Assembly: GCF_963675165.1 (NCBI RefSeq)
Contig: NC_087386.1
Coordinates: forward strand, 1,812,669-1,876,668
Direction of reading: 5' to 3'
From: Halichondria panicea
Taxonomy: Eukaryota > Porifera > Demospongiae > Suberitida > Halichondriidae
Length of the DNA stretch: 64,000 bases
The position numbers and the translations under genes were made by a program. The notes below the pieces were generated by a model. It was not told where the DNA came from and made no database searches. It saw nothing but the letters and a program-made list of their open reading frames with translations. Shown one piece after another: positions 1 through 64,000 of this stretch (position 1 is its first letter; the number at the start of each line of letters is the position of its first letter).

Positions 1-1641
1 CTGGGTGACGGAGCAATCATTCCATCTCCTCCTGATCTCAATAGTTTAAGTTATTTCAGACACTTCATTACTTGGAACAGAGACTCATTGAATAGTTTTC
101 TTGACTTTGACCTCACTACAGCAACGGCTGGGATTACTGCTATAGAATTCAGTTTCTTGAACACTCCTGCCAACAGAATCAGTTTGCCAGAACCTAGACT
201 ATCTGTTATTGAATATTCCCCAGGCCTGACAGATCGAAATGAAACAAATATTACAACCTGGATACTTAACAATCAAGATCTGACTCAGACAGACAACCAA
301 ATCAGAACTATTAGCATTCGGCCATTTCCACCACTTAGTGCTGCGAACCTCAGAATTAGGTTTCAGTTTACAGTATTTCATGATTTTGATTGGGTCTTTC
401 TGAGTGAAATACAATTTTGCACACGGTCTCAACATCCTTTTCAACTTCAGGCTCTAATCTTTCAAACACCATCATCAATTGTTGTTCAGCCAAGTGCAGA
501 CGACCTGAGAAGACGATCAACAGAGTTAGTGTGTACTATTTCCAGTGAAGGATTGTACGTATGGCAGTGGAAGAGAGACAATGCTATCATAATGATGGAG
601 AATAACGGGGACTACAGAATCACCATTGGAGACGGAAGCAGAACTACTAAGAGTTGACGATTAACAATCTGGACTTTAGTGATGCTGATAATTATGAATG
701 CATAGCAACAACAACACACGATGTGGATTTAAGGAACTCAACAGTGTATTTAGTGGAGTTTCCAGGTACCTAATTTACTTGATATATAACTATTAAATTG
801 TTGTTTTTTCCATTCTAGAGCATGTCATTACTACACCTGATGTCAGTGCGTATCTACAGACTGGAGAGGTTACCCTGACCTGTGAGCTCCATGTTTACCA
901 GTCATCACTCTCTCCTCTTGTGTGGCTGGACTTGGGTGGTAGTGAAACAAATTACTCTACCAAACACACTGTATCTGTGTATGAAGGAAACAACACCATA
1001 ATTCTACAAATGGCACTGTCTTCCCTAGTATCATTTTGGACATCACAATTCACAACCTTTCATTAGCTGATGGAGGTACCTACACGTGTCGTGGTGTCAG
1101 AGGAGATAGTGTCACTCAACTCACAATATTAGAAGGGACTGATCCAAACATGTTATCACAAACATGCATCTCTACGTCTATAGAGGGTGAGTAAACTGTG
1201 ACTGAGTTTACTTTCATTATACATTTTATATGCCTATTATCAGTAAAAAATTATGACTTGCTTTCTACTGGTTATTATTCTCTCATATTTACTGCAGGTA
1301 TCACCCCCACTCTACCCCCTGGCAACGAAACTACCATTCGTGTTCCTATAATGAACGAAGCCATTGTCACCACAGCAGCTGCAGTAGGGAGTGTTATTAT
1401 AGTACTCACATTACTTCTCATAATCTTCATCGTTTATCTATTGAGGAAGATCAACAAGATGAAAATACGCTCAACTGAAGCTGTACAAGTACCTAATTCT
1501 CTCTCCATACAAGAAAGGGAGGACACCTCAATTTCTGTGCAGGATGTGACGTATGAAGAGATTGCCGAAAGACACGACATGTTATTGACAAAGAACGAAG
1601 CCTACATGTGTGTGTCGACTCCTCTAGAAAATATAAATTAG
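1..1641 (+). pseudogene. U1: Ig receptor unit, 4-exon class, 5' end outside window, frameshifted
   Basis: Exons are <1-765 (rest of N-domain plus Ig1), 819-1186 (Ig2) and 1298-1641 (stalk, membrane helix, tail). Exon 1 lies upstream of the window. Two lesions break the frame. Near 651 the normally invariant Thr-Lys-Leu codons carry two extra bases, giving a stop at 655-657. Near 1010 one base is missing from the Gln-Asn-Gly codons of Ig2. The last exon is open and ends with the usual YEEI and Y-x-C-V tail, here YMCV instead of YVCV. The two lesions do not compensate, so no full receptor is predicted unless they are assembly errors. Confidence 0.8.
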
Positions 1642-2205
1642 AAATTAACATTTCACTGAGCAGACCTGTAACATTATCCTGTGTTTGCATACCATTTACC
1701 TGATACTTTAATTTTCTCTATCTGTAAAAACATTTTGTGTGTTACCTGTGTACAATAGTAATTCCATTTAAGAAGCGATCTGAGAATGCTTTATAATAAA
1801 CCACCTGTTCCTGGGAAACCCACAATAGTGACAAAGACGTCCAAACAGCGAGTTAGACCCCCTGTGGGGAGATTAAGCCCAATGTCAAACGAAAGCCTAT
1901 AAAGTCGAAATATCTGTAGTATAGCGGACATGCATGTTCCATTGAGATCATGTTAGTATGTCTAAGTATTTTGCGGTATTAAATTGAGCAACTGAGAGTT
2001 GACTCATGAACACTGGTGTTTGTGATTGTTTGTCAAACAGTGACATTATTTGTTAAACTTTTCCAATTCATGCGTAATCCTTCCACTATATAATTTGTTC
2101 CATTCTGCATGCCCCCATTCTGAGTAGATACTGCAACTCTTGTACACATATTCATAGCTAAAGTTGTACTAACACAAACTAGCTCTTGCTCTAATCTGAG
2201 CAGTC
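1642..2205. other. Intergenic U1-U2, class I 3' flank and U2 upstream region
   Basis: Holds the AATAAA signal of U1 (1795-1800), embedded in a proline-rich relic reading frame (about 1786-1905) that is out of frame here because of one extra G. The last 60 bases match the regions upstream of U6 and U15/U16. No other gene was seen. Confidence 0.6.
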
Positions 2206-3971
2206 ATGATTCTATTTCTAACTGCTCTGCTCATCAGTGGCTATTGTGATGCTCTCACTTGTAATCAAACAGGTAAATTTAGGCAGACATTTAAAGACTT
2301 ATTTTCATATTGTATTCCAACCAATTAGTCCTTCCTACACTGTATCGAGGTCTGTGGTTAGATGGTGATCCAATTACATACAACGATGTTCTGATCACCT
2401 ATCCATCAAATTGTACACAGAGGAGCATTCTTGCTAGATATATTGTCTGTGATTACGGTGTTGTACTGGGTGACGGAGCAATCATTCCATCTCCTCCTGA
2501 TCTCAATAGTGCAAGTTATTTCAGACATTTCATTACTTGGAATAGAGATTCATTGAAAAGTTTTATTGACTTTGACCTCACTACAGCAACGGCTGGGATT
2601 ACTGCTATAGAGCTCAGTTTCTTGAACAGTCCTGCCAGTGGAATCAGTTTGCCAGAACCTAGACTATCTGTAGTTGAATATACCCGAGGCCTGAGAGATC
2701 GAAGTGAAGCAAGTATTACAACCTGGATATTCGATAATCAAGATCTGTCTCAGACAGACAACCAAATCAGAACTATTAGCATTCGGCCATTCCCACTATT
2801 AAGTGCTATGAACCTCAGAATTATGTTCCAATTCACAGCGTTTCATGATTTTGATTGGGTCTTTCTGAGTGAAATACGATTTTGCACACAGCCTCAACCT
2901 CCTTTTCAACTTCAGGCTGTAATCCTTCAAACACCATCATTGATTGTTGTTCAGCCAAGTGCAGACGATCTGATAAGAGGATCAACAGAGTTAGTGTGCA
3001 CTGTTTCCAGTGAAGGATTGTACGTATGGCAGTGGAAGAGGGACAACGCTATCATAATGATGGAAAATATAAGCCAATACAGAATCACCATTGGAGACGG
3101 AAGCAGAACAACTAAGTTGAGGATTAACAATCTGGACTTTAGTGATGCTGCTAATTATGGATGCATAGCAACAACAACACACGATGTGGATTTAATGAAC
3201 TCAACAGTGTATTTAGTGGAGTTTCCAGGTACTTAAATTACTTAATACATGACTAATTAACTTGCTGTTCCTTCCATTCTAGAGCGTGTCATTACTACAC
3301 CTGATGTCAGTAGATATCTACAGACTGGAGAGGTTACCCTGACCTGTGAGCTCCATGGTTACCAGTCATCACTCTCTTCTCCTGTGTGGCTGGACTTGGG
3401 TGGCAGTGAAATAACTACCACTACAAAATACACTCTGTCTTTGCGTGAAGGACTCAACACCATAATTCTACAGAATGGCACTCTTGTCCCTAGTATCATT
3501 TTAGACATCACAATTCACAACCTTTCATCAGCCGATGGAGGTACCTACAGGTGTCGTGGTGTCAGAGGAGAGAGTGTCACTCAACTCACAATAGTGGAGA
3601 GTACAGCCCCTCCCACTACACCACCTCCTCCAACCACACCCCATTTGACTACTCGTTCAACGCAGCCTACGTTAGCACCTAATAACCAGTTGCCTCCTGT
3701 ACATATTTTAGTATCCGTAGTAACCATCCTAGTCATTGCATTACTTCTCTTCATTGTCTTTATCGTTTGCCTTCTGAGGAAGATAAAGAAAAAGAAATCG
3801 TTACTGACTGAAGCTGTAAAAGTACCTAATCTACTCTCCGTAAAAGAAAAGTGTTCAATTTCTGTGCAGGATGTGATATATGAAGAGATAGCTGAAAGAC
3901 GTGACATGTCATTGACAAAGAACGAAGCCTACGTGTGTGTGTCGACTCTTAGACAACCAAAAAGTTATTAA
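2206..3971 (+). CDS. U2: Ig-domain receptor, 551 aa, 3-exon class, intact (reference unit)
   Basis: Exons 2206-2272, 2329-3228 and 3283-3971 join in frame with phase-1 GT-AG introns of 56 and 54 bp. The protein begins with a signal peptide (residues 1 to about 17). The N-domain (about 20-200) carries four cysteines and ends in the FLSEIRFC block; I do not recognise its family, although its beta-rich pattern resembles a galactose-binding jelly roll. Ig1 (about 215-322) shows the C, WQW and D-A-A-x-Y-x-C pattern, although the residue before the last Cys is Gly. Ig2 (about 330-428) ends in AD-G-G-T-Y-R-C. A Thr/Pro stalk (429-463), a membrane helix (464-487) and a basic stop-transfer follow. The tail has Tyr522 in VIYEEI, Tyr539 in YVCV and a C-terminal Tyr551. 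It is probably a cell-surface receptor signalling through SH2 proteins; the ligand is unknown. Confidence 0.85.
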
Positions 3972-4041
3972 CATTATCCTGGACTAATTTGTCAATGTCT
4001 GTGTTAATAGTTTGTATTAGTGAATTAGTTTTGTGCAAAAT

Positions 4042-4117
4042 AGCTGTAAACTAGCCTCCTTCTCAGGCCTCTTTTTGAGTAGAGGAAGTGATCACGGGGA
4101 CAAGGCCAGCTGTAAAC
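4042..4117. mobile_element. 56-bp TAGCCT element with its target duplication, 3' flank of U2
   Basis: Insert 4052-4107 begins TAGCCTCCTTC and ends ACAAGGCC. It is bracketed by AGCTGTAAAC at 4042-4051 and 4108-4117. Class I units have the same site with a single AGCTGTAAAC and no insert, for example near 30703. Confidence 0.65.
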
Positions 4118-4369
4118 ATATAATGCGTGCGTGTGTGTGTGCGTGCGTGTGTGCAATAGTTTGTGTTTTAATAATTAAGGAAGAGAATTGAGCAACAGAG
4201 AGTTGACTGTATATCAAACATTGTCAAATTAGTGCTGCAGACTAGCTATATACAGTACACTGATGTCCTTAAGTGCAAATCATTTCAATATTTGTCATTT
4301 AATTGAACCGATTCTCATGCAACTTATTTGCTTTCTAATTCCACTCTTAAAAACATCTCTATATCTGCC

Positions 4370-4441
4370 TACTTATATATAATCATGTACTTATAATTTA
4401 AAGTTGGACTAACAGGCTCTCGTCTCTATAACTGAACAATC
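4370..4441 (+). promoter_or_regulatory. Conserved upstream block of array units
   Basis: A TATATATAA stretch (4374-4382), an AAAGTTGGACTAACAGG box and a short CTGAACAATC leader lie directly before the ATG. Nearly the same block precedes U9, U10, U12-like U13, U18, U21 and U22, and a related AATCGGTTGGACTAACAGG version precedes U11, U14, U23 and U25. Conservation up to the ATG suggests a core promoter and short 5' UTR. That is inferred from position and conservation only. Confidence 0.4.
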
Positions 4442-6393
4442 ATGATTCTATTTCTAACTGCTCTGCTCATCAGTGGCTATTGTGATGCTCTCACTTGTAA
4501 TCAAACAGGTAAATGTAAGCATATAGATACTATAAAATTTATAGTATCTGGTTTAAGCTACTATTTTGAAGACTTATTTTCATGTTGTATTATCCAACCA
4601 ATTAGTCCTTCCTACACTGTATCACGGTCTGTGGTTAGATGGTGATCCAATTACATACAACGATGTTCTGATCACCTATCCATCAAATTGTATACGGAGG
4701 AGCATTCTTGAAAGATTCACTGTCTGTGATTACAGTGTTGTACTGGGTGACGGAGCAATCATTCCATCTCCTCCTGATCTCAATAGTGCCAGTTATTTCA
4801 GACATTTCATCTCTTGGAACAGAGACTCGTTGAATAGTTTTATTGACTTTGACCTCACTACAGCAACGGCTGGGATTACTGCTATAGAACTCAGTTTCTT
4901 AAACAGTCCAGTCAATGGAATCAGTTTGGCAGAACCTAGACTATCTGTTATTGCATATGGTCCAGGCTTTAGAGATCAAACGGAAACAAATATCACAACC
5001 TAGATACTTGACAATCAAGATCTGACTCAGGCAGACCACCAAATCAGAACTATTAGCATTCTGCCACTCACACCACTTAGTGCTGCGAACCTCAGAATTA
5101 GGTTTCAGTTTACAGTGTTTCATGATTTTGATTTAGTCTTTCTGAGTGAAATACGATTTTGCACACAGCTTCCTTTTCAACTTTAGGCTCTAATCTTTTA
5201 AACACCATCATCAATTGTTGTTCAGCCAAGTGCAGATGACCTGAGAAGAGGATCAACAGAGTTAGTGTGCACTGTTTCCAGTGAAGGATCGTACATATGG
5301 CAGTGGAAGAGAAATAACACTTTTTTAGAAAATAATGGTGACTACAGGATCACCATTGGAGACGGAAGCAGAACAACTGAGTTGACGATTAACAGTCTAG
5401 ACTTTAGTGATGCTGCTAATTATGAATGCATAGCAACAACAACACACGATGTGGATTTAAGGAACTCAACAGTGTATTTAGTGGAATTTCCAGGTACCTA
5501 AATTACTTGATACAAATTGCCATTCTTCACCCTGCATGTACTCGTGCACATGTTCACCTATTAAATGTATATTACTGTCCTTCCATGTCGTTTCCACATC
5601 TGGAAATAGTGTATGTATACTGGTACCTAAGCATATCTTTCGCAAACTGTTTGTTACTGTCCTCCTTTTTCTTTTTATAGAGCATGTCATTACAATACCT
5701 GATGTCAGTGGATATCTACAAACTAGAGAGGTTATCCTGACCTGTGAGCTCCATGGTTACCAGTCATCATTCTCTCCTCCTGTGTGGTTCGACTTGGGTG
5801 GCAGTGAAATAACCGCATCTACAAAATCAAAATACACCATCACTTCTGATGAAGGAGGGAACACCATCGTTTTTGAGAATGGCACTGCTATCCCTAGTGT
5901 GATTGTCTGGCTTAGAATTCGAGATCTATCATCAGCCGATGGAGGTACCTACATGTGTCGTGGTGTCAGAGGAGGAGAGAGTGTCACTCAACTTGTGATT
6001 ATTGCAGAAGGGAAATCCCCTCCCACTACACCACCTCCCACTACTGCACTACCTGTGACTACTCAGCACACATCAGCATCTAATAATGTTTTGCTACCAA
6101 CAGTACATAGATTAGTATCTGTAGTAACTATCCTAGTGATTGTATTACTTCTCCTCATTGTCTTCATCGTTTACCTACTGAGGAAGAAGATCAACAAGAT
6201 AATACATTCCTTAATACGCTCGACTGAAGCTGTACAAGTACCTAATTCTCTCTCCATACATATACAAGAAAGGGAAGACACCTCAATTTCTGTGCAGAAT
6301 GTGACCTATGAAGAGATTGCCGAAAGAAGCGTTATGTCATTGACAAAGAACGAAGCCTACGTGTGTGTGTCGACTCCTCCTCTAGAAAAATAG
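4442..6393 (+). pseudogene. U3: Ig receptor unit, 3-exon class, three nonsense codons
   Basis: Exons 4442-4508, 4606-5493 and 5681-6393 keep frame and have the same lengths as intact U18. Exon 2 has three stops: 5001-5003 (TAG where U18 has TGG), 5184-5186 (TAG for CAG) and 5199-5201 (TAA for CAA). All three are transitions, and the two units otherwise differ at few positions. Intron 1 contains an 11-bp stem hairpin (4525-4549). Exon 3 encodes the Ig2 form with ITSDEGGN, a short Thr/Pro stalk, the membrane helix and a tail whose tyrosine motif reads NVTYEEI. This is probably a recent pseudogene copy; RNA-level rescue cannot be judged from DNA. Confidence 0.8.
4525..4549. repeat. Perfect 11-bp hairpin in intron 1 of U3
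   Basis: AGATACTATAA, then AAT, then TTATAGTATCT: a perfect inverted repeat inside the 97-bp first intron. The same hairpin occurs in U18 (about 39114-39138). Other units have introns of 44-72 bp here and lack it. Confidence 0.6.
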
Positions 6394-7082
6394 ACAGCCA
6401 AAAAATTAACCTTTTACTGCATGAGCAGCTCTTTAACATTATCCTGGACTTATTTATCATTAAATTTTGTGCATAATTCTATTTAGTACCCTGACACTTT
6501 AGATTTGTCTATATATAGCTTATAAACATACTGTGTGTCATATTGTGTGTGTGTGTACTTCTATATGAGTTGCTTCACACACATTCTAGCAATTTGAGAA
6601 TGCTGTTTAATAAACCACCTGTTCCTGGGAAACCCACAATAGCGGCGAAGCCATTCAAATAGCCATTTATACCCTGTGGAGATTAAGCCCAATGTCAAAC
6701 CAAAGCCTTATTTAACTATATTGCTTGGTATAGCAAAAATGTTCAGATCTACAGGCATGTGATAATGTAGTAGATATATAAGCATTTTTTGAAGTGGGGA
6801 TAATATTGAGCAACAGAGATTTGATTCATGAACACTGATATTTGTTTTTATTGATGTTATCAGCGATATATACCTCAGCACACGTTGATGTTTCTATGTG
6901 ATCATTCGATTTGTCGATTTGTCAATTCATGCATGCATACTTTCCATTCTATATGTCCCGTATTTGCTAATCTACATGAATAGTCCCACCTCTTTTCTAT
7001 ATATCGGCCTCTCATACACATGCATGACTGTACATCACTAATTCATCATGCTGAAGTTGGTCTTGTCTTTAACTGAACAATC
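6394..7082. other. Intergenic U3-U4, class I 3' flank
   Basis: AATAAA at 6609-6614 lies in the proline-rich relic frame, which here has an in-frame TAG where other units have CAG (about 6658). The remainder is AT-rich and nearly identical to 40983-41671. No gene was seen. Confidence 0.55.
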
Positions 7083-9041
7083 ATGATTCTATTTCTAACT
7101 GCTTTGCTCATCAGTGGCTATTGTGATGCTCTCACTTGTAATCAAACAGGTGAGCTTAAACATACATTTGAAGATTAATGTTATATTGTATTCCAACTGT
7201 TTTAGTGAACCCTACGACGTATCGACGTCTGTGGTCAGATACTGGGAATGATTACAATGGTGTTCCCATTACCTATCCACCAAATTGTATGCGGCAAAAT
7301 CTCCATGAAATCTGTAACTACGACCTGGTACTGGGTGACGGAGCAATCATTGCATCTCCTCCTGATCTCAATAGTTCAAGTTATTTCGAGCATTTCATTG
7401 GGATGAGTGCATCAATGAATTCGTATATTGACTTTGACCTCACTACAGTAACCGCTGGGATTACTGCTATAGAGCTCAGTTTCTTGAACAGTCCTCCCAA
7501 CAGAATCAGTTTACCAGACATTGCAATATCAGTAGTTTATTTTGGAACTGTAGCACCTATTGCAAGCTGGATATTTGATAATCAAAATCTTGATCAGACA
7601 GACAACCAAATCAGAACTATTAGTATTCAGCCATTCAGACCATTTAGTGCTGCGAACTTCAGAATTACGTTTCAATTCACAGAATTTCATGATTTTAATT
7701 GGGTCTTTGTAAGTGAAGTACGCTTTTGTACAGACCTTCAACCAAACTTACAACCAGAAGTAATATTTCAAATGCCACCATCAAACAATATCCAGCCAGA
7801 TGCAGAGGACCTGAGAAGAAGATCAACAGAGTTAGTGTGCACTGTTTCCAGTGAAGGTTCGTACACATGGCAGTGGAAGAAAGATAATGTTATAATAGTG
7901 AATAAAGGGGACTACAGAATCACCATTGGAGATGAAAGTAGAACAACTAAGCTGACAATCAATAATCTAGATTTTAGTGATGCTGCTGAATATGAATGTA
8001 CGGGAATGACAAGACGAGATGCGAATGTCATGAACTCAGCAGTGTATGTACTGGAATTTCCAGGTACCTAAACATCTTACCAGGAGTACATTAAGTACTC
8101 CTGCTCTTACTTATATACATATTGTTTGTTGCTGTCTTCCTTTTTTTAGAGGTACCTAAACATCTTACCAGGAGTACATTAAGTACTCCTGCTCTTACTT
8201 ATATACATATTGTTTGTTGCTGTCTTCCTTTTTTTAGAGCGTGTCATTACTACACCTGATGTCAGTGGATATCTACAGACTGGAGAGGTTACCCTGACCT
8301 GTGAGCTCCATGGTTACCAGTCATCACTCTCTCCTCCTGTGTGGCTAAACACAAATGGCAGTGAAATAAATGACTCTGCCAAATACACTGTGTCCGTGTG
8401 TGAAGGAAACAACACCATGATTCTACAGAATGGCACTGTCGTCCCTAGTATCATTTTCAACATCACAATTCACAACCTTTCATTAGCTGATGGAGATACC
8501 TACACGTGTCGTGGTGTCAGAGGAGAGAGTGTCACTCAACTCACAATATTAGAAGGGACTGATCCAAACATGTTATCGCAAACATGCATTTCTACGTCTA
8601 TAGAGGGTGAGTAAACTGTGACTGAGTTTACTTTCATTATACATTATACATGCTTATTATCAGAAACAATTATAACTTAGTTTCGTATTTATTACTGCAG
8701 GCATCACTCCCACTCCATCCCCTGGCAACGAAACTACCACTCGTGTTCCTGTAATGGATGAAACCACTGTCATCATAGCAGCTGCAGTAGTGGCTGTTAT
8801 TATAGTACTCACAATACTTATCCTCATAATCTTCATCGTTTACCTACTGAGGAAGATCAACAAGATGAAAATACGTTTGACTGAAGCTGTACAAATACCT
8901 AATTCTCTCTCCATACAAGAAAGGGAAGACACCTCAATTTCTGTGCAGGATGTGACGTATGAAGAGATTGCCGAAAGAAGCGTCATGTCATTAACAAAGA
9001 ACGAAGCCTACGTGTGTGTGTCGACTCCTCTAGAGAAATAG
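7083..9041 (+). CDS. U4: Ig-domain receptor, 544 aa, 4-exon class, NPTTYRR type, intact
   Basis: Exons 7083-7149, 7206-8063, 8238-8606 and 8701-9041 join in frame. The N-domain belongs to a second type: it starts NPTTYRRLWSDTGNDYNG, has one fewer acidic loop, and has MPPSNNIQPDAEDL in the linker. Ig1 ends in a TRRDANV strand instead of TTHDVDL. Ig2 is the NTNGSE type, and the exon ends at SIEG. The last exon starts GITPTPSPGNETTTR and encodes a membrane helix with a run of Val/Ile, then YEEI (Tyr about 512) and YVCV. Intron 2 is a tandem duplication of an 88-bp unit, so two AG/GT junctions are available. U19 is the near-identical but frameshifted copy. Role as in U2, ligand unknown. Confidence 0.83.
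8063..8238 (+). repeat. Tandem duplication of an 88-bp intron unit in U4
   Basis: The segment from the exon-2 splice site to the acceptor is present twice (8063-8150 and 8151-8238), essentially identical. U17 and U19 have one copy. Each copy holds a donor, a 9-bp stem hairpin (CAGGAGTAC, ATTAA, GTACTCCTG) and an acceptor. The intron may be removed as one 174-bp unit (8064-8237) or in two steps through the internal AG|GT at 8150-8153. Confidence 0.75.
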
Positions 9042-9761
9042 GCAACCAAAAAATTAAACTTTTACTGAGCAGACCTTTAACATTATTCTGGACTAAGTCA
9101 ATGTCTTTGTTTACTATTGTTTGTGCATTTGTGCATAATTATCCATTTATTCTACCCTGACACGTATATGTGTGTACAATAGTAGTTCCATTTGAGTTGC
9201 TTTGAAATGTCTATTATAATAAACCACCTGTTTCTGGGAAAAACCCAGAATAGCGACAAAGACGTCCAAACAGCCAGTTCTACCCCCCCGTTGGGAGACC
9301 CCCTGTGGAGATTAACCAGTGTTAAACCAAAGCCTAAATAAAGCCTTGCCTTGGATAGCGAACACGTTATATTAGTTGAAATCATGGTGTGTATAGATAT
9401 ACGTAGATGTGTTTTGTTAAGTTACAAGAATTGAGCAACAGAGAGATCATTCATGTACACTAATTGTTTGTCAACATTGAAGTTGTCTGCCGGTGTAAAG
9501 TTGCATGCCTATATGGCAGATTATGTATACCATGCGATGTACTTCAGTACACCGTTGACGTCCTATGCCCAGTCATTCAATATTCATTTGTCACTTCATG
9601 TGTGTATGTTTCCATTCTGCATGCCCCATATTTGTTTATCTATACATGATACAAACAAATAATTCCACCCCCTAAACTATATCCGCCTCTCATACCAGTA
9701 TAGCTAACCTACATCACTATAATTCATATACTTAAGAAGTTGGATTAACAAAGTATTAGTC
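9042..9761. other. Intergenic U4-U5, class I 3' flank
   Basis: AATAAA at 9218-9223. The proline-rich relic frame is expanded by a C-rich tract near 9283-9305. The right part resembles 36140-36612 upstream of U17. No coding exon was seen. Confidence 0.5.
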
Positions 9762-11639
9762 ATGATTCTATTTCTAACTGCTCTGCTCATCAGTGGCTAT
9801 TGTGATGCTCTCATTTGTAATCAAACAGGTGAGCTTAAGCAGACATTTGAAGATTAATGTCATAGTAACTGTATTCCTAATGTTTTAGTGAACCCTATGA
9901 CGTATCGACGTCTGTGGTCAGATATTGGGAATGATTACAATGGTGTCCCCATCACCTATCCACCAAATTGTATGCGGCAAAATCTTCAGGAAATCTCCAT
10001 CCTCTGTGACTATGATGTGGTACTGGGTGACAGAGCAATCATTCCATCTCCTCCTGATCTCAATACTTCAAGTTATTTCGAGCATTTCATTGGGATGAGC
10101 AACTCAGTGAATTCGTATATTGACTTTGACCTCACTACAGCAACGGCTGGGATTACTGCTATAGAGCTCAGTTTCTTGAACAGTCCTACCAACAGAATCA
10201 GTTTGCCAGACATTACAATATCAGTAGTTCATTTTGGAGCTGTATCGCTTATTGCAAGCTGGATATTTGATAATGAACATCTTGATCAGACAGACAACCA
10301 AATCAGAACTATTAGTATTCAGCCATTCACACCACTTAGTGCTGTGAACCTCAGAATTAGGTTCCAATTCACAGTGCTTCATGATTTTGATTGGATCTTT
10401 CTGAGTGAAGTACGCTTTTGTACAGACCTTCAACCAAACTTACAACCAGAAGTAACATTTCAAATACCACCATCAAACAATATACAGCCAAGTGCAGAGG
10501 ACCTGAGAAGAGGATCAACAGAGTTAGTGTGCACTATTTCCAGTGAAGGTTCATACACATGGCAGTGGAAGAGAGACAATGCTATGATAGAAAATAAAGG
10601 GGACTACAGAATAACCATTGGAGATGGAAGTAGAACAACTAAGTTGACAATCAACAATCTAGAGTTTAGTGATGCTGCTGAATATGAATGTACGGTAATG
10701 ACAAGACTGGATGCGAATGTCAGGAACTCAACAGTGTATGTACTGGAGTTTCCAGGTACTTAAATATCATACTTACACTACACTATGATTTTTTGTGATG
10801 TTCATTCCATTTTATAGAGCATGTCATTACAACACTTGATGTCAGTGGACATCTACTGACTGGAGAGGTTACTCTGACCTGTGAGCTCCATGGTTACCAG
10901 TCATCACTCTCTCCTCCTGTGTGGCTAAACACAAATGGCAGTGAAACAAACGACTCTACCAAATACACTGTGTCCGTGTTTGAAGGAAACAACACCATAA
11001 TTCTACAGAATGGCACTGTCGTCCTTAGTATTATTCTGAGCATCACAATTCACAACCTTTCATCAGTTGATGGAGGTACCTACACGTGTCGTGGTGTCAG
11101 AGGAGAGAGTGTCACTCAACTCACAATATTGGAAGGGACTGATCCAAACATGGTATCGCAAACATGCATTTCTACGTCTATAAAGGGTGAGTAAACTGTG
11201 ACTGAGTTTACTTTCATTTTACATTTTATATGTCTATTATCAGAAACAATTATAACTTAGTTTCTACTGCATTGTTATTATTCTCTCGTATTTACTGCAG
11301 GCATCACTCCCACTCCACCCCCTGGCAATGAAACTACCACTCGTGTCCCTGTAATGGATGAAACCATTGTCATCATAGCAGCTGCAAGTAGGGAGTGTTA
11401 TTATAGTACTCACAATACTTATCCTCATAATCTTCATCGTTTACCTACTGAGGAAGATCAACAAGATGAAAATACGTTTGAATGAAGCTGTACAAGTACC
11501 TAATTCTCTCTCCATGCAAGAAAGGGAAGACACCTCAATTTCTGTGCAGGATGTGACATATGAAGAAATTGCCGAAAGAAACGACATGTTATTGACAAAT
11601 AACGAAGCCTACGTGTGTGTGTCGACTCCTCTAGATTAA
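9762..11639 (+). pseudogene. U5: Ig receptor unit, 4-exon class, frameshift in membrane helix
   Basis: Exons 9762-9828, 9889-10755 and 10818-11186 are intact and encode signal peptide, NPMTYRR-type N-domain, Ig1 and Ig2 (exon ends SIKG). Exon 4 starts at 11301. One extra A near 11388, in the Ala-Ala-Ala run before the membrane helix, shifts the frame, and translation stops at 11483-11485. The predicted product has both Ig domains but a hydrophilic Cys/Tyr/His-rich tail of about 35 residues in place of the helix. It could therefore be secreted, if expressed. The original tail frame remains open to 11639 with its YEEI and YVCV codons. Confidence 0.75.
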
Positions 11640-12304
11640 AATTAACATTTCACTGAGCAGACCTTTAACACTATCCTGTGTTTACTTTTGTTTGCATATA
11701 CCATTTACCTGACACTTTAATTTTTCTAGCTGTAAACATTTTGTGTGTTACTTGTGTACAGTAGTAACTCCATTTGAGAAGCAATCTGAGAATGCTGTTA
11801 AATAAACCACCTGTTCCTGGGAAACCCACAATAGCGACGAAGACGTCCAAACAGCCAGTTAGACCCCTGTGGAGATTAAGCCCAATGTCAAACGAAAGCC
11901 TATAAAGTCGAAATATCTAATAGCGGACATGCATGTTCCATTGAGATCATATGATATGTATAGTATATGTCGAAGTATTTTGCGATATTAAATTGATCAA
12001 CTGAGAGTTGACTCATGAACACTGGTGTTTGTGATTGTTTGTATAAACTTGTCACTTTAGTGTAGGAAATTATTTAAACCATATCATAATTACTCAGTAA
12101 TACCTCGGTACATTAGTTGTTGACGTCCCTATTATGTGCAGATCATTCACTTTTTCAATTCATGCGTAATCCTTCCACTATATAATTTGTTCCATTCTGC
12201 ATGCCCCCCATTCTGAGTATATACTGCAACTCTTGTACACATAATTATTCATAGCTAAAGTTTTATACTTAAACAAATTAGCTCTTGCTCTAATCTGAGC
12301 AGTC
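11640..12304. other. Intergenic U5-U6, class I 3' flank
   Basis: AATAAA at 11801-11806. The proline-rich relic is frameshifted by loss of two C near 11870. From about 12000 the sequence matches the upstream regions of U12 and U16. No gene was seen. Confidence 0.5.
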
Positions 12305-14057
12305 ATGATTCTATTTCTAACTGCTCTGCTCATCAGTGGCTATTGTGATGCTCTCACTTGTAATCAAACAGGCAGACATTTTGAAAATTTATTTCATATT
12401 GTAATCCAACTGTTTAGTTAACCCTACGACGTATCGAGGTCTGTGGTTAGATGGTGAACCAATTAAATACAACGATGTTCTGATCACCTATCTATCAAAT
12501 TGTACACAGCCAAACATTCTTGCTAGATACATTGTCTGTGATTACAGTGTTGTACTGGGTGACGAAGCAATCATCCCATCTCCTCCTGATCTCAATAGTG
12601 CAAGTTATTTCAGACATTTCATTGCTTGGAACAGATACTCATTGAGTAGTTATGTTGACTTTGACCTCATTACAACAACGGCTGGAATTACTGCTATTGA
12701 GCTCAGTTTCTTAAACAGTCCAGCCAATGGAATCAGTTTGCCAGAACCTAGACTATCTGTAGTTGAATATATCCGAGGCCTGAGAGATCGAAGTGAAGTA
12801 AGTATAACAACCTGGATATTTGATAATCAAGATCTGGCTCAGACAGACAACCAAATCAGAACTATTAGCATTTGGCCATTCCCACCACTTAGTGCTGCGA
12901 ACCTCAGAATTAGGTTCCAATTCACAGTGCTTCATGATTTTGATTGGATCTTTCTGAGTAAAATACGAGTTTGCACAAAGCCTCAACCACCTTTTCAACA
13001 ACTTAAGGCTGTCATCCTTCAAACACTATCATCTATTGTTCTTCAGCCGAGTGCAGATGACCAGAAAAGAGGATCAACAGAGTTAGTGTGCACTATTTTG
13101 GGAGAAGGATCGTACACATGGCAGTGGAAGAGAGATAACAATATGATAGAAAATAGTGAGGACTACAAAATCACTATTGGAGACGGAAGCAGAAAAACTA
13201 AGTTGACGATTAACAATCTGGACTTTAGTGATGCTGCTAATTATGAATGCATAGCAACAACAACACAGGATATGGATTTAATGAAATCAACAGTGTATTT
13301 AGTGGAGTTCTCAGGTACCTAAATTACTTAATACATGACTAATTAACTTGCTGTTCCTTCCATTCTAGAGCATGTCATTACTACACCTGATATCAGTGAG
13401 TATCTACAGACTGGAGAGGTTACCCTGACCTGTGAGCTCCATGGTTACCAGTCATCACTCTCTCCTCCTGTGTGGCTAAACACAAATGGTAGTCAACCAA
13501 ACGACTCTGCCAAATACACTGTGTCCGTGTTTGAAGGAAACAACACCATAATTCTACAGAATGGCACTGTCGTCCCTAGTATTATTCTGAGCATCACAAT
13601 TCACAACCTTTCATCAGCTGATGGAGGTACCTACACGTGTCGTGGTGTCAGAGGAGAGAGTGTCACTCAACTCATAATAGTAGAGGGTACAGCCCCTCCC
13701 ACTGCACCACCTCCTCCAACCACACCCCATTTGACTACTCGTTCAACGCTGCCTACGTTAGCACCTAATAACCAGTTGCCTCCTGTACATATTTTAGTAT
13801 CCATAGTAACCATCCTAGTCATTGCATTACTTCTCTTCATTGTCTTTATCGTTTGCCTTCTGAGGAAGATAAACAAAAAGAAATCGTTACTGACTGAAGC
13901 TGTAAAAGTACCTAATCTACTCTCCGTAAAAGAAAAGTGTTCAATTTCTGTGCAAGATGTGATATATGAAGAGATAGCTGAAAGACGTGACATGTCATTG
14001 ACAAAGAACGAAGCCTACGTGTGTGTGTCGACTCTTAGACAACCAAAAAGTTATTAA
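12305..14057 (+). CDS. U6: Ig-domain receptor, 550 aa, 3-exon class; exon 1 donor is GC
   Basis: Exons 12305-12371, 12418-13314 and 13369-14057 total 1653 bases and stay open. The usual GTGAGCTTA after exon 1 has been deleted, leaving CAG|GCAGAC. Splicing would need a non-canonical GC-AG intron of 46 bp, so expression is uncertain. Exon 2 is a hybrid: it opens NPTTYRG like the U4 type but continues WLDGEP like the U2 type. The Ig1 core carries KTKLTINN and a CIATTTQDMDL strand. Exon 3 is like U2: NTNGSQ Ig2, a stalk rich in Thr/Pro, membrane helix, VIYEEI, YVCV and a C-terminal QPKSY. Confidence 0.65.
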
Positions 14058-14338
14058 CATTATCCTGGACTAATTTGTCAATGTCTGTGTTAATAGTGTT
14101 AGTGAATTAGTTTTGTGCAAAATAGCTGTAAACTAGCCTCCTTCTCAGGCGTCTTTTTGAGTAGAGGAAGTGGTCATGGGGACAAGGCCAGCTGTAAACA
14201 TATAATGCGTGCGTGCGTGCATGCGTGTGTGCAATAGTTTGTGTTTTAATAATTAAGGAAGAGAATTGAGCAACAGAGAGTTGACTGTATATCAAACATT
14301 GTCAAATTAGTGCTGCAGACTAGCTATACAGTACACTG
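14058..14338. other. Intergenic U6-U7, class II 3' flank
   Basis: Contains the 56-bp TAGCCT element and a GCGTGCGTGCATGCGTG tract (14206-14232). It runs without a break into the U7 fragment. Confidence 0.5.
14124..14199. mobile_element. 56-bp TAGCCT element, 3' flank of U6
   Basis: Insert 14134-14189 lies between AGCTGTAAAC copies at 14124-14133 and 14190-14199. It sits at the same site as in U2, so it is one ancestral insertion copied with the genes. Confidence 0.65.
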
Positions 14339-14662
14339 ATGCCCCTATGTGCAAATCGTCAATTTGTGAACCCGTTCTCATGCAACTTATACGGATTAGT
14401 ATCCATAGTAACTCTCCTAGTGATTGCATTACTTCTCCTCATAATCTTCATCGTTTACCTACTGAGGAAGATCAACAAAACAAAGAATTCCTTAATACAC
14501 TCGACTGAAGCTTTACAAGTACCTAATTCTCTCTCCATACAAGAAAGGGAAGACACCTCAATTTCTGTGCAGGATGTAATATATGAAGAGATTTCCGAAA
14601 GACGCGTCGTGTCATTGACAAAGAATGAAGCCTACGTATGTGTGTCGACTCCTCTAGAATAA
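14339..14662 (+). pseudogene. U7: membrane helix and tail fragment joined to intergenic DNA
   Basis: From about 14390 the sequence is the end of a 3-exon unit like U14: membrane helix, LLRKINK, then IYEEI and YVCV. To its left is intergenic sequence normally found about 330 bp upstream of a unit. A deletion therefore removed promoter, signal exon, N-domain and both Ig domains. The junction leaves an open frame of 107 codons from an ATG at 14339. Read literally, it gives a short N-terminal peptide plus membrane helix plus signalling tail. No promoter block precedes it. It is most likely debris; a short adaptor-like product is possible but unsupported. Confidence 0.7.
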
Positions 14663-14697
14663 TAATATATAGTATAGTTACTATAATCTGAGCAATC

Positions 14698-16298
14698 ATG
14701 ATTCTATTTCTAATTTCTAACGGCTCTGCTCATCAGTGGCTATTTGTGATGCTCTCACTTGTAATCAAACAGGTGAGCTTAGGCAGACATTAATTTTGAA
14801 CATTTATTTTATGCCAATTAGCCCTTCCTACACTGTATCGAGGTATGTGGTTAGATGGTGATCCAATTACATACAACGATGTTCTGATCACCTATCCATC
14901 AAATTGTACACGGAGGAGCATTCTTGCTAGATACATTGTCTGTGATTACAGTGTTGTACTGGGTGACGGAGCAATCATTCCATCTCCTCCTGATCTCAAT
15001 AGTTATTTCAGACATTTCATTGCTTGGAACAGAGACTCATTGAATAGTTTTATTGACTTTGACCTCACTACAGCAACGGCTGGGATTACTGCTATAAAGC
15101 TCAGTTTCTTGAACAGTCCTGCCAGTCGAATCAGTTTGCCAGAACCTAGACTATCTGTAGTTGAATATACCCGAAGCCTGAGAGATCGAACCGAAACAAG
15201 TATCACAACCTGTATAATTTGATAATCAAGATCTGACTCAGACAGACAACCAAATCAGAACTATTATAGTATTCGGCTATTCACATCACTTAGTGCTGCG
15301 AACCTCACACAGCCTCTATCTCCTTTTCAACAACTTAAGGCTGTAATCCTTCAAACACCATCATCAATTATTGTTCAGCCAAGTGCGGACGACCTGAGAA
15401 GAGGATCAACAGATTTAGTGTGCACTGTTTCCAGTGAAGGATTGTACGTATGGCAGTGGAAGAGAAACAATGCTATTATAGAAAATAGTAAGGACTACAG
15501 AATCACCATTGGAGATGGAAGCAGAACAACTAAGTTGACGATTAACAATCTGGACTTTAGTGATGCTGATAATTATGAATGCATAGCAACAACAACACAC
15601 GATGTGGATTTAATGAACTCAACAGTGTATTTAGTGGAGTTCTCAGGTACCTAAATTACTTAATACATGACTAATTAACTTGCTGTTCCTTCCATTCCAG
15701 AGCATGTCATTACAACACCTGATGTCAGTGGGTATCTACAGACTGGAGAGGTTACCCTGACCTGTGAGCTCCATGGTTACCATGCAGTCAACACTCTCTC
15801 CTCCTGTGTGGCTAAACACAAATGGTAGTGAAACAAAATTAATGACTCTGCCAAATACACTGTGTCTGTGTGTGAAGGAAACAAAACAATAATTCTACAG
15901 AATGGCACTGTTGTCCCTAATATAATTTTAGACATCACAATTCACAACCTTTCATTAGCCGATGGAGGTACCTACACGTGTCGTGGTGTCAGAGGAGAGA
16001 GTGTCACTCAACTCACAATATTAGAGGGTACAGCCCCTCTCACTGCACCACCCTAGTCATTGCATTACATCTCTTCATTGTCTTTATCGTTTGCCTTTTT
16101 TTGAGGAAGATAAAGAAAAAGAAATCCTTATTGACTGAAGCTGTAAAAGTACCTAATCTACTCTCTATAAAAGAAAAGTGTTCAATTTCTGTGCAGGATG
16201 TGATATATGAAGAGATAGCTGAAAGACGCGACATGTCATTGACAAAGAACGAAGCCTACGTGTGTGTGTCGACTCTTAGACAACAAAAAAGCTATTAA
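14698..16298 (+). pseudogene. U8: Ig receptor unit, 3-exon class, multiple lesions
   Basis: Exon 1 (14698-14772) has an inserted ATTTCTA and one extra T, so its signal peptide frame no longer joins exon 2. Exon 2 (14822-15646) has one extra base near 15211 that stops translation at 15220-15222, and lacks about 75 bases covering the end of the N-domain (near 15308). Exon 3 (15701-16298) has insertions near 15783 and 15838, and has lost the stalk and the first half of the membrane helix near 16053. The tail frame with YEEI and YVCV survives. U20 shares the main lesions, so they predate the block duplication. Only 35 bp separate it from U7, so its promoter is gone. Confidence 0.85.
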
Positions 16299-16781
16299 CA
16301 TTATCCTGGACTAATTTGTCAATGTCTGTGTTAATATTTGTATTAGTGAATTAGTTTTGTGCAAAATAGCTGTAAACTAGCCTCCTTCTCAGGCTTCTTT
16401 TTGAGTAGAAGAGTGGTCATAGGGACAAGGCTAGCTGTAAACATAATAATGTGTGTGTGCATGTGTGCGTGTGTGTGTGTGTGTGCGTGCGTGTGTGTGC
16501 AATAGTTTTGTGTTTTAATAATTAAGTAAGAGAATTGAGCAACAGAGAGTTGACTGTATATCAAACATTGTCAAATCAGTGCTACAGACTAGCTATATGC
16601 AGTACACTGATGTCCCTATGTGCAAATCATTTCAATAGTCAATTTGTGAACCCATTCTCATGCAACTTATTTGCTTTCTAATTCCACTCTTAAAAACATC
16701 TCTATATCTGCCTACTTATAATATTATATAACTATAATTTAAAGTTGGACTAACAGGCTCTCGTCTCTATAACTGAACAAC
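16299..16781. other. Intergenic U8-U9, class II 3' flank
   Basis: Holds the TAGCCT element (below), a TG/CG-rich tract at 16450-16501 and the U9 upstream block. No gene was seen. Confidence 0.5.
16368..16442. mobile_element. TAGCCT element, 3' flank of U8
   Basis: Insert from 16378. Here the right end reads AAGGCTA and abuts GCTGTAAAC, so the termini are TAGCCT...AGGCTA with a 9-bp duplication GCTGTAAAC. This copy and U20 best show the original element end. Confidence 0.65.
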
Positions 16782-18528
16782 ATGATTCTATTTCTAACTG
16801 CTCTGCTCATCAGTGGCTATTGTGATACTCTCACTTGCACTCAAACAGGTATATAAGTTTAAGTAGCATCGAATTATTTTAATGTTGTATTCCAACCGAT
16901 TAGTCCTTCCTACACTGTATCGAGGTCTGTGGTTAGATGGTGATCCAATTACATACAATGATGTTCTGATCACCTATCCATCAAATTGTACACAGTATTT
17001 TTTTGCTAGCTTCACTGCCTGTGATTATAGTGTGGTACTGGGTGACAGAGCAATCATTCCATCTCCTCCTGATCTCAATAGTGCAAGTTATGTCAGATAT
17101 TTCATTGCTTGGAACAGAGACTCATTGAACAGTTTTATTGACTTTGACCTCACTACAGCAATGGCTGGGATTACTGCTATTGAGCTCAGTTTCTTGAACA
17201 GTCCAGCCAATGGAATCAGTTTGCCAGAACCTAGACTATCTGTAGTTGAATATACCCGAGGCCTGAGAGATCGAAGTGAAATAAGTATAACAACCTGGAT
17301 ATTTGATAATCAAGATTTGGCTCAGACAGACAACCAAATCAGAACTATTAGCATTCGGCCATTCCCACCACTTAGTGCTGTGAACCTCAGAATTAGGTTC
17401 CAATTCACAGTGCTTCATGATTTTGATTGGGTCTTTCTGAGTGAAATACGATTTTGCACACAGCCTCTACCTCCTTTTAAACTTTAGGCTCTAATCTTTC
17501 AAACACCATCATCAATTGTTGTTCAGCCGAGTGCAGACGATCTGAGAAGAGGATCAACAGAGTTAGTGTGCACTATTTCGGATGAAGGATTGTACATATG
17601 GCAGTGGAAGAGAGACAAAGCTATCATATCGATGGAAAATATAACCCAATACAGAATCACCATTGGAGACGGAAGCAGAACAACTAAGTTGAGGATTAAC
17701 AATCTGGACTTTAGTGATGCTGCTAATTATGAATGCATAGCAACAACAACACACGATGTGGATTTAATGAACTCAACAGTGTATTTAGTGGAGTTCTCAG
17801 GTACCTAAATTACTTAATACATGACTAATTAACTTGCTGTTCCTTCCATTCTAGAGCATGTCATTACTACACCTGATATCAGTGAGTATCTACAGACTGG
17901 AGAGGTTACCCTGACCTGTGAGCTCCATGGTTACCAGTCATCACTCTCTCCTCCTGTGTGGCTAGACTCGGGTGGCAGTGAAATAAATACCACTACCAAA
18001 TACACTGTGTCTGTGTGTGAAGGAACTAACACCATAATTCTACAGAATGGCACTGTCGTCCCTAGTATAATTTTGGACATCACCATTCACAATCTTTCAT
18101 CAGCTGATGGAGGAGGTACCTACACGTGTCGTGGTGTCAGAGGAGAGAGTGTCACTCAACTCACAATAGTGGAGGGTACAGTCCCTCCCACTGCACCACC
18201 TCCTCCAACCACACTCCATTTGACTACTCGTTCAACGCAGCCTACGTTAGCACCTAATAACCAGTTGCCTCCTGTACATATTTTAGTATCCGTAGTAACC
18301 ATCCTAGTCATTGCATTACTTCTCTTCATTGTCTTTATCGTTTGCCTTTTGAGGAAGATAAGGAAAAAGAAATCGTTTTTGACTGAAGCTGTAAAAGTAC
18401 CTAATCTACTCTCCGTAAAAGAAAAGTGTTTAATTTCTGTGCAGGATGTGAAATATGAAGAGATAGCTGAAAGAAGCGTCATATCATTGACAAAGAACGA
18501 GGCCTACGTGTGTGTGTCGACTCTTTAA
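16782..18528 (+). pseudogene. U9: Ig receptor unit, 3-exon class, one nonsense codon in linker
   Basis: Exons 16782-16848, 16904-17800 and 17855-18528 total 546 codons in frame. The only lesion is TAG at 17485-17487, in the linker between N-domain and Ig1; the near-identical U21 has CAG there. The signal exon carries DTLTCTQT. Exon 3 has the GGG-T-Y-T-C form of Ig2, a Thr/Pro stalk ending LPPVHIL, the membrane helix, a KYEEI motif (Lys before Tyr, not the usual Ile or Thr) and YVCVSTL at the C terminus. A truncated product would be the signal peptide and N-domain alone, without Ig or membrane parts. Confidence 0.8.
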
Positions 18529-19049
18529 AAAAAATAGAAAACCCGAAAGTAATTAACATTATTCTGGACTAATTTGTCAATGTCTGTGTTAATAATTATG
18601 TAACCATTGTTTGTGAATTAGTTTTGTGCAAATCCATTTACCCTAAAACTTTAATTTATCTATAGCTGTAAACTAGCCTCCAGGCGTCTTTTTGAGTAGA
18701 GGAAGTGGTCACGGGGACAAGGCCAGCTGTAAACATATAATGCGTGCGTGCGTGTGTGCAATAGTTTGTGTTTTAATAATTAAGGAAGAGAATTGAGCAA
18801 CAGAGAGTTGACTGTATATCAAACATTGTCAAATTAGTGCTGCAGATCTAGACTAGCTATATACAGTACACTGACCTGCCTATGTGCAAATCATTTTAAT
18901 AGTCAATTTTGTGAACCCATTCTCATGCAACTTATTTGCTTTCTAATTCCACTCTTAAAAACATCTCTATATCTGCCTACTTATATATAATCATGTACTT
19001 ATAATTTAAAGTTGGACTAACAGGCTCTCGTCTCTATAACTGAACAATC
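18529..19049. other. Intergenic U9-U10, class II 3' flank
   Basis: Contains a 51-bp internally shortened TAGCCT element (18674-18724, between AGCTGTAAAC copies at 18664 and 18725), a short CG/TG tract and the U10 upstream block with a TATATATAA stretch. Confidence 0.55.
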
Positions 19050-20871
19050 ATGATTCTATTTCTAACTGCTCTGCTCATCAGTGGCTATTGTGATGCTCTC
19101 ACTTGTAATCAAACAGGTGAGCTTAATTAAGCAGACATCTGAAGACTTATTATTTTTAATTCAATGTTGTATTATCCAACCGATTAGCCATTCCTACACT
19201 GTATCGAGGTCTGTGGTTAGATGGTGATCCAATTACATACAACGATGTTCTGATCACCTATCCATCAAATTGTACATGGAGGAGCATTCTTGAAAGATTC
19301 ATTGTCTGTGATTACAGTGTTGTACTGGGTGACGGAGCAATCATTCCATCTCCTCCTGATCTCAATAGTGCAAGTTATTTCACACATTTCATTGCTGCTT
19401 GGAACAGAGACTCATTGAATAGTTTTATTGATTTTGACCCCACTACAGCAACGGCTGGGATTACTGCTATAGAGCTCAGTTTCTTGAACAGTCCTGCCAG
19501 TGGAATCAGTTTGCCAGAACCTAGACTATCTGTAGTTGAATATAACCCAAACCTTAGTGTTCGAAACGAAACAAATATTATAACCTGGGTATTTGATAAT
19601 CAAGATCTGACTCGAATAGACAACCAAATCAGAACTATTAGGATTCGGCCACTCACACCACTTAGTGCTGCGAACCTCAGAATTAGGTTTCAATTCACAG
19701 CGTTTCATGATTTTGATTGGATCTTTCTGAGTGAAATAAGATTTTGCACACAGCCTCTACCTCCTTTTCAACTTATTAACGCTGTCATACTTCGAACACC
19801 ATCATCGATTATTGTTTAGCCAAATGCAGGCGACCTGAGAAGAGGATCAACAGAGTTAGTGTGTGCTATTTCGGGTGAAGGATCGTACGTATGGCAGTGG
19901 AGGAGAGACAATGCTATCATAATGATGGAAAATGGTGAGTACTACAGAATCACCATTGGAGACGGAAGCAGAACAACTAAACTGATGATTAACAATCTGG
20001 AATTTAGCGATGCTGCTAATTATGAATGCATAGCAAAAACAACACACCATGTGGATTTAATGAACTCAACAGTGTATTTAGTGGAATTTCCAGGTACCTA
20101 AATTACTTGATACAAATTGCCATTCTACACCCTGCATGTACTCGTGTACATATTCACCTATTAAATGTATATTGCTGTCCTTCCTTTCTAGAACATGTCG
20201 TTTCCACATCTGGTGTGTGTGGGTATCTACAGACTGGAGAGGTTACCCTGACCTGTGAGCTCCATGGTTACCAGTCATCACTCTCTCCTCCTGTGTGGCT
20301 GGACTTGGGTGGCAGTGAAATAACCGCATCTACAAAATACACCATCACTTCTGGTGAAGGAGGGAACACCATCGTTTTTGAGAATGGCACTGCTATCCCT
20401 AGTGTGATTGTCAGGCTTAGAATTCGAGATCTATCGTTAGCCGATGGAGGGAACTACACGTGTCGTGGTGTCGGAGGAGGAGAGAGTGTCACTCAACTTG
20501 TGATTGCAGAAGGGACAGGCCCTCCCACTACTGCACTACCTGTGACTACTCAGGGCACGTTAGCACCTAATAATGTTTTGCTACCAACAGTACATGGATT
20601 AGTGTCCATAGTAACTATCCTAGTGATTGCATTACTTCTCCTCCTTGTCTTCATCGTTTACCTACTGAGGAAGAAGATCAACAAGATAATAAACTCCTTA
20701 ATACGTTCGACTGAAGCTGTACAAGTACCTAATTCTCTCTCCATACAAGAAAGGGAAGACACCTCAATTTCTGTGCAAGACGCGACATATGAAGAGATTG
20801 CCGAAAGAAGCAACATGTTATTGACAAAGAACGAAGCCTACGTGTGTGTGTCGACTCCTTTAGAAAAATAG
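19050..20871 (+). pseudogene. U10: Ig receptor unit, 3-exon class, one nonsense codon in linker
   Basis: Exons 19050-19116, 19188-20093 and 20192-20871 give 551 codons in frame. The single lesion is TAG at 19817-19819 in the linker (other units have CAG before Pro-Ser/Asn-Ala). A GCT insertion adds one Ala near 19395. Exon 3 is a distinct Ig2 subtype: it opens HVVSTSGVCGY, with an extra cysteine, and has ITSGEGGN and LRIRDLSLADGGNYTC. The tail reads ATYEEI and YVCV. U22 is the block-duplicated copy and carries a different stop in the same linker. Confidence 0.8.
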
Positions 20872-21558
20872 ACAACCAAAAAAATTAAACTTTTACTGAG
20901 CAGCCTTTAACATTATCCTGGACTAATTTGTCACAATGTCTGTATTTACTATTGTTTGTGGATTTGTTATCCATTTACCCTATATACTCTGACACATATA
21001 TTATGTGGTTCCATTTGAGTTGCTTTGAAATGTCTATATAATAAACCACCTGTTCCTGGGAAACCCACATGCAATAGCGACGAAGCCGTCCAAACAGCCA
21101 GTTCTACCCTGTGGAGTTTAAGCCCAATGTCAAACCAAAGCCTAAGCCTCAAAATATGTAATTTGCTTGGTATGTCATAATAACATTGTGTTGAAGTCAT
21201 GCAGTAGCTATAATACGTATTTTTTGTGAGTATTAAAGAGAATTGAGCAACAGAGAGTTGATTCATGAACACCGTATATCAAACATTGACATTATCTGTA
21301 TAAAGTTGTCAAATTATTACTGCAGATTATGCAAACTAGCTATATTATATACCTCAGTACACTGTGACGATGTGCAAATCATTTCAATTTGTCAATTCAT
21401 GGATGTGTTTGATTGAACCCATTCTTATATGCATACCACATATTTACTTTCTATAATTCCACTCTTAAAAACATATCTATTTCCGCCTATAATTTTATAC
21501 ATGTAGTCTACTCATAATTTAAAATCGGTTGGACTAACAGGCTCTTAACTGAACAATC
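20872..21558. other. Intergenic U10-U11, class I 3' flank
   Basis: AATAAA at 21040-21045. The proline-rich relic is truncated by a stop after loss of CC. The AATCGGTTGGACTAACAGG form of the upstream block precedes U11. No gene was seen. Confidence 0.5.
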
Positions 21559-23438
21559 ATGATTCTATTTCTAACTGCTCTGCTCATCAGTGGCTATTGT
21601 GATACTCTCACTTGTAATCAAACAGGTATATAAGTTTAAGTAGCATCGAATTATTTTAATGTTGTATTCCAATCGATTAGTCCTTCCTACACTGTATCGC
21701 GGTCTGTGGTTTGATGGTGATCCAATTACATACAACGATATTCTGATCACCTATCCATCATTTTGTACACTGCCAAACTTTCTTGTTAGATTCAGTGTTT
21801 GTGAATACAGTGTTGCACTGGGTGACGGAGCAATCATTCCATCTCCTCCTGATCTCAATAGTTTAGATTATGTCAGAAATTTCATTGCTTGGAACAGAGA
21901 CACATTGAATAGTTTTATTGACTTTGACCTCACTACAGCAATGGCTGGGATTACTGCTATAGAGCTCAGTTTCTTGAACAGTCCTGCCAACAGAATCAGT
22001 TTGCCAGAACCTAGACTATCTGTAGTTGAATATGCCCCAGGCTATAGAGATCGAAACGAAATAAGTATCACAACCTGGATATTTGACAATCAAGATCTGG
22101 CTCAGACAGACAACCAAATCAGAACTATTAGCATTCGGCCATTCCCATCACTTAGTGCTGCGAACCTCAGAATTAGGTTTCAATTCACAGTGTTTCATGA
22201 TTTTGATTGGGTCTTTCTGAGTGAAATACGATTTTGCACACAGCCTCAACGTCCTTTTCAGGCTATAATCTTTCAAACACCATCATCAATTATTGTTCAT
22301 CCAAGTGCAGACGACCTGAGAAGAGGATCAACAGAGTTAGTGTGCATTGTTTCCAGTGAAGGATCGTACGTATGGCAGTGGAAGAGAGACAATGGTATCA
22401 TATTAATGGAAAATAATGGGGACTACAATATCACCATTGGAGATGGAAGCAGAACAACTAAGTTGACGATTAACAATCTGGACTTTAGTGATGCTGCTAA
22501 TTATGAATGCATAGCAACAACAACACAGGATGTGGATTTAAGGAACTCAACAGCGTATTTAGTGGAGTTTCCAGGTACCTAAATTACTTAATACATGACT
22601 AATTAACTTGCTCTTCCTTCCATTCTAGAGCGTGTCATTACTACACCTTATGTCAGTAGATATCTACAGACTGGAGAGGTTACCCTGACCTGTGAGCTCC
22701 ATGGTTACCAGTCATCACTCTCTCCCCCTGTGTGGCTAAACACAAATGGCAGTGAAACAAATGACTCTACCAAATACACTGTATCTGTGTATGAAGGAAA
22801 CAACACAATAATTCTACAAAATGGCACTGTCTTCCCTAGTATTATTTTGGACATCACAATTCACAACCTTTCATTAGCTGATGGAGGTACCTACACGTGT
22901 CGTGGTGTCAGAGGAGAGAGTGTCACTCAACTCACAATATTAGAAGGGACTGATCCAAACATGTTATCGCAAACATGCATTTCTACGTCTATAGAGGGTG
23001 AGTAAACTGTGACTGAGTTTACTTTCATTATACATTTTATATGCCTATTATCAGAAACAATTATAACTTGGTTTTGTATTTATTACTGCAGGTATCACTC
23101 CCACTCCATCCCCTGGCAACGAAACTACCACTCGTGTCCCTGTAATGGACGAAGCTATTGTCATCATAGCAGCTGCAGTAGGGAGTGTTATTATAGTACT
23201 CACAATACTTATCCTCATAATCTTCATCGTTTATCTACTGAGGAAGATCAACAAGATGAAAATATGTTTGACTGAAGCTGTACAAGTACCTAATTCTCTC
23301 TCCATACAAGAAAGGGAAGACACCTCAATTTCTGTGCAGGATGTGATATATGAAGAGATTGCCGAAAGACACGACATGTTATTGACAAATAACGAAGCCT
23401 ACGTGTGTGTGTCAACTCCTCTAGAAAATAGAAATTAG
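21559..23438 (+). CDS. U11: Ig-domain receptor, 558 aa, 4-exon class, intact
   Basis: Exons 21559-21625, 21681-22574, 22629-22997 and 23092-23438 join in frame. The N-domain is the LPTLYRG type, and its linker is shorter by two residues because the QL pair is missing before AIIFQTP. Ig1 ends in TTQDVDL. Ig2 is the NTNGSE type and ends at SIEG. The membrane exon starts GITPTPSPGNETTTR, and the tail has VIYEEI and YVCV and ends TPLENRN. This is the longest intact member. It combines a 3-exon-type ectodomain start with a 4-exon-type membrane exon, consistent with module exchange at phase-1 introns. Confidence 0.85.
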
Positions 23439-24063
23439 AAATTAACATTTCTGAGCAGACCTTTAACACTATCCTGTGTTTGCATACCATTTACCTGATA
23501 CTTTATCTGTAAAAACATTTTGTGTGTTACGTGTGTACAATAGTAATTCCATTTGAGAAGCAATCTGAGAACGCTGTTTTAAATCACCTGTTCCTGGGAA
23601 ACCCACAATAGCGACGAAGACGTCCAAACAGCGAGTTAGACCCCCTGTGAAGATTAAGCCCAATGTCAAACGAAAGCCTATAAAGTCGAAATATCTAAAT
23701 ATATTATAGTGGACATGCATGTTCCATTGAGATCTTGTGGTATAGTATGTCTAAGATTAATTTTTAGCGATATTAAATTGAGCAACAGATAGTTGACTCA
23801 TGAACACTGGTGTTTGTGATTGTTTATCAAACAGTGACGTTGTTTGTGTAAACTTGTCACTGTAGTGTGGGAAATTATTTAAACCATATCATAATTACTC
23901 AGTATTACCTCAGTACATCAGTTGTTGACGTCCCTATTATGTGCAGATCATTCACTTTTTATCAATTCATGCGTAATCCTTCCACTGTATAATTTGTTCC
24001 ACTTAACTCTTGTACACAATTATTCATATATAGCTAAAGTTACTACCTCTTGCTGAGCAAATC
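23439..24063. other. Intergenic U11-U12, class I 3' flank without AATAAA
   Basis: The usual AATAAACCACC has become AAATCACC near 23581, so the polyadenylation signal is lost here. The proline-rich frame nevertheless stays open for about 40 codons (about 23586-23705). Upstream of U12 the spacer is shortened. Confidence 0.5.
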
Positions 24064-25811
24064 ATGATTCTATTTCTAACTGCTCTGCTTATCAGTGGCT
24101 ATTGTGATGCTCTCACTTGTAATCAAACAGGTGAGCTTAAGCAGACATTTGAAGACTTATTTTCATATATGTATTCCACCAATTAGCCCTTCCTACTCTG
24201 TATCGAGGTCTGTGGTTAGATGGTGATCCAATTACATACAACGATGTTCTGATCACCTATCCATCAAATTGTACAAAGAATATTCTTGCTAGCACTGTCT
24301 GTGATCACAGTGTTGTACTGGGTGACGGAGCAATCATTCCATCTCCTCCTGATCTCAATAGTGCAAGTTATTTCAGACATTTCATTGCTTGGAACAGAGA
24401 CTCATTGAATAGTTTTATTGACTTTGACCTCACTGCAGCAACGGCTGGGATTACTGCTATAGAACTCAGTTTCTTGAACAATCCTGCCAGTGGAATCAGT
24501 TTGCCAGAACCTAGACTATCTGTAGTTGAATATACCCGAGGCCTGAGAGATCGAAGTGAAGTAAGTATAACAACCTGGATATTTGATAATCAAGATCTGG
24601 CTCAGACAGACAACCAAATCAGAACTATTAGCATTCGGCCATTCCCACCACTTAGTGCTGTGAACCTCAGAATTAGGTTTCAATTCACAGCGTTTCATGA
24701 TTTTCATTGGGTCTTTCTGAGTGAAGTACGATTTTGCACACAGCCTCAACCTCCTTTTCAACTTATTAACGCTGTCATCCTTCAAATACCATCATCAATT
24801 GTTGTTCAGCCAAGTGCAAGCAATCTGAGAAGAAGATCAACAGATTTAGTGTGCACTGTTTCCAGTGAAGGATCGTACGTATGGCAGTGGAAGAGAGACA
24901 ATGGTATCATATTAATGGAAAATAATGGGGACTACAGAATCACCATTGGAGACGGAAGCAGAACAACTAAGTTGTTGATTAACAATCTGGACTTTAGTGA
25001 TGCTGCTAATTATGAATGCATAGCAACAACAACACAGGATGTGGATTTAAGGAACTCAACAGTGTATTTAGTGGAGTTCCCAGGTACGTAAATTACTTAA
25101 TACATGACTAATTAACTTGCTGTTCCTTCCATTCTAGAGCGTGTCATTACTGCACCTGATGTCAGTGAGTATCTACAGACTGGAGAGGTTACCCTGACCT
25201 GTGAGCTCCATGGTTACCAGTCATCACTCTCTCCTCCTGTGTGGCTAGACTTGGGTGGCAGTGAAATAAATACCACTACCAAATACACTGTGTCTGTGTG
25301 TGAAGGAAACAACACCATAATTCTACAGAATGGCACTGTTGTCCCTAGTATCATTTTGGACATCACCATTCACAATCTTTCATCAGCTGATGGAGGAGGT
25401 ACCTACACGTGTCGTGGTGTCAGAGGAGAGAGTGTCACTCAACTCACAATAGTGGAGGGTACAGCCCCTCCCACTGCACCACCTCCTCCAACCACACTCC
25501 ATTTGACTACTCGTTCAACGCAGCCTACGTTAGCACCTAATAACCAGTTGCCTCCTGTACATATTTTAGTATCCGTAGTAACCATCCTAGTCATTGCATT
25601 GCTTCTCTTCATTGTCTTTATCGTTTGCCTTTTGAGGAAGATAAGGAAAAAGAAATCGTTTTTGACTGAAGCTGTAAAAGTACCTAATCTACTCTCCGTA
25701 AAAGAAAAGTGTTCAATTTCTGTGCAGGATGTGATATATGAAGAGATAGCTGAAAGAAGCGTCATGTCATTGACAAAGAACGAGGCCTACGTGTGTGTGT
25801 CGACTCTTTAA
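24064..25811 (+). CDS. U12: Ig-domain receptor, 545 aa, 3-exon class, intact
   Basis: Exons 24064-24130, 24187-25083 and 25138-25811 join in frame. The N-domain has a short loop, NCTKNILASTVCDHSVVLGD, where other units have a longer Arg/Ile-rich segment. The linker reads FQLINAVILQIPSS with no stop. Ig1 has KLLINNLDFSDAANYEC. Exon 3 is almost the same as in U9 and U21 but with VIYEEI and SVMSL. The tail ends YVCVSTL, so it lacks the C-terminal QPKSY of U2 and U6. Confidence 0.85.
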
Positions 25812-26335
25812 AAAAAATAGAAAACCCGAAAGTTATTAACATTATTCTGGACTAATTTGTCAATGTCTGTGTTAATAATTATGTAACCATTGTTTGTGAA
25901 TTAGTTTTGTGCAAATCCATTTACCCTAATACTTTAATTTATCTATATAGCTGTAAACTAGCCTCCTTCTCAGGCGTCTTTTTGAGTAGAGGAAGTGGTC
26001 ACGAGGACAAGGCCAGCTGTAAACATATAATGCGTGCATGTGTGTGTGCAATAGTCTGTGTTTTAATAATTAAGGAAGAGAATTGAGCAACAGAGAGTTG
26101 ACTGTATATCAAACATTGTCAAATTAGTGCTGCAGACTAGCTATATACAGTACACTGACCTGCCTATGTGCAAATCATTTCAATATTTGTCATTTAATTG
26201 AACCCATTCTCATGCAACTTATTTGCTTTCTAATTCCACTCTTAAAACATCTCTATATCTGCCTACTTATATATAATCATGTACTTATAATTTAAAGTTG
26301 GACTAACAGGCTCTCGTCTCTATAACTGAACAATC
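25812..26335. other. Intergenic U12-U13, class II 3' flank
   Basis: Contains the 56-bp TAGCCT element (25959-26014, flanked by AGCTGTAAAC at 25949 and 26015), a short TG tract and the U13 upstream block. Confidence 0.55.
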
Positions 26336-28175
26336 ATGATTCTATTTCTAACTGCTCTGCTCATCAGTGGCTATTGTGATGCTCTCACTTGTAATCAAAC
26401 AGGTGAGCTTAAGCAGACATCTGAAGACTTAATTCAATGTTGTATTATCCAACTGATTAGCCATTCCTACACTGTATCACGGTCTGTGGTTAGATGGTGA
26501 TCCAATTACATACAACGATGTTCTGATCACCTATCCATCAAATTGTACATGGAGGAGCATTCTTGAAAGATTCATTGTCTGTGATTACAGTGTTGTACTT
26601 GGTGACGGAGCAATCATTCCATCTCCTCCTGATCTCAATAGTGCAAGTTATTTCACACATTTCATTGCTTGGAACAGAGACTCATTGAATAGTTTTATTG
26701 ATTTTGACCTCACTACAGCAACGGCTGGGATTACTGCTATAGAGCTCAGTTTGTTGAACAGTCCAGTCAACGGAATCAGTTTGCCAGAACCTAGACTATC
26801 TGTAGTTGAATATAACCCAAACCTTAGTGTTCGAAACGAAACAAATATTATAACCTGGATATTTGATAATCAAGATCTGACTCGAATAGACAACCAAATC
26901 AGAACTATTAGCATTCAGCCACTCACACCACTTAGTGCTGCAAACCTCAGAATTAGGTTCCAATTCACAGTGTTTCATGATTTTGATTGGGTCTTTCTGG
27001 GTGAAATAAGATTTTGCACACAGCCTCAACCTCCTTTTCAACTTATTAACGCTGTCATACTTTGAACACCATCATCAATTATTGTTCAACCAAATGCAGG
27101 CGACCTGAGAAGAGAATCAACAGAGTTAGTGTGTACTATTTTGGGTGAAGGATCGTACGTATGGCAGTGGAGGAGAGACAATGCTATCATACTGATGGAA
27201 AATGGTGAGTACTACAGAATCACCATTGGAGACGGAAGCAGAACAACTAAGTTGACGATTAACAATCTGGACTTTAGTGATGCTGCTAATTATGAATGCA
27301 TAGCAACAATAACACAGGATGTGGATTTAATGAACTCAACAGTGTATTTAGTGGAATTTCCAGGTACCTAAATTACTTAATACAAATTGCCATTCTACAC
27401 CCTGCATGTACTCGTGTACATATTCACCTATTAAATGTATATTGCTGTCCTTCCTTTCTAGAACATGTCGTTTCCACATCTGGTGTGTGTGGGTATCTAC
27501 AGACTGGAGAGGTTACCCTGACCTGTGAGCTCCATGGTTACCAGTCATCACTCTTTCCTCCTGTGTGGCTGGACTTGGGTGGCAGTGAAATAACCGCATG
27601 TACAAAATACACCATCACTTCTGGTGAAGGAGGGAACACCATCGTTTTTGAGAATGGCACTGCTATCCCTAGTGTGATTGTCAGGCTTAGAATTCGAGAT
27701 CTATCGTTAGCCGATGGAGGGAACTACACGTGTCGTGGTGTCGGAGGAGGAGAGAGTGTCACTCAACTTGTGATTACAGAAGGGACAGCCTCTCCCACTA
27801 CACCAACCCCTCCCACTACTGCACTACCTGTGACTACTCAGCACACGTTAGCACCTAGTAATGTTTTGCTACCAACAGTACATGGATTAGTATCCATAGT
27901 AACTCTCCTAGTGATTGCATTACTTCTCCTTATTGTATTCATCGTTTTACCTACTGAGGAAGAAGATCAACAAGATAATACATTCCTTAATACGCTCGAC
28001 TGAAGCTGCACAAGTACCTAATTCTCTCTCCATACAAGAAAGGGAAGACACCTCAATTTCTGTGCAGGATGTGACATATGAAGAGATTGCCGAAAGAAGC
28101 AACATGTTATTGACAAAGAACGAAGCCTACGTGTGTGTGTCGACTCCTAGGAAAATAGACAATCAAAAAAATTAA
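26336..28175 (+). pseudogene. U13: Ig receptor unit, 3-exon class, nonsense plus frameshift
   Basis: Exons 26336-26402, 26461-27363 and 27462-28175. TGA at 27063-27065 (CGA in U10 and U22) stops translation in the linker. One extra T near 27949 shifts the frame at the end of the membrane helix and gives a stop at 28001-28003. The original frame resumes with the tail, VTYEEI and YVCV, and runs on past the usual stop to PRKIDNQKN. Exon 3 is the VVSTSGVCGY subtype. Overall it is a diverged copy of U10. Confidence 0.8.
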
Positions 28176-28869
28176 ACTTTTACTGAGCAGCCTTTAACAT
28201 TATCCTGGACTAATTTGTCACAATGTTTGTATGTACTATTGTTTGTGCATTTGTGCATAATTATCCATTTACCCTATATACTCTGACACATATATGTGGT
28301 TCCATTTGAGTTGCTTTGAAATGTCTATATAATAAACCACCTGTTCCTGGGAAACCCACATGCAATAGCGACGAAGCCGTCCAAATAGCCAGTTCTACCC
28401 TGTGGAGTTTAAGCCCAACGTCAAACCAAAGCCTAAGCCTCAAAATATGTAATTTGCTTGGCATGTCATAATAACATTGTGTTGAAGTCATACAGTAGCT
28501 ATAATACGTACTGTATGTAATTTTTTGTGAGTATTAAAGAGAATTGAGCAACAGAGAGTTGATTCATGAACACCGTATATCAAACATTGACATTATCTGT
28601 ATAAAGTTGTCAAATTATTAATTACTGCACATTATGCAAACTAGCTATAATATATACCTCAGTACGTATACACTGTGACGATGTGCAAATCATTTCAATT
28701 TGTCAATTCATGGATGTGTTTGATTGAACCCATTCTCATATGCATACCACATATTTACTTTCTATAATTCCACTCTTAAAAACATCTCTATTTCCGCCTA
28801 TAATTTTATACATGTAGTCTACTCATAATTTAAAATCGGTTGGACTAACAGGCTCTTAACTGAACAATC
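28176..28869. other. Intergenic U13-U14, class I 3' flank
   Basis: AATAAA at 28331-28336. The proline-rich relic has an in-frame TAG for CAG (about 28386). It closely matches 20872-21558. No gene was seen. Confidence 0.5.
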
Positions 28870-30612
28870 ATGATTCTATTTCTAACTGCTCTGCTCATCA
28901 GTGACTATTGTGATGCTCTCACTTGTACTCAAACAGGTATATAAGTTTAAGTAGCATCGAATTATTTTAATGTTGTATTCCAACCGATTAGTCCTTCCTA
29001 CACTGTATCGCGGTCTGTGGTTAGATGGTGATCCAATTACATACAACGATATTCTGATCACCTATCCATCAAATTGTACACGGCCAAATGTTCTTGTTAG
29101 ATTCAGTGTTTGTGAATACAGTGTCGCACTGGGTGACGGAGCAATCATTCCATCTCCTCCTGATCTCAATAGTTTAGGTTATGTCAGACATTTCATTGCT
29201 TGGAACAGAGACTCATTGAATAGTTTTATTGATTTTGACCTCACTAAAGCAACGGCTGGAATTACTGCTATAGAGCTGAGTTTCTTGAACAGTCCTGCCA
29301 ACAGAATCAGTTTGCCAGAACCTAGACTATTTGTTATTGAATATGCCCCAGGCTATAAAGATCGAAACGAAAAAAGTATCACAACCAGGATATTTGATAA
29401 TCAAGATCTGACTCAGACAGACAACCAAATCAGAACTATTAGCATTCGGCCATTCACACCACTTAGTGCTGCGAACCTCAGAATTAGGTTTCCAATTCAC
29501 AGTGCTTCATGATTTTGATTGGGTCTTTCTGAGTGAAATACGGTTTTGCACACAGCCTCAACCTCCTTTTCAACTTATTAAGGCTGTCATCCTTCAAACA
29601 CCATCATCTATTATTGTTCAGCCAAGCGCAGACGATTTGAGAAGAGGATCAACAGAGTTAGTGTGCACTATTTCCAGTGAAGGATCGTACGTATGGCAGT
29701 GGAAGAGCGATAAAAATACAATAGAAATAGAAAAGAAAGGCCACTACACAGTCACCATTGGAGACGGAAGTAGAACTACTAAGTTGAGGATAAACAAACT
29801 GGACTTCAGTAATGCTGCTAATTATGAATGCATAGCAACAACAACACAGGATGTGGGTTTAAAGAACTCAACAACGTATTTAGTGGAGTTTCCAGGTACG
29901 TAAGTATCATACTCACATACTCACCTATTACTGTCCATCCTTTCTAGAGCATGTCGTTTCCACATCTGGTGTGTGTGGATATCGACACACAGAAGAGGTT
30001 ACCTTGACCTGTGAGCTCCATGGTTACCAGTCATCACTCTCTCTTCCTGTGTGGCTAAACACAAATGGCAGTGAAATAACCACCACTACAAAATACACTA
30101 TCACTTCTGGTGAAGGGTTGAACGTAATTGTCTCTGAGAATGGAATTACTAACCCGAGTGTGATTGTCATGCTTAGAATTCGAGATCTATCGTTAGCTGA
30201 TGGAGGTACCTACACGTGTCGTGGTGTCAGAGGAGGGAAGGGTGTCACTCACCTTGCCATTTTAGAAGGAATAGCCCCTCCCAGTACACCACCTTTGACC
30301 TCGTTAGCACCCAGTAATGTTTTGCTACCAACAGTGCATGGATTAGTATCCATAGTAACTCTCCTAGTGATTGCATTACTTCTCCTCATTATCTTCATCG
30401 TTTACCTACTGAGGAAGATCAACAAAACAAAGAATTCCTTAATACGCTCGACTGAAGCTTTACAAGTACCTAATTCTCTCTCCATACAAGAAAGGGAAGA
30501 CACCTCAATTTCTGTGCAGGATGTACTATATGAAGAGATTTCCGAAAGACGCGTCGTGTCATTGACAAAGAATGAAGCCTATGTGTGTGTGTCGACTCCT
30601 CTAGAAAAATAG
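28870..30612 (+). pseudogene. U14: Ig receptor unit, 3-exon class, one single-base insertion
   Basis: Exons 28870-28936, 28992-29895 and 29948-30612. One extra base near 29488, in the Arg-Phe-Gln-Phe block of the N-domain, puts the frame out and stops at 29510-29512. Removing that base would make all 545 codons open, so this is either a very young lesion or a sequencing error. Exon 3 is unusual: SGVCGYRHTEEV replaces the LQTGEV strand, the stalk is short (PPSTPPLTSLAPS) and the helix is followed by KINKTKNS. The tail reads VLYEEI and YVCV. Confidence 0.7.
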
Positions 30613-31278
30613 ACAACCAAAAATTACCTTTTTTTACTTCGTCAATGTGTCTGTGTTTACTATAGTTTGCATTTATGCAAATCCATTTACCCTTAGACTT
30701 TATAGCTGTAAACACCCTGTGTGTTACGTTGTGTGTGTGTATGCACGTACAATGGTATTTTCATTTGAGTTGCTTACAGAAATTCTAGAATGCTGTTAAA
30801 TAAACCATCTGTTCCTGGGAAACCCACAATAGCGACGAAGACGTCCAAATAGCCAGTTATATTCCCCTGTAAGGAGACCCCCTGTGCATGGAAATTAAGC
30901 CCAATGTCATCCCAAAGCCTTTCCTTGCCTTGAAATATAAGTTGCTTGGTATAGCAAACACTTGTTACTCCTTTGAGGTAATGTGATATGTAGTAGCTAA
31001 GTATTTTTGGAAGTTTCAAGAAGAGATCTGATTCATGTACACTGATATTTGTTTTTAGTTGACGTTATCAGTATTTATAGCTCAGTACACGTTGACATCC
31101 CATGTGCAGGTCATTCGATTGTCATTTGTGACTCCATTATCATTATTTCTATTACACATGTCCCATATTTGCTTATCTAATGTTAGTTCCACCTCATTCT
31201 ATACCCGCCTCTTCTATGTACATGTACATAGCTAATTCGCAAAAGTTAGACTAACAAACTATTGTCTCTTGAACAATC
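30613..31278. other. Intergenic U14-U15, class I 3' flank
   Basis: AATAAA at 30799-30804. An uninterrupted AGCTGTAAAC at about 30704 is the empty site for the TAGCCT element. The proline-rich relic carries TAG for CAG near 30849. No gene was seen. Confidence 0.5.
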
Positions 31279-33420
31279 ATGATTCTATTTCTAACTGTTC
31301 TGCTCATCAGTGACTATTGTGATGCTCTCACTTGTAATCAAACAGGTAAGGCTTAAGCAGACATTTGAAGACTTATTTTCATATTGTATTCCAACCAATT
31401 AGCCCTTCCTACACTGTATCGAGGTCTGTGGTTAGATGGTAGTCCAATTACATACAACGATGTTCTGATCACCTACAGTGCCTTTAGTCTATAGAGTAAA
31501 TAAACGCAATTTGGTACGTGTTAGTACATAAATGTCAATATTTTGAGATTGGAACATTTCTAAGAAAATATGATGATACCATTGTGTTGGTGAACAAATT
31601 ATCTAAAACATATCCAAAAATATTTCCATGGCAACCAAAGGTGGTGGGTATGTGGTGGTTTATAAAACACCAACATTTTTCTATAGTGGACAATCACTTA
31701 GCGACGGAAAAGACCAATTATTTTCGGCTAATGTATGGAACTTTGGCACAACATTCCTGAATAGTTTAGCTAACATATGCATGGTTACGTATAGCTTACA
31801 TAAGTATACGTACTGATTAATACTCAATTATAGGATATTTTAGGTGCCTTTTCGCTTAGCGATGGAACTCAAGCAAATTTGTCGGCTAAGGTCTAATTGT
31901 TTTTGCACATTAATTGTTAATAAATTTTCTATCTTTTGATACAAAAAAGTTGTCCAGAAATACTTTAGTTCCGGAGATATTTCATGTTACACATATATTT
32001 TACGATCACCCCCATTTTTACCTAAAATAATTTCCCACTACAACAAATTTTGGGGAAATATTTTCAAATAAGGTTGTAGCTTATTTATTCACCTACTACA
32101 CAATGGTATCAGCACAATTTCTTAGAAATGTTCCAATCTTGAGATACATTTAAGTACAACTACTCACTCTGTGATTAAATTTACTCTCAAAGCTGAAGGC
32201 ACTGTATCCATCAAATTGTACACAGAGAAACATTCTTGCTAGATTCACTTGTGATTACGGTGTTGTACTGGGTGACGGAACAATCATTCCATCTCCTCCT
32301 GATCTCAATAGTTCAAGTTATTTCAGACATTTCATTATTCCACTATTCCAGGTGAAGGATCATATGTATGGCAGTGGAAGAGAGACAATAGTATCATGAT
32401 TCTAGAAAATAATGGGGATTATAGAATCACCATTGAAGACGGAAGCAGAATAACTAAGTTGATTATTAACAATCTGGACTTTAGTGATGCTGCTATTATG
32501 AATGCATAGCAACAACACACGATGTGGATTTAATGAACTCAACAGTGTATTTAGTGGAGTTTCCAGGTACCTGGTATATATATTTATGATTAAAAAATTA
32601 AATCGCTGTTCCTTAATTCCAGAGCATGTCATTACTACACCTGATGTCAGTGGATATCTACAGACTGGAGAGGTTACCCTGACCTGTGAGCTCCATGGTT
32701 ACCAGTCATCACTCTCTCCTCCTGTGTGGCTAAACACAAATGGCAGTGAAACAAATGACTCTGCCAAATACACTGTGTCCGTGTGTGAAGGAAACAACAC
32801 CATAATTCTACAGAATGGCACTGTCGTCCCTAGTATCATTTTCAACATCACAATTCACAACCTTTCATTAGCTGATGGAGGTACCTACACATGTCGTGGT
32901 GTCAGAGGAGAGAGTGTCACTCAACTCACAATATTAGAAGGGACTGATCCAAATATGTTATCACAAACATGCATTTCCTCGTCTATAGAGGGTGAGTAAA
33001 CTGTGATTGAGTTTACTTTCATTATATGCTTATTATCAGAAACAATTATAACTTAGTTTCGTATTTACTGCAGGTATCACTCCCACTCCATCCCCTGGCA
33101 ACGAAACTACCACTCGTGTCCCTATAATGAACGAAGCCATTGTCACCATAGCAGCTGCAGTAGTGACTGTTATTATAGTACTTACAATACTTATCGTCAT
33201 AATCTTCATCGTTTATCTACTGAGGAAGATCAACAAGATGAAAATACGCTCAACTGAATCTGTACAAGTACTTAATTCTCTCTCCATACAAGAAAGGGAG
33301 GACACCTCAATTTCTGTGCAGGATGTGACATATGAAGAGATTGCCGAAAGAAATGACATGTTATTGACAAAGAACGAAGCCTACGTGTGTGTGTCGACTC
33401 CTCTAGAAAATAGAAATTAA
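31279..33420 (+). pseudogene. U15: Ig receptor unit, 4-exon class, broken by transposon and deletion
   Basis: Exon 1 (31279-31345) is intact. Exon 2 starts at 31403 and is interrupted at 31475 by a 729-bp inverted-repeat element. It resumes at 32205 but jumps near 32338 from the HFI block straight into Ig1, deleting about two thirds of the N-domain. One base is missing in the Ala-Ala-Asn codons of Ig1 (near 32494). Exon 2 ends at 32566. Exons 32623-32991 (Ig2, NTNGSE type) and 33074-33420 (membrane helix with IVIIF, VTYEEI, YVCV) are open. Confidence 0.85.
31474..32206. mobile_element. 729-bp TA-flanked inverted-repeat element (MITE-like) in U15 exon 2
   Basis: Element 31476-32204 is bracketed by TA duplications (31474-31475, 32205-32206), and removing it restores the usual CACCTATCCATC coding sequence. 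The ends are CAGTGCCTT and AAGGCACTG. Inverted similarity continues about 110 bp inward with mismatches, including a 20-base matched block (TTGGAACATTTCTAAGAAA at 31548 and its complement near 32130). No transposase-like frame is present. The TA target and CAGTG end fit a non-autonomous Tc1/mariner-type element. Confidence 0.8.
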
Positions 33421-34030
33421 AAATTAACATTTCACTGAGCAGACCTTTAACACTATCCTGTGTTTGCATACCATTTACCTGATACTTTAATTTTCTCTAT
33501 CTGTAAAAACATTTTGTGTGTTACGTGTGTACAATAGTAATTCCATTTGAGAAGCAATCTGAGAATGCTGTTTTATAATAAACCACCTGTTCCTGGGAAA
33601 CTCACAATAGCGACAAAGACGTCCAAACAGCGAGTTAGACCCCCTGTGGAGATTAAGCCCAATGTCATTAGTATGTTAAGTATTTTTGCAAGTTGCAATA
33701 TTAAATCTATCAACAGATAGTTGACTCATGAACACTGGTGTTTGTGATTGTTTGTCAAACATTGACGTTGTTTGTATAAACTTGTCACTGTAGTGTGGGA
33801 AATTATTTAAACCATATCATAATTCTCAGTAATACCTCGGTACATTAGTTGTTGACGTCCCTATTATGTGCAGATCATTCACTATTCATGCGTAATCCTT
33901 CCACTATATAATTTGTTCAATTCTGCATGCCCCCATTCTATATAATGAGTAGATACTGCAACTCTTGTACACATATTCATAGCTAAAGTTGTACTAACAC
34001 AAACTAGCTCTTGCTCTAATCTGAGCAGTC
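33421..34030. other. Intergenic U15-U16, class I 3' flank
   Basis: AATAAA at 33577-33582. The proline-rich frame is open through KPNV and then joins a deleted spacer at about 33668. The upstream region of U16 matches that of U2. No gene was seen. Confidence 0.5.
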
Positions 34031-35839
34031 ATGATTCTATTTCTAGCTGCTCTGCTCATCAGTGGCTATTGTGATGCTCTCACTTGTAATCAAACAGGTA
34101 AGTTTAGGCAGACATTAGAAAATTTATTTCATGTTGTAATCCAACTGTTTAGTTAACCCTAAAACGTATCGAGGTCTGTGGTTAGATCGTGATCCTATTA
34201 CATACAACGATGTTCGGATCACCTATCCATCAAATTGTACACAGAGAAACTTTCTTGCTAGATACATCTGTGATTACAGTGTGGTACTGGGTGACGGAGC
34301 AATCATTCCATCTCCTCCTGATCTCAATAGTGCAAGTTATTTCAGACATTTCATTGCTTGGAACAGAGACTCATTGAATAGTTTTATGGACTTTAACCTC
34401 ACTACAGCAACGGCTGGGATTACTGCTATAGAACTCAGTTTCTTGAATAGTCCTGCCAATGGAATCAGTTTGCCAGAATCGAGACTATCTGTTATTGAAT
34501 ATGCCCAAGGCCTTAGTGTTCGAAACGAAACAAGTATTACAACCTGGATATTTGATAATCAAGATCTGGCTCAGACAGACAACCAAATCAGAACTATTAG
34601 CATTCGGCTATTCCCACCACTTAGTGCTGCGAACCTCAGAATTAGGTTCCGATTCACAGTGTTTTATGATTTTGATTGGTTTTTTCTAAGTGAAGTACGC
34701 TTTTGCACAGACCTTCAATCTCCTTTTCAACTTAGGGCTGTAATCCTTCAAACACCATCATCTATTATTGTTCAGCCAAGTGCAGACGATCTGAAAAGAG
34801 GATCAACAGAGTTAATGTGCACTATTTTGGGTGAAGGATTGTACGTATGGCAGTGGAAGAGAGACAAATCTATAATCATAATAACAGACAACTACACGAT
34901 CACCATTGGAGACGGAAGCAGAACAACTAAGTTGACGATTAACAATCTGGACTTTAGCGATGCTTTTAATTATGAATGCATAGCAACAACAACACAGGAT
35001 GTGGATTTAATGAACTCAACAGTGTATTTAGTGGAGTTTCCAGGTACTTAAATTACTTGATTGCTTTTCCATTTTGGTATACTCATGCACATACTCACCT
35101 ATTAAATATATGTCCTTCCTATTTAGAGCATGTCGTTTCCACATCTGGTGTGTGTGGATATCAGACTGGAGAGGTTACCTTGACCTGTGAGCTCCATGGT
35201 TACCAGTCATCACTCTCTCCTCCTGTGTGGCTGGACTTGAATGGCAGTGAAATAACCACCACTACAAAATACACTATAACTTTTGGCTCAGGAGGAAACA
35301 CCATTGTTTTTGAGAATGGCACTGCTATCCCTAGTGTGATTGCCAGTCTTACAATTCGAAATCTATCATCAGCCGATGGAGGGAACTACACGTGTCGTGG
35401 TGTCAGAGGAGGAGAAAGTGTCACTCAACTTGTGATTGCAGAAGGGACAGTCCCTCCCACTACACCACCCCCTCTCACTACACCACCCCCTCCCACTACT
35501 GCACTACCTGTGACTACTCAGGGCACGTTAGCATCTAATAATGTTTTGCTACCAACAGTGCATGGATTAGTGTCCATAGTAACTATTCTAGTGATTGTAT
35601 TACTTCTCCTCATTGTATTCATCGTTTACCTACTGAGGAAGAAGATCAACAAGATAATACATTCCTTAATACACTCGACTGAAGCTGTACAAGTACCTAA
35701 TTCTCTCTCCATACAAGAAAGGGAAGACACCTCAATTTCTGTGCAGGATGTGACGTATGAAGAGATTGCCGAAAGAAGCGTCATATCATTGACAAAGAAC
35801 GAAGCCTACGTGTGTGTGTCGACTCCTTTAGAAAAATAG
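34031..35839 (+). CDS. U16: Ig-domain receptor, 556 aa, 3-exon class, intact mosaic
   Basis: Exons 34031-34097, 34153-35043 and 35127-35839 join in frame. Exon 2 opens VNPKTYRG (U4-like start) but continues WLDRDP (U2-like). Its end of N-domain reads SEVRFCTDLQ, as in the NPTTYRR type, while the linker FQLRAVILQTPSS is U2-like. Ig1 has IIIITDNYTITIGDG. Exon 3 is the VVSTSGVCGY subtype with a two-residue deletion (GYQTGEV), an SGGNTIVF strand and the longest Pro/Thr stalk in the array. The tail has VTYEEI and YVCV and ends TPLEK. An intact gene built from three module types. Confidence 0.84.
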
Positions 35840-36612
35840 ACAGCTAAACTTTTACTGAGCAGTCCTTTAACTTAATCCTGACTAATTTGTCAATGTCTGT
35901 ATTTACTATTGTTATGTGCACTTGCATAATTATCCATTTACTGTATACCCTTTACCCTGATACGTATAATAATTATGTTGTTCCATTTGAAATGTCTATA
36001 TATAGCAATCTGAGAATGCTGTTTAATAAATCACCTGTTCCTGGGAAACCCAGAATAGCGACGAAGACGTCAAAACAGCTAGTTCTACCCCCCCGTTAGG
36101 AGACCCCCTGTGGAGATTAAGCCCAATGTCAAACCAAAGCCTAAAGCCTTGCCTCGAAATATTTAAACTTGGATAGCAAACACGTTATTTTAACATTATG
36201 TTGAACATTATGTTGAAATCATGATATGTATATAGCTACGTTTAGATGTGTTTTGTTAAGTTACGAGAATTGAGCATGCAACAGAGAGATCAGATCATTC
36301 ATGTACACTAATACTTGTAATTATTTGTCAACATTGAAGTTGTCTGCCGGTGTAAAGTTGCATGCCTATTTAGTGTGGCAGATTATGTAAACCATAAAAT
36401 ATTGCGATGTACTTCAGTGCACTGTTGACATAACTATGTCCCGATCACTTCATGTGTGTATGTTTCCATTCTGCATGCCCCATATTTGTTTATCTATACA
36501 TGATAAAAAATACTTCCACCCCCTAAACTATATCCGCCTCTCATACCAGTAACCTACATCACTATAATTCATAATTATACTGAAGAAGTTGGACCAACAA
36601 ACTATTACAGTC
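35840..36612. other. Intergenic U16-U17, class I 3' flank
   Basis: AATAAA at 36025-36030. The proline-rich frame is open from about 36004 to 36099 (NLRMLFNKSPVPGKPRIATK) and ends at TAG after PPR. The right half resembles the U4-U5 spacer. No other gene was seen. Confidence 0.5.
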
Positions 36613-38594
36613 ATGATTCTATTTCTAACTGCTCTGCTCATCAGTGGCTATTGTGATGCTCTTACTTGTAATCAAACAGGTGAGCTTAAGCAGACATTTG
36701 AAGATTAATGTCATAGTTACCTAATGTTGTAGTGAACCCTCCGACATATCGACGTTTGTGGTCAGATATTGGGAATGATTACAATGGTGTTCCCATCACC
36801 TATCCACCAAATTGTATGCGGCAAAATCTCCATGAAATCTGTGACTACGATGTGGTACTGGGTGACGGAGCAATCATTCAATTTCCTCCTGATCTCAATA
36901 GTTCAAGTTATTTTGAGCATTTCATTGGGATGAGCAACTCAATGAATTTGTATATTGACTTTGACCTCACTACAGTAATGGCTGGGATTACAGCTATAGA
37001 GCTCAGTTTCTTGAACAGTCCTGCCAACAGAATCAGCTTGCCTGATATTACAATATCAGTAGTTCATTTTGGAACTGTAGCACCTATTGCAAGCTTGATA
37101 TTTGATAATGAAGATCTGGCTCAGACAGACAACCAAATCAGAACTATTAGTATTCAGCCATTCAGATCACTTAGTGCTGTGAACCTCAGAATTAGGTTTC
37201 AGTTTACAGAATTTCATGATTTTAATTGGGTCTTTCTAAGTGAAGTACGCTTTTGTACAGACCTTCAACCAAACTAACAACCAGAAGTAATATTTCAAAT
37301 GCCACCATCAAACAATATCCAGCCAGATGCAGAGGACCTGAGAAGAGGATCAACAGAGTTAGTGTGCACTGTTTCCAGTGAAGGTTCGTACACATGGCAG
37401 TGGGAGAGAGACAATGCTATAATAGTGAATAAAGGGGACTACAGAATCACCATTGGAGATGGAAGTAGAACAACTAAGCTGACAATCAATAGTCTAGATT
37501 TTATGATGCTGCTGAATATGATGAATGTATGGGAATGACAAGACGATATGCAAATGTCATGAACTCAGCAGTGTATGTACTGGAATTTCCAGGTACCTAA
37601 ACATCTTACCAGGAGTACATTAAGTACTCCTGCTCTTACTTATATACATACTGTTTGTTGCTGTCTTCCTTTTTTTAGAGCGTGTCATTACTACACCTGA
37701 CGTCAGTGGATATCTACAGACTGGAGAGGTTACCCTGACCTGTGAGCTCCATGGTTACCAGTCATCACTCTCTCCTCCTGTGTGGCTAAACACAAATGGC
37801 AGTGAAACAAATGACTCTGCCAAATACACTGTGTCCGTGTGTGAAGGAAACAACACCATGATTCTACAGAATGGCACTGTCGTCCCTAGTATCATTTTCA
37901 ACATCACAATTCACAACCTTTCATTAGCTGATGGAGGTACACTGTAAAAACAAATGGGTTGAAATAACCCATTTTTGGTTGCCTGAATTGCAATTTTGCA
38001 ATTCAGGCAACCAAAAATGGGTTATTTCAACCAATTTGTTTTTACAGTGTACCTACGCGTGTCGTGGTGTCAGAGGAGAGAGTGTCACTCAACTCACAAT
38101 ATCAGAAGGGACTGATCCAAACATGTTATCACAAACATGCATTTCCTCGTCTATAGAGGGTGAGTAAACTGTGATTGAGTTTACTTTCATTATATGCTTA
38201 TTATCAGAAACAATTATAACTTAGTTTTGTATTTATTACTGCAGGTATCACTCCCACTCCACCCCCTGGCAACGAAACTACCACTCGTGTCCCTATAATG
38301 AACGAAACCATTGTCATCATAGCAGCTGCAGTAGGGAGTGTTATTATAGTACTCACAATACTTATCCTCATAATCTTCATCGTTTACCTACTGAGGAAGA
38401 TCAACAAGATGAAAATACGTTCGACTGAAGCTTTACAAGTACCTAATTCTCTCTCCATGCAAGAAAGGGAAGACACCTCAATTTCTGTGCAGGATGTGAT
38501 ATATGAAGAGATAGCTGAAAGACGTGACATGTCATTCACAAAGAACGAAGCCTACGTGTGTGTGTTGACTCTTAGACAACCAAAAAGTTATTAA
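36613..38594 (+). pseudogene. U17: Ig receptor unit, 4-exon class, stop, frameshift and hairpin transposon
   Basis: Exons 36613-36679, 36733-37592, 37679-38159 and 38245-38594. TAA at 37275-37277 (TTA in U4) ends translation in the N-domain/Ig1 linker. One base is missing near 37504 in the DFSDAAEY block of Ig1. A 110-bp palindromic element plus TA duplication sits in Ig2 just before the final Tyr-x-Cys strand. The last exon is hybrid: membrane helix and EREDTSIS as in 4-exon units, then VIYEEIAERRDMSFT and an LRQPKSY end with a class II flank as in U2. This marks a crossover inside the tail. Confidence 0.85.
37938..38051. mobile_element. 110-bp near-perfect hairpin element with TA duplication in U17 Ig2 exon
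   Basis: Element 37940-38049 starts CACTGTAAAAACAAAT and ends with its complement. The two 54-base arms differ at one position (GGGTTG against TTGGTTG) around a 2-base centre. TA occurs at 37938-37939 and 38050-38051, and removal restores GGAGGTACCTAC, the normal Ig2 sequence. No coding content. It looks like a palindromic MITE of the TA-targeting (Tc1/mariner-like) kind and must be a recent insertion. Confidence 0.88.
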
Positions 38595-39030
38595 CATTAT
38601 CCTGGACTAATTTTGTGTTAATAGTTTGTATTAGTGAATTAGTTTTGTAAAATAGCTGTAAACTAACCTCCTTCTCAGGTGTCTTTTTGAGTAGAGGAAG
38701 TGGTCACAGGGACAAGGCCAGCTGTAAACATATAATGCGTGCGTGCGTGTGTGCAATAGTTTGTGTTTTAGGAAGAGAATTGAGCAACAGAGTTGACTGT
38801 ATATCAAACATTGTCAAATTAGTGCTGCAGACTAGCTATATGCAGTACACTGATGTCCCTATGTGCAAATCATTTCAATATTTGTCATTTATTTGAACCC
38901 ATTCTCATGCAACTTATTTGCTTTCTAATTCCACTCTTAAAAACATCTCTATATCTGCCTACTATATATAATCATGTACTTATAATTTAAAGTTGGACTA
39001 ACAGGCTCTCGTCTCTATAACTGAACAATC
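38595..39030. other. Intergenic U17-U18, class II 3' flank
   Basis: Contains the TAGCCT element (38664-38719 between AGCTGTAAAC copies at 38654 and 38720; its first bases read TAACCT), a short CG/TG tract and the U18 upstream block. It is almost the same as 3972-4441. Confidence 0.55.
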
Positions 39031-40982
39031 ATGATTCTATTTCTAACTGCTCTGCTCATCAGTGGCTATTGTGATGCTCTCACTTGTAATCAAACAGGTA
39101 AATGTAAGCATATAGATACTATAAAATTTATAGTATCTGGTTTAAGCTACTATTTTGAAGACTTATTTTCATGTTGTATTATCCAACCAATTAGTCCTTC
39201 CTACACTGTATCGCGGTCTGTGGTTAGATGGTGATCCAATTACATACAACGATGTTCTGATCACCTATCCATCAAATTGTATACGGAGGAGCATTCTTGA
39301 AAGATTCACTGTCTGTGATTACAGTGTTGTACTGGGTGACGGAGCAATCATTCCATCTCCTCCTGATCTCAATAGTGCCAGTTATTTCAGACATTTCATC
39401 TCTTGGAACAGAGACTCGTTGAATAGTTTTATTGACTTTGACCTCACTACAGCAACGGCTGGGATTACTGCTATAGAACTTAGTTTCTTAAACAGTCCAG
39501 TCAATGGAATCAGTTTGGCAGAACCTAGACTATCTGTTATTGCATATGGTCCAGGCTTTAGAGATCAAACAGAAACAAATATCACAACCTGGATACTTGA
39601 CAATCAAGATCTGACTCAGGCAGACCACCAAATCAGAACTATTAGCATTCTGCCACTCACACCACTTAGTGCTGCGAACCTCAGAATTAGGTTTCAGTTT
39701 ACAGTGTTTCATGATTTTGATTTAGTCTTTCTGAGTGAAATACGATTTTGCACACAGCTTCCTTTTCAACTTCAGGCTCTAATCTTTCAAACACCATCAT
39801 CAATTGTTGTTCAGCCAAGTGCAGATGACCTGAGAAGAGGATCAACAGAGTTAGTGTGCACTGTTTCCAGTGAAGGATCGTACATATGGCAGTGGAAGAG
39901 AAATAACACTTTTTTAGAAAATAATGGTGACTACAGGATCACCATTGGAGACGGAAGCAGAACAACTGAGTTGACGATTAACAGTCTAGACTTTAGTGAT
40001 GCTGCTAATTATGAATGCATAGCAACAACAACACACGATGTGGATTTAAGGAACTCAACAGTGTATTTAGTGGAATTTCCAGGTACCTAAATTACTTGAT
40101 ACAAATTGCCATTCTTCACCCTGCATGTACTCGTGCACATGTTCACCTATTAAATGTATATTACTGTCCTTCCATGTCGTTTCCACATCTGGAAATAGTG
40201 TATGTATACTGGTACCTAAGCATATCTTTTGCAAACTGTTTGTTACTGTCCTCCTTTTTCTTTTTATAGAGCATGTCATTACAATACCTGATGTCAGTGG
40301 ATATCTACAAACTAGAGAGGTTATCCTGACCTGTGAGCTCCATGGTTACCAGTCATCATTCTCTCCTGCTGTGTGGTTCGACTTGGGTGGCAGTGAAATA
40401 ACCGCATCTACAAAATCAAAATACACCATCACTTCTGATGAAGGAGGGAACACCATCGTTTTTGAGAATGGCACTGCTATCCCTAGTGTGATTGTCAGGC
40501 TTAGAATTCGAAATCTATCATCAGCCGATGGAGGTACCTACACGTGTCGTGGTGTCAGAGGAGGAGAGAGTGTCACTCAACTTGTGATTATTGCAGAAGG
40601 GAAATCCCCTCCCACTACACCACCTCCCACTACTGCACTACCTGTGACTACTCAGCACACATCAGCATCTAATAATGTTTTGCTACCAACAGTACATAGA
40701 TTAGTATCTGTAGTAACTATCCTAGTGATTGTATTACTTCTCCTCATTGTCTTCATCGTTTACCTACTGAGGAAGAAGATCAACAAGATAATACATTCCT
40801 TAATACGCTCGACTGAAGCTGTACAAGTACCTAATTCTCTCTCCATACATATACAAGAAAGGGAAGACACCTCAATTTCTGTGCAGAATGTGACCTATGA
40901 AGAGATTGCCGAAAGAAGCGTTATGTCATTGACAAAGAACGAAGCCTACGTGTGTGTGTCGACTCCTCCTCTAGAAAAATAG
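39031..40982 (+). CDS. U18: Ig-domain receptor, 555 aa, 3-exon class, intact copy of U3
   Basis: Exons 39031-39097, 39195-40082 and 40270-40982 join in frame. The N-domain has LAEPRLSVIAYGPGF and ends DLVFLSEIRFCTQLPF, where most units have DWVFLSEIRFCTQPQPPF. Ig1 is short in its middle (RNNTFLENNGDY). Intron 2 is 187 bp, the longest in the array. Exon 3 has TREVILTCE, an SPAVWFDLGG strand, ITSDEGGN and a compact stalk. The tail carries two extra residues (SIHIQERED) and NVTYEEI, with YVCV near the end. It differs from U3 at few sites, and three of those sites are the stops in U3. Confidence 0.85.
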
Positions 40983-41671
40983 ACAGCCAAAAAATTAACC
41001 TTTTACTGCATGAGCAGCTCTTTAACATTATCCTGGACTTATTTATCATTAAATTTTGTGCATAATTCTATTTAGTACCCTGACACTTTAGATTTGTCTA
41101 TATATAGCTTATAAACATACTGTGTGTCGTATTGTGTGTGTGTGTACTTCTATATGAGTTGCTTTACACACATTCTAGCAATTTGAGAATGCTGTTTAAT
41201 AAACCACCTGTTCCTGGGAAACCCACAATAGCGGCGAAGCCATTCAAATAGCCATTTATACCCTGTGGAGATTAAGCCCAATGTCAAACCAAAGCCTTAT
41301 TTAACTATATTGCTTGGTATAGCAAAAATGTTCAGATCTACAGGCATGTGATAATGTAGTAGATATATAAGCATTTTTTGAAGTGGGGATAATATTGAGC
41401 AACAGAGATTTGATTCATGAACACTGATATTTGTTTTTATTGATGTTATCAGCGATATATACCTCAGCACACGTTGATGTTTCTATGTGATCATTCGATT
41501 TGTCGATTTGTCAATTCATGCATGCGTACTTTCCATTCTATATGTCCCGTATTTGCTAATCTACATGAATAGTCCCACCTCTTTTCTATATATCGGCCTT
41601 TCATACACATGCATGACTGTACATCACTAATTCATCATGCTGAAGTTGGTCTTGTCTTTAACTGAACAATC
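40983..41671. other. Intergenic U18-U19, class I 3' flank
   Basis: AATAAA at 41198-41203. The relic frame carries the same in-frame TAG as the U3 flank. It is nearly identical to 6394-7082. No gene was seen. Confidence 0.5.
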
Positions 41672-43540
41672 ATGATTCTATTTCTAACTGCTCTGCTCAT
41701 CAGTGGCTATTGTGATGCTCTCACTTGTAATCAAACAGGTGAGCTTAAACATACATTTGAAGATTAATGTCATATTGTATTCCAACTGTTTTAGTGAACC
41801 CTACGACGTATCGACGTCTGTGGTCAGATACTGGGAATGATTACAATGGTGTTCCCATTACCTATCCACCAAATTGTATGCGGCAAAATCTCCATGAAAT
41901 CTATAACTACGACGTGGTACTGGGTGACGGAGCAATCATTGCATCTCCTCCTGATCTCAATAGTTCAAGTTATTTCGAGCATTTCATTGGGATGAGTGCA
42001 TCAATGAATTCGTATATTGACTTTGACCTCACTACAGTAACCGCTGGGATTACTGCTATAGAGCTCAGTTTCTTGAACAGTCCTGCCAACAGAATCAGTT
42101 TACCAGACATTGCAATATCAGTAGTTTATTTTGGAACTGTAGCACCTATTGCAAGCTGGATATTTGATAATCAAAATCTTGATCAGACAGACAACCAAAT
42201 CAGAACTATTAGTATTCAGCCATTCAGACCACTTAGTGCTGTGAACCTCAGAATTACGTTTCAATTCACAGAATTTCATGATTTTAATTGGGTCTTTGTA
42301 AGTGAAGTACGCTTTTGTACAGACCTTCAACCAAACTTACAACCAGAAGTAATATTTCAAATGCCACCATCAAACAATATCCAGCCAGATGCAGAGGACC
42401 TGAGAAGAAGATCAACAGAGTTAGTGTGCACTGTTTCCAGTGAAGGATCGTACACATGGCAGTGGAAGAAAGATAATGTTATAATAGTGAATAAAGGGGA
42501 CTACAGAATCACCATTGGAGAACAACTAAGCTGACAATCAATAATCTAGACTTTAGTGATGCTGCTGAATATGAATGTACGGGAATGACAAGACGAGATG
42601 CAAATGTCATGAACTCAGCAGTGTATGTACTGGAATTTCCAGGTACCTAAACATCTTACCAGGAGTACATTAAGTACTCCTGCTCTTACTTATATACATA
42701 CTGTTTGTTGCTATCTTCCTTTTTTTAGAGTGTGTCATTACTACACCTGATGTCAGTGGATATCTACAGACTGGAGAGGTTACCCTGACCTGTGAGCTCC
42801 ATGGTTACCAGTCATCACTCTCTCCTCCTGTGTGGCTAAACACAAATGGCAGTGAAACAAATGACTCTGCCAAATACACTGTGTCCGTGTGTGAAGGAAA
42901 CAACACCATAATTCTACAGAATGGCACTGTCGTCCCTAGTATCATTTTCAACATCACAATTCACAACCTTTCATTAGCTGATGGAGGTACCTACACGTGT
43001 CGTGGTGTCAGAGGAGAGAGTGTCACTCAACTCACAATATTAGAAGGGACTGATCCAAACATGTTATCGCAAACATGCATTTCCTCGTCTATAGAGGGTG
43101 AGTAAACTGTGACTGAGTTTACTTTCATTATACATTATATATATGCTTATTATCAGAAACAATTATAACTTGGTTTTGTATTTATTACTGCAGGTATCAC
43201 TCCCACTCCATCCCCTGGCAACGAAACTACCACTCGTGTCCCTATAATGGATGAAACCATTGTCATCATAGCAGCTACAGTAGTGAATGTTATTATAGTA
43301 CTCACAATACTTCTCCTCATAATCTTTATTGTTTACCTACTGAGGAAGATCAACAAGATGAAAATACGTTTGACTGAAGCTTTACAAGTACCTAATTCTC
43401 TCTCCATACAAGAAAGGAAGGACACCTCCATTTCTGTGCAAGATGTGACATATGAAGAGATTGCCGAAAGACACGACATGTTATTGACAAAGAACGAAGC
43501 CTACGTGTGTGTATCGACTCCTCTAGAAAATATAAATTAG
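41672..43540 (+). pseudogene. U19: Ig receptor unit, 4-exon class, 10-bp deletion in Ig1
   Basis: Exons 41672-41738, 41795-42642, 42729-43097 and 43194-43540. It is the duplicate of U4 except for loss of 10 bases after the ITIGD/E codons of Ig1 (near 42520), which brings in a stop within four codons (42532-42534). The short AGA repeat at the junction suggests replication slippage. Intron 2 has a single hairpin unit, not two as in U4. Ig2 and membrane exons are open; the tail has VTYEEI and YVCV and ends TPLENIN like U1. Confidence 0.82.
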
Positions 43541-44161
43541 AAATTAACATTTCACTGAGCAGACCTTTAACACTATCCTGTGTTTGAATACCATTTACCT
43601 GATACTTTAATTTTCTCTATCTGTAAAAACATTTTGTGTGTTACGTGTGTACAATAGTAATTCCATTTAAGAAGCAATCTGAGAATGCTGTTTTATAAAA
43701 TAAACCACCTGTTCCTGGGAAACCCAATAGCAACGAAGACAGCGAGTTAGACCCCCTGTGGAGATTAAGCCCAACGTCAAACGAAAGCCTATAAAGTCAA
43801 AATATCTGTAGTATAGAGCAGACATGCATGTTCCATTGAGATCATGTTAGTATGTCTAAATATTTTGCGATATTAAATTGATCAACTGAGAGTTGACTCA
43901 TGAACACTGGTGTTTGTGATTGCTTATCAAACAGTGACGTTGTTTGTATAAACTTGTCACTTTAGTATGGGAATTATTTAAACCATATCATAATTCTCAG
44001 TAATACCTCGGTACATCAGTTGTGACGTCCCTATTATGTGCAGATCATTCACTTTTCCATGCGTATATAATTTGCTCCATTCTGCCCCCCCATATTCTAT
44101 ATATAATGAGTACTGCAACTCTTGTACACATAATTATTCAGTTACTATAATCTGAGCAATC
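43541..44161. other. Intergenic U19-U20, class I 3' flank
   Basis: AATAAA at 43699-43704. The proline-rich relic has internal deletions. From about 44139 the sequence matches the spacer just before U8, and this is the left limit of that duplicated block. No gene was seen. Confidence 0.5.
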
Positions 44162-45766
44162 ATGATTCTATTTCTAATTTCTAACGGCTCTGCTCATCAG
44201 TGGCTATTTGTGATGCTCTCACTTGTAATCAAACAGGTGAGCTTAGGCAGACATTAATTTTGAACATTTATTTTATGTATTCCAACCAATTAGCCCTTCC
44301 TACACTGTATCGAGGTATGTGGTTAGATGGTGATCCAATTACATACAACGATGTTCTGACCACCTATCCATCAAATTGTACACGGAGGAGCATTCTTGCT
44401 AGATACATTGTCTGTGATTACAGTGTTGTACTGGGTGACGGAGCAATCATTCCATCTCCTCCTGATCTCAATAGTTATTTCAGACATTTCATTGTTTGGA
44501 ACAGAGGCTCATTGAATAGTTTTATTGACTTTGACCTCACTACAGCAACGGCTGGGATTACTGCTATAGAGCTCAGTTTCTTGAACAGTCCTGCCAGTGG
44601 AATCAGTTTGCCAGAACCTAGACTATCTGTAGTTGAATATACCCGAAGCCTGAGAGATCGAACCGAAACAAGTATCACAACCTGTATAATTTGATAATCA
44701 AGATCTGACTCAGACAGACAACCAAATCAGAACTATTATAGTATTCGGCTATTCACATCACTTAGTGCTGCGAACCTCACACAGCCTCTATCTCCTTTTC
44801 AACAACTTAAGGCTGTAATCCTTCAAACACCATCATCAATTATTGTTCAGCCAAGTGCGGACGACCTGAGAAGAGGATCAACAGATTTAGTGTGCACTGT
44901 TTCCAGTGAAGGATTGTACGTATGGCAGTGGAAGAGAAACAATGCTATTATAGAAAATAGTAAGGACTACAGAATCACCATTGGAGATGGAAGCAGAACA
45001 ACTAAGTTGACGATTAACAATCTGGACTTTAGTGATGCTGCTGATTATGAATGCATAGCAACAACAACACACGATGTGGATTTAATGAACTCAACAGTGT
45101 ATTTAGTGGAGTTTCCAGGTACCTAAAATTAATTACTTAATACATGACTAATTAACTTGCTGTTCCTTCCATTCCAGAGCATGTCATTACAACACCTGAT
45201 GTCAGTGGGTATCTACAGACTGGAGAGGTTACCCTGACCTGTGAGCTCCATGGTTACCAGTCATCACTCTCTCCTCCTGTGTGGCTAAACACAAATGGTA
45301 GTGAAACAAATGACTCTGCCAAATACACTGTGTCTGTGTGTGAAGGAAACAAAACAATAATTCTACAGAATGGCACTGTTGTCCCTAATATAATTTTGGA
45401 CATCACAATTCACAACCTTTCATTAGCCGATGGAGGTACCTACACGTGTCGTGGTGTCAGAGGAGAGAGTGTCACTCAACTCACAATATTAGAGGGTACA
45501 GCCCCTCTCACTGCACCACCCTAGTCACTGCATTACATCTCTTCATTGTCTTTATCGTTTGCCTTTTTTTGAGGAAGATAAAGAAAAAGAAATCCTTATT
45601 GACTGAAGCTGTAAAAGTACCTAATCTACTCTCTATAAAAGAAAAGTGTTCAATTTCTGTGCAGGATGTGATATATGAAGAGATAGCTGAAAGACGCGAC
45701 ATGTCATTGACAAAGAACGAAGCCTACGTGTGTGTGTCGACTCTTAGACAACAAAAAAGCTATTAA
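44162..45766 (+). pseudogene. U20: Ig receptor unit, 3-exon class, copy of pseudogene U8
   Basis: Exons 44162-44236, 44294-45118 and 45178-45766. It has the same signal-exon insertion (ATTTCTA plus T), the same extra base stopping at 44692-44694, the same loss of the end of the N-domain, and the same deletion of stalk and half of the membrane helix (stop at 45522-45524) as U8. It lacks the two extra insertions that U8 has in exon 3. It keeps a longer upstream spacer than U8, so it is closer to the ancestral pseudogene. Confidence 0.85.
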
Positions 45767-46255
45767 CATTATCCTGGACTAATTTGTCAATGTCTGTGTT
45801 AATATTTGTATTAGTGAATTAGTTTTGTGCAAAATAGCTGTAAACTAGCCTCCTTCTCAGGCTTCTTTTTGAGTAGAGGAGTGGTCATAGGGACAAGGCT
45901 AGCTGTAAACATAATAATGTGTGTGTGCATGTGTGCGTGTGTGTGTGTGTGTGCGTGCATGTGTGTGCAATAGTTTTGTGTTTTAATAATTAAGTAAAAG
46001 AATTGAGCAACAGAGAGTTGACTGTATATCAAACATTGTCAAATCAGTGCTACAGACTAGCTATATGCAGTACACTGATGTCCCTATGTGCAAATCATTT
46101 CAATAGTCAATTTGCAATTGTGAACCCATTCTCATGCAACTTATTTGCTTTCTAATTCCACTCTTAAAAACATCTCTATATCTGCCTACTTATAATATTA
46201 TATAACTATAATTTAAAGTTGGACTAACAGGCTCTCGTCTCTATAACTGAACAAC
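45767..46255. other. Intergenic U20-U21, class II 3' flank
   Basis: TAGCCT element from 45846, with right end AAGGCTA against GCTGTAAAC (45902-45910) and left duplicate at 45836-45845. TG/CG tract 45918-45969. U21 upstream block. Nearly identical to 16299-16781. Confidence 0.55.
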
Positions 46256-48010
46256 ATGATTCTATTTCTAACTGCTCTGCTCATCAGTGGCTATTGTGAT
46301 GCTCTCACTTGTAATCAAACAGGTAAGGTTAGGCAGACATTTCAACATTTATTTTCATAATTATTGTATTCCAACCAATTAGCCCTTCCTACACTGTATC
46401 GAGGTCTGTGGTTAGATGGTGATCCAATTACATACAACGATGTTCTGATCACATATCCATTAAATTGTATATGGCCGAACATTCTTAAAAAAATCAATGT
46501 CTGTGATTACAGTGTTGTACTGGGTGACGGAGCAATCACCCCATCTCCTCCTGATCTCAATAGTTCAAGTTATTTCAGACATTTCATTTCTTGGAATAGA
46601 GACTCGTTGAATAGTTTTATTGACTTTGACCTCACTACAGCAACGGCTGGGATTACTGCTATTGAGCTCAGTTTCTTGAACAGTCCAGCCAATGGAATCA
46701 GTTTGCCAGAACCTAGACTATCTGTAGTTGAATATACCCGAGGCCTGAGAGATCGAAGTGAAATAAGTATAACAACCTGGATATTTGATAATCAAGATCT
46801 GGCTCAGACAGACAACCAAATCAGAACTATTAGCATTCGGCCATTCACACCACTTAGTGCTGTGAATCTCAGAGTTAGGTTCCAATTCACAGTGCTTCAT
46901 GATTTTGATTGGGTCTTTCTGAGTGAAATACGATTTTGCACACAGCCTCTACCTCCTTTTCAACTTCAGGCTCTAATCTTTCAAACACCATCATCAATTG
47001 TTGTTCAGCCGAGTGCAGACGATCTGAGAAGAGGATCAACAGAGTTAGTGTGCACTATTTCGGATGAAGGATTGTACATATGGCAGTGGAAGAGAGACAA
47101 AGCTATCATATCGATGGAAAATATAAGCCAATACAGAATCACCATTGGAGACGGAAGCAGAACAACTAAGTTGAGGATTAACAATCTGGACTTTAGTGAT
47201 GCTGCTGATTATGAATGCATAGCAACAACAACACAGGATGTGGATTTAAGGAACTCAACAGTGTATTTAGTGGAGTTTCCAGGTACCTAAATTACTTAAT
47301 ACATGACTAATTAACTTGCTGTTCTTTCCATTCTAGAGCATGTCATTACTACACCTGATATCAGTGAGTATATACAGACTGGAGAGGTTACCCTGACCTG
47401 TGAGCTCCATGGTTACCAGTCATCACTCTCTCCTCCTGTGTGGCTAGACTCGGGTGGCAGTGAAATAAATACCACTACCAAATACACTGAGTCTGTGTGT
47501 GAAGGAACTAACACCATAATTCTACAGAATGGCACTGTCGTCCCTAGTATAATTTTGGACATCACCATTCACAATCTTTCATCAGCTGATGGAGGAGGTA
47601 CCTACACGTGTCGTGGTGTCAGAGGAGAGAGTGTCACTCAACTCACAATAGTGGAGGGTACAGCCCCTCCCACTGCACCACCTCCTCCAACCACACTCCA
47701 TTTGACTACTCGTTCAACGCAGCCTACGTTAGCACCTAATAACCAGTTGCCTCCTGTACATATTTTAGTATCCGTAGTAACCATCCTAGTCATTGCATTA
47801 CTTCTCTTCATTGTCTTTATCGTTTGCCTTTTGAGGAAGATAAGGAAAAAGAAATCGTTTTTGACTGAAGCTGTAAAAGTACCTAATCTACTCTCCGTAA
47901 AAGAAAAGTGTTCAATTTCTGTGCAGGATGTGATATATGAAGAGATAGCTGAAAGAAGCGTCATATCATTGACAAAGAACGAGGCCTATGTGTGTGTGTC
48001 GACTCTTTAA
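46256..48010 (+). CDS. U21: Ig-domain receptor, 546 aa, 3-exon class, intact copy of U9
   Basis: Exons 46256-46322, 46383-47282 and 47337-48010 join in frame. The linker is FQLQALIFQTPSS, with CAG where U9 has TAG. The N-domain carries NCIWPNILKKINVCDYS, unlike U9 (NCTQYFFASFTACDYS), so the first third of exon 2 and the signal exon come from a different source than the rest, which matches U9 closely. Ig1 has DEGLYIWQWKRDKAIISMEN. Exon 3 has TKYTESVCEGTN, the Thr/Pro stalk, the membrane helix, VIYEEI, YVCV and the STL end. Confidence 0.85.
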
Positions 48011-48529
48011 AAAAAATAGAAAACCCAAAAGTAATTAACATTATTCTGGACTAATTTGTCAATGTCTGTGTTAATAATTATGTAACCATTGTTTGTGAAT
48101 TAGTTTTGTGCAAATCCATTTACCCTAAAACTTTAATTTATCTATAGCTGTAAACTAGCCTCCTTCTCAGGCGTCTTTTTAAGTAGAGGAAGTGGTCACG
48201 GGGACAAGGCCAGCTGTAAACATATAATGCGTGCGTGCGTGTGTGCAATAGTTTGTGTTTTAATAATTAAGGAAGAGAATTGAGCAACAGAGAGTTGACT
48301 GTATATCAAACATTGTCAAATTAGTGCTGCAGACTAGCTATATACAGTACACTGACCTGCCTATGTGCAAATCATTTCAATAGTCAATTTGTGAACCCAT
48401 TCTCATGCAACTTATTTGCTTTCTAATTCCACTCTTAAAAACATCTCTATATCTGCCTACTTACATATAATCATGTACTTATAATTTAAAGTTGGACTAA
48501 CAGGCTCTCGTCTCTATAACTGAACAATC
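48011..48529. other. Intergenic U21-U22, class II 3' flank
   Basis: 56-bp TAGCCT element at 48156-48211 between AGCTGTAAAC copies (48146, 48212). CG/TG tract near 48229-48245. Upstream block of U22. Nearly identical to 18529-19049. Confidence 0.55.
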
Positions 48530-50348
48530 ATGATTCTATTTCTAACTGCTCTGCTCATCAGTGGCTATTGTGATGCTCTCACTTGTAATCAAACAAGTGA
48601 GCTTAAGCAGACATCTGAAGACTTATTATTTTTAATTCAATGTTGTATTATCCAACCGATTAGCCATTCCTACACTGTATCGAGGTCTGTGGTTAGATGG
48701 TGATCCAATTACATACAACGATGTTCTGATCACCTATCCATCAAATTGTACATGGAGGAGCATTCTTGAAAGATTCATTGTCTGTGATTACAGTGTTGTA
48801 CTGGGTGACGGAGCAATCATTCCATCTCCTCCTGATCTCAATAGTGCAAGTTATTTCACACATTTCATTGCTGCTTGGAACAGAGACTCATTGAATAGTT
48901 TTATTGATTTTGACCTCACTACAGCAACGGCTGGGATTACTGTTATAGAGCTCAGTTTCTTGAACAGTCCTGCCAGTGGAATCAGTTTGCCAGAACCTAG
49001 ACTATCTGTAGTTGAATATAACCCAAACCTTAGTGTTCGAAACGAAACAAATATTATAACCTGGGTATTTGATAATCAAGATCTGACTCGAATAGACAAC
49101 CAAATCAGAACTATTAACATTCGGCCACTCACACCACTTAGTGCTGCGAACCTCAGAATTAGGTTTCAATTCACAGTGTTTCATGATTTTGATTGGGTCT
49201 TTCTGAGTGAAATAAGATTTTGCACACAGCCTCAACCTCTTTTTTAACTTATTAACGCTGTCATACTTCGAACACCATCATCGATTATTGTTCAGCCAAA
49301 TGCAGGGGACCTGAGAAGAGGATCAACAGAGTTAGTGTGTACTATTTCGGGTGAAGGATCGTACGTATGGCAGTGGAGGAGAGACAATGCTATCATAATG
49401 ATGGAAAATGGTGAGTACTACAGAATCACCATTGGAGACGGAAGCAGAACAACTAAACTGATGATTAACAATCTGGAATTTAGCGATGCTGCTAATTATG
49501 AATGCATAGCAACAACAACACACCATGTGGATTTAATGAACTCAACAGTGTATTTAGTGGAATTTCCAGGTACCTAAATTACTTGATACAAATTGCCATT
49601 CTACACCCTGCATGTACTCGTGTACATATTCACCTATTAAATGTATATTGCTGTCCTTCCTTTCTAGAACATGTCGTTTCCACATCTGGTGTGTGTGGGT
49701 ATCTACAGACTGGAGAGGTTACCCTGACCTGTGAGCTCCATGGTTACCAGTCATCACTCTCTCCTCCTGTGTGGCTGGACTTGGGTGGCAGTGAAATAAC
49801 CGCATCTACAAAATACACCATCACTTCTGGTGAAGGAGGGAACACCATCGTTTTTGAGAATGGCACTGCTATCCCTAGTGTGATTGTCAGGCTTAGAATT
49901 CGAGATCTATCGTTAGCCGATGGAGGGAACTACACGTGTCGTGGTGTCGGAGGAGGAGAGAGTGTCACTCAACTTGTGATTACAGAAGGGACAGCCCCTC
50001 CCACTACTGCACTACCTGTGACTACTCAGGGCACGTTAGCACCTAATAATGTTTTGCTACCAACAGTACATGGATTAGTGTCCATAGTAACTATCCTAGT
50101 GATTGCATTACTTCTCCTCCTTGTCTTCATCGTTTACCTACTGAGGAAGAAGATCAACAAGATAATAAACTCCTTAATACGTTCGACTGAAGCTGTACAA
50201 GTACCTAATTCTCTCTCCATACAAGAAAGGGAAGACACCTCAATTTTTTGTGCAAGACGCGACATATGAAGAGATTGCCGAAAGAAGCAACATGTTATTG
50301 ACAAAGAACGAAGCCTACGTGTGTGTGTCGACTCCTTTAGAAAAATAG
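48530..50348 (+). pseudogene. U22: Ig receptor unit, 3-exon class, copy of U10 with own lesions
   Basis: Exons 48530-48596, 48664-49569 and 49668-50348. The signal exon ends CAA|GTGAGC instead of CAG|GT, a weaker donor. TAA at 49245-49247 (CAA elsewhere) stops translation in the linker, 2-3 codons from the U9 site. One extra T near 50245 in the tail shifts the frame so that the YEEI and YVCV codons are read out of frame. U10 has neither lesion but has its own linker stop, so the two copies were inactivated independently. Confidence 0.82.
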
Positions 50349-50716
50349 ACAACCAAAAAAATTAAACTTTTACTGAGCAGCCTTTAACATTATCCTGGAC
50401 TAATTTGTCACAATGTCTGTATTTACTATTGTTTGTGCATTTGTTATCCATTTACCCTATATACTCTGACACATATATGTGGTTCCATTTGAGTTGCTTT
50501 GAAATGTCTATATAATAAACCACCTGTTCCTGGGAAACCCACATGCAATAGCGACGAAGCCGTCCAAACAGCCAGTTCTACCCTGTGGAGTTTAAGCCCA
50601 ATGTCAAACCAAAGCCTAAGCCTCAAAATATGTAATTTGCTTGGTATGTCATAATAACATTGTGTTGAAGTCATGCAGTAGCTATAATACGTACTGTATG
50701 TAATTTTTTTGTAAGT
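50349..50716. other. U22 3' flank up to the inversion breakpoint
   Basis: AATAAA at 50514-50519 in the proline-rich relic. The sequence follows the U10 flank until GTAAGT at 50716 and then switches abruptly to the reverse complement of a signal exon. Confidence 0.6.
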
Positions 50717-50749
50717 ACTGATGAGCAGAGCAGTTAGAAATAGAATCAT
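50444..50749 (-). CDS. Chimeric 101-codon frame: signal peptide joined to antisense flank
   Basis: Reading leftward from 50749, the first 11 codons are the array signal peptide (MILFLTALLIS), cut at the inversion breakpoint. The frame then continues 90 codons through the reverse strand of the U22 3' flank to 50444. The displaced upstream region of U24 lies directly before it (50750 to about 51350 on the minus strand), so promoter and start codon are present. The antisense part has no recognisable domain and exists elsewhere (20967-21272) without the signal peptide. Whether it is transcribed, and whether 11 residues suffice for export, is unknown. Confidence 0.25.
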   Translation of the reverse strand: MILFLTALLISTYKKITYSTYYSYCMTSTQCYYDIPSKLHILRLRLWFDIGLKLHRVELAVWTASSLLHVGFPGTGGLLYRHFKATQMEPHICVRVYRVNG

Positions 50750-51405
50750 GACTGTTCAGATTATAGCAAGAGCTAGTTTGTGTTAGTACAACTTTAGCAT
50801 GATGAATATGTGTACAAGAGTTGCAGTATCTACTCATTATATAGTGGAAGGTATGAATGGAAAAAGTGAATGATCTGCACATAGGGACGTCAACAACTGA
50901 TGTACCGAGGTATTACTGAGTAATTATGATATGGTTTAAATAATTTCCCACACTAAAGTGACAAGTTTATACAAATAACGTCACTGTTTGATAAACAATC
51001 ACAAACACCAGTGTTCATGAGTCAACTATCTGTTGCTCAATTTAATATCGCAACTTGCAAACATACTTAGACATACTATACATATCACATGATCTCAATG
51101 GAACATGCATGTCCACTATACTATATTTAGATATTTCAACTTTATAGGCTTTCGTTTGACGTTGGGCTTAATCTTCACAGGGGTCTAAGTGCCTGTTTGG
51201 ACGTCTTTGTCGCTATTTTGGGTTTCCCAGGAACAGGTGGTTTATTATATAACAGCATTCTCAGATTGCTTCTCAAATGGAATTACTATTGTACACACGT
51301 AACACACAAAATGTTTTTACAGATAGAGAAAATTAAAGTATCAGGTAAATGGTATGCAAACAACACAGGATAGTGTTAAAGGTCTGCTCAGTGAAATGTT
51401 AATTT
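50750..51405 (-). other. Inverted intergenic DNA: U24 upstream region and U23 3' flank
   Basis: On the minus strand this reads U23 stop, class I flank with AATAAA (complement at 51241-51246), proline-rich relic, then the upstream region that once served U24. Nothing else coding was seen. Confidence 0.6.
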
Positions 51406-53279
51406 CTATTTTCTAGAGGAGTCGACACACACGTAGGCTTCGTTCTTTGTCAATAACATGTCATTTTTTTCGGCGATCTCTTCATATGTCACATCCTGCA
51501 CAGAAATTGAGGAGTCTTTCCTTTCTTGCATGGAGAGAGAATTAGGTACTTGTACAGCTTCAGTCGAACGTATTTTTATCTTGTTGATCTTCCTCAGTAG
51601 GTAAACGATGAAGATTATGAGGATAAGTATTGTGAGTACTATAATAACACTCCCTACTGCAGCTGCTATGATGACAATAGTTTCATCCATTACAGGGACA
51701 CGAGTGGTAGTTTCGTTGCCAGGGGGTGGAGTGGGGGTGATACCTGCAGTAAATATGAGAGAATAATAACCAGTAGAAAGCAAGTCATAATTTTTTACTG
51801 ATAATAGGCATATAAAATGTATAATGAAAGTAAACTCAGTCACAGTTTACTCACCCTCTATAGACGTAGAGATGTATGTTTGTGATAACATGTTTGGATC
51901 AGTCCCTTCTAATATTGTGAGTTGAGTGACACTCTCTCCTCTGACACCACGACACGTGTAGGTACCTCCATCGGCTGACGAAAGGTTGTGAATTGTGATG
52001 TTGAAAATGATACTAGGGACGACAGTGCCATTCTGTAGAATTATGGTGTTGTTTCCTTCACACACGGACACCGTGTATTTGGTAGAGTCATTTGTTTCAC
52101 TACCATTTGTGTTTAGCCACACAGGAGGAGAGAGTGATGACTGGTAACCATGGAGCTCACAGGTCAGGGTAACCTCTCCAGTCTGTAGATATCCACTGAC
52201 ATCAGGTGTAGTAATGACATGCTCTAAAAAAAGGAAGACAATAACAAACAGTATGTATATAAGTAAGAGGTTTAGGTACCTGGAAACTCCAATACATACA
52301 CTGCTGAATTAACGACATTCGCATCTCGTCTTGTCATTACCGTACATTTATATTCAGCAGCATCACTTATAAAGTCTAGATTGTTGATTGTCAGCTTAGT
52401 TGTTCTACTTCCGTCTCCAATGGTGATTGTGTAGTCGCCGTTATTTACTATCATAACATTATCTCTCTCCCACTGCTGTACGAACCTTCACTGGAAACAG
52501 TGCACACTAACTCTGTTGATCTTCTTCTCAGATCACCCGCACTTGGCTGTATATAGTTTGATGATGGCGTTTGAAATGTTACTTCTGGTTGTTGAAGGTC
52601 TGTGCAAAAGCGTACTTCACTCAGAAAAAACCAATCAAAATCATGAAGCACTGTGAATTGGAACCTAATTCTGAGGTTTGCAGCACTAAGTGGTGGGAAT
52701 GGCCGAATGCTAATAGTTCTGATTTGGTTGTCTGTCTGAGCCAGATCTTGATTATCAAATATCCAGGTTGTTATACTTGTTTCGTTTCGATCCCTAAGGC
52801 CTGGGGTATATTCAATAACAGATAGTCTAGGTTCTGGCAAACTGATTCTGTTGGCAGGACTGTTCAAGAAACTGAAGTCTATAGCAGTAATCCCAGTCGT
52901 TGCTGTAGTGAGGTCAAAGTCAATAAAACTATTCAATGAGTCTCTGTTCCAAGCAATGAAATATCTGACATAACTTGCACTATTAAGATCAGGAGGAGAT
53001 GGAATGATTGCTCCGTCACCCAGTACCACACTATAATCACAGGCAGTGAATCTAGCAAAAAAATACTGTGTACAATTTGATGGATAGGTGATCAGAACAT
53101 CATTGTATGTAATTGGATCACCATCTAACCACAGACCTCGATACAGTGTAGGAAGGACTAATCGGTTGGAATACAACATTAAAATAATTCGATGCTACTT
53201 AAACTTATATACCTGTTTGAGTGCAAGTGAGAGTATCACAATAGCCACTGATGAGCAGAGCAGTTAGAAATAGAATCAT
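51406..53279 (-). pseudogene. U23: inverted Ig receptor unit, 4-exon class, 4-bp deletion in Ig1
   Basis: On the minus strand the exons are 53279-53213, 53157-52280, 52223-51855 and 51743-51406. A 4-base deletion near 52483 removes the Trp codon of the Ig1 WQW core and shifts the frame, with a stop at 52451-52453. Exon 2 is a recombinant: LPTLYRG-type N-domain up to FFLSEVRFCTDLQ, then a U4-type linker and Ig1 ending TRRDANVVNSAVYVLEF. One extra codon sits in the DFISDAAEY block. The tail has VTYEEI, but two bases are missing after YVCV, so it ends DSSRK. Confidence 0.8.
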
Positions 53280-53606
53280 GATTGTTCAGTTAAGAGCCTG
53301 TTAGTCCAACCGATTTTAAATTATGAGTAGACTACATGTATAAAATTATAGGCGGAAATTGATATGTTTTTAAGAGTGGAATTATAGAAAGTAAATTTGT
53401 GGTATGCATATGAGAATGGGTTCAATCAAACGCATCCATGAATTGACAAATTGAAATGATTTGCACATCGTCACAGTGTACTGAGGTATATAATATAGCT
53501 AGTTTGCATAATCTGCAGTAATAATTTGACAACTTTATACAGATAATGTCAATGTTTGATATACGGTGTTCATGAATCAACTCTCTGTTGCTCAATTCTC
53601 TTTAAT
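53280..53606 (-). promoter_or_regulatory. Inverted upstream region of U23
   Basis: On the minus strand this holds the AATCGGTTGGACTAACAGG block and the leader found before U11 and U14, so the U23 promoter moved together with its gene. The right edge is the inversion breakpoint at 53606. Confidence 0.45.
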
Positions 53607-55430
53607 GGCTATTGTGATGCTCTCACTTGTAATCAAACTGGTAAGCTTAAGCAAACATTTGAAGGCTTATTTTCATATTGTATTTTTACCAATTAGTTCT
53701 TCCTACACTGTATCGAGGTCTGTTGTTGGATGGTGATCCAATTACATACAATGATGTTCTGATCACTTATCCATCAAATTGTACACAGAGAAACTTTTTT
53801 GCTAGATACATCTGTGATTACAGTGTGATACTGGGTGACAGAGCAATCATTCCATCTCCTCCTGATCTCAATAGTGCAAGTTATTTCAGACATTTCATTG
53901 CTTGGAACAGAGACTCATTGAATAGTTTTATTGACTTTGACTTCACTACAGCAACGGCTGGGATTACTGCTATAGAGCTCAGTTTCTTGAACAGTCCTGC
54001 CAACAGAATCAGTTTGCCAGAACCTAGACTATCTGTAGTTGAATATAACCCAAACCTTAGTGTTCGAAATGAAACAAGTATTACAACCTGGATACTTGAT
54101 AATCAAGATCTGGCTCAGACAGACAACCAAATCAGAACTATTAGCATTCGGCCACTCACACCACTTAGTGCTGTGAACCTCAGAATTAGGTTCCAATTCA
54201 CAGTGTTTCATGATTTTGATTGGGTCTTTCTGAGTGAAATACGATTTTGTACACAGTCTCAACTACCTTTTCAAATTAAGGCCACAATCTTTCAAACACC
54301 ATCATCAATTGTTGTTCAGCCGAGTGCAGACGATCTGAGAAGTGGATCAACAGAGTTAGTGTGCACTATTTGGGATGAAGGATCGTACGTACGTATGGCA
54401 GTGGAAGAGGGACAACGCTATCATAATGATGGAAAATATAAGCCAATACAGAATCACTATTGGAGACGGAAGCAGAACAACTAAGTTGACGATTAACAAT
54501 CTGGACTTTAGTGATGCTGATAATTATGAATGCATAGCAACAACACACGATGTGGATTTAATGAACTCAACAATGTATTTAGTGGAGTTTCCAGGTACGT
54601 AAATATAGTTGCGTTATACTGTTTAATCCTTCCATACTATATAGAGCATGTCATTACTGCACCTGATGTCAGTGGATATCTACAGACTGGAGAGGTTGTT
54701 ACCCTGACCTGTGAGCTCCATGGTTACCAGTCATCACTCTCTCTCCTCCTGTGTGGCTGGACTCGGGTGGCAGTGAAATAACTACCACTACAAAATACAC
54801 TCTGTCCGTATGTGAAGGACTCAACACCATAATTCTACAGAATGGCACTGTCGTCCCTAGTATTATTTTAGACATCACAATTCACCACCTTTCATCAGCT
54901 GATGGAGGGAACTACACGTGTCATGGTGTCAGAAGAGAGAGTGTCACTCAACTCACAATATTAGAAGGAACTGATCCAAACATATTATCACAAACATGGA
55001 TTTCCTCATCTATAGAGGGTGAGTAAACTGTGATAATTATGCATAACAATTTTACAATAACTTGGTTTTTGATTCAGGTATCACCCCCACTACATCCCCT
55101 GGCAACGAAACTACCACTCATGTCCCTATAATGGACGAAACCATTGTCACCATAGCAGCTGCTGTAGTGACTGTTATTATAGTACTCACAATACTTCTCC
55201 TCATAATCTTCATTGTTTACCTACTGAAGAAGAAGATCAACAAGATACTACATTTCTTAGTACGCTCGACTGAAGCTGTACAAATACCTAATTCTCTCTC
55301 CATACAAAAAAGGGAAGACACCTCAATTTCTGTGCAGGATGTGACGTATGAAGAGATTGCCGAAAGAAGCGTCATGTCATTGACAAAGAACGAAGCCTAC
55401 GTGTGTGTGTCAACTCTTCTAGAAAAATAG
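53607..55430 (+). pseudogene. U24: Ig receptor unit, decapitated by inversion, frameshifted
   Basis: Exon 1 survives only as 53607-53640 (GYCDALTCNQT codons). Its ATG, hydrophobic core and promoter lie reversed at 50717-51350. Exon 2 (53697-54594) has a duplicated TACG near 54390 that shifts the frame inside the Ig1 WQW core. Exon 3 (54645-55018) has an in-frame extra Val codon and an extra CT near 54740 that breaks Ig2. Exon 4 (55078-55430) is open, with a longer juxtamembrane segment (KKKINKILHFLVRS), VTYEEI and YVCV. Intron 3 is only 59 bp. Confidence 0.85.
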
Positions 55431-56099
55431 ACAACCGAAAAGTTATTAACATTATCCTGGACTAATTTGTGTTAACCATTGTTTGTATTAGTTTGTTTGT
55501 GAATTAGTTTTGTGCAAATCCATTTACCCTAATACTTTAATTTGTCTATAGCTGTAAACTAACCTCCTTCTCAGGCCTCTTTTTGAGTATGGATGAAGTG
55601 GTCACGGAGACAAGGCTATAGCTGTATATAAACATACTGTGTGTTACGTTGTGTGTTGCTTACAGAATATATATAGCTAGCAATCTGAGAATACTGTTTA
55701 ATAAACATGTTCCTGGAAAACCCACTATAACAACGAAGCCCTCCAAACAGCCAGTTCTACGTACTGTATGTAATTTTTATGTAAGTAAGAAAATTGAGCA
55801 ACAGAGAGTTGAAGTTCATGAACACCGTATATCAAACATTGACATTTTCTGTACAAAGTTGTCCTGCAGATTATGTAAACTAGCTATATACCTCAGTACA
55901 CTGTTGACGATGTGCAAATTATTTCAGCACATTCAATTTGTCAATTCAAGCATGTTTTTGATTGAACCCATTCTCATATGCATGCCGCATATTTGGTTTC
56001 TATATGAATAATTCCACTCTTAAAAACACTGCCTATAATTTTATACATGTACTCATAATTTAAAATCGGTTGGACTAACAGGCTCTTAACTGAACAATC
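55431..56099. other. Intergenic U24-U25, composite 3' flank
   Basis: Unusual in having both flank types in series: a TAGCCT-type element from 55560 (starts TAACCT, ends AAGGCTATAG) and then the class I proline-rich relic with AATAAA (55699-55704, open frame NKHVPGKPTITTKPSKQPV). The spacer after 55760 matches the class found before U11 and U14. Confidence 0.55.
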
Positions 56100-57902
56100 A
56101 TGATTTTATTTCTAACTGCTCTGCTCATCAGTGGCTATTGTGATGCTCTCACTTGTAATCAAATAGGTATAAGTTTAAGTAGCATCGAATTATTTTAATG
56201 TTGTATTCCAACCAATTAGCCCTTCCTACACTGTATCGAGGTCTGTGGTTAGATGGTGATCCAATTACATACAACGATGTTCTGATCACCTATCCATCAA
56301 ATTGTACATGGAGGAGCATTCTTGAAAGATTCATTGTCTGTGATTACAGTGTTGTGCTGGGTGACGGAGCGATCATTCCATCTCCTCCTGATCTCAATAG
56401 TGCAAGTTATTTCAGACATTTCATCTCTTGGAACAGAGACTCGTTGAATAGTTTTATTGACTTTGACCTCACTACAGCAACGGCTGGGATTACTGCTATA
56501 GAACTCAGTTTCTTAAACAGTCCAGTCAATGGAATCAGTTTGCCAGAACTTAGACTATCTGTTATTGAATATGGTCCAGGCTTTAGAGATCAAACGGAAA
56601 CAAATATCACAACCTGGATACTTGACAATCAAAATCTGACTCAGGCAGACCACCAAATCAGAACTATTAGCATTCAGCCATTCCCACCACTTAGTGCTGC
56701 GAACCTCAGAATTATGTTCCAGTTCACAGTGTTTCATGATTTTGATTTAGTCTTTCTGAGTGAAATACGATTTTGCACACAGCCTCCTTTTCAACTTCAG
56801 GCTCTAATCTTTCAAACACCATCATCAATTGTTGTTCAGCCAAGTGCAGACGACCTGAGAAGAGGATCAACAGAGTTAGTGTGCACTATTTCCAGTGAAG
56901 GTTCGTACGTATGGCAGTGGAGGAGAGACAACACTTTTTTAGAAAATAATGGTGACTACACAATCACCATTGGAGACGGAAGCAGAACAACTAAGTTGAA
57001 GATTAACAATCTGGACTTTAGTGATGCTGCTAATTATGAATGCATAGCAACAACAACACAGGATGTGGATTTAAGGAACTCAATAGTGTATTTAATGGAG
57101 TTTCCAGGTACCTAAATTACTTGATACAAATTGACATTCTACACCTGCATGTACTCGTGCACATATTCACCTATTAAATGTATATTGCTGTCCTTCCTTT
57201 CTAGAACATGTCGTTTCCACATCTGGTGTGTGTGGGTATGACTATCTACAGACTGGAGAGGTTACCCTGACCTGTGAGCTCCATGGTTACCAGTCATCAC
57301 TCTCTCCTCCTGTGTGGCTAGGCTTGGGTGGCAGGGAAATAACCGCATCTACAAAATACACCATCACTTCTGGTTCAGGAGGGAACACAATTGTCTTTGA
57401 AGATGGCACTGCTATCCCTAGTGTGATTGTCAGCCTTACAATTCACAATCTATCATCAGCCGATGGAGGGAACTACACGTGTCGTGGTGTCAGAGGAGGA
57501 GAGAGTGTCACTCAACTTGTGATTGCAGAAGGGACAGGCCCTCCCACTACACCACCCCCTCTCACTACTGCACTACCTGTGACTACTCAGCACACGTTAG
57601 CACCTAGTAATGTTTTGCTACCAACAGTATTAGTATCCATAGTAACTATTCTAGTGATTGCATTACTTCTGCTCATTGTCTTCATCGTTTACCTACTGAG
57701 GAAGAAGATCAAGAATATAGTAAATTCCTTAATACGCTCGACTGAAGCTGTACAAGTACCTAATTCGCTCTCCATACAAGAAAGGGAGGACACCTCAATT
57801 TCTCTGCAGGATGTGACGTATGAAGAGATTGCCGAAAGAAGTGTCATGTCATTGACAAAGAACGAAGCCTACGTGTGTGTGTCAACTCCTCTAGAAAAAT
57901 AG
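56100..57902 (+). CDS. U25: Ig-domain receptor, 550 aa, 3-exon class, intact
   Basis: Exons 56100-56166, 56220-57107 and 57205-57902 join in frame. The signal exon ends CNQI (Thr to Ile), and its second Leu codon is TTA. The N-domain is close to U18 but has LPELRLSVIEYGPGF. Ig1 carries RRDNTFLENNGDYTITIGDG. Exon 3 is the VVSTSGVCGY subtype with a two-residue insertion (GYDYLQTGEV), GLGGREITAS and FEDGTAIPS. The stalk is Pro/Thr-rich. The membrane helix is followed by KKIKNIVNS, and the tail has SLQDVTYEEI and YVCV, ending TPLEK. It is the last intact member before the array edge. Confidence 0.85.
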
Positions 57903-58580
57903 ACAGCCAAAAAATTAACCTTTTACTGCATGAGCAGCTCTTTAACATTATCCTGGACTAATTTATCATGTCTATTGTTTATCCATTACATTTTGTGCAT
58001 AATTCTATTTAGTACCCTGACACTTTAGATTTGTCTATATAGCTTATAAACATACCGTGTGTTGCATTGTGTGTGTGTTTGTACTTCTATATGAGTTGCT
58101 TCACACACATTCTAGCAATTTGAGAATGCTGTTTAATAAACCACCTGTTCCTAGGAAACCCACAATAGCGACGAAGCCGTCCAAACAGCCAGTTATACCC
58201 CCTGTGGAGATTAAGCCCAATGTCAAACCAAAGCCTTATTTTAACAATATTGCTTGGTATAGCAAAACTGTTCAAATCTACAGGCATGTGATATGTAGAA
58301 GATAAGTATTTTTGGAAGTGGGGATAATATTGAGCAACAGAGATTTGATTCATGAACACTGATATTTGACATTATATCAGTGATATATACCTCAGCACAT
58401 GTTGACGTCCCTATAATATGTGCTGATTATTCGATTTGTCGATTTGTCACTTCATGCATGCGTACTTTCCATTCTACATGTCCCATATATTTGGCTATAT
58501 ATTGGCCTCTCATACACATGCATGACTGTATATACATCACTAATTCATCATGCTGAAGTTGGTCTTGTCTTTAACTGCTA
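57903..58580. other. Intergenic U25-U26, class I 3' flank
   Basis: AATAAA at 58135-58140. The proline-rich relic here has its longest open frame (listed separately). The U26 upstream region resembles that of U4 and U19. Confidence 0.5.
58116..58305 (+). other. Proline-rich relic or alternative C-terminal exon (best copy)
   Basis: After a TTCTAG acceptor-like site at 58110-58115 the frame reads NLRMLFNKPPVPRKPTIATK, continues SKQPVIPPVEIKPNVKPKP and is open to 58305. Most copies have PPVPGK, a PxxPx[K/R] class II SH3-ligand pattern. About 17 array flanks contain this segment. In U11, U15, U16 and U25 it is open; in others it has stops or frameshifts. It overlaps AATAAA, which alone might explain conservation of its first part. 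Confidence 0.4.
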
Positions 58581-59893
58581 ACTGCTCTGCTCATCAGTGG
58601 CTATATAATTATTGTGATGCTCTCACTTGTAATCAAGGTAAATATAGAAGTAGACATTTGAAGATTAATGTCATTTTGTATTCCAACTGTTTTAGTGAAC
58701 CCTACGACGTATCGACGTCTGTGGTCAGATATTGGGAATGATTACAATGGTGTTCCCATTACCTATCCACCAAATTGTATGCTGCAAATTCTTTAAGAGA
58801 TCTCCATCCTTTGTGACTATATGATGTGGTACAGAGCAATCATTCCATCTCCTCCTGATCTCAGTTACTGCTCAGTTTCTTGAACAGTCCGCCAACAGAA
58901 TCAGTTTGCCAGACATTACAATATCAGTAGTTCATTATGGAATTTCAAGCTGGATATTTGATAATGAAGATCTGGCTCAGACAGACAACCAAATCAGAAC
59001 TGTTAGTATTCAACCATTCAAACCACTTAAAGCCCTGACCCTCAGAATTAGGTTCCAATTCACAGCATTGCATGATTTGATTGGGTCTTTCTGAGTGAAA
59101 TACGCAACCAACTTTACAACCAGAAGTTTATAACATTTCAAATGACATCGTCAAATATTATCCAGCCAAGTGCAGACGACCTGAGAAGAGGATCAACAGA
59201 ATTAGTGTGCACTGTTTCCAGTGAAGGATTGTACGTATGGCAGTGGAAGAGAGATAATGCTATAATAGAAAATAAAGGGGGCTACAGAATCACCATGTGT
59301 GAAGGAAACAACACCATAATTCTACAGAATGGCACTGTCGTCCCTAGTATCATTTTCAACATCACAATTCACAACCTTTTATCAGCTGATGGAGGTAACT
59401 ACACGTGTCGTGGTGTCAGAGGAGAGAGTGTCACTCAACTCACAATAGTAGAAGGGACTGATCCAAATATATTATCCCAAACGTCTATGAAGGGTGAGTG
59501 TTTAAATAGTGACTGATTTTGTTTTCATTATACACCTATAATGATATCAATAATTATATGTTTGGTTTCAATACTTAATTAACAGCTGTAAACACGATTG
59601 TTTTTACAGTAAATATTACCCCCACTCCACCCCCTGGCAACGAAACTACCACTCGTGTCTCTGGGAGGGACGAAACCATTGTCACCATAGCAGCTGCAGT
59701 AGTGACTGTACTCATCATCAACACTGAAGCTGTACAAGTACCTAATTCTCTCTCCATACAAGAAAGGGAGGACACCTCAATTTCTGTGCAGGATGTGACA
59801 TAGGAAAAGATTGCCGAAAGGAGCAGTATGTTATTGACAAAGAACGAAGCCTACATGTGTGTGTCAACCCTTCTATACCTAGACAGCAACTAA
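58581..59893 (+). pseudogene. U26: heavily degraded Ig receptor unit at the array edge
   Basis: The signal exon remnant (58581-58637) has lost its ATG to a deletion. Exon 2 starts at 58696 in NPTTYRR form but has stops and large losses, with most of the middle of the N-domain missing. Near 59295 the sequence jumps from the YRIT strand of Ig1 directly into the CEGNNT strand of Ig2, fusing the two half-domains and removing the intron. Exon 4 begins at 59610. The membrane helix is deleted (junction near 59709), and the first tail tyrosine codon is TAG (59800-59802). YMCV remains; the tail frame ends at 59893. Confidence 0.8.
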
Positions 59894-60491
59894 CGAATTT
59901 TTGTCAAGCATATCCCACTAGGTCCCTACTGCGCATGCGCTATCTGGTAGTGAAGGTGTCACGTGCTTCCATTCTCGTGAGTTATTGTTGTCAAGAAAAG
60001 ATGGCGACACTACACAAGACATAAAACTTTTGGATTCTCTCAGGATCTATACTCGTACTCTATAGAGAAGGTCTATGTAGGCAGTCGAAGTGAAACAAGA
60101 AAAAGGACGAAAATTGAACTTGTCAGATTATATCAATATAACTTTTGAGTTGTCTGACTTTTTCTTTGTTGGCCCAAGAAATTTACTTTGTAGTCGAGTC
60201 ATAAACGACTGCAAAACATTGATTATTTGGTGAGAGGTATAGGAGCATTAGTAGTAGCCATTGCATGCTGTGTAGCTGTGTGTGTGTACGTGTAATGTGT
60301 GTTCACTGTGGCTTTTAATATCTCAAGAATTTTGACACGTCAATACAGTACTCCTAACTAGAGTAGGTTTGTTTGAAGACATGAGGGTGACCAGAAATGA
60401 AATGAGGCCAGACCATTAAACAGAGATGCATGAGATATAAGCTCTGTAGATTACTTCGTGTTATTTATAATCAAAAATAAACCTCTCCAAG
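59894..60491. other. Non-array intergenic DNA and PNUTS promoter region
   Basis: The array similarity ends here. The segment holds the promoter-like motifs listed below and otherwise unremarkable AT-rich sequence. No exon of the downstream gene could be placed in it with confidence, although its 5' UTR and start exon may lie here. Confidence 0.5.
59931..60006 (+). promoter_or_regulatory. NRF1-like, E-box and YY1-like site cluster
   Basis: GCGCATGCGC (59931-59940) matches the palindromic NRF1 core, CACGTG (59960-59965) is a perfect E-box, and AAGATGGCG (59998-60006) matches a YY1/initiator-type site. Three housekeeping-type motifs within 76 bp, about 800 bp before the first recognised PNUTS exon, suggest its promoter. 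The ATG in the last motif opens only a 7-codon frame. Confidence 0.45.
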
Positions 60492-60713
60492 ATGTACATC
60501 GTGTTGATTTTATCCTGTCTAGTTCAACTTGTTTGTCTCCTCGCTACAGAACGTATTGACCGTACGTCACCATGGAAACTAAAGCCGAACCGACACCTAC
60601 CAGTGGACGAACAGATGTGCGTTAGTATCTCGGTTGATTTTGATCCGTTTTGGACACCCCATTATTTTGATAAATCGACTCTTTATAAATTTCAGTTCTC
60701 GTGTGGTCAGTGA
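60492..60713 (+). CDS. Possible small secreted protein, 73 aa (uncertain)
   Basis: ATG at 60492 opens a frame whose first 19 residues (MYIVLILSCLVQLVCLLAT) look like a signal peptide, followed by a polar segment with two Cys and aromatic residues. No family is recognised. It lies between the promoter-like cluster and the first PNUTS exon, so it may be chance sequence in a PNUTS intron or 5' region. Joining it to the next exon would give the wrong frame. No polyadenylation signal was found close by. Confidence 0.2.
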   Translation: MYIVLILSCLVQLVCLLATERIDRTSPWKLKPNRHLPVDEQMCVSISVDFDPFWTPHYFDKSTLYKFQFSCGQ

Positions 60714-60807
60714 AAGATATATCTGGGTTTGGGTTTATTTGCGTACCCCAATTATTATACTGTTACATGCAATGTAATCACTTGAATCTTGCTCTTGCAT
60801 CGTGTAG

Positions 60808-61538
60808 TCAGTGAAGGAGTATCCCCCGGCACTCTCACTATTGGAGCAGTTGGACCACCTGCTGGGGACCACTGGATCCATTAAGAGCACTAAAGACATC
60901 CCCGAGTTTATCAAGTGAGAGAGACGTTGTGTGTACACGCATGCTCGAGGTCATTCAGTCATCATTTTGATTGGTCCTTGCCTTAAAAGGAAGTACAATA
61001 CAGTGCTCGTTCAGTTCTTTGCAGTGTATGTTGTGTGCTATTGTGTCACCTTTGTTCCTCTAGTTATGGTCTCTTTTGAAAGGAAGCACAGTATCTTTGA
61101 ATCGTTGATAATTGATACTCTATACATGTAGTACAATAAATAGCCTTCACAAAGGAAAGCTTCAACAGTTGTTATTGTTGGGCAAACTGTATAGCCAGAT
61201 ACCCTCAGTTTCAATGTGCTAGAGATTTATGGTTTCAATTAGCCTCCTTCACCGGCCTTCAAAGAGAAAAGAAGCGTTTAATTCCCTGATGTGAATTGCG
61301 GCCTTGAATCAAGGCTAGGTTTCAATGTGCTAGAGATTATGGTTTCAATGTATTAGCTATAATTAATCGTGATGATTAGAGATTGACAGATAATTCAGAG
61401 ACCACTTCTTGTCCTTGTGGTTGATTGTTTGTTGTCTCCAGGGTGATGCAGGTGTCACAGTTTCTAGTGAGTCGATGCATTGTCCTCAACGTCATTAAGT
61501 CAACCAAGTCACAGTCCACGCTGGAGGAGTAAGTCACA

Positions 61539-61626
<88 letters not shown>

Positions 61627-63529
61627 TGATGTTGTTTTATTGCAGTATAGCTTAATAGCCTTCAATGCTTGATAGCCTTCATGCTTGATAGCTTCATGCT
61701 TTGCACAAAATTGAAAGCAAATCTGTACCAATTGTGTGTTACTGTATCTATTTGCCTCTGTATAGTAATACAGTGTACATGTACATGTGTGTGTGTCCCC
61801 TGTGATGAACTACTATACCTGACCAATCACAATGGAGGTTAAATCGATTTAATGAGTCTGAGGGAACCCCTGACTGTAATTAACATGTGCTCCCAATTGA
61901 AAGTTATTATCATTATGTCATTTCCAGGCTGATGCAAGCTGGAGGGTGGACTGTTCTCAACCTGTGGCTGGCCGAGGCTAAGAAAGGACACAACATGGCC
62001 CTCCTAGTGGAACTGTTGCAGGTACTTGTACTCTGTGCCTAGGGGCTGCATGTAGACGATCATTTTAGTGGCTAACTTTTAGGGTCCATAGCTGTAGTTT
62101 AGAAGATCCGTGATTTAAAACGTGTTGGGTAGCTAAGTAAGCCATCACATGACATACGTAATTGATGCAGCCATAATTTGCCGAAACACCAAGGCATAAT
62201 CTCTAATGTGTGACTTTGTACAGTAGCTAGCTTTACTGAAGTCTAGCTCCTATTTACTTGACTGAGTGCTTGACTGACTTTGCAGGTGCTGGAAAGACTG
62301 CCTGTGACGGTGGATGCCCTCAAGCAAGGCAATATGGGGAAGCTAATAAAGCAGCTGTCAAAAGCAGAGAATCCAGGTGAGCTGTTCAGGCAATAACTAC
62401 GTCCAAACGTACAGAGCCTTTTAAGTAGTAGCTGTGAGGATTGCTTCTGTCAAGACAATGTACTGTTCTACTCTATGACCACAGAAGTTTCTATTGTGTA
62501 GTTGGTTATCATGTGGTTTCTATTCACACACAGAGGTGAAGTCGTCTGCCAGTAATATCCTTGCTAAGTGGATGGCCATCTTCAGAGGACCACCAACTCC
62601 TTCAGGTGAGCATAACAGTCTGTCGTAATCTGACACATTGACCTTCCACCCCTTGTTTCTGAACACCCCCTCCATCACACACACTCAACTCCCTCCCCCC
62701 CCCACACACACACACAGCTGGCAAAGTCGAGGCCCCTTCCGAAGAACAACATCGCAGCAACAGTTTCAGTGAAGACGATCCGGCGAAACCATCCAAACCT
62801 AAAAAAGACAAAGCAGACAAGAAATCTTTGAGCACCAAGAAAAAAGAGAGTAAATCCTCCAAGCCCCCCGTAGGTCCTCCTGTGGAGTCCATCCAACCTC
62901 CCCCTGGCCCGATGGTGGCACTGGGTAGACCAAGGGACAAGCCAGTCAAGAGACTCAGAGACCCTCTACTGGCTAAGAGTGGACAGCCCCCACTGGAGAA
63001 GAGAGTCAAGGGGAACAATGGTGAGAGGTGGTTCACCAACCCTATGCCATTTGCAGCTTGTTCATGCAAGTATAGTAACAACAAGAGTATAATTTAGTCT
63101 AAGAGTTGAATAATAGTAGAGGCTGTGGATTTCATGGTGGTAGGTTGGAGCTCTCCCACACTGTACAGCCACCATTGTGTAACTGATTTGTCAACTCTAT
63201 ACTTACAGACCCCAAAGGTATCAAGGGTCCCAAGGAAAGCGAAGGTTTCATGGCCTTCCTTAGCAACCAGGTCGCAACTAAGCAAAAGAAAGTCAAGAAA
63301 ATCCCCAAAATAGCCAAAATGAACCGAACTAATTCTGTGACCAGTGACACGAACGAGGCGAGACCAGAGGTGACCACACCCACTGCAGACACACCCACTT
63401 TACCAGCACCAGAGGAGGAGGAAGAAGAGATGGAGGTTACAAATAGTGCAAAGAAGAAGAAAGTGTCGTGGGCAAGTGATGACAACCTCGCTGTCATGCA
63501 CTACTTTGAGCTCGACGAATCAGAAAGAG
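60808..63529 (+). CDS. PPP1R10: PNUTS (PP1 nuclear targeting subunit) homologue, partial at both ends
   Basis: Seven exons in frame: 60808-60914, 61442-61528, 61928-62021, 62286-62376, 62534-62605, 62718-63020 and 63209-63529. The first five encode a TFIIS N-terminal (LW) domain, with LLEQLDHLLG, SRCIVLNV, GGWTVLNLWL, LERLPVTVDALKQ, LVKQLSK-like LIKQLSK and NILAKWMAIFRG. Exon 6 is Lys-rich and then Pro-rich (PPVGPPVESIQPPPGP). Exon 7 is basic, then acidic (PEEEEEEME), and ends with KKKVSW and HYFELDESERG, matching the RVxF-type PP1 docking motif and the following block of PNUTS. PNUTS holds protein phosphatase 1 in the nucleus, in a complex with WDR82/TOX4 that acts on RNA polymerase II termination. 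The start exon was not found; a TAG directly before 60808 shows it must be upstream. A frame ending shortly after 63529 is possible, but continuation by splicing is more likely. Confidence 0.85.
61208..61351. repeat. Tandem 23-bp repeat split by the 78-bp element
   Basis: Without the element, the flanks read as about two and a half copies of a GGTTTCAATGTGCTAGAGA-type unit. This explains the longer direct repeat seen on either side. Confidence 0.5.
61231..61326. mobile_element. 78-bp TAGCCT...AGGCTA element with 9-bp target duplication, PNUTS intron
   Basis: Element 61240-61317 begins TAGCCTCCTTC and ends CAAGGCTA, between GGTTTCAAT copies at 61231-61239 and 61318-61326. The termini equal those of the array-flank elements, but the interior differs. 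It includes GCCTTGAATCAAGGC, a subterminal hairpin. It sits in a locally repeated 23-base motif. Confidence 0.65.
61539..61623. repeat. (CA)n microsatellite, about 42 units
   Basis: An uninterrupted CA run that starts about 10 bases after the PNUTS exon-2 donor (61529-61530). In the opposite strand it creates long Val-Cys open frames that are not genes. Confidence 0.95.
61648..61705. repeat. Short minisatellite, TAGCCTTCATGCTTGA-like
   Basis: About three imperfect tandem copies of a 16-17-base unit (TAGCCTTCAATGCTTGA, TAGCCTTCATGCTTGA, TAGCTTCATGCTT) just after the CA run in the same intron. Confidence 0.6.
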
Positions 63530-64000
63530 GTGTGTAGTGTATGTACATGTAACTAACGAACGTGCATGTACATGTGTCTGCATGGGGAGACAGTTTTGAG
63601 GATGTACACATACATGACTGTACATGTATGTCCCCTTCATTATGAACGGCATCTGTAACTAGAGTTCTCAAATTCAACAATTTTCTAATTAGAAGGAGTC
63701 TGTTCAGATGTTATGCTCAAATTTCAAATTTGGAATGGGCTATGATCGATTTCCCATTCACAATGGGCTATAAGTATAGTCCATTGTATTTTGTCAAAAA
63801 CAGTCCCACATTTGATTTTAGCACAGTATCTAAAAGGCCTATAGATCTATAAGCTTTCAGAAAATTCAATGTTATTGGACCAACGCCACTAAAGTTATGG
63901 CCGTTCTATTTAACGCTAGCTACATTGTAATAAAACGAAATTTCGTACTACATTGTACAACGTGCTGTACATTAATTGTGCCTGTAGAGTAAAAATATGT
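63530..64000. other. PNUTS intron to window end
   Basis: AT-rich, with a CATGTACATGT-type simple stretch (63540-63630) and an imperfect repeat of AATGGGCTAT (63736 and 63763). No exon resembling the expected continuation was seen. Confidence 0.4.

Follow-up and report, generated by a model that had tools for sequence, protein, structure and literature searches.

A kinase-less Ig-domain receptor array in the sponge Halichondria panicea shares its ectodomain with adjoining DDR-type receptor kinases

In the sponge Halichondria panicea, a tandem array of genes for Ig-domain membrane receptors shares its ectodomain with DDR-type RTK genes located next to it. The window, i.e. the whole stretch of 64,000 nt that was analysed (GCF_963675165.1, NC_087386.1, forward strand, 1,812,669-1,876,668), had been taken in a sequence-only reading for an independent receptor complex. 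This independence was not upheld, since the ectodomain is common to the neighbouring RTKs, and the window thus represents the side of an RTK family that lacks the kinase rather than a free-standing IgSF complex. With the outer half shared, and apparently swapped, with RTKs, one recognition module would be placed on two signalling ends. The best reading, to which we assign a probability of roughly 0.55, is a paired-receptor system in which docking receptors without a kinase are combined with DDR-type kinases, resembling the Ig-domain RTK of Geodia cydonium. All evidence comes from the sequence of one assembly.

Results

Array and repeat unit

The exon encoding the N domain and Ig1 occurs 25 times in the window, whole or in pieces (units U09-U33, Table 1), with 24 units on the forward strand and one (U30) on the reverse strand. 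The 26 related units counted previously are reached only if an orphan fragment with membrane helix and tail is included; by the N+Ig1 exon the number is 25. The tandem array itself is real, as long copies have 75-93% identity with U10 across about 900 bases, far above chance, and it extends left past the window edge for at least 26.5 kb upstream, to C10:1786142. Each unit starts with a 67-base exon for the signal peptide, followed by an exon of about 900 bases for the N domain of unknown type and Ig1, while the 3' part is built either as a single exon holding Ig2, stalk, membrane helix and tail, or as two exons, one for Ig2 and the other for stalk, helix and tail. The layout described from the letters alone was borne out by this exon-by-exon check and by Pfam, which placed Ig in both Ig regions (over the cut-off for Ig1 of U10 and both Ig domains of U32, below it for Ig2 of U10) and gave no match for the N domain in the scan of window units. 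The product of an intact window gene is predicted to be a type I membrane protein with a Pro/Thr stalk preceding the membrane helix.

Table 1. Units of the receptor array and their parts, in window positions
Feature	Position	Strand	Description
U09	1..1641	+	broken, frameshift in N+Ig1 exon; starts 134 bases before window; two-exon Ig2 / TM-tail
U10 exon 1	2206..2272	+	signal peptide MILFLTALLISGYCDALTCNQT, phase-1 donor
U10 exon 2	2329..3228	+	intact; N domain codons 1-185, linker 186-214, Ig1 215-299; Pfam Ig_3 2.6e-07
U10 exon 3	3283..3971	+	intact; Ig2, Pro/Thr stalk, TM helix, tail VIYEEI...NEAYVCV; Pfam Ig below cut-off
U11	4442..6393	+	exon 2 interrupted by three nonsense codons, later exon still open; near twin of U25
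U12	7083..9041	+	intact; belongs to a diverged N-domain group; separate exons for Ig2 and TM-tail; perfect tandem duplication of 88 bases running from exon 2 end through intron 2
U13	9762..11639	+	TM-tail exon frameshifted, earlier exons open; exon 2 sister of kinase gene U34
U14	12305..14057	+	all exons open; exon 1 donor GC, not GT
Orphan TM-tail fragment	14396..14651	+	without N+Ig1 exon
U15, U16, U17	14678..20871	+	broken; within block duplicated at 44140-50693 (97.6%)
U18	21559..23438	+	intact; two-exon Ig2 / TM-tail form
U19	24064..25811	+	intact
U20, U21, U22	26336..33420	+	broken: nonsense, frameshift, fragmented
U23	34031..35839	+	intact
U24	36613..38594	+	broken: linker nonsense, frameshift
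U25	39031..40982	+	intact; near twin of broken U11
U26, U27	41672..45766	+	broken
U28	46256..48010	+	intact
U29	48530..50348	+	broken: linker nonsense, third exon also broken
U30	51406..53279	-	broken; sole inverted unit; N+Ig1 exon 52280-53157
U31	53598..55430	+	broken
U32	56100..57902	+	intact
U33	58578..59872	+	decayed; last unit of array on right side

Ten window units were judged open in the first two exons. Eight of them (U10, U12, U18, U19, U23, U25, U28 and U32) are complete spliced genes, with a single ORF of 512-556 aa and all acceptors AG and donors GT. As to the other two, U14 gives a complete spliced ORF in which exon 1 is followed by a GC donor, and U13 cannot be spliced to one ORF due to a frameshift in the membrane helix. 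Intact units therefore number 8 or 9 of 25, in line with the earlier estimate of about one third, and 16-17 are broken. Recent duplications of multi-gene blocks, about 97% identical, are also present, and both observations support birth-and-death turnover in this receptor complex. Long open stretches are retained in broken copies, and six window copies have a stop between the N domain and Ig1, which would yield a secreted N domain.

Two-tyrosine tail

Tails were scored in 31 of the 33 short units read and in the orphan fragment; U03 and U33 gave none, and the open frame of U33 begins right after the first tyrosine. All 32 tails have YEEI and NEAY at a Y-to-Y spacing of 17, under a search pattern that itself required EE and EAY, and within that scope the tail is as invariant as previously claimed. 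The second motif reads YVCV in 30 tails, YVCL in one and YMCV in one. In short genes the tail has a pN/pS of 0.33-0.36 vs 0.61-0.65 in the N domain and 0.59-0.70 in Ig1; it is thus under stronger constraint than the ectodomain and is the most constrained part measured.

An ITAM consists of two YxxL/I motifs separated by 6-12 residues, and a canonical ITAM was rejected for this tail, where 13 residues lie between the motifs. The ITIM consensus, [ILVS]xYxx[ILV], fits the first tyrosine site in 29 of 32 tails, the other three having A at -2, while the second site, with E at -2, is off the consensus. Phosphorylated YEEI is the preferred docking site of Src-family SH2 domains.

Kinase-bearing paralogues

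Located 35 kb to the right of the window (C10:1911.8-1937.9k) are eight genes in which a window-type ectodomain ends in a DDR-type tyrosine kinase, positioned in all eight about 1.5 kb past the end of the N+Ig1 exon. These genes belong to the family of the window array. Their N+Ig1 identity to U10 is 82-84% in six and 64% in U34, with 76-82% for U37, which is split into three pieces, and exon 1, found in seven of the eight, is near-identical in both classes (0-4 changes per 67 bases). Stalk, membrane helix, juxtamembrane region and kinase form a single open frame of 599-607 aa in 5 of the 8, and one of 591 aa in L049, a kinase gene of a second ectodomain lineage whose Ig1 and Ig2 both exceed the Pfam cut-off. 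Compared with PDB, the best 11 of the 60 matches listed for the L049 kinase domain are all DDR1 or DDR2 (266-286 bits), the 12th (260.8 bits) being labelled EGFR, and TrkC reaching 225 bits.

Kinship with DDRs outside the kinase is less evident. The F5/8C discoidin domain (PF00754) is absent from the Pfam matches of the window and paralogue exons scanned, and DDR1/DDR2 proper were rejected for the family, as no N-terminal F5/8C domain was found in those exons. For the N domain, a discoidin-like jelly roll is a possible fold. Its match to the DS-like profile PF21114 was weak, with E 0.068 for one of 13 sequences, and a search of the genome with that profile gave nothing over the cut-off. No match was found among PDB sequences. 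Comparison with DDR1 by hhalign gave P 0.014 at a probability of only 3%, a score reached by 0 of 150 shuffles locally and 1 of 150 globally. Structure models of the domain are of low confidence (pLDDT 41 and 56).

Exchange of ectodomain exons

On the tree built from exon 2 (43 rows), 6 changes are required to explain the kinase label, of which supported branches force 5 or more, and a single clade of the eight array kinases was rejected with p-AU 5.6e-97, a value whose size is not to be taken literally because the AU test presumes a single tree for each exon, an assumption violated by recombination. On the other hand, the label is not randomly scattered, a count this low having arisen in 17 of 500 shuffles. 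The classes are interleaved in the Ig2 tree too, which is discordant with that of exon 2. At synonymous sites, genes of different classes diverge about as much as genes of the same class, with pS among short genes, among kinase genes and between the two of 0.172, 0.183 and 0.171 in the N domain, and 0.197, 0.236 and 0.220 in Ig1. From the interleaved trees and this similar divergence, ectodomain exons have apparently been swapped between kinase and kinase-less genes.

The eight kinase genes were compared in 64 segments of 150 bases across exon 2 and Ig2. In 52 of these, no other kinase gene gave a better match than the best short unit, a count biased toward short units by their greater number, and a kinase sister was the best match in 12. 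Best matches form a mosaic along the kinase genes, broken units often being the best, and nearest neighbours within exon 2 also include two mutual pairs of kinase genes, U36/U40 and U37/U39. In the 5' flank, by comparison, the sole or best matches of seven of the eight kinase genes are to fellow kinase genes, the remaining one having no match, and the same preference for each other holds beyond the membrane helix. Tails and flanks are thus class-specific, whereas the ectodomain trees interleave the two classes.

Both ends occur in three ectodomain lineages that have diverged from one another. The first is the array; the second comprises the kinase gene L049 and the short gene L050 (N domain 86%, Ig1 87%), and the third the kinase genes L057 and L058 with the short genes L055 and L059 (N domain 75-84%). 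A search for a kinase at L050, L055 and L059 found none, and the tail and membrane helix of L050 are homologous to those of the window units, with E values of 4e-15 and 2e-18.

Discussion

In regard to the mechanism, unequal crossing-over or gene conversion, helped by introns of the same phase, would exchange ectodomain exons and so keep both output classes matched in binding. Upon ligand binding or cell contact, we infer that, in a cluster containing both forms, the kinase form would phosphorylate the YEEI and NEAY motifs of its kinase-less partner; alternatively, a Src-family kinase could modify the tail. Phosphorylated YEEI would then dock Src-family SH2 domains, and by tail phosphorylation and such docking the kinase-less chain may act as a docking co-receptor or as a brake, like in vertebrate paired receptors. 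Judging from the dynamics, a role in the recognition of self/non-self or of microbes is plausible, with allorecognition a candidate. The similarity of ectodomains could also result from concerted evolution through closeness alone, without selection for matching.

Besides this paired-receptor reading, the genes could be allorecognition or innate-immune receptors proper, forming a polymorphic, copy-variable complex in which kinase and YEEI tails are merely the signalling, a view we find possible but doubtful. The share of broken units, the recent block duplications and the matched ectodomains with different ends would all suit it, and the Geodia cydonium Ig-domain RTK is named among early molecules that immunity may have used (PMC12018476). 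However, mean pN/pS is below 1 in every region measured (0.39-0.84), and the ectodomain thus gives no sign of gene-wide diversifying selection.

The same low pN/pS, together with the DDR-type kinases, would be expected of non-immune adhesion or matrix receptors sensing collagen or cell contact, in an array grown by neutral duplication. The discoidin domain of DDRs binds fibrillar collagen (PMC6485061), but no F5/8C domain, the collagen-binding type, was found in the Pfam-scanned proteins, and dozens of copies in continual turnover are not what one would expect of a matrix receptor, so that we consider this explanation rather improbable. Kinase-less copies acting as decoys, which trap the same ligand or work as dominant negatives to damp the kinases, with the tail of minor importance, are unlikely: a shared ectodomain, the missing kinase and the predicted secretion of the N domain from the six copies with linker stops point that way, yet the tail is the most constrained part of the short genes, and its two tyrosines, kept in all tails scored, would be needless for a pure decoy. 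Least probable is that broken copies serve as a sequence reservoir for rewriting intact genes by gene conversion, since their long open stretches and the mosaic matches to them are equally predicted as a by-product of tandem duplication, and the pattern does not give the direction of exchange.

The paired-receptor reading is closest to what has been described in Geodia cydonium, where an Ig-domain RTK has two Ig-like domains and a DDR1-like kinase (Schaecke 1994; Blumbach 1999, through citing papers), with the kinase region intronless (PMC5793068), and proteins with two Ig-like domains were also reported to be expressed. Two Ig domains are present in the window units and in L049, a kinase of this type in the paralogues only, and an intronless kinase region in L049 and five of the eight array kinases. 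Compared with the published descriptions of Geodia, the present case differs in its array of dozens of genes, an additional N domain, the YEEI tails and the apparent exchange between kinase and kinase-less forms. A Bcl-2 gene used as a kinship marker had no sponge sequence among the 60 of 214 matches listed.

Comparison with Alr, FuHC and KIR/LILR concerns the manner of working, not descent. In vertebrate paired receptors, ectodomains are homogenised by exchange. KIR/LILR likewise carry near-identical ectodomains on different signalling ends in tandem arrays, a likeness for which no homology is claimed; there an ITIM is set against a charged helix with adaptor, here a whole tyrosine kinase against a YEEI tail. 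Alr genes, known for polymorphism and homophilic binding, are also clustered Ig-type recognition genes of an early-branching animal, but here the first (N) domain has no Ig match, only the two following domains being Ig, and relatives carry DDR-type kinases. The paralogues share their kinase type with DDR1/DDR2, and the N domain is possibly DS-like; DDR1/DDR2 differ from the family here, which has two Ig domains, no F5/8C domain found and, in the window, no kinase. The Hydractinia Alr complex comprises 41 genes (PMC11999971, citing Huene 2022), and in pig LILR recent copies bear different disabling mutations (PMC6182393), as observed here.

It is tentatively proposed, with the odds against it, that an early-branching animal built its own paired-receptor immune or allorecognition complex from discoidin-type RTKs, with an exchangeable ectodomain cassette in register on two outputs in three lineages, and that a third, secreted output may come from the copies whose stops fall precisely between N domain and Ig1. 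To our knowledge, the genes behind self/non-self recognition in sponges are still debated, and we know of no described locus for the Geodia Ig-domain RTK and IgSF cDNAs, in print since the 1990s. The window offers a concrete sponge genomic complex with defined parts for testing recognition. If the paired-receptor reading is true, the logic of KIR/LILR would have been reached from an unrelated origin, namely a family of receptor kinases, and the conditions under which paired-receptor systems evolve would become a testable question.

Array structure and decay of its units

Exon-by-exon reading bore out the tandem receptor array that the sequence-only reading had described, and its count of 26 units is right to within the manner of counting, as we find 25 units (U09-U33) plus an orphan tail. 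Twenty-four of these are on the + strand and U30 alone is inverted. Exon 1, of 67 bases, encodes the signal peptide, and exon 2, of about 900 bases, the N domain (about 185 codons) followed by a linker and Ig1; Ig2, the stalk, the membrane helix and the tail are encoded by a single exon or by two exons split after Ig2. The stalk varies in length among units, and in U23, where it is rich in Pro/Thr, it holds an 18-base tandem repeat. According to a genome-wide protein search (G000; 131.5 Mb, 39 contigs) with U10 exon 2 as query, the array extends leftward at least to C10:1786142, on the contig that also holds the window (C10:1812669-1876668), and totals 36 N+Ig1 exons, whole or partial, 33 of which (U01-U33) were read.

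Scripted splicing of the 10 window units with open first exons gave eight intact units (U10, U12, U18, U19, U23, U25, U28 and U32), each with a single open frame of 512-556 aa, GT and AG at all junctions and introns all in phase 1. U14 also gives a spliced open frame, via a GC donor, and in U13 the last exon breaks the frame. In the remaining 15 window units, exon 2 carries nonsense codons, frameshifts or deletions. The intact U12 contains a perfect 88-base tandem duplication (2 copies) that starts in the final bases of exon 2 and spans intron 2.

Features of the window (window positions) and of related loci
Feature	Position	Strand	Detail
Duplicated multi-unit blocks	3739-8151 and 38356-42730		97.4%
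Duplicated multi-unit blocks	14676-21219 and 44140-50693		97.6%
Duplicated multi-unit blocks	24053-28533 and 46247-50717		94.9%
Exon 2 of U11 and U25	4606-5493 and 39195-40082		near twins
Duplication in U12	8062-8239
Orphan tail	14396-14651		outside the 25 units
Stalk repeat in U23	35452-35499
snoRNA SNORD57 match	61797-61864		outside array; Rfam, 47.6 bits, cut-off 47
Weak TerC match	63135-63500	-	Pfam, E 0.0023, under cut-off
Second cluster of U10 exon 2 matches	C10:1911.8-1937.9k		beyond array
Diverged copies of U10 exon 2	C10:1666-1712k, C10:196k, C6:6153k
Weaker diverged copies	C10:1561-1705k
Frame of 1091 residues with kinase	L062:4559-7831
Kringle and tyrosine kinase	L061:3715-5349 (C9:2584k)		Kringle, Pfam 1.1e-21
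gag-pol-like frame	L059:3-1940	-	by eye
PF00452 matches	C3:862k-1623k		11 of 17 rows in genome

Multi-unit blocks have been duplicated within the window, and among 888 sites of exon 2, U11 and its near twin U25 show 6 differences, all of them transitions and three of them nonsense in U11. Not counting U22 and U33, which are fragmented, the exon 2 sequences of the window hold eight in-frame nonsense codons, seven of them within the 17 codons 192-208, which form the linker between the N domain and Ig1. These linker stops occupy five codon positions in six units (U11, U16, U17, U20, U24 and U29); with the TAG common to U11 and U16 counted once, six of seven distinct nonsense events fall there. 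A calculation that weights the codons lying a single step away from a stop puts the probability of a 17-codon cluster of this kind arising anywhere at 1e-4 to 2e-4, a post hoc figure. One more stop, in the kinase gene U37, lies outside the cluster. If their transcripts persist, the linker-truncated copies would give rise to a secreted N domain. Secreted and membrane forms are described for Botryllus fuhc in PMC3691228, and the account of pig LILR in PMC6182393 gives a pattern of separate disabling changes similar to that of the array.

Outside the array, the window holds a snoRNA match and, at its edge, a weak TerC match that may represent an exon belonging to some ordinary gene. Elsewhere in the genome, the Bcl-2 family (PF00452) is apparently expanded.

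Kinase-bearing relatives

The search with U10 exon 2 also found a second cluster and several diverged copies. One locus read from these matches, L049, has a tyrosine kinase as its C-terminal end; against PDB, its best hits were DDR2 and DDR1 (the best 11 of the 60 rows listed, 266-286 bits), and the other rows included TrkC at 225 bits and one labelled EGFR at 260.8. A genome search with this kinase showed that each of the eight genes of the second cluster (U34-U41) has a kinase, lying about 1.5 kb beyond its N+Ig1 exon. Five of them (U34, U35, U36, U38 and U41) have exon 2 open and a kinase frame open, at 599-607 aa, and U37, U39 and U40 are broken. The kinases of this cluster and of L049 are 80-85% identical. 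In total, C10:1.70-1.94 Mb holds 15 genes whose kinase is 49% or more identical to that of L049 (16 match rows, one gene being in two pieces), and in four of them, at L062 and L063, the ectodomain is without this N domain or has one left unaligned. The interpretation offered from the window, of an independent receptor complex and candidate allorecognition or innate-immune locus, was right in part, but it missed the kinases, which the genome search found beyond the window.

One frame at L062 joins an extracellular-looking N region to a kinase whose juxtamembrane stretch is very long and rich in repeated tyrosine motifs, e.g., IYSDAD. L061, with a Kringle domain and a tyrosine kinase, is by its architecture presumably a ROR/MuSK-like receptor.

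Regarding known sponge receptors, the Geodia cydonium RTK is described in citing papers as having an Ig-like domain (PMC12018476), a catalytic region with 59-61% agreement with DDR1 (PMC10573612) and introns outside the kinase (PMC5793068). Geodia also expresses proteins with two Ig-like domains (PMC3210614, citing Blumbach 1999). Compared by these descriptions, the listed architectural features are found in the kinase paralogues here. DDR and Eph receptor orthologues are placed in sponges and ctenophores in PMC6485061, unlike in a table of PMC8662651, where the DDR kinase family is dated to bilaterians.

One ectodomain with two ends

Kinase and short (kinase-less) genes share one ectodomain, and the two classes are interleaved. 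Exon 1 is almost equal in both (0-4 changes per 67 bases in 7 of the 8 kinase genes). In the tree built from exon 2 (43 rows), the kinase label takes 6 changes, at least 5 of them forced by well-supported branches: U34 is sister of the short U13 (100/98), U38 groups with U11, U25 and U32 (98/93), U37 and U39 with U07 (98/89), and L049 with the short L050 (100/99). The label is somewhat clustered, as 17 of 500 shuffles were equally low. A single clade of the eight array kinases was rejected with p-AU 5.6e-97, and one of all nine kinases with 3.5e-120, magnitudes not to be taken literally because exchange violates the single-tree assumption. The classes are interleaved in the Ig2 tree as well (6 changes, at least 3 forced), which conflicts with the exon-2 tree; U38, together with U11, U25 and U32 in exon 2, is set apart from them in Ig2 by a 100/100 branch.

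Synonymous differences between classes about equal those within them, both in the N domain (0.171 vs. 0.172 and 0.183) and in Ig1 (0.220 vs. 0.197 and 0.236). When the eight kinase genes were scanned over exon 2 and Ig2 in 150-base windows (64 in all), the closest short unit matched as well as or better than any other kinase gene in 52, a count that favours short units as the more numerous class. Exon 2 of U34 matches short units at 91-97% and kinase genes at 67-88%. In the 150-base scan window directly upstream of exon 2, seven of the eight find their sole or best match in other kinase genes (U34 finds none), and past the membrane helix all eight do. Such interleaved ectodomains between class-specific flanks are expected if an ectodomain cassette is exchanged between the two output classes.

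The pairing recurs in three ectodomain lineages: the array, L049/L050, and the kinases L057 and L058 with the short L055 and L059. The L049 kinase gene and L050, a gene with a YEEI tail, are 86% identical in the N domain and 87% in Ig1; in the third lineage, N domains are 75-84% identical across classes (three pairs compared). The genome search with the L049 kinase gave no kinase match at L050, L055 or L059. N domains of the array and of the L049/L050 lineage are about half identical, and both are 22-33% identical to the third lineage. L050 has a membrane helix and YEEI tail homologous to their counterparts in the window (E 4e-15 and 2e-18), and the L049 kinase is close to those of U34-U41. 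Two ectodomains and two ends occur in all four combinations, which points to exchange or to convergence. The tails of L055 and L059 have several tyrosines without YEEI, and L051 carries a stalk and helix of L049 type on still another short tyrosine tail. Adjoining the family member at L059 is a long frame resembling a retroelement gag-pol polyprotein.

The tail and the N domain

The tail is constrained. YEEI and NEAY are spaced by 17 residues in 32 of 32 scored tails (31 unit tails and the orphan), which describes the tails found, as the search pattern demanded EE and EAY. The open frame of U33 begins right after the first tail tyrosine. Tail pN/pS is 0.36 (30 codons, 29 units), or 0.33 in 13 units with open exon 2; in short units whose exon 2 is open (11-14 of them), the N domain (0.61-0.65) and Ig1 (0.59-0.70) both score higher. 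By comparison with the ITIM and ITAM consensus, the first tail site conforms to the ITIM hexamer in 29 of the 32 tails and the second does not, and the 13 residues between the motifs exceed the spacing of a canonical ITAM. Phosphorylated YEEI is preferred by Src-family SH2 domains.

For the N domain, Pfam gave no convincing family match, a genome search with PF21114 gave nothing above cut-off, and a profile search of PDB found no chain. The diverged L052 matched the DDR1/2 DS-like domain at E 0.068, under its cut-off. In an hhalign alignment of a profile of 13 N domains with the human DDR1 DS-like domain, P was 0.014 and the probability only 3%; the local score of 21.2 was reached by 0 of 150 shuffles (best 20.5), and the global score by 1 of 150. 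AlphaFold models from window sequences alone (pLDDT 41 and 56; pTM 0.61 for the second) show a beta sandwich, for which the closest structures, at middling Z, are jelly rolls that bind carbohydrate or collagen. Since the paralogues carry a DDR kinase, a discoidin-like domain is our best guess.

Possible working of the locus

A common ectodomain could mean a common ligand or mixed clusters, in which case the kinase form would be able to phosphorylate the short form. YEEI of the short form might then recruit Src-family or other SH2 proteins, and the response would be set by the ratio and identity of the chains. A likely candidate reason for such turnover is the recognition of self, kin or microbes; the mean pN/pS, being below 1, is no argument in its favour. 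For the Alr family, PMC11999971 gives 41 members. The locus offers a defined starting point for an old question.
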